Below are positions 1 through 37,460 of a stretch of DNA of 37,460 bases, piece after piece (position 1 is the first letter of the stretch; each line of letters begins with the position of its first letter). A program made the position numbers and the translations under genes. The stretch is from a virus. A model generated the notes under the pieces. It did no database searches and had not been told where the DNA came from. It saw only the letters and a list, made by a program, of their open reading frames with translations. The stretch lies in the IMG/VR virus record IMGVR_UViG_3300028592_000045, positions 1-37,460 of that record; one strand, given 5' to 3'.

Positions 1-157
1 GGTCCACCGGGGTCGTCTCGGCTGCGGGCGCGGCCGGCTGCGGGGCCTCCGTCTCGGCCACGGGACCGTCGGGGAGGCTGCATTTGTGGGACCGCAGGCC
101 TCCTCCCTTGTTGACCGTGACCATCTTCCCGCACCCGCACTGTGCTTTTTCGGGCAT
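1..157 (-). CDS. Small Cys-rich protein, 3' end outside window
   Basis: The leftward reading frame opens at an ATG at 157 behind a GGAGGAGG ribosome site and runs off the window after 52 codons. Residues 7-26 carry Cys7-x-Cys9 and His24-x-Cys26, a spacing that could hold one zinc ion. After that the chain becomes Ala/Pro/Glu-rich and probably disordered. Family and function are not recognised. The promoter at 208-237 and a leader hairpin at 181-202 lie directly upstream, so the gene probably starts its own leftward transcript. Confidence 0.7.
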   Translation of the reverse strand, partial: MPEKAQCGCGKMVTVNKGGGLRSHKCSLPDGPVAETEAPQPAAPAAETTPVD

Positions 158-180
158 TCTGTCCTCCTCCATCAACGAGA

Positions 181-202
181 CCCGGCCGTCACCACGGCCG
201 GG
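181..202 (-). terminator. Leader hairpin (attenuator or terminator)
   Basis: A perfect 9-bp inverted repeat (CCCGGCCGT / ACGGCCGGG) with a 4-base loop lies between the leftward promoter at 208-237 and the gene at 1-157. It would be among the first structures transcribed. No U-run follows, so it may be a leader stem or attenuator rather than a strong terminator. Confidence 0.45.
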
Positions 203-207
203 CCCCG

Positions 208-237
208 ATTATGACATTAGCGACACCTAAGTGTCAA
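208..237 (-). promoter_or_regulatory. Promoter/operator unit 1, leftward
   Basis: On the minus strand this is TTGACA (232-237), an 18-bp spacer and CATAAT (208-213). The palindrome GACACTTAGGTGTC overlaps the -35, and TGTC precedes the -10. It has the same architecture and spacing as the units at 1181, 3540, 9222, 11815 and 15107. The stop codon of the methyltransferase gene (234-236) lies inside the -35 box. Confidence 0.8.
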
Positions 238-914
238 TTACCCTGTAGAAAATTCAGGAGCTGACGCCCGATGAATTTCCCGTAGACGGGTGGGATGCAT
301 TCGCGTATCCCGTCCCGGTTCATCCAGGGGACACCCATGTCCCGTCGGGCGTACTCCACCCCGGAGAAATTGCCCACCGCGTGGTACCAGTCCCCGTCCC
401 GGTCCTGGCCCTCCGCCCGGTAGTCCTCCCGGGTCCGCAGGCGGCGCCCCATCTTGACTGTGGGGTGTTTGTGCTCCGGGTCTGCGGGCGCCGTGAGCGT
501 AAGTCCGCCGCCCGGCTCGAAATACCGGTGCCGGTACGTGTGCAGTCCGAACATGGCGCCACACAGCATGACGGGGTTACGGAGCTTGGCCTCCGCGCCG
601 CCCACGTTCTCGATCACCCACGGCTTCCCGGTGGACTCCAGCGCCTCCCGGGTCGGGCCGATCAGGTCCGGGTGATCCCGGCTCATAATCCGCTGGCAGT
701 CGCTGTCATGCTGGCACGGGGGCGAGGCTGCGATGGCGTCGTACTTGTGGCCGTGCTCCCGGATGTACTCGATCGCGTCGCCCTGTATGAAGTCGAACGG
801 GTATCGCGGTTGCGGGTCCTTGTCCACCCCCGTCACGTTGAACCCTGCCAGGGCAAAGCCGTAGTCGGCCCCGCCCTGGCAGCAGAACGCCCCGAGGAGT
901 CGCGCCTTAGCCAC
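234..914 (-). CDS. DNA cytosine-5 methyltransferase
   Basis: This 226-residue protein should transfer a methyl group from S-adenosylmethionine to C5 of cytosine in phage DNA. The class motifs are visible in order: motif I near residues 6-31 (AFCCQGG, ending in GVD), motif IV with SPPCQ and the probable catalytic Cys67, motif VI ENV at 102-104, a motif VIII-like RHRYFE at 128-133, and a C-terminal motif X-like region ending IGRQLLNFL. The target recognition region is short, so this is a minimal enzyme. The start is a GTG at 914, overlapping the upstream gene by 8 bases. No restriction enzyme gene is adjacent, so it is probably an orphan enzyme for evading host restriction (inference). The target sequence cannot be read from the protein. 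Confidence 0.88.
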   Translation of the reverse strand: MAKARLLGAFCCQGGADYGFALAGFNVTGVDKDPQPRYPFDFIQGDAIEYIREHGHKYDAIAASPPCQHDSDCQRIMSRDHPDLIGPTREALESTGKPWVIENVGGAEAKLRNPVMLCGAMFGLHTYRHRYFEPGGGLTLTAPADPEHKHPTVKMGRRLRTREDYRAEGQDRDGDWYHAVGNFSGVEYARRDMGVPWMNRDGIRECIPPVYGKFIGRQLLNFLQGN

Positions 915-1137
915 GGCCCGTCCTGTCCGCCGCGTCAGCCGCTGCGATCAGCTGCGCCGCCGTGGCGCGCGCCTCTTCCGGGGACATGTCCACGATGATC
1001 TCCCGGCCGGCGTTCGCCTTTCCCCCGTCCTCCAGGAGGACAGGAAGACGGACCCGGCTTGCCCCCTCCAGCCACCGGTACGGGGCACGTGCGCCCTCCC
1101 GAGTGGCCGCCCATGCCTTGCGTGCGTCGTACTTCAT
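907..1137 (-). CDS. Small protein of unknown function
   Basis: This 76-residue protein has a basic N-terminal half with two Trp and an Ala-rich helical C-terminus. I recognise no family. The frame could open further upstream at 1185, but that ATG lies inside the -10 box of the promoter at 1181-1210 and could not be on the transcript. The ATG at 1137 follows a GGGGACGGAG ribosome site and is preferred. It is the first gene of a leftward transcript that continues into the methyltransferase gene with an 8-base overlap. Confidence 0.7.
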   Translation of the reverse strand: MKYDARKAWAATREGARAPYRWLEGASRVRLPVLLEDGGKANAGREIIVDMSPEEARATAAQLIAAADAADRTGRG

Positions 1138-1180
1138 GCCGTTCTCCGTCCCCTGCCGGGCCCGTCCCGGCGATGGCTCC

Positions 1181-1210
1181 ATCATGACAGGAATGACACT
1201 CCAGTGTCAA
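1181..1210 (-). promoter_or_regulatory. Promoter/operator unit 2, leftward
   Basis: The minus strand reads TTGACA (1205-1210), 18 bp, CATGAT (1181-1186), with GACACTGGAGTGTC as a perfect-arm palindrome over the -35 and TGTC before the -10. The stop codon of the DNA polymerase gene (1211-1213) touches the -35. It should drive the small gene at 907-1137 and the methyltransferase gene. Confidence 0.85.
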
Positions 1211-3226
1211 CTATTCGTTGGCATAGCACTCTGCCCAATTCGTCCCCGGAGGGGACACCTCGCACAGGATCGGGACGCCCCGCCACTCGAACGTGAACGC
1301 CTCGCGCAGGAGGTCCGACCAGTACGCCGCCTCCGTCTCGGGGACGGAGAGCACGACTTCATCGTGGACGACCGCGCGGAGGTACGGGGTCACCCGGGGG
1401 TCCAGCTGGACGAGACGCAACAACGCCTCGCACATCAGGTCACGAGCGCACCCCTGACCCATCAGGGCCGGCGCCTGCGTGTGCGCCCGCTCCGGGTCGC
1501 AGCGCATCAGGCGGCCGAACCCGTTGTCCAGGAGGTGGCCCTCCTTACCGAGCTGGCGTACCTCCTCCGTCCACTGGATCAGCCGCGGGTAGGCGTAGCT
1601 GCGCCGGAGGAGGGCCGCCTCCACTGTCGCCAGGTCAATCCCGTTTTGCATCGCAGTGGAGTAAGCCGACCCGCCATAGTTCACCTTGTGGTTGATGCCC
1701 TTGGTGCGCTGGCGCGCATCCTTGGTGCGCACCCCGAAATAGACCTCCGCCATGTCCATGTGCGCGTCCCGGCCCGGCTCGAAAAGCTCCATATACCCGG
1801 AGTCCTGCGAGAGGGCGGCCACGCCCCGCATGTCCACCTGCGAAAGGTCGCACGTCAGGTGGACGTGACCGAGCTCGGGGAGGAAAGGAGCGCGTTGCGT
1901 CACCTTCGCACCGTGCTTCCCGAGATTCGTCACGGACGGCCGGGTCATGGCCCACCGCCCGGACGCCTGGTCCTCACCGATCCCGCCGTGGACCCGGCCG
2001 TCGGTGATGTACCCCTGGATCTCCGCGTATTTGGCACTGGCGCCCGTCGCCTCCTCCAGCACCTCGCAGAGCTGGACGACCGCGGGCACGGTCCCGTACG
2101 CCTCCGGATTGCGCATCCCCGGCACGCGTTTGCCCTGCGCGTTCACCCAGTACCCCGACCCCATCGGTTCTTTTCCGATGGCCAGTTCGCCCGTCCCGGT
2201 CCGGGGGAGGTACTCCGCGCCGGCCTGGCGGAACGCGTCCTCCAGTGCATTGCGCCCCGACTTGGTGGCCCACGGCGCCAGGGAGGGCGTCTTGCCGTCC
2301 GCCTTGGTGAGGGGAACGGCGTAGTCCTCGGAGAGCCGGGCCACCGCGCGGGCCCGGCGCGCGTCCTCCTCCTGGACCCGCTGCGCCAGGAGTGGTTGGT
2401 CGACGCGCCAGCCGTTGAACGTCATGCGGTTCTGGAGGGCGGCCACCTTCATCTCCCGGGCGGCGTAATCCCAGTCGCGTATGCGCGAGAACACCGACGA
2501 CTGCACCCGGCGCGTGGCGGCCAGGTCCCCGCGCAGGTACTCCTGGTACTCCGGGTCGTCCACCGGGATGCGCTCCAGGCCGAGCGCAGCGCGCTGCGCC
2601 TTGGGCATCCGGCCCGCCACGCGCTCCCCGTCGTCGTCCGTGTACACCCGCTTCCCGGTGCACCCCTTGTCATGCTGGTCACCTTCGAACGTGCACCCCT
2701 CGCACCGGAGCTGCGGCCCGTGCCAGAGCGCGAGAGACATCAGGTCATCCGTCTTGCCGACGTGCCCGTACCGCTGCGCCGTCTGGTCCAGCCCGTAGTA
2801 CCCGGGCCGGGTCGCGTGCTTGGCGCCGGGCGGGTCCACGAGACGCTCCAGGATGGCCGTGTCCCACGCCTTGGCCGCCAAGGCGTCGTAGTCCGCGCCG
2901 GCGTGGCGGGCCAGTGCCGGGATGTCGAACCGGAACACGTTGTGCCCGACCAGATGGGAGGCGCGCGCCAGCTCCCCCAGGTACTCCGGGGAAAGGGGGC
3001 CGACGTAGGACCATGTCCCGTCCACCTCCTCCGCGCCGCACAGCCGGACGTAGTCCCCCGCGAACTCCCCGCGGTACAGCTTGTCCGCCGACGCCGTCTC
3101 GATGTCGAACGCCAGGACCGCCGGCCCCCTGCGGGCGCAGCCGGGACACCCCACCCGGTCACAGTTGAAACAGTCGCGCTCCGGATCCACCGGGCCCCCG
3201 ACGTGGTATGCGTCGTCCAGTTCCAT
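1211..3226 (-). CDS. DNA polymerase, family A (Pol I-like), with 3'-5' exonuclease
   Basis: This 671-residue protein is the probable phage replicative polymerase. The exonuclease part shows DIET (41-44), HNVFRFD ending at Asp101, and YLRGD (230-234). The polymerase part shows motif A DLSQVDMR (Asp460), motif B with Arg505, Lys509 and Tyr517-Gly518, and motif C HDE (621-623). There are two Cys clusters: CFNCDRVGCPGC at 19-30, and CEGC plus a further Cys at 175-189 inserted in the exonuclease region. Both may bind zinc. Compared with E. coli Pol I, the Glu710 position is Asp465 and the Phe762 position is His513, which is unusual. The start is an ATG behind GGGGACGGA. It is probably co-transcribed with the small gene at 3299-3499. 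Confidence 0.93.
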   Translation of the reverse strand: MELDDAYHVGGPVDPERDCFNCDRVGCPGCARRGPAVLAFDIETASADKLYRGEFAGDYVRLCGAEEVDGTWSYVGPLSPEYLGELARASHLVGHNVFRFDIPALARHAGADYDALAAKAWDTAILERLVDPPGAKHATRPGYYGLDQTAQRYGHVGKTDDLMSLALWHGPQLRCEGCTFEGDQHDKGCTGKRVYTDDDGERVAGRMPKAQRAALGLERIPVDDPEYQEYLRGDLAATRRVQSSVFSRIRDWDYAAREMKVAALQNRMTFNGWRVDQPLLAQRVQEEDARRARAVARLSEDYAVPLTKADGKTPSLAPWATKSGRNALEDAFRQAGAEYLPRTGTGELAIGKEPMGSGYWVNAQGKRVPGMRNPEAYGTVPAVVQLCEVLEEATGASAKYAEIQGYITDGRVHGGIGEDQASGRWAMTRPSVTNLGKHGAKVTQRAPFLPELGHVHLTCDLSQVDMRGVAALSQDSGYMELFEPGRDAHMDMAEVYFGVRTKDARQRTKGINHKVNYGGSAYSTAMQNGIDLATVEAALLRRSYAYPRLIQWTEEVRQLGKEGHLLDNGFGRLMRCDPERAHTQAPALMGQGCARDLMCEALLRLVQLDPRVTPYLRAVVHDEVVLSVPETEAAYWSDLLREAFTFEWRGVPILCEVSPPGTNWAECYANE

Positions 3227-3251
3227 TCCGTCCCCTATCTCTCACCCCGAA

Positions 3252-3280
3252 AGCCACCGACCCGGGGAGGGGCGGTGGCT
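3252..3280 (-). terminator. Hairpin between small gene and polymerase gene
   Basis: AGCCACCG (3252-3259) and CGGTGGCT (3273-3280) form a perfect 8-bp stem with a 13-base, G-rich loop. The hairpin lies in the leader of the polymerase gene. It could be an attenuator or a weak intercistronic terminator; the sequence does not decide. Confidence 0.35.
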
Positions 3281-3298
3281 GCGGGAGTGGGGGAGCGC

Positions 3299-3499
3299 CT
3301 ACCCGAGACGGACCCGGACGGAGAGGCTGCGCAGCCCCGCGTCCAACACGTCCCCGATGAAAGTGCAGCCGTCGGAAGACCTGACGACGCAACCGTCTCC
3401 AGCGAGGACCCGGGAACCGGGACGGCGTACGGCGTCCATCTCCGTCCCACCCGCTTCGATCGCGTCAGCCGTCTTGTCTGATGTGAGTTCGTGAACCAT
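3299..3499 (-). CDS. Small protein of unknown function
   Basis: This 66-residue protein is not recognised. It looks like a small beta-rich fold, with two Cys near the middle and a run of Val/Leu/Arg at the C-terminus. The open frame extends to an ATG at 3541, but that codon overlaps the -10 box of the promoter at 3540-3569. The ATG at 3499 has GGAGG eight bases upstream and is taken as the start. It is the first gene after this promoter, with the DNA polymerase gene downstream, so a role beside replication is possible but unproven. Confidence 0.65.
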   Translation of the reverse strand: MVHELTSDKTADAIEAGGTEMDAVRRPGSRVLAGDGCVVRSSDGCTFIGDVLDAGLRSLSVRVRLG

Positions 3500-3539
3500 C
3501 TGTCTGTCCTCCGGTGTCGTGCTCCGTCTTGGTGTCTCC

Positions 3540-3569
3540 ACTATGACAGAGCTGACACCGGAGTGTCAA
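3540..3569 (-). promoter_or_regulatory. Promoter/operator unit 3, leftward
   Basis: The minus strand shows TTGACA (3564-3569), 18 bp, CATAGT (3540-3545), with GACACTCCGGTGTC over the -35. A second operator-like copy in opposite orientation starts at 3509 (CTCCGGTGTC, then CCGTC), so the two face each other across the start site. It should drive the small gene at 3299-3499 and the DNA polymerase gene. Confidence 0.85.
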
Positions 3570-3573
3570 CCGA

Positions 3574-5781
3574 TCAGGCGAACGGGTTCTTCGGCTGGTC
3601 CGACTCGCGCAGCCGGACCCCGAGCCACCCGCGTTGCTGACGCTTTTCGAAGAACTTGCGCCCGAGCTCCACGTGGCGCTCCGTCATGGTCTCGTGAGAC
3701 CCGAGCCGGCTCCCCAACGTCTTGTCGTTCCAGGGCCGGTGTCCCCGGTCGGTCAGGAACTCGTTGAAGGTGGACATCATCAGGGACGTGGGCACGAACC
3801 CCTCGGGGTCGAACTCCAGGCACTCGTCCGCGAACGCCAGGATCAGGTCCGTCTCGCTGCGCCACGACCGGGTGTCGTGCGCGACCGTCTCCGGGAGGTC
3901 CATCATCATCCGGTCCCGGGCGTACCAGGCGCGCGCGCCGTCAACCATCCAGGCCAGGCAGGCGGCACGGAAGTCGGGGTCGTCGGAGGCGAACTCCAGC
4001 CGGGGATCTCCCAGACGATCGAACGGGCCGCGGACGTCGGCCGCCCTTTTCTTGTACGTGTACGGGAAGGAGAGGAGGGCCAGCCGGCGCCACGTCCCCC
4101 GGTCGGTCTCGGTGACGACCGGGCGGAAGTTCGTGTTGATGAACAGGGAGTGCGTAGCCTTGAAGGTCACCGAGTTCTCACGGATGTGACGGGCCGTGAT
4201 CTGCGGCGTGCCTACCGTTTTCTTGAGCCGTTCCGTGTTCAGGTGGCGCGCCTCCGGGGTCTCCTCCAGCACCGCGTACCGGGCGCCACGGAAGTCCATC
4301 AGTTCCGTGGGGTGGGAGTCGCTGCTCCCGGTGATCGCACGGTCCGACACCAGCACCGCGTACCCGGGCGGGGACGACTCCTTGGACCCGAGCGTGCGCA
4401 TGACGGCATCGGCCAGCGTGCTCTTACCGTTCTCGCCCCCGCCGTGGCTGATCACCATGACGTGGTCCGGCGTCTTGTACCCGGTGACGGACTGGCCAAT
4501 TCGGTCCTGGAACCAGCCCCGGGGTGACTCCGGGAGCGCCTCCAACGCCTTGTCCCATGCCGCGTTACGGAAGCCGGGGCGGTACTCGGCGTCGCAGCAC
4601 CGGGTGATTCGGTCCGCGGGGTCGTGCGGGCGCAGCGTCCCGGAGGGGAGGTGGATCGTCCCGTTGCGTGCGGTGAGGAGGTCCGGGTCGGAGTCGAACT
4701 CCACCGCGTCCGCCTGCACTCCGGCGATGCCACGAGCCAGACCGACCAGTGCCATTATCCGGGACCGGGACAGGATCCCCCTCCACCCGTTGATCTTGGC
4801 GGAGAGGTTCTTCGACTTGTCCTTGGACTGTTCGGCCAGTACCGCATCGAACTGCGACGACGCCCACTGTCGGACGGCCTCCGTGGGGTCGACGTCGGTG
4901 ACCGACTTCCAGACCACGCCGTCCCACCGCATCCAGCCGAGCCCGGCCGCCCACGAGAACCGGCCTTCCAGCGCCTCCGACGCCAGGGACTCCACCAGGA
5001 ACGCGTCCGTGAACGCCGCGTCCACCGCGCCCTGTCCGGGCGGCGCGTCCGCCTCCGCGCTCGCCAGGTCCGCCACGGTCCCGCCGGCCCGGAAGTAGTC
5101 GTCCACGCCCTTGGTCTCGGTCTCGCCGACCGACGCAGGGACCACAACGTAATGAACCTTGGAGGCGCCACGGCTGCGGAGCCACGCCCCGAGCCTGCCC
5201 ATGGCCAGCTGTACGTTGCGGTTCGTGGCGGCGTCCGCGTCGAAACAGAGCACGACCGGCCGGTCCCGGATCGGGATGTCCTCCCAGTCTCCGAGTGTCC
5301 CCATCTTGGAACGCCAGTTGAAGACACCCGTGAGCCCTACGGCCAGGAGGCCGTGACTCACCAGAGCGTCCACCTTTTTCATCCCCTCCGTGATCCAGAG
5401 AGGCTTACTCAAGTCGGTGATGTGCTCCCGGGTGAACGCCGGTACGTCCACCACCAGCGGTGCGCCCGTCGGCGTCTCGTACTTGATCAGGGTCTGCGAC
5501 CCGTCCGGCTTGACCCGGGCCCGGGGCACCGCCGGCTTGATCTGCGTGCCCACGTGCTCGCCGTGGCGGTTGTGCATCGGGATCATCAGGGCCGGGTACG
5601 CGTCGTCGCGGTCCACGACGTGCGGCCGGAACCCGAGACCGGAGAGGAGATCCCGGTCGGCCGGCCCCCCGGTGAGGCTGCGGTATCCCCGCGCCGTGGC
5701 CACGTCCTCGGCCACTGCGGACTCTTCCAGGATTTCGGTGCGGTGCTGCTCAATCAGGTCGTTCAACGTCCGTGCCCCCAT
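3574..5781 (-). CDS. DNA primase/helicase (Toprim plus SF3 helicase)
   Basis: This protein of about 735 residues should prime and unwind DNA at the phage fork. Counting from the ATG at 5781, a Toprim-type region shows WITEG with Glu132 and the acidic pair Asp181-x-Asp183. A D5/P4-like helicase follows, with Walker A GGGENGKST (447-455, Lys453), a Walker B-like AVLEE and a late TDRGTWRR that suits an arginine finger. The frame stays open to a GTG at 5838, but that codon lies in the 88-bp dyad and has no ribosome site, so the ATG at 5781 is preferred with moderate certainty. The stop codon ends five bases before the -35 of the next promoter. Polymerase and primase/helicase together form the replication core. 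Confidence 0.9.
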   Translation of the reverse strand: MGARTLNDLIEQHRTEILEESAVAEDVATARGYRSLTGGPADRDLLSGLGFRPHVVDRDDAYPALMIPMHNRHGEHVGTQIKPAVPRARVKPDGSQTLIKYETPTGAPLVVDVPAFTREHITDLSKPLWITEGMKKVDALVSHGLLAVGLTGVFNWRSKMGTLGDWEDIPIRDRPVVLCFDADAATNRNVQLAMGRLGAWLRSRGASKVHYVVVPASVGETETKGVDDYFRAGGTVADLASAEADAPPGQGAVDAAFTDAFLVESLASEALEGRFSWAAGLGWMRWDGVVWKSVTDVDPTEAVRQWASSQFDAVLAEQSKDKSKNLSAKINGWRGILSRSRIMALVGLARGIAGVQADAVEFDSDPDLLTARNGTIHLPSGTLRPHDPADRITRCCDAEYRPGFRNAAWDKALEALPESPRGWFQDRIGQSVTGYKTPDHVMVISHGGGENGKSTLADAVMRTLGSKESSPPGYAVLVSDRAITGSSDSHPTELMDFRGARYAVLEETPEARHLNTERLKKTVGTPQITARHIRENSVTFKATHSLFINTNFRPVVTETDRGTWRRLALLSFPYTYKKRAADVRGPFDRLGDPRLEFASDDPDFRAACLAWMVDGARAWYARDRMMMDLPETVAHDTRSWRSETDLILAFADECLEFDPEGFVPTSLMMSTFNEFLTDRGHRPWNDKTLGSRLGSHETMTERHVELGRKFFEKRQQRGWLGVRLRESDQPKNPFA

Positions 5782-5830
5782 CGGTGAACCCCGCGTGCTG
5801 CGAGGCTGGTTGGTGCTCCCGGCTACGGGA

Positions 5831-5918
5831 CTAGACACTATAGACAGCAGAACCTGTTAACCGCCAGATACGAAACTCGCATGAGCCGTTACCGGATCCT
5901 GCTGTCTATCCCGTCTAG
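5831..5918. repeat. 88-bp imperfect dyad element, copy 1
   Basis: This 88-bp block begins and ends with CTAG and is an imperfect palindrome. Outer arms ATAGACAGCA and TGCTGTCTAT enclose GTTAAC-like boxes and a central ATACGA/TCGCAT pair. A direct copy of the same length lies at 24158-24245 with 76 of 88 bases identical. This copy sits between the primase gene and the HTH gene, and its last bases supply the HTH gene's TAG stop. Possible roles are a promoter/regulator site, a structured RNA, a recombination site or a small mobile repeat. Confidence 0.85.
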
Positions 5919-6133
5919 TTCCGGGTGCGTCGCTCTCCATGGCGCGCGTCGTAGCGCTCCTGGCGGAACCGCTCCACCTCGCCGCTGTCTACGAACACCC
6001 GGCGGGACCCGGGGTCCCGGATGGGGGTGAGGTGGCCGGCTTCCAGGTACCGGAAGACGGAACGCATGGTGACGCCGAGTTCGCCCGCCACCTGATCAAG
6101 TGACAGGCGCGGGGGTGGCTTCTTCTTAGTCAT
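5915..6133 (-). CDS. Small HTH DNA-binding protein (excisionase/MerR-like)
   Basis: This 72-residue protein has a basic start followed by a winged-helix-type segment: LSLDQVAGELGVTMRSVFRY (residues 10-29), then a wing region with RRVFV. This is the pattern of excisionase-type and MerR-like small DNA binders. It probably binds phage DNA as a regulator or accessory recombination protein. No integrase is in the window to pair it with. It is the first leftward gene at the divergent region, upstream of the dyad and the primase gene. Its stop codon lies in the dyad. It could be the protein that binds the dyad, but nothing in the sequence proves this. Confidence 0.8.
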   Translation of the reverse strand: MTKKKPPPRLSLDQVAGELGVTMRSVFRYLEAGHLTPIRDPGSRRVFVDSGEVERFRQERYDARHGERRTRN

Positions 6134-6158
6134 ACCGGGAGGCTAAGGCCACCGCGTC

Positions 6159-6195
6159 ATGTTGACAATGGCGACACTACAGTGTCACCCTTGTC
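6159..6195. promoter_or_regulatory. Divergent operator with weak leftward promoter
   Basis: The palindrome GACACTACAGTGTC (6173-6186) is flanked on both sides, after exactly 5 bases, by GACA (6164-6167) and TGTC (6192-6195). This is the only copy with both flanks. On the minus strand GTGACA (6183-6188), 18 bp, CAACAT (6159-6164) matches the shared layout with a poor -10 box. The rightward -10 equivalent (CGCCTA) is worse. It controls the leftward HTH gene and probably the rightward LuxR-type gene. Confidence 0.7.
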
Positions 6196-6215
6196 GCCTA
6201 ACGAGAGGAGCACAC

Positions 6216-6590
6216 ATGAAGGGCATCAAGGCACTCACGCCCCGGGACCTCCAGGTTATCCGGATGATCGCGCAGGGCACCGAGCGGGACGCCGTGGCGG
6301 ACGAACTCGGGGTATCGCGCAGCAGCATCAACCGCCAGCTGCGCCACGCGTTCGACTCCACCGACACCAGGAACGCCGCCCACCTGATCGCGACCCTGGC
6401 ACGGGCGGGCGTGGAGGGGTTCGTGCCGCCTGCGTACACCAAGCTGGTGGACACGAGCACCGACACCCGGGACCGCGTGGTCCGCAAGATTCGGGCCGAG
6501 ATGATCAAATCCCCGTTGGGCTCCGCGGAGGAGCACACCAACTACGTGATCGAGCAGCTGGCCGCCATGGTGCACCGGGAGTTGTCGTGA
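6216..6590 (+). CDS. LuxR-type helix-turn-helix regulator
   Basis: This 124-residue protein begins with a LuxR/GerE-type DNA-binding segment: LTPRDLQVIRMIAQG, then VADELGVSRSSINRQLRHAF. The helical C-terminus may be for oligomerisation. The family binds promoter DNA as a dimer, but no receiver or ligand domain is attached here. The ATG at 6216 follows GAGAGGAG; the earlier in-frame ATG at 6159 lies inside the operator and is rejected. It is the first rightward gene after the divergent operator, so it may be autoregulated. It is one candidate for the protein that controls the repeated promoter units. It overlaps the next GTG by 4 bases. Confidence 0.8.
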   Translation: MKGIKALTPRDLQVIRMIAQGTERDAVADELGVSRSSINRQLRHAFDSTDTRNAAHLIATLARAGVEGFVPPAYTKLVDTSTDTRDRVVRKIRAEMIKSPLGSAEEHTNYVIEQLAAMVHRELS

Positions 6591-7234
6591 GCATCCATCC
6601 TCTGGTCCTGGCAACGCTGGAGAACCTGCGGACCCATGCCGAACTCCAGGCGGAAATCCTGCGGTCCCGGCGGGAATCCGCCACCACGGCCAGCACCTCC
6701 GGCCAATCGCACGCGATGACCATAGGGCGTCGGCTGCGCGAGGCGGACGCCATCGCCGGGTCGTGGCTCCGGGTCCTGGCCGCCGTGACGGAAACGGCGG
6801 CGCCCTCTGGCACCGTGACGGAAACGGTGGAGCCGCACGAGCACGTGTGGGTCACCGCACTGGACGGGGATACCGGGGAGCCGGCGCGCGACGCCGACGG
6901 GAACACGTGGACGCACTGCGGTGTCTGTACCGTCCTCGCACCGAAGAGGCGGACGGCCGCCGCCGACGCGCCCGTCCCGGATCCGCTCGTGTGCGAGGTG
7001 GCGTGGCATACGCACCTGGAGACCCCGGTTACGGAGGAGTGCGTCCGCAGCGTCCCCGAGCCCACCCCCGCGCCGCCCGGGAAGGACCGCGTAGTGGGGT
7101 ACCGGCTCGGTAAGAGGCTGCGTTGCGTCCAGCACCCGTTTGCGTCTATGCGGGACACCGCGGTGACGGCGCAGGAATTGCCGGACGGTGGCTTCTGTGA
7201 CGTGATCGACTGCGGCCGGGACCTCCTCGCATGA
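6587..7234 (+). CDS. Unknown protein with His/Cys cluster
   Basis: This 215-residue protein starts at a GTG overlapping the upstream stop. The first 70 residues are helical and basic. Residues 85-115 carry HEHVW followed by HCGVC, a likely zinc site. The C-terminal third contains more Cys and His, including RCVQHP. Two 15-bp direct repeats (6783-6797 and 6813-6827) encode VTET twice. I do not recognise a family. It sits in a run of tightly overlapping early genes ending with the helicase, which suggests a nucleic-acid-related or regulatory role without proving it. Confidence 0.7.
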   Translation: MSIHPLVLATLENLRTHAELQAEILRSRRESATTASTSGQSHAMTIGRRLREADAIAGSWLRVLAAVTETAAPSGTVTETVEPHEHVWVTALDGDTGEPARDADGNTWTHCGVCTVLAPKRRTAAADAPVPDPLVCEVAWHTHLETPVTEECVRSVPEPTPAPPGKDRVVGYRLGKRLRCVQHPFASMRDTAVTAQELPDGGFCDVIDCGRDLLA

Positions 7235-7392
7235 CCGGCGGCGGGCACGCAGGGATCAGCCTCGCTGGACGCTGGGAGTGCGGTGGCTGCGGCGCTTCCG
7301 GCGACGGCTGGTGGGATGAAGACAACGGCCTGGTCATCCAGGACATCGACGGCCGGACGATCCTCCACGAGTGCGGAGAGACGGACGCATGA
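7231..7392 (+). CDS. Small Cys-rich protein
   Basis: This 53-residue protein begins at an ATG overlapping the upstream stop (ATGA). It has Cys-x2-Cys (CGGC) near residue 17 and a later HEC near the C-terminus, a possible single zinc site. WWDEDNG follows the first Cys pair. The family is not recognised. Its stop overlaps the next ATG by 4 bases, so it is translated within the same early operon. Confidence 0.6.
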   Translation: MTGGGHAGISLAGRWECGGCGASGDGWWDEDNGLVIQDIDGRTILHECGETDA

Positions 7393-7574
7393 CCGGCGAC
7401 ATAACGGGTGGGTTGACGGTGGAGCCCGTCGACCCGTCCGTGTGCGTGGCGAACGGCTATGAGTACAAGGAGCACCGGCCGTGGCTCGGGGAGTACCCGT
7501 GGTGCGACCGGTGCGGGAGACAGCTGGCAGGGACCGAAGGGACCGAAGGTGAGCGACGAACTCAAGCTCCGTGA
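7389..7574 (+). CDS. Small protein with CxxC motif
   Basis: This 61-residue protein starts at an ATG overlapping the previous stop. It contains CDRCG (CxxC) near residue 46 and a Cys at residue 24, a possible zinc site. Its last 26 bases overlap the start of the helicase gene in another frame. The family is not recognised. It may be a coupling or accessory peptide for the helicase. Confidence 0.6.
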   Translation: MTGDITGGLTVEPVDPSVCVANGYEYKEHRPWLGEYPWCDRCGRQLAGTEGTEGERRTQAP

Positions 7575-9225
7575 CTACCAGGAGGATGCGATCACCGCCG
7601 TCTTCAAGGCGTGGTCGGAGGACATGACCCGGCCCGCCATCGTGCTCCCCCCCGGGGCGGGCAAGACGGTCGTGTTCTCCGCCCTGATCAAGAAGTCCCG
7701 CCGGGCGCAGGAGCACCCGGCGGGACCGATGCGGGTGTACCCGGGCGTCGGCCGCCGCGTCATCGTGCTCGTGCACCGTGACGAACTGGCGGACCAGGCC
7801 ATGGCCAAGATTCACTCGGTGGCGCCAGAGCTGACGGTGGGAAAGGTCAAGGCGTCCGTACGCCAGGTGAACGCCGACGTCATGGTGTGCTCGGTGCAGA
7901 CCCTGGCCCGGGGCACCGCCGTCAAACAGATCAAGGTGAGCGAGGCGTTCCACGGGCCGGTCGGCCTGATCATCACGGACGAGTGCCACCACGCCGCCGC
8001 CCCGTCCTACCGCCAGGTGTTCGCGCAGTTCCCCGACGCCCTCCAGCTCGGGGTCACCGCCACCATGGCCCGGGGCGACGGCGGCGGACTCGGGGACGTG
8101 TGGGAGGAGGTGGTGTACTCCCGGTCCATCCTCTGGATGATGTCCCGCGGGTATCTGTCCCCGGTGACGACCCGGCAGATCCAGCTCAAGGAGCTGGACA
8201 TGTCCGGGGTGAAGACGACCCGGGGCGACTACGCCGCAGAGGATCTCGGCCGCGCCATGATCGAGGCGGAGGCGGACCGGGCCATCCCGCGTGCGTACAA
8301 AGAGCACGCCGGCAACCGTCCCGGGATCATCTTCACCCCGACCGTGGCCACCGCGCAGGCGACGGCCGACGCCATGACGCTGGCCGGGATACGGACCGCG
8401 GTCGTGTCCGGCGAGACGGAGAAGGAGGAGCGCCACCGGATCTACGACGACTTCCGGCACGGGCGCGTTCAGGTCCTGGTCAACTGCATGGTGCTCACGG
8501 AGGGGTTCGACGCGCCGTGGGCAGAGGTGGCCGTCATCGCGCGCCCCACCAAGTCCACGCCCCTCTACACGCAGATGGTCGGCCGTGTCCTGCGCCTGTG
8601 GCCGGGCAAGGAATCGGCGCTCGTGCTGGACCTTGTGGGGGCGTCGGCCAACAAGATCAAAACCCTGATCGACCTGGAACCGGGTCTCGTCAAGAGGATC
8701 AAGGAGGACGAGACGCTGGAGGAGGCCGTCCTCCGGGAAGAGGAGGAGGCGGAGGCGGCCGGCGAGGTACCGGCCCGGCCCGGCTCTATCCTCTTCGATC
8801 TCAAGCATCGCGACGTGGACATGTTCTCCGCGTCGGACATGGTGTGGCTCCAGACCCGGGCCGGGATCCTCTTCATCGAGGCGGGAGGGTGCATCATCAG
8901 CCTGTTCCGGTCCCTGGAGAACCCGACCCTTATGGACGTGGTGGGGTACCGCCAGGGGGACGGTCTGCCCACCCGGCACTCGGAACACCGGAACCTTGAC
9001 CTTCCCACCGCGATGGCGTGGGGCGAGGTGGTGGCGGAGGAGCTCACCGGTCACAGCCTGGCCAAGTCGGCGTCGTGGCGCAGGAAGCCGGCGTCCCCGG
9101 GACAGATCCAGTTGGCCGAGGCGTTCGGTATCAACGTCACGGGCATGAAGTGCGGCGCCGTGTCCGACGCCATCTCGGTGACCAAGGCCTCCGACGTGAT
9201 GGACCAGTGGGCGGAATGGGCTTGA
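7549..9225 (+). CDS. DEAD/DEAH-box (SF2) helicase
   Basis: This 558-residue ATP-dependent helicase of the restriction-III/DEAD type probably remodels DNA in replication or recombination. Counting from the GTG at 7549, the Q-motif-like start is LRDYQEDAI, Walker A is PPGAGKT with Lys39, motif II is DECHH from Asp144, motif III is TATMA, and motif VI is QMVGRVLR with Gln342 and Arg346/349. The C-terminal 120 residues hold no known motif. The GTG is preferred over the ATG at 7459 because it follows AAGGGACC and gives the usual short N-terminus. Its TGA stop lies inside the -35 box of the next promoter. Confidence 0.9.
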   Translation: MSDELKLRDYQEDAITAVFKAWSEDMTRPAIVLPPGAGKTVVFSALIKKSRRAQEHPAGPMRVYPGVGRRVIVLVHRDELADQAMAKIHSVAPELTVGKVKASVRQVNADVMVCSVQTLARGTAVKQIKVSEAFHGPVGLIITDECHHAAAPSYRQVFAQFPDALQLGVTATMARGDGGGLGDVWEEVVYSRSILWMMSRGYLSPVTTRQIQLKELDMSGVKTTRGDYAAEDLGRAMIEAEADRAIPRAYKEHAGNRPGIIFTPTVATAQATADAMTLAGIRTAVVSGETEKEERHRIYDDFRHGRVQVLVNCMVLTEGFDAPWAEVAVIARPTKSTPLYTQMVGRVLRLWPGKESALVLDLVGASANKIKTLIDLEPGLVKRIKEDETLEEAVLREEEEAEAAGEVPARPGSILFDLKHRDVDMFSASDMVWLQTRAGILFIEAGGCIISLFRSLENPTLMDVVGYRQGDGLPTRHSEHRNLDLPTAMAWGEVVAEELTGHSLAKSASWRRKPASPGQIQLAEAFGINVTGMKCGAVSDAISVTKASDVMDQWAEWA

Positions 9226-9251
9226 CACTCCGGTGCCACCCCTGTCATAGT
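9222..9251 (+). promoter_or_regulatory. Promoter/operator unit 4, rightward
   Basis: TTGACA (9222-9227), 18 bp, CATAGT (9246-9251), with GACACTCCGGTGCC over the -35 and TGTC before the -10. The helicase stop codon (9223-9225) is inside the -35. It drives the genes from 9287 onward. One operator arm deviates (GTGCC for GTGTC), so repressor binding may be weaker here. Confidence 0.82.
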
Positions 9252-9262
9252 TGAGTCATCGG

Positions 9263-9289
9263 GACGGAGCAACGGAGGAGAGACAGATG
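9263..9289 (+). repeat. 27-bp direct repeat over a ribosome site, copy 1
   Basis: The 27 bases 9263-9289, including GGAGGAG and the ATG, are identical to 9816-9842. Both copies form the translation start of a gene. The exact match suggests duplication of the leader or gene conversion. Confidence 0.85.
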
Positions 9290-9718
9290 AAGGTCTACGA
9301 CCGCACGGAGAACGGGACCACCACGCAGGTCAGCGTCCGGGAGGGACTGGACGAGATCAACGCCGCCATGATCTCCCCGCGGAAGAACGGCGTCCGGGAA
9401 ATGTCCTCCATCACCCGTACGGACTATGCGATTACGTACCGGGACGGCCGAGACGTCCGGCTGGTCCGGGCGGAGGCACCGGAGCCGGCCGAGACGGAGA
9501 CGGTGATCGAGACGGACTCGGCCCCGTGGACCGTGGCCAGCCACCGGACGCTGCTGCACAAGTTCACGGAGGCCAGCGAGAACGGCCGGGCTGTCTGCAA
9601 CAAGAGTTTCCGGCCTTGGCTGTACGGCAACGGGTACGACTTCCAGACGCGCGCCGAACACGCCGCCTCCAAGTACGCGCACCTCTACACCTTCTGCCCC
9701 CGCTGCGAGTCGAAATGA
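9287..9718 (+). CDS. Unknown protein with C-terminal CxxC
   Basis: This 143-residue protein has a beta-rich N-terminal half (RTDYAITYRDGRDVRLVRAE) and a C-terminal part with CNKSF and a terminal CPRC. The His/Cys spacing between them would suit a zinc site. The family is not recognised. It is the first gene after the promoter at 9222-9251. The ATG at 9287 follows GGAGGAG in the 27-bp repeat; the ATG at 9251 is in the -10 box and is rejected. A terminator-like hairpin follows. Confidence 0.7.
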   Translation: MKVYDRTENGTTTQVSVREGLDEINAAMISPRKNGVREMSSITRTDYAITYRDGRDVRLVRAEAPEPAETETVIETDSAPWTVASHRTLLHKFTEASENGRAVCNKSFRPWLYGNGYDFQTRAEHAASKYAHLYTFCPRCESK

Positions 9719-9774
9719 CGCGCCGCAGATGCGGAACGGTGCGCGCCGGGGGCTACGTCAGCCCCGCTCCACCC

Positions 9775-9802
9775 GCCCCTGCGCCGCACGCCGGCCAGGG
9801 GC
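9775..9802 (+). terminator. Hairpin after the 9287-9718 gene
   Basis: GCCCCTG (9775-9781) pairs with CAGGGGC (9796-9802), with further GC pairing inside the loop. A smaller hairpin, GGGGCT/AGCCCC, lies at 9749-9765. The right arm belongs to a 27-28 base block repeated at 10084-10110. No U-run follows, so termination may be partial. Confidence 0.5.
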
Positions 9803-9817
9803 TTACGGGGTGCCAGA
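9790..9817 (+). repeat. Intergenic repeat block, copy 1
   Basis: The block from GCCGGCC through GGGGTGCCAGA recurs at 10084-10110 with one deletion and two substitutions. Each copy forms the right arm of a hairpin ahead of a small gene, so the hairpin-leader unit appears duplicated around the gene at 9840-10049. Confidence 0.7.
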
Positions 9818-9842
9818 CGGAGCAACGGAGGAGAGACAGATG
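9816..9842 (+). repeat. 27-bp direct repeat over a ribosome site, copy 2
   Basis: Identical to 9263-9289. It provides the GGAGGAG ribosome site and the ATG for the gene at 9840-10049. Confidence 0.85.
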
Positions 9843-10049
9843 GCCAGTGTCACGGACCGCAAGGACGCCGAGGAGTACCGGGGCCGGTCCCCGGAGAGCA
9901 TCGTTCGCCGTATCTGGGGGAGGTCCGCTGAACTCCAGGCCTTTACCCGGATCGGCGTGGAGCCCATGGACTCGTGCTTCATGGCGGAGGTGACCCGGAA
10001 GAACCGTTACGGGACCCGCGTCCTGGCGCACGTCGTCGTCCGCCCCTGA
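9840..10049 (+). CDS. Small basic protein of unknown function
   Basis: This 69-residue protein is rich in Arg, with a helical N-terminal half (SPESIVRRIWGRSAELQAF) and a beta-like C-terminus ending HVVVRP. The family is not recognised. The start is fixed by the ribosome site in the 27-bp repeat shared with the upstream gene. It is flanked on both sides by related hairpin blocks, so this stretch looks like a duplicated expression cassette with unrelated contents. Confidence 0.65.
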   Translation: MASVTDRKDAEEYRGRSPESIVRRIWGRSAELQAFTRIGVEPMDSCFMAEVTRKNRYGTRVLAHVVVRP

Positions 10050-10070
10050 CCCGCACGACCGCAGTCCCCA

Positions 10071-10094
10071 CCCCGACCGGTTCGCCGGCCGGGG
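10071..10094 (+). terminator. Hairpin with UUCG loop
   Basis: CCCCGACCGG and CCGGCCGGGG form a 10-bp stem with one mismatch and the stable UUCG tetraloop. It lies between the genes at 9840-10049 and 10140-10712. A second stem, GGGTGCC/GGCACCC (10101-10121), follows directly in the next gene's leader. Confidence 0.6.
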
Positions 10095-10110
10095 CATAAG
10101 GGGTGCCAGA
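10084..10110 (+). repeat. Intergenic repeat block, copy 2
   Basis: Second copy of the block at 9790-9817, with one base deleted and two changed. It forms the right arm of the UUCG hairpin. Confidence 0.7.
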
Positions 10111-10139
10111 ACCAGGCACCCGAACGACAGGGGGCAGTC

Positions 10140-10712
10140 ATGCCACGGAACCAGAACCTTGACCCGGCCAACCCCGCCACGTACCGCCGGAACTACAGCC
10201 GGGTCCTTCATTTCGCACGCAGCCGCGGAGCCGTCATCGTGGCCGACGTCAATGGCGTGTACGGGACGCCCGTGGAGTTCGCTCCCCGCGCCCGCACCGA
10301 CTCCAAGCCGTGGCGCCCGACGGACCCGGCGCTCATTCACGTCCGCCTCTCCGGAAACCAGTGCCGGGTCCAGGAGGAGACGGCATGCCGCTTCTCCGCG
10401 GACGCGGCGGACTACACGGTTACCGCCTACGTGGCGAACCGCGCCGTCGGGCACCTCACCTGGCGCCGTGTCGGGGGCGAGGTGCGCTACGTGTGGGTCA
10501 GTCCCGAGTACCGCCGGCGCCGCATCGCAACGGCCATGTGGAAGTACGCGAACCGGCGCGTGGACTCCTCGGTGCGCACCGTCGGGGCCGTCCCCCTTAC
10601 GGCACCACGCCACGCCCGGGAGCTGTCCCCGGAGGGACGTCTCTGGATCGCCTCGCTCCACTCCACCAAGGTGGCCCGCTGGGAGGCGGCCAAGCGGGGA
10701 GAGGCGTCGTGA
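10140..10712 (+). CDS. GNAT-like acetyltransferase domain protein
   Basis: In this 190-residue protein, residues 100-150 look like the core of a GNAT N-acetyltransferase: a beta strand VGHLTWRRV, then VRYVWVSPEYRRRRIATAMW, in which RRRRIA sits where the acetyl-CoA pyrophosphate loop of the family lies. The N-terminal 80 residues are basic and unrecognised. The substrate is unknown; phage members may modify host proteins or small molecules. The start is a clear ATG behind AGGGGGCAG. The stop overlaps the next gene (TGATG). Confidence 0.65.
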   Translation: MPRNQNLDPANPATYRRNYSRVLHFARSRGAVIVADVNGVYGTPVEFAPRARTDSKPWRPTDPALIHVRLSGNQCRVQEETACRFSADAADYTVTAYVANRAVGHLTWRRVGGEVRYVWVSPEYRRRRIATAMWKYANRRVDSSVRTVGAVPLTAPRHARELSPEGRLWIASLHSTKVARWEAAKRGEAS

Positions 10713-10942
10713 TGGCGGCGCGTCACGCGCTTCCCGTCACGGACCCCGGAGCCTTATTCGACGCGAGGTGGGCGGACTCCGCCCTCCGGGCGTCGGCCCG
10801 GGTCCAGGACGCCGACGCCCGTATCCGGGCCCTGACGTTCCTGGTGTCCGACCACTGGCGGGAGCGCGCCGCACGTATCAGGGTGCTGCGGTGGCTGGAG
10901 GCACGGGAAGTCGAGACGGCGGAGAGGGAGGGGCGGGGATGA
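10712..10942 (+). CDS. Small helical protein of unknown function
   Basis: This 76-residue protein is strongly helical, Ala/Arg-rich and highly charged, and has no Cys. The family is not recognised. The start is the ATG at 10712, which shares a base with the upstream stop; a GTG three bases earlier is equally possible. The stop overlaps the next ATG (ATGA). Confidence 0.6.
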   Translation: MAARHALPVTDPGALFDARWADSALRASARVQDADARIRALTFLVSDHWRERAARIRVLRWLEAREVETAEREGRG

Positions 10943-11313
10943 CGACGGAGGCATGGGTCCCGCCCGTCCCCTTCTGCGGGAACGGACACGACCTGTCCGT
11001 GGAGGGTCGGCCACGCACGGACGACGGACACCGGTACCGGTGCATGGAGTGCCAGCGTAAAGCGCACATCCGGCACCGCGGAGAACCGGGGCACCACCCG
11101 GACGAGATGGCCGTGGACCGTCTCGTCCACGGGGACCGTCCCGAGCAACCACGGCGGGTGGACGTCTTCCACGCCGTGACCTACCTGGAGCGGACGGAGA
11201 GCCTGTCCGCCCGTCAGATAGCGGAGCGTGTCGGGGTTTCCTCCCGCACGGTCGTCCGCATCCGAGGAAAGCTGAGAGAGGGTGTGCCGTATGGGATTCG
11301 GGTCCAGCGGTAG
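10939..11313 (+). CDS. HTH protein with N-terminal zinc motif
   Basis: In this 124-residue protein, residues 13-40 carry CGNGHD and YRCMECQRKAH, a likely Cys/His zinc site. The C-terminal half holds a helix-turn-helix, SARQIAERVGVSSRTVVRIR, typical of DNA-binding regulators of the resolvase and sigma-like type. It probably binds DNA and is a second candidate for the phage regulator, besides the LuxR-type protein. The start overlaps the upstream stop. Its last 23 bases overlap the nuclease gene in another frame. Confidence 0.75.
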   Translation: MTTEAWVPPVPFCGNGHDLSVEGRPRTDDGHRYRCMECQRKAHIRHRGEPGHHPDEMAVDRLVHGDRPEQPRRVDVFHAVTYLERTESLSARQIAERVGVSSRTVVRIRGKLREGVPYGIRVQR

Positions 11314-11809
11314 CGGAAGCCGGGAGCCGGTCAAGACGGTGGCCAAGCCGAGACGGGCGAGGAACACGAATCGTCAGGGCGCCGGCTTTGAGTTGATGAT
11401 CATGCGGGACCTGACCCGGTACGGGTACATCGCGCACCGGTCCTCGGGGTCCCGGGGTGCGGTGGACGTCGTGGCCGTCGGGGCGGAGACAACGCTCTGG
11501 ATCCAGGCCAAGATCACCGCCACCGTCATCCCTCCCGAGGAGCGCCGGTCCGTGATCGATCTGGCCGAGCGGGTGGGGGCGTCGGCAATACCGATGTCCG
11601 CGTACCGGGACAGGGGCGTCGTCCGCTACCGGTTCCTCACCGGGTACGGGCCGGCGGACTGGTTGCCGTGGGAACCGGAGCCGCTGCGGTTCGCGCTCTG
11701 CGGACACACGGCGTGCGCGCACACGATGGGGTGGCACGACGCGCACGGATGCTGGTCCGCAGCGGACACGGCGGCGTGCGCGTGTCCGGGGTTCCGACTC
11801 GCTAACTGA
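11291..11809 (+). CDS. Hjc-like Holliday junction resolvase with zinc tail
   Basis: This 172-residue protein shows the PD-(D/E)xK nuclease pattern of archaeal-type Holliday junction resolvases: a basic start, Glu34 in GFELMIMRDL, Asp59 in GAVDVV, then QAK (Gln72, Lys74). It probably cuts branched DNA formed in replication and packaging. The C-terminus adds a Cys/His module (142-165), C-x-H-x4-H-x3-G-C-x8-C-x-C, absent from the usual short family members. Close relatives of this module occur twice in the next gene. The ATG at 11291 lies inside the upstream gene behind GAGAGGG. Confidence 0.8.
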   Translation: MGFGSSGSGSREPVKTVAKPRRARNTNRQGAGFELMIMRDLTRYGYIAHRSSGSRGAVDVVAVGAETTLWIQAKITATVIPPEERRSVIDLAERVGASAIPMSAYRDRGVVRYRFLTGYGPADWLPWEPEPLRFALCGHTACAHTMGWHDAHGCWSAADTAACACPGFRLAN

Positions 11810-11814
11810 AACGG

Positions 11815-11844
11815 TTGACACTGGGGTGTCGTGACTGTCACTAT
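11815..11844 (+). promoter_or_regulatory. Promoter/operator unit 5, rightward
   Basis: TTGACA (11815-11820), 18 bp, CACTAT (11839-11844), with GACACTGGGGTGTC over the -35. The unit is the left half of a 52-bp inverted repeat (11817-11868) with 23-base arms matching at 21 positions around the center ACTATG. It drives the gene at 11893 and the membrane-protein operon behind it. Confidence 0.82.
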
Positions 11845-11845
11845 G

Positions 11846-11868
11846 GACAGGCACGGCACCCCAGTGTC
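11846..11868 (-). promoter_or_regulatory. Inverted second operator copy
   Basis: Read on the minus strand, this is GACACTGGGGTGCC, five bases, TGTC: a second operator facing the first across the -10 region. A protein bound at both could bridge over the start site. Similar facing pairs occur at 3509-3563 and 15113-15155. Confidence 0.7.
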
Positions 11869-11892
11869 GTGTCTGACAGGAAGTGGGAAGAG

Positions 11893-12681
11893 ATGGACCG
11901 GGAACAGATCAGGGCCGTCGCACTGGACAACGCGTGTCGACTGGCCGCCGCCGGCCACCTGTACGTCGGGGACACGGACATCCGCACGCAGGCCTCCATC
12001 CTGGAGGCGGCCGGCCGGTTCGAGGCGTGGCTGACACGGGACACGGGCACGGACACGGACACGGACACGGCGGAGGACACGGGCACCGTCGCGTGCTCGG
12101 GGTGCGAGCACGCCCCGCACATCGGCCGGTGCCCGCAGTTCTTGAAGGGTCCGTTCGGTCCGTGGCGGTGCGCCTGCGACCTGGACACGCCGGCGGACAC
12201 GGTCACCGCGTGCGGGTGGAACCCGGGCACACCTGGACCCAATTGTGACTGGGACCGTGCCTGCCCCGAGCACGGCGCGTCGGCCGCCGCCATGGGCGTG
12301 CCCGCCCCGAGCACGGACACGGACACGGGCACGGACACGGGCACGGACACGGGCACGGACACGATCCTGAGTGACTGGGACATGTGCCCGTGCGGGCACG
12401 CGGGAGCCTGGCACAGTAACGACGCGTACGGGTGTCAGGGTGCGCACGGGCACCGGCCGTGCGGGTGCTTGAAGAGCGGCACGCTCGTGGCGTTCGGCAA
12501 GCTCCCGGAAATTCCGGACACGGACACGGACCTCCTGCTGTGCGCCGGGCACGCGCGCGGACAGAACTTCCGCGACGGGTGCCAGCACGTCCGCGGTGAC
12601 CACGACGAAAACGGGTACGGGTGCCGGGTCACCGTGGGCGACCGCGAGGTATGCCCGTGCACGCGCGCAGGGGGCAACTGA
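11893..12681 (+). CDS. Multi-zinc-motif protein with Thr/Asp repeat linkers
   Basis: This 262-residue protein has a helical N-terminal domain of about 45 residues, then Cys/His clusters separated by runs of alternating Thr/Gly and Asp (residues 48-62 and 140-156). Two clusters (167-192 and 230-256) match C-x-H-x4-H-x5-G-C-x(8-9)-C-x-C, the module also fused to the neighbouring nuclease. Others include CSGCEH and CDWDRACPEH. The linkers are encoded by 6- and 12-bp satellite DNA. The family is not recognised; a zinc-bound scaffold that binds nucleic acid or protein is plausible. The ATG at 11893 follows GGAAG; upstream codons lie in the promoter. Its stop overlaps the next ATG by one base. Confidence 0.7.
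   Translation: MDREQIRAVALDNACRLAAAGHLYVGDTDIRTQASILEAAGRFEAWLTRDTGTDTDTDTAEDTGTVACSGCEHAPHIGRCPQFLKGPFGPWRCACDLDTPADTVTACGWNPGTPGPNCDWDRACPEHGASAAAMGVPAPSTDTDTGTDTGTDTGTDTILSDWDMCPCGHAGAWHSNDAYGCQGAHGHRPCGCLKSGTLVAFGKLPEIPDTDTDLLLCAGHARGQNFRDGCQHVRGDHDENGYGCRVTVGDREVCPCTRAGGN
12033..12085 (+). repeat. Hexamer satellite (Thr/Asp linker 1)
   Basis: Near-perfect tandem GGACAC/GGGCAC hexamers encode alternating Thr and Asp/Gly. The same type of array recurs at 12312-12363 and in the following gene. Confidence 0.85.
12312..12363 (+). repeat. 12-bp satellite (Thr/Asp linker 2)
   Basis: Three successive perfect copies of GGGCACGGACAC within a longer hexamer array, in frame, encoding TGTD repeats. 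Confidence 0.9.
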
Positions 12682-13805
12682 TGTGGCGTCCACCGCGGGG
12701 ACTGGACGCACTCAAGTGGGTGTCCATGGCGTGCGCGATCGTCTTCACAGCCAAGGCCGAGCACGACTTGGCAATGGCCATTCCCGGCATGGACCCGTTC
12801 GTGGCCGCCGCCGTCCCCGGAGCGCTGGACGCGTACGTGGTGCGCGCCCTCCAGCGGAACCGGGAGGTGCTCGTGGCGGTGGCCGCCATGATCTCCGTCA
12901 ACGCCGCCTCGCACCTGGAGGCGGCCGACTTGATCGATATGAACTGGAAACTCATTACGGCTGTGTCCGCCATCGCACCGCTCGTGCTCTGGCGTGTCCA
13001 CTCCCTCCGGGACCCGGGCACGTGGCGGGAGCGGAAGCTGTGGGGCGTGGACACGGGCACAGACACGGTCACGGGCGTTCCCGCCCTGGACTACGCCGAC
13101 CAGACGGACACGAGCACGGGCACGGGCACGGACACGAGCACGGGCACGCCTGCGGACACGGTCACGTGTGACTGGTGTGGCTGGACACAGTGCCCGGCCG
13201 CCCACCTGGAGCACCACAAGGAGCACGCGTGCACGGAGCGGTTCAGGCACACGGACACGGCCCCGAGCACGGTCCCGGACACGGCCCCGAGCACGGTCCC
13301 GGACACGCTCACCGAGGCGGACACGGACTTCCTGGCCGAGCACGCGGAGCGGACACGCTCCCTCTTCAAGGACTGGCCCGTGCCCGCGGCTGCGCCCCGT
13401 AACGGTGTGTCCGTGCGCGTGCCCGCTTCGGTCCCGATGGTGTCGTACCACCCGGGTACGGACCGCGTGGAGCCGTACGAGCACACCCCGAGCACGGACA
13501 CGGACACGAGCACGCCCGTGCTCACCGCCGTGCCTCCGCTCCCCGAGCAGTACCCGGGCACGCCGACGGACACGGGTACGGACACGGCCCCGGACACGAG
13601 CACGCGCAACCGTGAGCACGTGTCCGCCGGCCGGATCCTCGCGTCGGACACGGCGCACATGGACACGGCGCGCGACGTCTTCACCAAGCACGGAGGCGGT
13701 GACGGCATCGTGCGCGCCATGAAGTCGGGCATCGGTTCGGGCACGGCACGGGCACAGCGGCTGACCGCGGCGTGCAAGCACGAGCACGCCGAGGGGTGGC
13801 TGTGA
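12681..13805 (+). CDS. Membrane protein with Thr/Asp linkers and HTH-like C-terminus
   Basis: In this 374-residue protein, residues 10-105 hold four hydrophobic stretches, including the ends MDPFVAAAVPGALDAYVV and WKLITAVSAIAPLVLW. The layout resembles the DUF2637/Spd-type membrane proteins of Streptomyces plasmids and phages (resemblance by pattern only). A long Thr/Asp/Pro linker follows, interrupted by a CDWC plus HLEHHKEH zinc-like motif. The last 50 residues (ARDVFTKHGG then GIGSGTARAQRL) look like a short HTH. It may tether DNA or a protein complex to the membrane. The DNA has the same GACAC-rich satellites as the preceding gene, with which it is probably co-expressed. Confidence 0.7.
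   Translation: MWRPPRGLDALKWVSMACAIVFTAKAEHDLAMAIPGMDPFVAAAVPGALDAYVVRALQRNREVLVAVAAMISVNAASHLEAADLIDMNWKLITAVSAIAPLVLWRVHSLRDPGTWRERKLWGVDTGTDTVTGVPALDYADQTDTSTGTGTDTSTGTPADTVTCDWCGWTQCPAAHLEHHKEHACTERFRHTDTAPSTVPDTAPSTVPDTLTEADTDFLAEHAERTRSLFKDWPVPAAAPRNGVSVRVPASVPMVSYHPGTDRVEPYEHTPSTDTDTSTPVLTAVPPLPEQYPGTPTDTGTDTAPDTSTRNREHVSAGRILASDTAHMDTARDVFTKHGGGDGIVRAMKSGIGSGTARAQRLTAACKHEHAEGWL
13253..13300 (+). repeat. 24-bp perfect tandem duplication
   Basis: Two perfect, adjacent 24-bp copies (GGACACGGCCCC followed by GAGCACGGTCCC) encode DTAPSTVP twice. The identity indicates recent expansion. Related looser arrays lie at about 13047-13165, 13483-13515 and 13559-13603. Confidence 0.9.
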
Positions 13806-14017
13806 CGTCGATACGGGCGTCCCGTCACGCAACACGATGGGACGCCCGGGTCGTCGGAGGAGGACCGCAAGGGACGTGGGCCACCTCCTGTGTCGCGGAC
13901 GGATGCAACTGGAAACGGTACGGGTTCTACGACCCGAGCGAACCGGAGGCGGAGGCCGACGCGATAGGCGGCGCCATGGAGCTCGGGTCAGCACACGAAC
14001 GCAAGCACAATCACTGA
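13802..14017 (+). CDS. Small C2H2-like protein
   Basis: This 71-residue protein starts at a GTG overlapping the upstream stop, with GAGGGGTGG as ribosome site. It has CVADGC near residue 40 and ends AHERKHNH, a possible Cys2His2 zinc site. An acidic helix lies between (EPEAEADAIGGAMEL). Its composition suggests a small zinc-binding protein. The family is not recognised. Confidence 0.65.
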   Translation: MTSIRASRHATRWDARVVGGGPQGTWATSCVADGCNWKRYGFYDPSEPEAEADAIGGAMELGSAHERKHNH

Positions 14018-14036
14018 ACCGTGGGGACGGTACGAA

Positions 14037-14588
14037 ATGAACTGGTGGACAGCTGCGCCGACCATGGGGTCCTGCGCACTCGGCATTGCGCTTTTGCTCG
14101 GGATCCTGGCCGAATGGTGGCCGGGTCTCGGAGCCTTCCAGGGGTCGAAGAAAGGGAAGAGCGGCGTCAAGGACGCCATCCTCACCCTGGCCCCCCTGGC
14201 CCTGTCCTACTGCTACGGAATGCTGGTCATTCTCGGTGTCGGCGGACTGGTCGGGTGGCTGGCCAATTTCACCTTGTGGGGCGTCGGGTGGGTCGGTGAC
14301 GGCGCACTCATCTGGGGCGTGGGCGGCACCCGGGCGAACATCGGTCTCGGCGGACAGCGCATGGTCCTGACCAACGGCGGATTGATGGTCATGCTCGTGG
14401 CCACGTTCGTCATCCTCGCCATCCGCAGGCGGCCCAAGACATCCGCGTGGACCGTCCGGTGCATCAACCGGGGCGTGCTCTGCGGCATCCTCACCGGCAC
14501 CGTGGCCTCCATCAGCGCCGCCATGGCCATCCCTCTTGCCTCCGCGGTGAACGCAGCCGGCCAGTGGTTCCCGGGCGGCGCAGCATGA
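14037..14588 (+). CDS. Membrane protein, about four TM segments
   Basis: This 183-residue protein has hydrophobic stretches near residues 10-28, 48-78, 112-130 and 145-170, separated by basic (KKGKSG, RRRPK) and Gly-rich loops, so it should span the inner membrane about four times. I recognise no family; the general layout resembles TrbC/VirB2-like or holin-like small membrane proteins, but nothing is decisive. The ATG follows GGGGACGG. The stop overlaps the next gene (ATGA). It belongs with other membrane-protein genes from 12681 to 15048. Confidence 0.7.
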   Translation: MNWWTAAPTMGSCALGIALLLGILAEWWPGLGAFQGSKKGKSGVKDAILTLAPLALSYCYGMLVILGVGGLVGWLANFTLWGVGWVGDGALIWGVGGTRANIGLGGQRMVLTNGGLMVMLVATFVILAIRRRPKTSAWTVRCINRGVLCGILTGTVASISAAMAIPLASAVNAAGQWFPGGAA

Positions 14589-14755
14589 CGCGGAAGAGGT
14601 CCCAGGGTGGGCACCGACGGGCCGTCAAGCGCACGCAGGCAGACGCCCGGCGACGACGCATCGACCTGCGTCGCTCCGCCGAGGAGCGCGAGGCGTGCCA
14701 GGCGCCCGGCCCGTGTCCGTGCCCCGGCTGCGTGCCGGAAGAGGAAGGGCCGTGA
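14585..14755 (+). CDS. Small basic protein with Cys-rich end
   Basis: This 56-residue protein has a very basic first part (many Arg and Lys) and a C-terminal CQAPGPCPCPGC. It may bind nucleic acid or zinc. The family is not recognised. It overlaps its neighbours by 4 bases on each side, which supports it as a real gene. Confidence 0.55.
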   Translation: MTRKRSQGGHRRAVKRTQADARRRRIDLRRSAEEREACQAPGPCPCPGCVPEEEGP

Positions 14756-15048
14756 ACCGGCCCCGGGTGCGGCCCCCGTGGCGGTGGCGGTGGGGGCGGG
14801 TCCTCCTCTTCCTGGCCAAAGTCGCCGGCTGGTGGGTCCTCCTCCGGTGGGCCCCGGTGCTCGGTATCCCGTGCGCTCTGTGGATCGCGATGCAGATACG
14901 TGCACTGCCCAACGAACCACTCCCCTCCCCCACCGTCGCCCCCCTCTCGGGGGAGATCGTCGCAGGTCACCGAGTTGAGAAGAGGTACGGCAATGCGCAG
15001 ACTACGTTCCATCCTGGCCCGGGTGAGCGGTGCGAGGTTCGCCGTTGA
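14752..15048 (+). CDS. Small membrane protein
   Basis: This 98-residue protein begins at a GTG overlapping the previous stop, behind GGAAGAGGAAGGG. It has a very basic, Trp-rich start, then two hydrophobic stretches around residues 17-50 (VLLFLAKVAGWWVLL and VLGIPCALWIAM). The positive N-terminus suggests it stays in the cytoplasm. The family is not recognised. The small gene at 14993 overlaps its end. Confidence 0.6.
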   Translation: MNRPRVRPPWRWRWGRVLLFLAKVAGWWVLLRWAPVLGIPCALWIAMQIRALPNEPLPSPTVAPLSGEIVAGHRVEKRYGNAQTTFHPGPGERCEVRR

Positions 15049-15106
15049 GCCCGTCTACTGGTGTGCGCCCTGCGCCTGCGCGCACCCGCTTCCGCTCCAC
15101 GGCTGA
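14993..15106 (+). CDS. 37-residue peptide, tentative
   Basis: A short frame opens at an ATG behind AGAGG and ends just before the promoter at 15107. The basic helical start is followed by WCAPCACAH, a compact Cys/His cluster. It overlaps the upstream gene by 56 bases in another frame. The stop touching the promoter matches how neighbouring genes end. Without homologues it remains tentative. Confidence 0.4.
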   Translation: MRRLRSILARVSGARFAVEPVYWCAPCACAHPLPLHG

Positions 15107-15136
15107 TTGACACTGGAGTGTCTGTCCTGTCATGAT
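15107..15136 (+). promoter_or_regulatory. Promoter/operator unit 6, rightward
   Basis: TTGACA (15107-15112), 18 bp, CATGAT (15131-15136), with GACACTGGAGTGTC over the -35 and TGTC before the -10. It is nearly identical to unit 2 on the other strand. The region 15113-15155 forms an inverted pair with 21-base arms matching at 18 positions. It drives the small membrane gene at 15173. Confidence 0.85.
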
Positions 15137-15172
15137 GACGGGGCAGGCACTCCAGCCATGTAAGGGGACGGA

Positions 15173-15430
15173 ATGAGCAAGGAACAGCGGCGGGACCTGG
15201 CCCGGTACGCGATACTCTCCGGGGCGTATCTGGCGCTCGCATCCATCGCAGGTCTCTACCTCCTGGAGGCGGCGCTCTCCCCGGCCGTCACCGTGGACGT
15301 CGTCGCGCACGGGATCATGTTCCTGATCCTCCTCGGGGGGCTCTGGTGGGCGGTCGGCGAGTTGCTGGAGTCGGCGCGCCCGACTCGTCCCGACGTGGCC
15401 GGTAAGGCACCGGAGCCACCAGGAGCATGA
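15173..15430 (+). CDS. Small two-TM membrane protein (holin candidate)
   Basis: This 85-residue protein has a charged N-terminus, a first hydrophobic stretch near 12-35 (AILSGAYLALASIAGLYLL), a second near 42-62 (DVVAHGIMFLILLGGLWWA) and a charged Pro-rich tail. Size, topology and a place just before the endolysin gene fit a class II holin, which would open the membrane for the lysin. It has its own promoter and is followed by two hairpins, so it is expressed separately from the lysin. This could instead be an unrelated small membrane protein; another candidate holin lies at 16690. Confidence 0.6.
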   Translation: MSKEQRRDLARYAILSGAYLALASIAGLYLLEAALSPAVTVDVVAHGIMFLILLGGLWWAVGELLESARPTRPDVAGKAPEPPGA

Positions 15431-15440
15431 CCCGCTAACC

Positions 15441-15460
15441 TGGGGACGCATCCGTCCCCA
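15441..15460 (+). terminator. Hairpin 1 after the holin candidate
   Basis: TGGGGACG and CGTCCCCA form a perfect 8-bp stem with a 4-base loop, ten bases before the larger hairpin at 15471. The two together look like a double terminator. Confidence 0.6.
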
Positions 15461-15470
15461 CGGTGCATCA

Positions 15471-15505
15471 GAGAGCCCGTCCGTATCAGCTACGGACGGG
15501 CTCTC
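15471..15505 (+). terminator. Strong 15-bp hairpin terminator
   Basis: GAGAGCCCGTCCGTA pairs perfectly with TACGGACGGGCTCTC around a 5-base loop (TCAGC). Such a long perfect stem is the strongest terminator candidate in the window. It separates the transcript from 15107 from the endolysin transcript. Being nearly symmetric, it may work in both directions. Confidence 0.85.
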
Positions 15506-15515
15506 TGTCAGTATG

Positions 15516-15538
15516 CTGTCATGAAGTCGACATGACAG
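15516..15538. promoter_or_regulatory. Inverted repeat before the endolysin gene
   Basis: CTGTCATG (15516-15523) and CATGACAG (15531-15538) form a perfect 8-bp inverted repeat with a 7-base center. TGTCATGA also appears at the -10 end of the main promoter units, but no -35 TTGACA is present 18 bp upstream. It is probably an operator or part of a different promoter class for the lysis and structural genes. Confidence 0.55.
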
Positions 15539-15551
15539 AAGGGGGACGGAA

Positions 15552-16661
15552 ATGGCGACACCGATGACACCGGACCAGTACATCAGGGCGCTCCGGAATG
15601 AGGGGGTGCGCGTCGAGGGAATGATCGGCTGGCGGACCCACAACCGGAACCACAAAGGGGCGTGGGGTCCCGTCAACGGGGTCCTGATCCACCACACCGC
15701 CGGCGTCTCCAAGACCATGGACACCTTTGTGCGGAACGGGACGACCGCCCTCCCCGGCCCGCTGTGCCACGGCCTGGCTACCAAGGCCGGACGCGTCGTC
15801 ATCCCCGGATACGGGCGCACGAACCACGCCGGCCTGATCGCAGCGAACGCGCTGAACTCCCTGATCGCCGAGGACGGGAAGCACCCCAAGCCGGGCCCCG
15901 ACTCGGTGGACGGGAACAGCCGGCTCTACGGCCTGGAGATCGAGAACAAGGGGGACGGGAAGGACCCGTACCCGGCCGACCAGTACGACCAGTCCGTCCG
16001 GTGGGCCGCAGCTGTCTGCCGGTTCCACAAGTGGACGGCCGAATCCGTCGCGGGCCACAAGGAGGTGACGGGGCGGAAGATCGACCCGTCCTTCCCCATG
16101 GGCCGGTTCCGCAGCGACGTGGCCGAGCGGCTGGCGTACGGCCCCTCCTGGTCCCCCGGCGACACGACCGAGCCCACTACCCCGACCACGCCCACCACCC
16201 CGACCAAGCCGGCGCCGACCACGCCCGGCACTGGAGTGCCCGACATGCGGCTGACACAGCTGTCCCGCCCCGAGTCCCTCACCATCCCGGCCGGCGCGGA
16301 CCGGATGGTGTACTTCACCACGGACATCCGCGACGACCCCAACGAGCACGGGGAGGGCGGGTACACGCTCCTGTCCTCCGCGTCCGTGTACACGGGAACC
16401 GTGTCCGTCTGGATACCGGCCACCGGAGCGGGCGCACCGGTGCGCATCGGCGTGCTGGCCGTCCAGGAACTGGCCGACGCCACCAACTCCACCTCCTCCA
16501 CGGCCGACGTGTTCACGCAGGCGGAGGCGTACGTGGCCAACGTGTCCATGACCGGCTTCCTTCCGGCGGGGCGGAAGCTGAAGGTGACCCTGCGGAACAA
16601 CGGAGACCAGCCGGTCACCGTGCCCCGGGTGGACCTCCGCCTCCTCTCCGCGGCCGAGTAG
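15552..16661 (+). CDS. Endolysin, N-acetylmuramoyl-L-alanine amidase
   Basis: This 369-residue protein degrades host cell wall at lysis. Its N-terminal amidase-2/PGRP-type domain (about 20-195) shows VLIHHTAG with zinc ligand His47, His169 in AGHKEV and Asp178 in KIDP, the positions of the family's zinc site. A Thr/Pro linker (202-228) leads to a C-terminal beta-rich domain of about 135 residues that probably binds the wall or oligomerises, though I do not recognise it. There is no signal peptide, so export depends on a holin. The ATG follows GGGGGACGGAA. Confidence 0.92.
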   Translation: MATPMTPDQYIRALRNEGVRVEGMIGWRTHNRNHKGAWGPVNGVLIHHTAGVSKTMDTFVRNGTTALPGPLCHGLATKAGRVVIPGYGRTNHAGLIAANALNSLIAEDGKHPKPGPDSVDGNSRLYGLEIENKGDGKDPYPADQYDQSVRWAAAVCRFHKWTAESVAGHKEVTGRKIDPSFPMGRFRSDVAERLAYGPSWSPGDTTEPTTPTTPTTPTKPAPTTPGTGVPDMRLTQLSRPESLTIPAGADRMVYFTTDIRDDPNEHGEGGYTLLSSASVYTGTVSVWIPATGAGAPVRIGVLAVQELADATNSTSSTADVFTQAEAYVANVSMTGFLPAGRKLKVTLRNNGDQPVTVPRVDLRLLSAAE

Positions 16662-16689
16662 CGGCGTGCCTCCGCTGGAGGAGCCGAGT

Positions 16690-16959
16690 GTGGGGGAGAT
16701 GATCCGGACACTTGGCTCCAAGGTGGATCTCACCAACGCGGCGCTGGCCCGGCTGGAGGGCGCGTCCCACACCTATGTCACGCAGGAACAGCGGACGGCG
16801 GACCAGTTGCTGGCGGCCGAGCGTGAGAGCCGCCAGAACGAGCAGATACGAGACCTGCGGGAAGCGCAGACGTCGCGTACCCGCATCATGATCACGTCCA
16901 TTGCGGGCCCCCTCCTGGTGGCTCTGCTCGTGTGGCTGATTACGAAAGGGACGACGTGA
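16690..16959 (+). CDS. Small tail-anchored membrane protein (XhlA-like holin candidate)
   Basis: This 89-residue protein has a long charged helix with likely coiled coil (residues 10-65), then one hydrophobic segment near the C-terminus (IMITSIAGPLLVALLVWLI) and a short basic tail. This layout resembles XhlA-type holin partners. The GTG at 16690 follows GGAGGAG and is preferred over a GTG at 16666 that has no ribosome site. It lies directly behind the endolysin gene and overlaps the next start (GTGA), as expected for a lysis cassette. A holin or holin accessory role is likely. Confidence 0.65.
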   Translation: MGEMIRTLGSKVDLTNAALARLEGASHTYVTQEQRTADQLLAAERESRQNEQIRDLREAQTSRTRIMITSIAGPLLVALLVWLITKGTT

Positions 16960-17564
16960 CCGGGACCCGGCGCAGCGCATGGGCGTTCTGGATAGCGATG
17001 GTTGCCGTGTGCGTGGCCATCGCCTACGGCATAGTCCAGGTCCGCCAGGTCTCGGAGTCCCTGGACTCCGCACGGGCCGACCGTGACGCACTCGCGCAAC
17101 AGGTGCGTGAACTCGGGGGTGTGCCCACCGCAGGGCCCAAGGGCGAGACGGGGACCGACGGGGACCGGGGGCCGCAGGGTCCTCCCGGTCCGACGGGGCA
17201 GGCCGGATCCGACGGGGACACCGGCCGGGACGGAGAGGACGGGTCCGACGGAGATGACGGAACGCCAGGTACCCCCGGAGCTACAGGCGCTGCGGGACCA
17301 GTGGGACAGCCGGGCAAGGACGGTGCGCCGGGCAAGGACGGAGTGGCAGGAGCGAACGGCCAGGATGGCGCGCCGGGCGCCGTGGGCCCTAGCGGTCCGC
17401 CTGGCCCCGCGGGGGACACGGGCCCTTCGGGTCCTCCTGGACCTCCGGGACCGAAGGGTGACCCGGGCCAGGCAGGAGACTCCGTGATGTGCCCGGACGG
17501 GTATACCCCTACTACGGTCCAGTGGCTCGGGGAGACGTACGTGATGTGCAAGGAGGCGGCGTGA
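16956..17564 (+). CDS. Membrane-anchored collagen-like protein
   Basis: This 202-residue protein has an N-terminal hydrophobic anchor (10-29), a short coiled coil (33-52), then an uninterrupted Gly-x-y collagen-like region from Gly60 to Gly174 (39 glycines), with an acidic center. The end, CPDGY to YVMC, carries two Cys. Collagen-like chains form trimers; the anchor and coiled coil would seed one at the membrane. Most phage collagen repeats are in tail fibres, but this one lies between lysis and terminase genes and starts with a membrane segment, so a lysis or cell-surface role is possible. The GTG overlaps the upstream stop. Confidence 0.8.
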   Translation: MTGTRRSAWAFWIAMVAVCVAIAYGIVQVRQVSESLDSARADRDALAQQVRELGGVPTAGPKGETGTDGDRGPQGPPGPTGQAGSDGDTGRDGEDGSDGDDGTPGTPGATGAAGPVGQPGKDGAPGKDGVAGANGQDGAPGAVGPSGPPGPAGDTGPSGPPGPPGPKGDPGQAGDSVMCPDGYTPTTVQWLGETYVMCKEAA

Positions 17565-18067
17565 GCAGCGGTGAGGGTGAACAGCTGGAGTTCGGCGAGA
17601 CCTACCCGTGGACCCGGGGAGAGGGGGAGTCGTCGCCGGCGTACGCAGCGTTCCGGGAGTACATGCTCCTCGGGGCCGAAAACCGGTCGTTGGACGAGAC
17701 GGTCCGCGTCGTCGGCAAGTCGCGCTCACTGTTGTCGCGGTGGTCCCAGAAATTCGACTGGGTAGGACGCGCCTCCGCGTACGACACGTACATGACGACT
17801 GCCCGGGTGGACGGGGAGGCCGACGCGTACAGCCGGGTGCGGAACCGGCACCTGGACGTGGCGGAAAAGCTGCTCGATCACCTGGCCGAATCCATGCTGC
17901 TCTGGAAGCCGGGGCACGACCCGTCGATCCGCTGGACGTCCGCGTTCACCGCGGCGGCCAAGGTGCAGCAGACGGCGTTGACGCTCAAGGAGAACTTGTC
18001 CCGCACCGATGAAGAGGCCGTGAACAGGATCCTGGACATCATGGCGAGGAAGGCCGAGTCGGAGTGA
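17561..18067 (+). CDS. Terminase small subunit
   Basis: In this 168-residue protein, residues 40-72 form an HTH of the small-terminase type (SLDETVRVVGKSRSLLSRWS), followed by WVGRASAYD and a helical C-terminal part ending in charged residues. Such proteins bind the packaging site and load the large subunit. The start is a GTG behind AAGGAGG that overlaps the collagen gene's stop. Its stop overlaps the large terminase GTG. Position immediately upstream of the large terminase gene is strong support. Confidence 0.88.
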   Translation: MSSGEGEQLEFGETYPWTRGEGESSPAYAAFREYMLLGAENRSLDETVRVVGKSRSLLSRWSQKFDWVGRASAYDTYMTTARVDGEADAYSRVRNRHLDVAEKLLDHLAESMLLWKPGHDPSIRWTSAFTAAAKVQQTALTLKENLSRTDEEAVNRILDIMARKAESE

Positions 18068-19533
18068 GCCTGACCCGGGCGCAGTTGCTCAAGCTGTCCC
18101 CCGCGGACCTGGCCCGGGTACTGGAAGTCGCCGAGCGCATCGAACAGGACATGGACAACGGCAAGGTGCCGTGGCTGTGCGACCGCCCCGACTGCGACGG
18201 GACCCCGCACCCGGGGCGCCGGGGCAAGCACGCGCGTGCGGCGCAGCGCTGGCCCGACCCGGCCGCCGTCTCCTACGACGTCTGGTTCCTGTGCGCCGGG
18301 CGCGGGTTCGGCAAGACACGGTGCGGGGCGGAATGGTCGATCGATCAGGCGAGCAAGTACCCGCGCGGCGCACTGGTCGGCGCCACCGCAGCGGACACCC
18401 GGGACATCATGGTGGAGGGGGAGTCCGGCATCCTCGCCTGCGCCCCGGCCACGTTCCGCCCCGTGTACGAACCGTCGAAACGAAAGCTGACCTACCCCAA
18501 CGGCGCTATCCAGATGCTGTACTCCGCGGACGAACCGGACCGGCTCCGCGGACCGCAGCACCACTACGGGTGGGCGGACGAGACGGCGGCGTGGCGGCGC
18601 ATCCAGTACGCGTGGGACATGCTCCAGATGGGGATGCGGCTCGGGGACCACCCGCAAGTCTGCGTCACGACCACGCCCCGTCCGCTCCCCCTGATCAAAG
18701 AACTGATCAAGAGCCCGACGACCGTCGTCGTCCGCGGCTCTACCTATGACAACCTCGCGAACCTCGCGCCGACGTTCCGCCGTACCGTCGTGGAGAAATA
18801 CGAGGGAACGACGCTCGGCCGCCAGGAACTGAACGCGGACGTCCTGGAAGACCTCCCCGGCGCGCTCCTCCAGCGCTCCGTCCTGGAACGCAACCGGGTC
18901 GATACCGCTCCGTCCGCCACCCTCTTCAAGGTCGTATCCATGGACCCGGCCGGTACCGGGCTCGGGGATGAAACCGGTCTCGTGGCCGGCGTCGTCGGCG
19001 CGGACCGGCACCTCTACGTCACGCACGACCACTCGGCCAAAATGTCCCCGCACAAGTCGGCGCACGCCGCATGGGATCTCGTGGAGGAGACCGGCGCGGA
19101 CCTCCTGGTGTATGAAGACAATTTCGGCAAGGGGTGGGTTAAGGAAGTCTTGACCAAGGTGTGGCGGGAGCGGTGGCTCCGGGAGTGGAAGGCGCAGAAT
19201 CCCGACGCCACCGCGGAGGAGACACCGGAGGAGCACGAGGCACCGCCGGCGCCCCTGGACGAGATCCACGCCAGCGCCGGGAAGCAACTGCGGGCGCAGC
19301 CCACCGTCATGCGCCACGAGCAAGGGACGATTCACCACGTCGGCGTCCTCGGGAAACTGGAGGACCAGTACACGACCTGGATCCAGGAGGAGGCGCCGTC
19401 CAAGAGCCCCGACCGGGTGGACGCGGCCGTGCACCTGGACGCCTACGTGGCCAAGAGGTTCGGCCGTGCTGCTGTCGCAGCAGCCCTCCCGCATGACAGG
19501 CTTGCGTCACTCGGGTCGAAAGGTCGTGGATGA
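18064..19533 (+). CDS. Terminase large subunit
   Basis: This 489-residue packaging motor has Walker A CAGRGFGKT (77-85, Lys84), Walker B ending ADE (Asp172, Glu173), and a nuclease domain with SMDPAG (Asp294), YEDNFG (Glu351, Asp352) and DRVDAAVHL (Asp453). The N-terminus holds a Cys/His cluster (Cys39, Cys44, His49, His56) that may bind zinc. The start is a GTG sharing bases with the small subunit's stop. The protein pumps DNA into the prohead using ATP and cuts the concatemer. Confidence 0.95.
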   Translation: MSLTRAQLLKLSPADLARVLEVAERIEQDMDNGKVPWLCDRPDCDGTPHPGRRGKHARAAQRWPDPAAVSYDVWFLCAGRGFGKTRCGAEWSIDQASKYPRGALVGATAADTRDIMVEGESGILACAPATFRPVYEPSKRKLTYPNGAIQMLYSADEPDRLRGPQHHYGWADETAAWRRIQYAWDMLQMGMRLGDHPQVCVTTTPRPLPLIKELIKSPTTVVVRGSTYDNLANLAPTFRRTVVEKYEGTTLGRQELNADVLEDLPGALLQRSVLERNRVDTAPSATLFKVVSMDPAGTGLGDETGLVAGVVGADRHLYVTHDHSAKMSPHKSAHAAWDLVEETGADLLVYEDNFGKGWVKEVLTKVWRERWLREWKAQNPDATAEETPEEHEAPPAPLDEIHASAGKQLRAQPTVMRHEQGTIHHVGVLGKLEDQYTTWIQEEAPSKSPDRVDAAVHLDAYVAKRFGRAAVAAALPHDRLASLGSKGRG

Positions 19534-19835
19534 TGTCACCTATGGACCTCCTCGCGCTCGTGCTCACGCTCCTCGCAACAGCCCGCGTCACCCGTCTAGT
19601 CACGGAGGACACCCTCCTGGACCCGCCCCGCACATGGGCGTTGGGGAAGCTTCTGGCCCGGAACCCCGACCACAAGGTGGCCTATCTCCTCACCTGCCCG
19701 TGGTGCGTATCCGTCTACATAGGCACCGCAGCCGCTGCGGCGTGGTGGGCGTGGGGCGACACCCGCATATTCACGGCCGCAGCCGCTGCGCTCGCAGCCT
19801 CATACGTCGCGGGATTCCTCGCGGGGAAGGAATAG
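19530..19835 (+). CDS. DUF1360-like membrane protein
   Basis: This 101-residue protein starts with a hydrophobic segment (LLALVLTLLATARVTRL), and further stretches at 57-75 and 80-98 follow. It contains LLTCPWCVSVYIG, the Cys-x2-Cys signature I associate with DUF1360 proteins, which occur in Bacillus and in actinobacterial phages. The function is unknown. The ATG overlaps the large terminase stop, and the portal gene follows within a few bases, so it is translated with the packaging genes. Confidence 0.75.
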   Translation: MMSPMDLLALVLTLLATARVTRLVTEDTLLDPPRTWALGKLLARNPDHKVAYLLTCPWCVSVYIGTAAAAAWWAWGDTRIFTAAAAALAASYVAGFLAGKE

Positions 19836-19838
19836 TCC

Positions 19839-21695
19839 ATGGCGATATTCAAGCGGGCGCGGAAGGACCGGTCGGACCAGACTCCGCCGCCCAAGGCGGT
19901 ACTGGCCGCCGCCATCCCCCTCTCCGGACCGGAGGCCTTGAAGGGCGTGGCGGCGCGTCAGACGGCCGAGCAATGGCAGACGGACGCCTGGTACTACTAC
20001 GACGTCGTGGGGGAGATGCAGACTCCCATCTCCCACATAGCCAACGCCGTCTCCAAGGCGGACCTCTTCGGGGCCGAGACCGACCCGCAGACGGGACTGA
20101 TCACCGGGCCCACCGACGACGCACGGGCGCAGCTGGCCGCCTCGCTCTGCCTTGGCGGCATCGGCCGACGGGCGCAGCTCCAATACTTCCTTGCCGTGTG
20201 CTGGCTGGTCCCCGGAGAGGCCTACGTCATCATCCGGGGCCGGGGCGTCCGGGACGGGAAGGCGCAGCCGGACGAATGGCTGGTCCTGTCCAACAAGCGG
20301 GTGACGGTCAAGGGGAAGGCCTGGACGTACCAGGACCCGATCACCCTGGAGTGGGTCACGCTCGGGTCCACGGACCGCATGATCCGTGTCTGGTCCCCGC
20401 ACCCCGAGGACCAGTCCAAGGCGAACACGTCGATCCGGTCGGCGCTCCCCGTCCTGCGGGAGATCGAGAAAGCGTCGATGAACCTCTCCTCCGTCCTGGA
20501 CTCCCGCATTGCCACGGCCGGGATGCACGCCATTCCGCAGGAGGTGGACCTCCCCCTCACCGGGGACAACACCTCCGCGGCCGAGGAGTTCTCCGACATG
20601 CTCCTGCGCGCAGCGTCGGCCGGCATCGCCAGCCCCGGCACCGCGGCGGCGCAGGTGCCCGTCATCCTGTCCATGCCGGGTGAGCTGATCGACGCTTTCG
20701 TGAAAGGCCGGATCACCCCGGACACCGCCATGGACCAGACCGTGATCGACCTCCGACGTGACGACCTGTCACGCCTGGCCGCAGCACTCCCCATGCCCAA
20801 ATCGGTGGCGGAGGGTTCGCAGGCCGAGTCCAACCACTGGAGCGCCTGGCAGGTGGAGGAGGAGACGTACAAAGTCTGGATCGAGCCCCTCCTTGACCGG
20901 GTCGGAGACGCCTTTACCGAGTTCTGGTACCGCCCCGTACTGGCCGCCATGGGCGTACAGAACGTGGAGCGCCACACGCTCGCATGGGACACGACCGGCA
21001 TCGTGGCGCGCCCCGACGCTACCGAGGACCTGAACTACCTGTATGAGAACGGCCTGGTGAGCGACGACTACCGGCGCCAGGAGAGCGGCATCCCGGACGA
21101 CGCCATCCCGTCGGAGGAGGAAACGCAGCTGCGCCGACTGGAGCGCGTCGTGATGGGCGCCCCGACCCTGGCGGCCGACCCGGAGATCGGACGGCGCCTC
21201 TTCGGGTTCGAGGTAGCGCCGGCCGCTGCGGGTGTGGACCCGGAGGCGGCCGACGTCTCCGCCGGCAACGAGCTGGAGCCGGCCGGGGCTCGAGACTCCG
21301 GGGCTCGAGACTCCGGGGCTCGAGAGATTCCGTCGCAGCGCACCGAGCCCGACGCGGAGGACGTCCCCAACGGACTGGTGGCGGCGGCGGAGCTCATCGT
21401 GTTCGACGCGCTCTCGCGCGCCGGGGGCCGCCTCCTTACCCGGGAGCACCGTGGCCAGTACGGGACGACACCGAAGCACGAGTTGCACACCGTCATTCAG
21501 GCGGCGGCCGGTGACGTGGACCGGCTGATGGGCGACTCCTTCCTATGGGCGGATCGCGTCGCCGACTCCTTCGGGGTGGACAGCGCGCGTTTCGGTAACG
21601 CGCTGCGGACGCACGTCCGGTACTGCCTCCGGGCACGGGCCGCACACGACCGCGGAGCCCTTGTCCGGGCACTCCGGGACTGGACGTCGGCGTGA
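19839..21695 (+). CDS. Portal protein
   Basis: This 618-residue protein follows the terminase and precedes the MuF gene, the normal portal position, and its length is in the upper range for portals. Portal-like features include the early segment WYYYDVVGEMQTPISHIANA, central helices (LLDRVGDAFTEFWYRPVLAAM) and a C-terminal helical tail. Residues of about 482-496 are GARDSGARDSGARE, encoded by a 15-bp tandem repeat at 21284-21326, a flexible spacer before the tail domain. It forms the dodecameric ring through which DNA enters the head. Confidence 0.88.
   Translation: MAIFKRARKDRSDQTPPPKAVLAAAIPLSGPEALKGVAARQTAEQWQTDAWYYYDVVGEMQTPISHIANAVSKADLFGAETDPQTGLITGPTDDARAQLAASLCLGGIGRRAQLQYFLAVCWLVPGEAYVIIRGRGVRDGKAQPDEWLVLSNKRVTVKGKAWTYQDPITLEWVTLGSTDRMIRVWSPHPEDQSKANTSIRSALPVLREIEKASMNLSSVLDSRIATAGMHAIPQEVDLPLTGDNTSAAEEFSDMLLRAASAGIASPGTAAAQVPVILSMPGELIDAFVKGRITPDTAMDQTVIDLRRDDLSRLAAALPMPKSVAEGSQAESNHWSAWQVEEETYKVWIEPLLDRVGDAFTEFWYRPVLAAMGVQNVERHTLAWDTTGIVARPDATEDLNYLYENGLVSDDYRRQESGIPDDAIPSEEETQLRRLERVVMGAPTLAADPEIGRRLFGFEVAPAAAGVDPEAADVSAGNELEPAGARDSGARDSGAREIPSQRTEPDAEDVPNGLVAAAELIVFDALSRAGGRLLTREHRGQYGTTPKHELHTVIQAAAGDVDRLMGDSFLWADRVADSFGVDSARFGNALRTHVRYCLRARAAHDRGALVRALRDWTSA
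21284..21326 (+). repeat. 15-bp tandem repeat in the portal gene
   Basis: Nearly three in-frame copies of CCGGGGCTCGAGACT encode GARDS repeats. The near identity suggests recent slippage; the number of copies probably varies among relatives. Confidence 0.9.
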
Positions 21696-22501
21696 CCACG
21701 CCTCCGGGGTCGGACCCGATGCTCCCGGCACGGCTGCGCGCGCTGTCCGTCATCACGGACGGGGAGCGGCGCACCGGCCGTGCCTGGTTCCGCAGCGCCC
21801 GGGAGTTCCTGGACCGGGTCCGCGGTGACGTGCGCCGGGACGGAGGCGTGGACCCGAGCCGGGTCAGCGATCACCAGGAGTTCTGGACGGACGCGGTGAA
21901 CGTCACCGTGGTGCCCACCGTCGCCGAGACGCTGCGCCGGGTCATGCGCCGGGTGTCGGGCAACGCACCCGCCCCGTCTGACCCTTGGGTGTCAGACTTC
22001 CTGAACGACGCGGGCAACCGGATGGTGCGCCTCCCGGATGAGGTCTACGCCCTGATCGTCGCGGAGGTGGAGCGCGGGATCCAGAACGGGGACGCCCTGC
22101 CCACCGTCGCGCAGGCCGTTGACCGGGTACTTTCCGTCTCCGGCTCGGAGAGGTGGCACGGGCGTGCCCGGACGGTGGCACGCACTGAAACGCTGGCCGC
22201 CGTGAACGCCGGAGCCTTCCGGTCGGCAGAGCTGGAGGCGCAAGCACGGGGCGACGTCGCGCCGTTCAAGGTGTGGCTGGCAACCGACGACGCACGGACG
22301 CGTAAGACGCATCGGGAGGCCGACGGGCAACGCACGCTGCTCCGTGAGCCGTTCCGTGTCGGCACGGCTTCGCTGCTCTACCCGGGGGACCCCCACGGCC
22401 CGGCGCAGGAAGTCATCAACTGCCGGTGCACCATCCTCCCAATCGTGCTCGGTGAGACCATCGACTGGACTGACAGGCAGTACCGAGAGGGGACGACATG
22501 A
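21692..22501 (+). CDS. MuF-like head morphogenesis protein
   Basis: This 269-residue protein has a C-terminal half with the SPP1 gp7/MuF pattern: ARTETLAAVNAGAF, then WLATDDARTRKTHREADGQ, and finally YPGDPHGPAQEVINCRC with the conserved INCRC-type ending. Members are minor head proteins bound to the portal and sometimes injected with the DNA. The start is a GTG overlapping the portal stop (GTGA). Only the morphogenesis domain is visible; no toxin domain is fused. Confidence 0.9.
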   Translation: MTTPPGSDPMLPARLRALSVITDGERRTGRAWFRSAREFLDRVRGDVRRDGGVDPSRVSDHQEFWTDAVNVTVVPTVAETLRRVMRRVSGNAPAPSDPWVSDFLNDAGNRMVRLPDEVYALIVAEVERGIQNGDALPTVAQAVDRVLSVSGSERWHGRARTVARTETLAAVNAGAFRSAELEAQARGDVAPFKVWLATDDARTRKTHREADGQRTLLREPFRVGTASLLYPGDPHGPAQEVINCRCTILPIVLGETIDWTDRQYREGTT

Positions 22502-22698
22502 CAAGCACCGAAGAGACCATCGCGCAGCGCTTCCACGAAGCGTACGAAGAGCTGGCACCGGACCACGGGTACGAGACGCGCGAGGCATCCCGCAAGCCGT
22601 GGGGAGACGTACCCGAACAGAACCGGGGACTCATGATCGCAGTCGTGGGCGCCCTCCTGGACGCTGGCGTGATCCGAGAGGGGGCACAGGGTGCCTAG
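22498..22698 (+). CDS. Small conserved-looking phage protein
   Basis: This 66-residue protein is helical, with YEELAPDHGYETREASRKPW and RGLMIAVVGALLDAGVI. Such short proteins between the MuF and protease genes look like small phage proteins I have seen in other actinobacteriophages, function unknown. The ATG overlaps the MuF stop (ATGA), and the end overlaps the protease gene by 8 bases. Confidence 0.7.
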   Translation: MTSTEETIAQRFHEAYEELAPDHGYETREASRKPWGDVPEQNRGLMIAVVGALLDAGVIREGAQGA

Positions 22699-23878
22699 GA
22701 CGTGGAGCGCCGTACTGGCGCGCACCGGGGTGCGCACCGGGGACGGGCGGATCCTGATGGAGGGGGCCGGGTCGTCGCGCACACTGCCCCGGCCGCTGAT
22801 GTACCAGCGCGAGACGGCCGACGCGCACGGCGGCGCGATCGTCGTGGGGCGGATAGAGAGCGTCCAGTTCGCCGCGGGCATGGTGACGGCCACCGGCTCC
22901 ATGCTCGACTCCGCGCCGTGGGAGGTGATCGAGTCTCTGGAGGCTGGCGTCGTCGGCCCGTCGGTGGACCTGGACGATTTCGAGTACGTCATGGACGCGG
23001 ACGAAAATCTGGTCCTGACCCGGTGGCGGGTGGCGGGCGCCACGCTCGTGGCCGTCCCCGCGTTCGCAGACGTGTCCCTGACGCTGGACCCCGAGCCGGC
23101 CCCCGAGATGGTGGCTGTACCGGAAGGCTACGACGACTGGAGCGCGTACACAGCGTCCGTGGCGGCGTTCGCGCTGGAGACGCAGACGGCCATGGCGGCG
23201 CCGGAGCAGCTTCCGCCGGCGGAGTGGTTCGCGCGCCCGGAACTGGACGGGGTCACCCCGTTGACCGTCACCGCGGAGGGCCGGGTGTTCGGCCACATCG
23301 CGCCGTGGGGTGAGTGCCACGTCGGCCTCCCCGGGTGCGTGACGGCCCCGAGTTCCCTGTCCAGCTACGCCTACTTCACCACGGGGGAGCAGCGCGTCCA
23401 GGGCGGCGGGTCGGTGGCCGTGGGGACGCTCGTGACGGGACCGCGCCACGCGGACCCGCAGCTGGCGTTCCAGGCGGCGGCGGCGCACTACGACGACTTG
23501 GACTCCGCGGTGGCACGCGTGATGGCCGGGGAGGACGAGCACGGCGTATGGGTGGCCGGCTGGATGCTCCCCGACGCGAACCCGGTCAGGGTGGAGCAAT
23601 TCATGGCGTCCCCGGTGTCGGGCGACTGGCGCCGCATCGGCGGGTCCCTGGAGCTGATCGCCGTGTGCTCGGTGAACGCGCCGGGGTTCCCGGTGCCACG
23701 GGCGCGCGTGGCGTTCTCCAACGGGGAGCAGCGCGCTTTGGTCGGGTCGTTCGGCGTGACGGCGCAGCGGGGCGAATACCCGGGCCCGGAGCGAGCGGGG
23801 ACGTACGCAGCATGGACGGAGGCGCAGGCGCGTTGGGCGCAGGCGTCATGGAACAACCAGGAGAGGGCGGGAGTCTGA
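22691..23878 (+). CDS. Capsid maturation protease
   Basis: This 395-residue protein lies between the MuF and capsid genes, the usual place of the prohead protease. The N-terminal 130 residues have the beta-rich pattern of these enzymes (GGAIVVGRIESVQF, MVTATGSML, VVGPSVDLDDFEY). The later FGHIAPWGECHVG is a sequence type I associate with actinophage head proteases. Ser and His are present, but I cannot assign the catalytic residues with certainty. It would trim scaffold and capsid proteins during head maturation. The start is a GTG. Confidence 0.75.
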   Translation: MPRTWSAVLARTGVRTGDGRILMEGAGSSRTLPRPLMYQRETADAHGGAIVVGRIESVQFAAGMVTATGSMLDSAPWEVIESLEAGVVGPSVDLDDFEYVMDADENLVLTRWRVAGATLVAVPAFADVSLTLDPEPAPEMVAVPEGYDDWSAYTASVAAFALETQTAMAAPEQLPPAEWFARPELDGVTPLTVTAEGRVFGHIAPWGECHVGLPGCVTAPSSLSSYAYFTTGEQRVQGGGSVAVGTLVTGPRHADPQLAFQAAAAHYDDLDSAVARVMAGEDEHGVWVAGWMLPDANPVRVEQFMASPVSGDWRRIGGSLELIAVCSVNAPGFPVPRARVAFSNGEQRALVGSFGVTAQRGEYPGPERAGTYAAWTEAQARWAQASWNNQERAGV

Positions 23879-24075
23879 TGGCGTGTGGAGGGTGCGGGGC
23901 GCGCAGGGCGCAGCGTGCGGGCGCGGCGGCGGGCACGGTGACCAAGTACCGGATCACGTGGGGTGACGGTTCCACGTCCGTGGAGGACAGCGTTCCGGCC
24001 GCCCGGCTGGCCATGGGCAAGCAAAGTGACGCTGCGAAGCGCAAGGGCATGAGGATGACGGCGTTCGCGTCCTGA
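23878..24075 (+). CDS. Small protein with N-terminal CGGCG
   Basis: This 65-residue protein opens with MACGGCGARRA, a Cys-x2-Cys pair, followed by a beta hairpin-like part (KYRITWGDGSTSVED) and a basic C-terminus. Similar short proteins follow the protease gene in related phages (from memory), but no function is known. The start overlaps the protease stop by one base (TGATG). A terminator follows. Confidence 0.65.
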   Translation: MACGGCGARRAQRAGAAAGTVTKYRITWGDGSTSVEDSVPAARLAMGKQSDAAKRKGMRMTAFAS

Positions 24076-24093
24076 CGCCCCGGTGTCCGATTC

Positions 24094-24128
24094 GGGAGGG
24101 GCCGTCCGTATCTAGGGCGGTCCCTCCC
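24094..24128 (+). terminator. Terminator before the capsid gene
   Basis: Positions 24094-24107 pair with 24115-24128 over 14 bp with two G-U pairs and a 7-base loop. It ends the transcript that carries terminase through protease. The next 250 bases hold the 88-bp dyad and the capsid leader. The 306-bp gap 24076-24381 contains no further gene that I can support. Confidence 0.8.
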
Positions 24129-24157
24129 ACGATGTCGTTTCCGCAGGTCAGAGACCA

Positions 24158-24245
24158 CTAGTCACTATAGACAGCAGTACCTGTTAACGCCAGGATACGA
24201 GTCTCGTATAAGCCGTTAACGGATCGTGCTGTCTATCCCGTCTAG
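24158..24245. repeat. 88-bp imperfect dyad element, copy 2
   Basis: Same length as copy 1 and in the same orientation, with 76 of 88 bases equal. The nested palindrome is better preserved here: ATAGACAGCA/TGCTGTCTAT, GTTAACG/CGTTAAC and the perfect center ATACGAG-T-CTCGTAT. It contains TTAACG (24184-24189), 17 bp and TATAAG (24207-24212), a possible rightward promoter for the capsid gene. It lies between a terminator and the capsid gene. Confidence 0.85.
24184..24212 (+). promoter_or_regulatory. Candidate capsid promoter inside the dyad
   Basis: TTAACG, 17 bp, TATAAG lies 170 bases before the capsid ATG and just after a terminator. The -35 matches the consensus at 4 of 6 positions. In copy 1 the corresponding hexamers are TTAACC and CATGAG. 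This is a proposal, not a firm call. Confidence 0.4.
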
Positions 24246-24381
24246 TCACGGAGCGTCACCGATTCCGATGCCCCTCCCGGCCCGGCGCACTGTGCCGTAG
24301 CATGACAACCGCACCGGAGCGTGGCTGTGGGCCCGCCGGCGAGTGAACGCACCTCACCCGACGATGCCCACGGAGGCAGTC

Positions 24382-26241
24382 ATGGCACCCCGATACCGCT
24401 CCCACTCCCTGATAGGTCAGGTGGCGCGTGACGCAGCGGCCAAGCGCGTCGGTCTGTTCGCGGAGGCCGAGCCCGTCACCCCGGCCCCGGTGGACCTTTC
24501 CACCCTCACCGATGACGACCTGAACGCCCGCTACGCCACGGCGCGTGAGCGTGGCCAGGCACTGGCGGCCAAGCCGGCTGCGGAGTTCTCCGCGGAGGAG
24601 CTGGCCGAGTTCAACCAGCTGGCCGAGGACGTCACGGCGCTCAACACCGAGATCCACACGCGCGAGATCCGGGCGGAGCATTTCGCCACCACGGCGGCGC
24701 AGTTCAACGCCCTCCCGGACCGCACGCCCGCCCCGGCCGCCGAGGCCGTCACCCCGGCCGCAGCCGAGCCCGTGGCACCCGCCGCCGCCCCGGCCGTCCC
24801 GGAGGTCCCGTCCGTCACCGCCATGGCGCAGGGCGCGCCCGTCGCCCCGGAGGTCCCCGCGACGCCGGCGCGCACCGGGGACACGTTCGCCATTCGGCTC
24901 AACTCGGATGCGGCCGGCGTCCTGGACCGGAAGGTGGGCGAGGAGGCCACCGTCCTGGACCTGACCAAGGCGGCGTTGAAGGTGTTCGGTCAGTTCGGCC
25001 GGGCCGGCGGCGGCGCCGGACAGCGCACCCGTCGCGCACTCGGCCAGTTCTCCCGCAACCGCGGCGAGGCGCTCACCCTTCCGGGCAACGAGTCGGGCGA
25101 CTACAACACGGTCAAGCACGCCCGCGACCAGCGCCGCCTCTCCGGCGGCTCCCTGATGAAGACGTGGACCGACTCCGTCAAGGGGCTGGCAGAGGGTCAG
25201 CTGGAGTCGCTCACCGCCGCCGCCGGGTGGTGCGCCCCGTCGGAGACCGACTACTCCATCTGCTCCCTGTGGGACCTGGACGGGATCTTCGACGCGCCGA
25301 CCGTCTCCGCGCCCCGGGGCGGGATCAACTACACTAACGACGTCTCGTGGGCTGCGATCAACGACGCGGCGATCACGTCGTACACCCGGCTGACAGAAGC
25401 GCAGGTCATCGCCGGGACCACCAAGAACTGCACCGAGCTCCCCTGCCCGGAGTTCACGGACCGTCGCCTGGACGTGGCCGTCACGTGCATCACCGGATCG
25501 TTCCTCCAGTCGCAAGGCTACCCGGAGGTGGTGTCCACCTGGACCGACGGCCTCCTGACCCGCCACGGCTACTCGATCAATGAGGACATCATTGGTCAGG
25601 TGGTCACGCAGGCCGGAACCGCCATCGTGCTCCCGGGCCAGGGCGCCGTTGCCCCCGGCTCCACCCCCGACACGAGCGCGACCGCTGCGATCCTCGCCGG
25701 TATCGAGATCGCTGCAATCGACATGCGTGAACGCGAGAACATGTCGTTCGGCCAGACGCTGGAAGTCGTCCTCCCCCGGTGGGTCCTCGCGCAGTTCCGT
25801 GCGGACATCAGCCGGCGCAACGCCTGGTACGCCGACCCGTTCACCCTGACTGAGCAGACGGTCGTCTCGTGGTTCACGGCACGCAACGTGCGTCCGCAGT
25901 TCGTCCGCGGATGGCAGGACGCTCAGTCCGGTCTCGCCGGCGGCCCCGGGGACATCGTGGCGCCGATCACCCCGATCACGTCGCTCCCGTCCACGGTCAA
26001 CTTCCTGATCTACCCGGCCGGGTCGGTCGTCGTGGCCCGAGAGGACGTGGTCACCCTGACCAACGTCTACGACTCCACGAACCTGTCCCAGAACCTGTAC
26101 ACGGCCCTCTTCACCGAAGAGGCGTTCGCGCCGATCTTCCCGTGCGGCGAACTCCGTCAGTACACGGTCAACGCCTGCCCGTCGGGTGCGACCGGTGCGC
26201 AGGTCTACACGTCCTGCGCCGCCCCGGCCGCTGCGGCGTAA
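24382..26241 (+). CDS. Major capsid protein with N-terminal scaffold-like region
   Basis: This 619-residue protein is much longer than a bare HK97-fold capsid protein (about 300-400 residues). Residues 40-110 are a charged, coiled-coil-like helix region, then an Ala/Pro-rich linker (115-165), and from about 190 the beta-rich capsid domain. The N-terminal part probably acts as a built-in scaffold that the upstream protease removes. Evidence for capsid is position, size and its own terminator-flanked transcript. The ATG at 24382 follows ACGGAGG; an in-frame GTG at 24343 has no ribosome site. Confidence 0.8.
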   Translation: MAPRYRSHSLIGQVARDAAAKRVGLFAEAEPVTPAPVDLSTLTDDDLNARYATARERGQALAAKPAAEFSAEELAEFNQLAEDVTALNTEIHTREIRAEHFATTAAQFNALPDRTPAPAAEAVTPAAAEPVAPAAAPAVPEVPSVTAMAQGAPVAPEVPATPARTGDTFAIRLNSDAAGVLDRKVGEEATVLDLTKAALKVFGQFGRAGGGAGQRTRRALGQFSRNRGEALTLPGNESGDYNTVKHARDQRRLSGGSLMKTWTDSVKGLAEGQLESLTAAAGWCAPSETDYSICSLWDLDGIFDAPTVSAPRGGINYTNDVSWAAINDAAITSYTRLTEAQVIAGTTKNCTELPCPEFTDRRLDVAVTCITGSFLQSQGYPEVVSTWTDGLLTRHGYSINEDIIGQVVTQAGTAIVLPGQGAVAPGSTPDTSATAAILAGIEIAAIDMRERENMSFGQTLEVVLPRWVLAQFRADISRRNAWYADPFTLTEQTVVSWFTARNVRPQFVRGWQDAQSGLAGGPGDIVAPITPITSLPSTVNFLIYPAGSVVVAREDVVTLTNVYDSTNLSQNLYTALFTEEAFAPIFPCGELRQYTVNACPSGATGAQVYTSCAAPAAAA

Positions 26242-26254
26242 CCCCTCCCGGACC

Positions 26255-26287
26255 GGGGCCGGTCCGTCGTCCATGCGGACCGGCCCC
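26255..26287 (+). terminator. Perfect 12-bp hairpin after the capsid gene
   Basis: GGGGCCGGTCCG (26255-26266) and CGGACCGGCCCC (26276-26287) form a perfect stem with a 9-base loop, 13 bases after the capsid stop. It probably lowers transcription beyond the capsid gene or protects the 3' end of its message. Confidence 0.8.
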
Positions 26288-26310
26288 CTACACCCTGGAA
26301 GGGGGCAGAC

Positions 26311-27177
26311 ATGGCAACCACGATGATCCAGAACCGTCAGCTTGTCCCGTCCGTGCCTCCGGGCCCCCGGCGCTACGGGCTGTTCGACGCGGCCACCGTG
26401 ACGGACGGCCTGGACGCGCGCGCCATCGCTGCGGGCATCCAGTTCCCCGAGCTGGACTGCGGCCCGGCGCTCGCCGAGTACGACGCGAACTGTGTGACGC
26501 ACCCGGAGAAGGAGTTCCACGAGGGACTCGGGTACACGGGCGGTGACCCGTACTGGCTGTACACCCTTCAGCGTTGCGGGACCGTCGGCCGCACCCCGGC
26601 GGAGGTGGCCGACTCCGTACGGCGCACCCTGGCCGGCGGAGAGCAGACCGCGGTGGAGTCGATCGTCTGGACCGGTGGAGGGTTCGCCACGGACCCGGCG
26701 CTCACCACGGCGGCCGACGTCGTCACCGTCACCCCGGCCGCACCGGGAGCGGGCGCAGCACTGGCCGCCCTGGAGGCGTCGTTCTATGCCGAGTACGGCT
26801 ATCAGGGCACCGTCCACGTCAGCATGACGGCATACGCCGCCCTGGCCGACTACGTGGACCGCACCGGGGGCGCGGGTGTCCTGACAACCGAACTCGGCTC
26901 CAAGATGGCGTACGGCGCCGGATACGGGGTCACGGGTCCTCTCGGTGTTGCCCCGGCCGCCGGGTTCGTGTGGGCGTTTATGACGCCCAACGTGACGGTG
27001 CGCCGTTCCGAGATCATCGCGCCCGATGTTGTCCAGACCCTGGACCGGGCCGTGAACCAGTTCAACGCGCTGGCCGAGCGTGTCTACCTCCACACCTGGA
27101 CGTGCGACGTCGTGCACGCCGTCCAGATCCCCGTAGCGGCGCCGCAGAGCAGCGCCGCACCGACCCTGGAGCCGTGA
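26311..27177 (+). CDS. Probable head structural protein, unknown
   Basis: This 288-residue protein follows the capsid gene and has an acidic beta-rich body with a segment VVQTLDRAVNQFNALAERVY near the end, reminiscent of capsid-type spine helices. Sequence patterns around GLDARAIAAGIQFPELDCG are not ones I can name. It may be a minor capsid or decoration protein, or a second HK97-like subunit. The ATG follows GGAAGGGGGC. The end overlaps the next ribosome site. Confidence 0.5.
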   Translation: MATTMIQNRQLVPSVPPGPRRYGLFDAATVTDGLDARAIAAGIQFPELDCGPALAEYDANCVTHPEKEFHEGLGYTGGDPYWLYTLQRCGTVGRTPAEVADSVRRTLAGGEQTAVESIVWTGGGFATDPALTTAADVVTVTPAAPGAGAALAALEASFYAEYGYQGTVHVSMTAYAALADYVDRTGGAGVLTTELGSKMAYGAGYGVTGPLGVAPAAGFVWAFMTPNVTVRRSEIIAPDVVQTLDRAVNQFNALAERVYLHTWTCDVVHAVQIPVAAPQSSAAPTLEP

Positions 27178-27178
27178 G

Positions 27179-27391
27179 ATGGCAGAGCGAGACGGGTGGG
27201 CCACGGTCCCCCACGAGCGGGGCGAGGCGCAGACGGTGGCGCGCGCTCTGCTCAACCAGGCCGACAATCCGCGTGACGTGGTGTACCTCGCCGGTCAGAA
27301 CGCGTTCTCCGTGCCCGACGCGGTGGCGGAGTCGTACCGCAAGTCCGTGACGACGCCGCGGCGGCGCGCACCCAAGAAGGAGACCGAGTAA
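27179..27391 (+). CDS. Small protein, probably head/connector
   Basis: This 70-residue protein has a helical middle (EAQTVARALLNQADNP) and a beta-like YLAGQNAFSVPDAVAESY, ending in a basic PRRRAPKKE tail. Its size and place between head and tail genes suggest a connector or decoration role. The family is not recognised. The end overlaps the next ATG by one base. Confidence 0.6.
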   Translation: MAERDGWATVPHERGEAQTVARALLNQADNPRDVVYLAGQNAFSVPDAVAESYRKSVTTPRRRAPKKETE

Positions 27392-28092
27392 TGCCCAATG
27401 TCTGTGTAGGTCTCGCGCGCGGACGCACGCTGCGCCTGACGCGACTGGACGAGTGCGGCGTCCCCCTGGAGGGGCCCGACTCGTCCTTGGTCACGGCCGG
27501 TTTCGTCCAGGTCGTGACGACGCCCGTGTACCAGGACGCGGAGGAGATCCAGGTCGTCAACGCGAACGGCCAGGCGTGCATCGACGACCAGGCGGACCCG
27601 GCGCTCCGGTGGCTCACCACGGCAATCACGCTGTGCAACATCAACCCGGCCGCCATCAACATCCTGACCGGTGACCCCATGGTGTCGGATGACGCGACGC
27701 CGACGGCCAACACGGTCGGGTTCCGCATCGACCAGGCCGTGACGGGCACCGCGTCGTTCGCGCTGGAGGTCTGGTCCGGCGTCCCCGGCCAGACGTGCGG
27801 TGTCGGGGGAAGCGAACAGTTCGGGTACTGGTTGTATCCGTTCGTCGTCCAGGGTCAGTGGGGTGAGTGGACCGTCGGCAACTCGGGTCTGACGCTGGCC
27901 ATCACGGCGCGTACCGCCGGCGGCTCCGGGTGGGGTGTCGGTCCGTACGACATTCGCCGGGACTCCACGACTCCGGCGACGCTGGAGCCCCTCCTCTCCC
28001 CGATCACGGCTACGCAGCACATGCATTTCGAGACGACGACCGCCCCGATCCCGGTTGCCTCCTGCGACCCGGTGGCGCTCCCGGCCGCATAG
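27391..28092 (+). CDS. Putative major tail protein
   Basis: This 233-residue, beta-rich protein of low charge has many Thr, Val and Gly (for example TTPVYQDAEEIQVVNANGQA and TLAITARTAGGSGW), typical of tail-tube subunits. It is followed by a perfect 12-bp terminator like the capsid gene, as expected for an abundant virion protein. The tube gene usually comes after the connectors, so its position before them is unusual, and a head protein cannot be excluded. Confidence 0.55.
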   Translation: MPNVCVGLARGRTLRLTRLDECGVPLEGPDSSLVTAGFVQVVTTPVYQDAEEIQVVNANGQACIDDQADPALRWLTTAITLCNINPAAINILTGDPMVSDDATPTANTVGFRIDQAVTGTASFALEVWSGVPGQTCGVGGSEQFGYWLYPFVVQGQWGEWTVGNSGLTLAITARTAGGSGWGVGPYDIRRDSTTPATLEPLLSPITATQHMHFETTTAPIPVASCDPVALPAA

Positions 28093-28099
28093 GCTGTTC

Positions 28100-28137
28100 G
28101 GACCCCGCTCCCGTCTCGCGCGACAGGAGCGGGGTCC
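28100..28137 (+). terminator. Perfect 12-bp hairpin after the 27391-28092 gene
   Basis: GGACCCCGCTCC and GGAGCGGGGTCC pair perfectly around a 14-base loop, eight bases after the stop codon. Readthrough would supply the connector and tail genes at lower level. Confidence 0.8.
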
Positions 28138-28155
28138 CATCCGAGAGGGGACGGA

Positions 28156-28965
28156 ATGGCGCTCTGCGCATGGACGATCAACACGGCGTGTGTCCCGGAG
28201 TGGGACAGCTACACGGAGGAACAGCAGGAGACGGCCGCCGAGTGGGCCACGGGGATTCTGGATGCCCTGACCGGGCGCCAGTTCGCACAGTGCCCGGTAG
28301 TCATCCGCCCGTGCGGGAGCGCCTGCGGGCGCCACGGCGGGTACCTCACGTTCCCGGTGGACAGCGCCGCGTCCTCCGGGCTCGGGGCGCCCTGGATGGT
28401 GCCGTACATCGGGCCGGGCGGCGTGTGGCGCAACTGCGCCTGCGGGGGGACGTGCTCGTGCCGGGCCCGGTATGAGGCGCGCCTGCCCGGTCCGGTGGCG
28501 GAACTCCTGGAGGTGAAGGTGGGAGGTGTCGTTCTGGACCCCGCCCTCTACCGCCTGGACCAGGACGGGACCGGCCCCGTTCTCGTCCGCCTGGACGGCC
28601 AGCCGTGGCCGGCGTGCCAGGACCTGGAGGCCGCGGACACCGAGCCTGACACGTGGTCGGTGCAGTACCGGCCGGGCCAGCCGCTCCCGGTCATCGGTTC
28701 CATCGCAGCCGGGGAGTTGGCCGGGGAGTTCGCCAAGGCCTGCGCCGGGGCGGCCGGCTGCGCCCTCCCGCAACAGCTGGTGTCGCTCTCCCGCAACGGG
28801 GTGGACGTCCAGGTCGTGGACCCGACCACCGTGCTGGAGAACGGGCTCACCGGCCTCCCGAACGTGGACCTCTTCATCCGGGCCGTGAATCCGCAGCGGC
28901 TCCAGCGCCGTTCCCGGGTGCTGTCCCCTGATCTCCTCCCGCCCCGCCGGGTGGTGGGGTCGTGA
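28156..28965 (+). CDS. Probable head-to-tail adaptor
   Basis: This 269-residue protein has an N-terminal helical part (EEQQETAAEWATGILDALTG) typical of connector proteins. Cys-rich loops follow (CGSACGRHGG and CACGGTCSC), unusual for the family and perhaps metal-binding. The C-terminal part has NGVDVQVVDPTTVLENGLTG. Its position between tail tube/head genes and the other connectors supports an adaptor role. The start is an ATG behind GAGGGGACGGA. Confidence 0.6.
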   Translation: MALCAWTINTACVPEWDSYTEEQQETAAEWATGILDALTGRQFAQCPVVIRPCGSACGRHGGYLTFPVDSAASSGLGAPWMVPYIGPGGVWRNCACGGTCSCRARYEARLPGPVAELLEVKVGGVVLDPALYRLDQDGTGPVLVRLDGQPWPACQDLEAADTEPDTWSVQYRPGQPLPVIGSIAAGELAGEFAKACAGAAGCALPQQLVSLSRNGVDVQVVDPTTVLENGLTGLPNVDLFIRAVNPQRLQRRSRVLSPDLLPPRRVVGS

Positions 28966-29480
28966 CCCCGATCGAGACGGCGCAGGTCCTTTTGGCCTGC
29001 CTGAAAACGCGCCTGGACGGTGGCCCGAAACCGATTGCCGACGAACACGTCTGCCTCCGGTTCGGCCAGGAGGTCAACCCCTCACTGGGGACCGGCGTGG
29101 ACGAGTGCTGCACCGGCCTGGCATGGGTGCGCGTCGTCGCCGTGAGGGGCCTGGACGACCCCTCCGACCCGGTGCGCAACGTGTGCACGACGACACAGCG
29201 CCGCCTCACCCTGGAGATGGGGACCGCCCGGTGCATCCCGTTCGGGACCGTGGAGGCGCCGCCCACGTGCGACCAGTGGACGGAGGCCGCCCTCCAGATG
29301 GACGCCGACCATCAGGCGATGGAGGCCGCCATATGTTGCTTTATCGACGCGGTGGAGGCGATGCCGTTCGCGCCCTTCAACGTGGCGGTGACGGACTACC
29401 AGCCGTTCGGCCCGGACGGCAACTGCCTCCGGGGGACGCTCCAGCTGACCATCGACTACGACTGTGGGTGTGGATCATGA
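28962..29480 (+). CDS. Probable head-tail connector protein
   Basis: This 172-residue protein starts at a GTG overlapping the adaptor stop. It has an N-terminal helix, then acidic and Cys-containing loops (VDECC, EAAICCF), and ends TIDYDCGCGS. It is probably a stopper or tail terminator by position. The family is not recognised from sequence. Its end overlaps the next ATG (ATGA). Confidence 0.55.
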   Translation: MTPIETAQVLLACLKTRLDGGPKPIADEHVCLRFGQEVNPSLGTGVDECCTGLAWVRVVAVRGLDDPSDPVRNVCTTTQRRLTLEMGTARCIPFGTVEAPPTCDQWTEAALQMDADHQAMEAAICCFIDAVEAMPFAPFNVAVTDYQPFGPDGNCLRGTLQLTIDYDCGCGS

Positions 29481-29716
29481 CGAGTGTGCGGGCGCTGCGG
29501 GCGCACGACGACAAGCTGACCGGCGACGTGTACGAGACGACCCGGGCGCGCGCCGAATCGCTGGCCGCTGCCGGACTGGTGGAGGTGGTCAAGGGTGGCA
29601 CGCGTAAGGCTGGACCGAGCCGAACTCAATCGGACGATCAGGGGAGCAAGCCGGCGGGAGCTGGAGGCGACGGCGCGTCAGGTGGTGAACCGGGCCAAGA
29701 TTCTGGCCCCCGTTGA
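29477..29716 (+). CDS. Small connector-region protein with long overlap
   Basis: In this 79-residue protein the first 40 residues look like a real compact fold (LRAHDDKLTGDVYETTRARA, then LAAAGLVEVV). The last 40 are Gly/Ser-rich and overlap the following gene by 122 bases in another frame. The start overlaps the upstream stop by 4 bases. Function unknown; similar short proteins of the LVEVV type occur in other actinophages near the connectors (from memory). Confidence 0.65.
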   Translation: MTSVRALRAHDDKLTGDVYETTRARAESLAAAGLVEVVKGGTRKAGPSRTQSDDQGSKPAGAGGDGASGGEPGQDSGPR

Positions 29717-30002
29717 CACCGGGAGACTCCGGGCCAGTATCCGGATCGAAGCACGGAGGACACTGACCTTCCGATCCGTCTACACGGTGGGGTCGGACGT
29801 CGAGTACGCGCGCATGGTCCACGACGGGACCCGGCCGCACGTGATCCGCCCCAAGACGGCGAACGTCCTGCGGTTCCGGGTCGGTGGCCGATGGGTGTAC
29901 GCCAAGGTCGTGCACCACCCCGGGACCAAGGCGCGCCCGTTCCTGGACCGGGCGGTGCGCGAGGTTGCCGGGGGCAAGGGATATGACATCCGCGGCGGAT
30001 AG
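29595..30002 (+). CDS. HK97 gp10-like tail completion protein
   Basis: This 135-residue protein has the gp10-type pattern: a helix (RRELEATARQVVNRAKILAP), then VDTGRLRASI, VEYARMVHDGTRPHVI and a C-terminal HHPGTKARPFLDRAV. Such proteins sit at the head-tail neck. The GTG follows GGAGGTGG at ideal spacing, although it lies within the upstream gene's frame. Confidence 0.85.
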   Translation: MARVRLDRAELNRTIRGASRRELEATARQVVNRAKILAPVDTGRLRASIRIEARRTLTFRSVYTVGSDVEYARMVHDGTRPHVIRPKTANVLRFRVGGRWVYAKVVHHPGTKARPFLDRAVREVAGGKGYDIRGG

Positions 30003-30011
30003 AGTGGTGAC

Positions 30012-30341
30012 ATGGACAACACAAAGGGCTCAAAGATGACACGCAGGGTGCGCATACCCTTCAAGGGCAAGACGCTGCGGAGTCTCCCGTTCGAGTCACA
30101 CCATCTGGTCGCGCTCACCATGGCGCAGCAGCTGGCGGAGGGGCGCCGGAAGCTGGACGTCCTCCTCCGGATGCTCCTCCGTCTCCTCGGTGAGGCGGAC
30201 TACGCCGTCGTGATGGACGCCTTCATGGACGGCGAGGCCGACATGAGCGACCTGACGGCGCTCCTGAACAACATCGTGGAAGCCACCAAGGCCTTGAACG
30301 AGGATCAGCCCGCCGCCCCGGCCGCCGATGTCCAGGCATAA
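30012..30341 (+). CDS. Tail assembly chaperone-like protein
   Basis: This 109-residue protein is helical and charged (RKLDVLLRMLLRLLGEADYAVVMD is split by no break), with an Ala/Pro-rich end. Position just before the tape measure and the next chaperone-like gene fits the gpG-type chaperone that coats the tape measure. The ATG at 30012 or one at 30036 (behind AAAGGG) could be used. Confidence 0.6.
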   Translation: MDNTKGSKMTRRVRIPFKGKTLRSLPFESHHLVALTMAQQLAEGRRKLDVLLRMLLRLLGEADYAVVMDAFMDGEADMSDLTALLNNIVEATKALNEDQPAAPAADVQA

Positions 30342-30861
30342 TCCCTACTCGCGTGCGCCCCTCCACATCGAACTCGGGGGAGTGTCAGTGGAGGTGGCGT
30401 ACGCGCCCTCCGCGGCATGGGCCGGCGCGCTCTCCAGCGGGCACGGGCCCGTCACGCTGCTCACCGCACTCACCGATGCCGCCGCCGGGGACCGCATTCT
30501 CCACGGCCTGGTAGACGGCAGTCTCCACCTCCGGGACGTCCAGGAGGCGGCGTACGCGTTGCTGGCGGAGGCCACCCCGTACTCCTGGTGGAAGGCGGCA
30601 CGTCTGCTGACCACGGCGGGCACGGACGTCATGGTCGGGAACCTCGCGCTTGCGGGCGTGGACCCCTGGAGCGTGTCGGCGTCTCAGCTGGCGTGCACCG
30701 TTTACGTCCTGATGACCCGCAACCTGGACGTCTCCAAGAAGTTCCAGATGGACGCGGAGCTGGACAATCCGCCGGCCGGGGTGGTGGACGGCTCGTGGAT
30801 GAGTGACCAAGACTTTGACGCACTGGTGGCGCAGGCGCGCAACGCGCCCGGACAGGGATAG
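30328..30861 (+). CDS. Second chaperone-like gene before the tape measure
   Basis: This 177-residue protein is a helical gene in the position of the downstream tail chaperone. Its ATG overlaps the previous gene by 14 bases and has no ribosome site at usable distance. It is either coupled to the upstream stop or reached by ribosomal frameshifting. An in-frame stop at 30295-30297 limits a frameshift to 30298-30340. No classic slippery heptamer is visible. It contains ATPYSWWKAARLL. Confidence 0.65.
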   Translation: MSRHNPYSRAPLHIELGGVSVEVAYAPSAAWAGALSSGHGPVTLLTALTDAAAGDRILHGLVDGSLHLRDVQEAAYALLAEATPYSWWKAARLLTTAGTDVMVGNLALAGVDPWSVSASQLACTVYVLMTRNLDVSKKFQMDAELDNPPAGVVDGSWMSDQDFDALVAQARNAPGQG

Positions 30862-30872
30862 GGGAACGGCCC

Positions 30873-33614
30873 GTGGCATCGCAGGCAGAGATAGACCTGA
30901 TCGTCGATGCGTCGAACACGCTCCCGCAGCTGTCGCGCGACTTGGACCGGATCGTCCGCGTCGCGCAGGACGGCGCGGACACCATCGACGTGGACGCCGC
31001 CCTGGCCACGGCCGAGTCCCTGGCGCAGCTGTCCGCGGACCTGGACCGGGTGGTGGCCGCTGCCGCCGACGGTGCGGATGACATCGACATAGACGCGGTG
31101 CTGGACACCACGCGCACGGTCGCGCGTCTCCAGGAGGACCTGTCCGACGTCATCGCGCGCGCGCAGAGCGGGGCGGACCAGGACCCGGTGCGGCTCGGGG
31201 GCGTTCTGGACGGTGCGGCCACGCTGCTCTCCGTACGGGACGACCTGGACGACGTGGTGCGGCGCGCGGAGGCGGCGGCCGATGACATCGACATAGACGT
31301 AGACATCGACACCGACTCGATCAGCCGGCGCCTGCGCAGACTCGTCCCCGACCTGGACGGGGTGGGCCGGTCGGTGGGCTCCCTGGCCGGGACACTCGGT
31401 CTGGTCACCGCGGGGGCAGGCGCCGCAGGCGTGGCCATTGGGGGCGTCGTCCCCATCGTGGCCGGTCTGGTCACCTCCCTGGAGAACGTGCTCCCGGCGG
31501 GAGCGCTGGCCGTCCAGGGGATGTTGGCTGTGAAGCTGGCGTCCGGCACGGTGAAGCTGGCGATGATGGGTGTGGAGGACGCCATCACGGCGGCGTTCGA
31601 CCCGGACGCCGACCCCGCAGAGCTGGCCGAAGCCATGGAGAAACTGGCACCGGAGGCGCAGAAGTTCGTCAAGTCTCTGATCGGTCTGCGGAAGGAGTTC
31701 AAGGACCTCCAGCTGGACGTCCAGAACCGCCTGTTCAAGGACATGGACGGGGCGGTGAAGACGCTCAACCGGTCCGCCCTCCCGCAGCTGAGCAGCGCCC
31801 TGCGCACCACGGCCGACACGTTGAACGACATGGCCATGGGCGCGGTGAACGCCGCCGCAGAGCTGGCCGCAGACGGGACGCTCGGGAAAGCGCTGGACGG
31901 GGCCACCACGGGGCTGGAGAACCTCGTGGAGATACCCGGCCAGGCAACGACCGCGTTCGGCCAGCTGGCCGCCGCTGCGGCCCCCGCGTTCGACCGGGTG
32001 ACGCAGGCCGTGGCGCGCGTCGCGGACAGCGTGGCCAAGGACCTGGACCGGGCGTTCAAGTCGGGCGCGCTGGAAGACTCCATTGACGACGCGGTGGACG
32101 CACTGGCGCAGCTGGGGCGCATCGGAGGGAACGTCCTCGGCACCCTGCGGAACGTCCTCGGAGCCGCCTCCACGGAGGGGGACGGCCTCTTCGGGACGCT
32201 CGAAAAGATCACGGGTGCACTGGAGGAGGCCACCGCCAGTGAGGGGTTCCAAGAGGCGCTCGGAGAACTGATCAAGACGGCGGGGACCCTGGCGGACAAC
32301 GCGCTCCCGTTGCTGACCACGGCTCTCAGCATCCTCTCTGAAATGCTGGTCATCCTCGGTCCGCCGGCCCGGGAACTGATAGACGTCCTCGGGGACCAGC
32401 TGGGCGAGATCCTGGAGGCGGCCCGGGAGCCCTTGACGGCGCTGGCCGACGCGTTCGGCGAACTGGTCATCGCGCTGACACCCATCCTGGAGCTGGCCGG
32501 GGAACTAGTCGTCGCCCTCCTGCCGTCCCTGACCCCGCTGTTCGAGACGCTGCGGGACGTGATCATCGAGGCGTCTCCGGTAATCGAACAGTTGGCCGAA
32601 AACTTGGCTGCTCAGCTGGTCCCGATCCTGGAACGGCTCCCGGAAATCCTGGAGATCGTTCTCCCGCCGTTCGTGGAGCTGGCAAAGGAAGTCTTCCCGG
32701 TCCTCCTGGAAGCGCTGGAGGAGCTGGAACCGAGCCTGCGCGAACTCTCCACCGCCCTCGGGGATCTCCTGGTGGAGCTGGCGCCGGTCGTGGCAAAGAT
32801 GATCGAACTCGGAATAGCCATCCTGGAGAAACTGTGGCCGTACGTGGGCCCCGTCCTGATCGGGCTCATATCCGGCGTGGCGGACATCCTCTCTTTCCTG
32901 GCCGGGATCATCACGGACGTGGTACTCCCGGCCCTGCGCGGGATAGCCAAGCTGGTACAAGGCGACGTCCTCGGCGCGCTCGGTGAATTCGACACCGCCA
33001 TCTCCAACACCGGGGAACTGGTGGCGCGCGCGTTCAACGCAATGCTTCAAAAGGTGGGCGGCATCATGTCCGGCCTGATCACCTCCCTGACCCTGTCCGC
33101 CGCGCAGGCCGGGGACCGGCTCCACCGCGGAGTACAGAGCGGGGTCGACCGCCTCCTCCGCGAGGTGGCGTCCATTCCGCAGCGCGTCCTCGGGGCGGTG
33201 GGCAATCTCGCCGGACTCCTGTACGGCGCCGGTCAGTCGGTGATCTCCGGATTCATCAACGGGATCTCCAGTCAGATAGGCCGGATCAAGGATCTTCTCG
33301 GCGGAGTCACGGCCATGATTCCGGACTGGAAAGGCCCGGCCGAGACCGACGCCAAACTCCTGACGGAAAACGGGCGCCTGATCATGCAATCCCTGATGGA
33401 CGGGTTCGAGCAATCCATGCCGGAGGTGCGCGCCATGCTCGGAGGGATCACCAGCGAAATCCCGTCCGCGGTGGCCGTGCCCGAACTCGGGGCGGGGGCC
33501 CCCGTGGTGTACGTCAGCATCGGGAATGAGGCGGTGGACCAGTACGTCACCGCACGAGTCACCCGGGTCTCCGACGACCGGGACCGGATCGCAGCACAAG
33601 GGGTGAGGTACTAA
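30873..33614 (+). CDS. Tape measure protein
   Basis: This 913-residue protein sets tail length. It has four N-terminal repeats of about 34 residues (starting near 20, 53, 86 and 121), each with a DLD-like core and a GAD-IDID-like end. A hydrophobic Gly/Ala-rich segment follows (about 166-205), then long amphipathic helices with many Leu, Ile and Glu. At the usual 1.5 angstrom per residue, this predicts a tail near 135 nm (rule of thumb). No lysozyme-like domain was seen. The GTG follows AGGGGAACGG. Confidence 0.92.
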   Translation: MASQAEIDLIVDASNTLPQLSRDLDRIVRVAQDGADTIDVDAALATAESLAQLSADLDRVVAAAADGADDIDIDAVLDTTRTVARLQEDLSDVIARAQSGADQDPVRLGGVLDGAATLLSVRDDLDDVVRRAEAAADDIDIDVDIDTDSISRRLRRLVPDLDGVGRSVGSLAGTLGLVTAGAGAAGVAIGGVVPIVAGLVTSLENVLPAGALAVQGMLAVKLASGTVKLAMMGVEDAITAAFDPDADPAELAEAMEKLAPEAQKFVKSLIGLRKEFKDLQLDVQNRLFKDMDGAVKTLNRSALPQLSSALRTTADTLNDMAMGAVNAAAELAADGTLGKALDGATTGLENLVEIPGQATTAFGQLAAAAAPAFDRVTQAVARVADSVAKDLDRAFKSGALEDSIDDAVDALAQLGRIGGNVLGTLRNVLGAASTEGDGLFGTLEKITGALEEATASEGFQEALGELIKTAGTLADNALPLLTTALSILSEMLVILGPPARELIDVLGDQLGEILEAAREPLTALADAFGELVIALTPILELAGELVVALLPSLTPLFETLRDVIIEASPVIEQLAENLAAQLVPILERLPEILEIVLPPFVELAKEVFPVLLEALEELEPSLRELSTALGDLLVELAPVVAKMIELGIAILEKLWPYVGPVLIGLISGVADILSFLAGIITDVVLPALRGIAKLVQGDVLGALGEFDTAISNTGELVARAFNAMLQKVGGIMSGLITSLTLSAAQAGDRLHRGVQSGVDRLLREVASIPQRVLGAVGNLAGLLYGAGQSVISGFINGISSQIGRIKDLLGGVTAMIPDWKGPAETDAKLLTENGRLIMQSLMDGFEQSMPEVRAMLGGITSEIPSAVAVPELGAGAPVVYVSIGNEAVDQYVTARVTRVSDDRDRIAAQGVRY

Positions 33615-34462
33615 TGCCGGCAGACGGGCCGTACATGGTCCTGCGGGTCAGCTGGAGCGGGTCGGCGTCCACGCGGATGACCGTCCGGCGCCGGGTCGGG
33701 ACCAGCGGGGAGGGGGAGGAAATCGCCACGGACGTCCCCATCGTGGGCACCACACCCGACGGGCGCGCCGTCTTCACCGACACCACGGCGCCTACCGGCG
33801 TCACGTTCTACTACAAGCTGACCGGGAACACCGGGGCGACGACCGGATGGACGGGCCCCTACTCGATCACGGACGACGGCGCCACGTGGCTGACGGACCC
33901 GCAACGCCCATGGGCGGACCTCCGCCTGGACGCGTGCCCGCCCGGAAGCGCGCACGCCGACGCGTGCGGGAGTGCGGACCCCGCGTTCGTGTGGGGCGGA
34001 TTCACCCGGAGCCTGGACCACACGGCCGACGCCGGACTGTTCGAGGTTCTGGACGCGGAGCACCCGGCCGACGTGTTCGGACGGCGGAAGTACGCCACCG
34101 GCTCCATCCGGTTCTTCACCCGCAGCCTGGACGCGATCGACCGCGTTTATGACTTGTTTACCGCCGGTGGCCCCCTGATGCTCCGGGCCCCGTCCGTCTA
34201 CGGGTGGCACGACCAGTTCATCCAGCCGGGCACGCTGGAGATGACCCACATATCCCGGGACCAGCGTCGGCCGCTGCGCCAGTGGGACGTGCCGTTCACG
34301 GTCGTCGGCCAGCCGCTCGGGACCCCGCAGGGGACCGCCTGCGCGAACTGGTGTGAGGTACGGGACCGGTTCCCGACGTTCGCGGACCTGACCAGTTCCC
34401 CGGGCACGTGGTGGGACCTGGCCGACGGGACCGTACTGTGCCCCGACGGGGGTGGTGCGTAG
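33614..34462 (+). CDS. Distal tail / minor tail protein
   Basis: This 282-residue, beta-rich protein starts at an ATG overlapping the tape measure stop. It lies where the distal tail protein that closes the tube and carries the tip is found. The first 85 residues look like a fibronectin-like beta domain (VLRVSWSGSASTRM, TFYYKLTGNT). The later part (VWGGFTRSLDHTADAGLFEV and RSLDAIDRVYDLF) is tail-tip-like. Assignment rests mainly on position. Confidence 0.7.
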   Translation: MPADGPYMVLRVSWSGSASTRMTVRRRVGTSGEGEEIATDVPIVGTTPDGRAVFTDTTAPTGVTFYYKLTGNTGATTGWTGPYSITDDGATWLTDPQRPWADLRLDACPPGSAHADACGSADPAFVWGGFTRSLDHTADAGLFEVLDAEHPADVFGRRKYATGSIRFFTRSLDAIDRVYDLFTAGGPLMLRAPSVYGWHDQFIQPGTLEMTHISRDQRRPLRQWDVPFTVVGQPLGTPQGTACANWCEVRDRFPTFADLTSSPGTWWDLADGTVLCPDGGGA

Positions 34463-35565
34463 TGCTCGCAGCCCCGGAGGCCTACCGGGCGGCGCTCCAC
34501 GGCCCGCACCGGCGCGTCTCCTACGTCACCGCCACGGACATCAACGGCGTGGTGCTGGCGCAAGACGTGCCGATCCTCGGTGGGACCGTACGCGCGAACC
34601 TCACGAACCGGGTGACCCGGTCCGCGGACCTGGAGATCCCGTACAGCTACTTCCCCGACGCCGAGACGGACCCGTTCTCCCCCTACGTCGGCGTCGTCCG
34701 CATCCGTTCCGGTATCGCGCTCGGTAACGGCACGGAGTACACGTTCCCCCTCTTCACCGGGCGCGTGTACAACGCCTCCTTGGAGGAGGACGGGCGCGCG
34801 GTGCTCCGGGCGGACGACCTGGCGGCCGACGTCGTGGCCGCCAGGTTCGAGCAACCCATGGCGTCCTCCCGCAGTCTGTTCGCGACGTACGTGTACGAGA
34901 TCCAGCGCCTGATCACCGACGCCCTTCCCGGCGCTGAGTTCGGCACCGGGGAACTGACGGACTCGGTAGTGCCGTCTCTGGTGTGGGATGAAGACAGGGG
35001 CCAGGCACTGGACGACCTGGCCTCCGCCATCGGGTGCCGCTGGTACGCGCTCGGGGACGGGTCGTTCGTGATCCGCCGCCTGGACTACTCGCCGGCGGCC
35101 CCGGTGCAGGAGTTCCGGGACGGGCCCGGGGGCCTGATGTCTCGAGCTCGCATCTCGCGCACCCGGGACGGCGCGGCGAACTCCGTCGTCGTGGTGTCGG
35201 AGCGGCTGGACGGGAGCGACCCGGTGCGCGTCGTGCGGCGGGACAACCGGCCGAGTTCCCCGACCCGGTGGGGCGGGCTGTTCGGGCGCGTCGTCCAGAT
35301 CGTCAAGGTCCAGACCCCGCAGACACAGAACGAGGCACAACTCCTCGCCGGGGCGCAGCTGTCCGCGTCCGTCGCGCTCACCGAACAGTGGTCGTGCACA
35401 GTCGTCCCCGACCAGTCGATCGAGCCGGGGGACACCGCGCGCCTCCGCTACCGTGGCCGCATGGCTGATCAGGTGCTGGACACCGTGACGTATCCGCTGG
35501 GACCCAAGTCGCCGATGCTCCTCGGGAGCCGGGGCACCGTCCAGATAGAGACCGTGGGGGCGTAA
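34462..35565 (+). CDS. Tail tip/hub minor tail protein
   Basis: This 367-residue protein starts at a GTG overlapping the upstream stop by one base. It has hub-like beta domains (YVTATDINGVVLAQDVPILG, VTRSADLEIPYSYFP, FPLFTGRVYNASL, QALDDLASAIGCRWY). The pattern resembles the DUF5047-type tail proteins of actinophages, and a gp27/tail-hub relation is possible. It probably connects the tube end to the receptor-binding parts. There is no peptidase motif. Confidence 0.7.
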   Translation: MLAAPEAYRAALHGPHRRVSYVTATDINGVVLAQDVPILGGTVRANLTNRVTRSADLEIPYSYFPDAETDPFSPYVGVVRIRSGIALGNGTEYTFPLFTGRVYNASLEEDGRAVLRADDLAADVVAARFEQPMASSRSLFATYVYEIQRLITDALPGAEFGTGELTDSVVPSLVWDEDRGQALDDLASAIGCRWYALGDGSFVIRRLDYSPAAPVQEFRDGPGGLMSRARISRTRDGAANSVVVVSERLDGSDPVRVVRRDNRPSSPTRWGGLFGRVVQIVKVQTPQTQNEAQLLAGAQLSASVALTEQWSCTVVPDQSIEPGDTARLRYRGRMADQVLDTVTYPLGPKSPMLLGSRGTVQIETVGA

Positions 35566-36143
35566 TGGAAGTGACACCGGCACGGGGGTACCCGTTCCCC
35601 GAGTGCGACCCGCCGTTGACCAAGGACGCGTCGGACATCGCACAGATGCAGGGGCTGGCCGCCGCCATAGATTCTGACGTCCAATCCGTCTACAACCGGG
35701 CGGCCGACGTCGTGGTCCGTCCCGACGCGGCGCGCATGTCCATGACGGCCGCCGTGGCGGACACCGCGGGGCCGGTGACGCTGTTCCCGTTCTTCAACGC
35801 CCGGTCGTTCGACACCACGGGCACCAACGCCATGACGCCCGTGACGGAGGGCGTGATGCGCCTCCCCGAGCCGGGGTGGTACTCCATCGGCGCCTACGCC
35901 GAACTGGTCTCCACCACGTATCTAGGGGTACGCCTCGCGTTCTACCGTGACGGAGTCCAGGCAACGTCATTCAGCACGCAGGCGGAGAGCGTCGCCGGCG
36001 GGGCGCAGATAGCCCACCTCTCGGGGGAGCTGTTCGTCCCCACGGGCGGAGACGTGCTGAACATCGGGGTCGTGATCGGCGCGTCCGGCGCCAGCTACAC
36101 CTACTCGTGCCGGCTGTGGGCGGTCCAGGTGGCGCAGCTGTGA
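35565..36143 (+). CDS. Minor tail protein, paralogue A
   Basis: In this 192-residue protein the first 40 residues (GYPFPECDPPLTKDASDIAQ and AAAIDSDVQSVY) form an attachment segment that recurs in the gene at 36898. The rest is a beta sandwich of C1q/TNF-like appearance (FPFFNARSFDTTG, MRLPEPGWYSIGAYAELV), usual for receptor-contact trimers. The ATG overlaps the upstream stop. Confidence 0.75.
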   Translation: MEVTPARGYPFPECDPPLTKDASDIAQMQGLAAAIDSDVQSVYNRAADVVVRPDAARMSMTAAVADTAGPVTLFPFFNARSFDTTGTNAMTPVTEGVMRLPEPGWYSIGAYAELVSTTYLGVRLAFYRDGVQATSFSTQAESVAGGAQIAHLSGELFVPTGGDVLNIGVVIGASGASYTYSCRLWAVQVAQL

Positions 36144-36898
36144 ACACCTCCGCCGTGAACCTCGCCGCGCAGGGCGGCCCGTGGGCACAGATACGCACCG
36201 GCACCGTGGTGGAGGCGTCCGGCACGTCCGTCACAGTCCTGGTGGGGAGCGCCGTCTTTACCGCGTCGATTGTCATTCCGTTCGGGGTCCCGGACCCGTC
36301 GGCCGCCGTGCCCCCGGCGGGGACGCTCGTGGCTGTCGGCCGCCAGGACTCCTCCTGGACGGTGTTCGGTGCCGTACTCGGGGCCTCCGGGAACTTGATC
36401 GTCAACGGGTCGTTCGAGAACTCCGCGACGGGCGTCGCCCCCTCCAGCTGGACCCTGTACGACGTGTCGGGTACGTCCGTCGCCATCGTGGAACGGCCCC
36501 CGTTCGTGGTGGTCGGGGAGAGCACGGCGGCCGTGAGCCCGGTGTCCGCCACCGCCGTGAGTCTGCTCTACTCCTCCCCGGTGGACGTCGTGGCCGGGGA
36601 GCGGTACCAGCTGTCGGCATTCGTCGGCGCCGAGTACGAGGAAGGCGTGGCGCAGGACGCCGACGCCGCAGTCCTGGCGCTCTGGTTCGACGACGCCAGC
36701 ACCCTCTACCCCACGACGACCGACCCGGACACCACGGTGGCGACGGCCACCGACGTCATCCCGGTGCCGCCGTGGACGCCCGTCTCCGGGACCGTGACGG
36801 CCCCCGTGTCGGGCGTACTGCGCCTCGCCCTGCGATCGTCCCTGGCCGCAGGGCAGGCGTTCTTCTGGGATTTCGCCACCGTGAGGAGATTCGGATAA
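36140..36898 (+). CDS. Minor tail protein with carbohydrate-binding-like domain
   Basis: In this 252-residue protein, residues 14-81 look like a small OB-type beta barrel (RTGTVVEASGTSVTVLVG, then GTLVAVGRQDSSWTVFGAV). From residue 85 it reads NLIVNGSFENSATGVAPSSW, the opening typical of family 4/9 carbohydrate-binding modules, followed by a galactose-binding-like beta sandwich to the end. It probably binds a host surface sugar. The start is a GTG overlapping the upstream stop. Confidence 0.8.
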   Translation: MNTSAVNLAAQGGPWAQIRTGTVVEASGTSVTVLVGSAVFTASIVIPFGVPDPSAAVPPAGTLVAVGRQDSSWTVFGAVLGASGNLIVNGSFENSATGVAPSSWTLYDVSGTSVAIVERPPFVVVGESTAAVSPVSATAVSLLYSSPVDVVAGERYQLSAFVGAEYEEGVAQDADAAVLALWFDDASTLYPTTTDPDTTVATATDVIPVPPWTPVSGTVTAPVSGVLRLALRSSLAAGQAFFWDFATVRRFG

Positions 36899-37460
36899 TG
36901 CCGAGCGCCACCCCGAACCGGGGCTACCCGTACCCGCTGTACCAGGCGGCCACGAAAGACTTTCCGGCGGCCAGCTCCGCGCTCGCCACCGCGGTGGACT
37001 CCGACGTCGGCGCCCTCCAGTCCTACATTGAAGGTGCGTACCGGCGGCCGAGCGCGCGTATCGCCACCGCGGCCGGCCAGTCCATTCCCGCGTCCACCAC
37101 CACGGCGATCACGTGGGTCGGAGGGACGACGGACTACGCGTACGGCATCACCCCGAACCTCGTGGCCGGCGGCGGACTCACGCTCACGCAAGCCGGGATC
37201 TACCTGATCTCGGCGTACGTGACCCTGACGGCGCCGGGGTCCGGCCTGACATTCGGGATGTCCCTCTATCTGAACTCCAGCAAGACGGCCATCCCGTCTG
37301 TCTCGAGAGTCAGTGTCCGCGCGCACCCGACGCAGGACACATGGTTGTCCGTCTCCGGCCTCCACTACAACGACGGCGTGGGGAACGACAACATCTCCCT
37401 GACGGTGTGGCAGAACAGTGCGGGCGCCCGGACCATGGGGTTCAAACAGATGTCCGCCAC
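36898..37460 (+). CDS. Minor tail protein, paralogue B, 3' end outside window
   Basis: The frame stays open for 187 codons to the window end. The N-terminus (GYPYPLYQAATKDFPAASSA and TAVDSDVGALQ) matches the attachment segment of the gene at 35565, and the remainder is a beta sandwich of the same type (TLTQAGIYLISAYVTLT). The two genes probably arose by duplication with divergence of the tip. The ATG overlaps the TAA of the upstream gene. Confidence 0.8.
   Translation, partial: MPSATPNRGYPYPLYQAATKDFPAASSALATAVDSDVGALQSYIEGAYRRPSARIATAAGQSIPASTTTAITWVGGTTDYAYGITPNLVAGGGLTLTQAGIYLISAYVTLTAPGSGLTFGMSLYLNSSKTAIPSVSRVSVRAHPTQDTWLSVSGLHYNDGVGNDNISLTVWQNSAGARTMGFKQMSA

Follow-up and report, generated by a model that had tools for sequence, protein, structure and literature searches.

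Gene layout and promoter units

The window, by which we mean the whole stretch of DNA analysed here, is a virus record of 37,460 bases with a G+C content of 69% and a tailed-phage gene set. Leftward genes encode a methyltransferase-like protein, a DNA polymerase and a primase, and rightward genes encode a regulator, a helicase, unknown proteins and an amidase-type endolysin, followed by the terminase, portal, head and tail genes. The best matches of the replication and capsid proteins are actinophage proteins, and a megablast search of the phage collection with positions 1-12000 as query returned neither a near relative nor a cultured phage. Many repeats with a 12-bp period and GGACACG words were found at 12038-13608 inside long open reading frames, and this stretch is probably a coding repeat region.

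Six promoter units, each with an exact TTGACA, an 18-bp spacer and a -10 hexamer of the form CAT(A/G)(A/G)T or CACTAT, were found exactly where the original prediction had placed them (Table 1). The seventh, weaker unit that had been proposed at 6159 is real as well, but it has to be read on the minus strand (GTGACACTGTAGTGTC-GCCAT-TGTCA-ACAT), where its palindrome is perfect; what reads as TTGACA on the plus strand at 6162 is its third half-site in complement. The units lie directly at gene ends or before the lysis genes, and the expectation that they would serve the early and lysis modules and be absent from the terminase-to-tail genes was borne out, as no above-chance copy of the palindrome occurs in the latter.

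Table 1. Promoter/operator units, additional operator copy and candidate regulator genes of the window
Feature	Position	Strand	Palindrome	Sequence and neighbourhood
Unit 1	208..237	-	222-235	TTGACACTTAGGTGTCGCTAATGTCATAAT; its driven gene leaves the window at the left end
Unit 2	1181..1210	-	1195-1208, perfect	Immediately past the DNA polymerase stop codon; promoter of a small ORF and of the methyltransferase-like gene 234-914
Unit 3	3540..3569	-	3554-3567	Immediately past the primase stop codon; promoter of a small ORF and of the DNA polymerase
BldC/Xis/MerR-like winged-HTH gene	5915..6133	-		72 aa; candidate regulator; syntenic in relatives
Unit 7	6159..6188	-	6173-6186, perfect	Weak core promoter (GTGACA / CAACAT); divergent region with a regulator gene on either side
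NarL/GerE-like HTH gene	6216..6590	+		124 aa, C-terminal part helical; favoured as candidate regulator; syntenic in relatives
Unit 4	9222..9251	+	9224-9237	-35 contains the helicase stop codon
Unit 5	11815..11844	+	11817-11830	
Second operator copy	11847..11870	-	11855-11868	Inverted palindrome-N5-TGTC downstream of unit 5, without a good -35
Unit 6	15107..15136	+	15109-15122, perfect	Degenerate inverted copy immediately downstream; stands before the lysis genes, an 85-aa ORF followed by the amidase-type endolysin (15552-16661)

The putative operator of the window, TGACACT-NN-RGTGTCN, is a dyad (GACACTNNRGTGYC) of 7-2-7 spacing that shares bases with the -35 and with the spacer in its upstream half. 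The TGTC that follows as a third half-site need not be a protein site, since its TG occupies the position of an extended -10 (TGn) and the -10 hexamer begins with its C; this element may also be read as a plain extended -10.

Conservation within the units

A position weight matrix built from the six units scores 44-52 on them, which is partly circular as the units themselves built the matrix, while the best score in ten Markov-shuffled windows was 14. Only two other real matches exceed this value, namely 6188(-) at 27 and 11870(-) at 18. Independently of the matrix, the palindrome GACACTNNAGTGTC with at most two mismatches was found 10 times compared with 1.5 expected matches, a count that none of 100 shuffles reached, and the whole pattern searched backward as a control gave no match.

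When the six units are aligned from the first T of TTGACA, pairwise identity is 1.0 in the -35 and in TGT and 0.89 at the outer palindrome positions, compared with 0.27 for the two bases at the palindrome centre and 0.25 for four spacer bases, which is about the level of chance. Because these in-between bases have drifted to chance identity, the palindrome arms and TGTC are under selection rather than freshly duplicated; the conservation pattern of the units reflects selection and not recent copying. The palindrome has moreover been kept without a good promoter at two sites, 6159-6188 and 11847-11870.

Both observations bear on the alternative that the units are only host-type promoters, which would resemble each other through recent copying or serve as recombination cassettes for gene exchange. 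In an exact-pattern scan of viral contigs, the sole match was a near-identical virus (L008), which retains all three units within its length. A comparison of L008:156-461 with window positions 9300-9874 shows that the helicase-end unit (unit 4) is retained while the following ~0.6 kb has been replaced, so that the next gene differs, and that the leader after this unit resembles the leader of the window unit at 3569. Units may thus act as exchange points, and their location right at gene ends would suit such a role. Recent copying, however, does not predict in-between bases at chance identity, nor does a mere promoter account for a palindrome that is retained where the promoter is poor, and we regard this alternative as very improbable.

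Relatives and turnover of the unit sequences

Searches with the primase and helicase located a clade of about 19 uncultured actinophage records, the helicases and primases of which are ~50-60% identical to those of the window. Nearly every member has a set of its own, with between two and five near-identical promoter units that as a rule occupy both strands. Examples are, from the -35 on, TTGACA-N17-TTTACTTAAGTCATC, TTGACA-N17-TTTAATTGAGACATC, TTGACGCGATCGCACCACATGGTGTCTACTAGAGACATC and TTGACAGGCGCCTGCCTTCTGGTGCACACTTAGGTCATC. Many of these units are syntenic with those of the window, as they are located at the helicase end, at the polymerase end or in the gap between the divergent HTH genes, and in G011 a unit also precedes the lysis genes as it does in the window. 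As the units are syntenic but differ between phages, it follows that their positions are conserved while their sequences turn over jointly within a genome. Such unit sets were not found in the early regions of Nocardia phage NBR1, Microbacterium phage OscarSo and Corynebacterium phage phi674 nor, by the same method, in the stretches read of L147, L149 and contig 57 of G015. With regard to the polymerase itself, the window protein (1211-3226, 671 aa) and its G018 counterpart share 66% identity, whereas in several other relatives the polymerase reading frame spans ~1,400 codons.

The 24-bp palindrome-TGTC pattern of the window is absent from the primase-level relatives, in which only isolated matches with three mismatches occur, and a looser version of the pattern gave ten single matches over the viral contigs. 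It had been proposed that relatives keeping the promoters and losing the palindrome would speak against common control. This is the case for one half, in that promoter positions are retained and the palindrome sequence of the window is lost; part of the clade nevertheless has a palindrome of another sequence at the same centre, and the units match each other within a phage. In the window, the operator keeps a constant distance from the core promoter at several promoters. Palindromes of differing sequence have their centre 8.5 bases downstream of the initial T of TTGACA in the window, in G011/G017, in G026/G029 and in G018. A random spacer would reach such a palindrome score at centre 8.5 with a probability of 0.0076 per lineage, a value to be read as a guide and not as a clean p-value, given that the shared centre was spotted by eye before testing. 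G024 scores only 2 at this centre, a second unit class of G018 has its palindrome centre at 16.5, and the remaining relatives are without a spacer palindrome; one change on the helicase tree separates the palindrome lineages from the rest. G026 repeats its own palindrome just ahead of the HTH gene, with GTGACA but without a -10.

The spacer and leader of some units, both in the window (11815-11870 and 15107-15150) and in relatives (G004, G007 and G027), make up an inverted repeat that flanks the -10 and whose arms vary between units. The own arms pair better than permuted ones (p ~0.0002 overall, 0.002 without the window and 0.0008 within phage); in the window they are partly the second operator copy, and in the relatives they are unit-specific.

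Candidate regulators

Two regulator genes flank the divergent region in almost every relative. Three HTH proteins had been put forward as binders, of which the products of 6216-6590 and 5915-6133 fit, whereas the gene at 10939-11313 has no counterpart among the relatives and was rejected as the regulator.

The product of 6216-6590 contains a LuxR/GerE HTH domain according to Pfam (GerE, 27.1 bits at a cut-off of 23.5), profile matches to NarL and GerE, and Foldseek, where its predicted structure (pLDDT 86) has NarL bound to DNA as best match (E 0.03, probability 1.0). NarL prefers inverted heptamers 2 bp apart, and its DNA-binding domain alone is able to repress (PMC4549865). The phage protein thus resembles the LuxR-type regulators NarL and GerE in its fold, and its presumed site does so in the 7-2-7 spacing; it differs from them in that it lacks a receiver domain and has an extra helical C-terminal part, and the heptamer sequence differs as well.

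The product of 5915-6133 is a small stand-alone MerR-like winged-HTH protein without a dimerisation domain, as is typical of the BldC family. Its best profile match is BldC and its best Foldseek matches are Pukovnik Xis followed by BldC, while the Pfam models MerR and HTH_17 score below their cut-offs. It is thus similar to BldC and to phage Xis/Apl-type proteins in size and fold. BldC sites are 9-bp direct repeats of AATTXXXX(C), the C of which is read by Arg30 (PMC5859096), and at the aligned position the phage BldC-like proteins have an invariant Arg. An element spanning the -10 and +1 that is found throughout the clade (AATTAAGAC, ACTTAAGTC, ACTAGAGAC etc.) fits this pattern in most relatives and in four of the six window units. 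Between this gene and the primase start, a long-range inverted repeat (tagacactatagacagca ... tgctgtctatcccgtcta) was noticed at ~5830-5925, and an origin or an attenuator are possible explanations for it.

The question arises which of the two proteins reads the units. In a Mantel comparison of unit and regulator distances, the raw correlation was 0.51 for the BldC-like protein and lower for the NarL-like protein, and unit/protein covariation was not significant for either once helicase distance was controlled. Since this comparison could not separate the regulators from phylogeny, our assignment rests on geometry, fold and neighbourhood. We favour a model with two regulators, namely the NarL-like protein on the palindrome and the BldC-like protein on the -10/+1 element, because the palindrome has the 7-2-7 spacing of NarL sites, the -10/+1 element fits the BldC pattern and Arg30 is aligned.

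Several points weigh against this model. In addition to the Mantel result, the recognition helices of the NarL-like proteins vary among relatives whose units are nearly the same, although these relatives lack a spacer palindrome; the lineages with a spacer palindrome are confined to one part of the helicase tree, and the protein features they share therefore count as one event; and neither the class of G018 centred at 16.5 nor the low score of G024 agrees with a uniform register. A recognition-helix arginine common to the palindrome lineages was rejected as covariation for the same reason, as a single change on the tree accounts for it.

One could alternatively imagine that the BldC/Xis-like protein is the main regulator, which would form a head-to-tail filament over the spacer, the -10 and the start site on short direct repeats, namely GTGTC and CTGTC at a distance of 9 bp, with GAGnC beyond them. 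The profile and structure matches, the aligned arginine, the fit of the -10/+1 element and the higher raw correlation all agree with this. The most conserved feature of the window units is, however, an inverted and not a direct repeat, the expected C is missing from two of the six units, and the correlation loses its significance after controlling for the helicase. From our point of view this makes a leading role of the BldC/Xis-like protein unlikely, albeit the strongest of the competing explanations.

Proposed mechanism

That one phage protein controls the whole set, as the original prediction held, is likely in view of the common operator, the conserved palindrome and the flanking HTH genes, although binding itself is deduced from these features. 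The units would represent early and lysis promoters with one common operator for a phage-encoded dimeric HTH regulator, most likely the NarL/GerE-like protein, and a dimer on this operator would keep RNA polymerase off all these promoters simultaneously. As its gene adjoins the operator copy at 6159-6188, this protein could also control its own region, and the BldC/Xis-like protein would probably act as second regulator near the -10/+1 element. The early promoters would fire upon infection, and the regulator would then shut them down or balance them as replication and late expression take over. We assign a probability of about 0.5 to such an early/lysis regulon with a candidate phage HTH dimer, most likely NarL-like, on the -35; which protein binds, that binding represses and when it does so are the parts that we infer.

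It is conceivable that the bound protein activates instead, with promoters that are weak by themselves and a polymerase that is assisted by a regulator located between the -35 and the -10. The -10 of most relatives (TTTACT, TTTAAT, TCTACT) indeed lacks the usual A at the second base and hence looks like a weak sigma-A site. In the window, however, a perfect consensus -35 and a TGn-extended -10 should need no help, and a dyad over the -35 and the spacer is in the typical position of a repressor. Activation is hence distinctly less plausible than repression by the NarL-like dimer, and we consider it improbable.

Comparison with known systems

In phage phiC31, conserved inverted repeats at early promoters are bound by the c repressor, and this phage is temperate and has an integrase. 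The units described here are similar in that conserved inverted repeats adjoin near-consensus early promoters of an actinophage; they differ in that no integrase was found in 15 records of this clade. As to the Cluster A mycobacteriophages, site sequences vary between phage groups. The window resembles Cluster A phages such as L5 and TipsytheTRex in having many near-identical sites across an actinophage genome, some of which overlap early promoters. In those phages the sites are read by one phage HTH protein, the counterpart of which is predicted here. The stoperators of Cluster A are asymmetric 13-bp sites that are bound by a monomer and occur also in intergenic spaces along transcription units (PMC9283540), whereas the site of the window is a dyad with strong copies only at the promoter units and in the divergent control region; an integrase was moreover not found. 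The proposal that the units work as stoperators do is therefore not supported, given the placement and the symmetry of the sites.

Repeated short intergenic dyads have also been described in Cluster O mycobacteriophages (PMC4351075) and Cluster EG Microbacterium phages (PMC7302621). Cluster O genomes contain more than 30 copies genome-wide, with no fixed promoter register mentioned in the passages considered, as opposed to the 7-8 copies of the window that are locked onto the -35. Apl of phage 186 regulates between divergent early promoters through direct repeats (PMC7498355). In contrast to Xis/Apl-type systems, no integrase that an excisionase could serve was found here. Overall, the set likely works like an operator regulon of early promoters that stands out by its fixed geometry and changing sequence.

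Lifestyle and hosts

In 15 clade records, which are possibly incomplete, neither a tyrosine integrase nor a resolvase/serine recombinase nor a ParA-type ATPase was found. As such, a lysogenic immunity repressor and an excisionase role of the Xis-like protein are not indicated. In two relatives outside the set searched for ParA, G009 (record coordinates 2052 and 2640) and G013 (21142, 21665 and 22253), a repeated GATGTTTCACGTGAAACATC resembles parS centromere sites.

One could speculate that this integrase-less clade retains syntenic early promoters in which the place of the operator is fixed while its sequence is rewritten per lineage in all copies. This would represent a system of regulatory specificity in which diversification does not depend on lysogeny and possibly serves to escape cross-control when relatives co-infect a cell. 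We put this forward tentatively and consider it possible at best. If the main reading is correct, the ~19 phages form a natural series in which the promoter architecture is kept and the operator sequence and its reader change, so that the joint switching of specificity of a regulator and all its genomic sites becomes directly testable. It would further mean phage-wide operator control without an integrase, for which superinfection immunity is not the obvious reason, and the units could be developed into orthogonal promoter-repressor pairs for use in actinobacteria.

The MuF-like head gene has relatives (L147, L148 and L149) on contigs of Streptomyces sp. 130, where the contig is 37,997 bp long, Streptosporangium amethystogenes and Streptomyces sp. 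adm13. Without implying lysogeny, this suggests Streptomyces and Streptosporangium as possible hosts.
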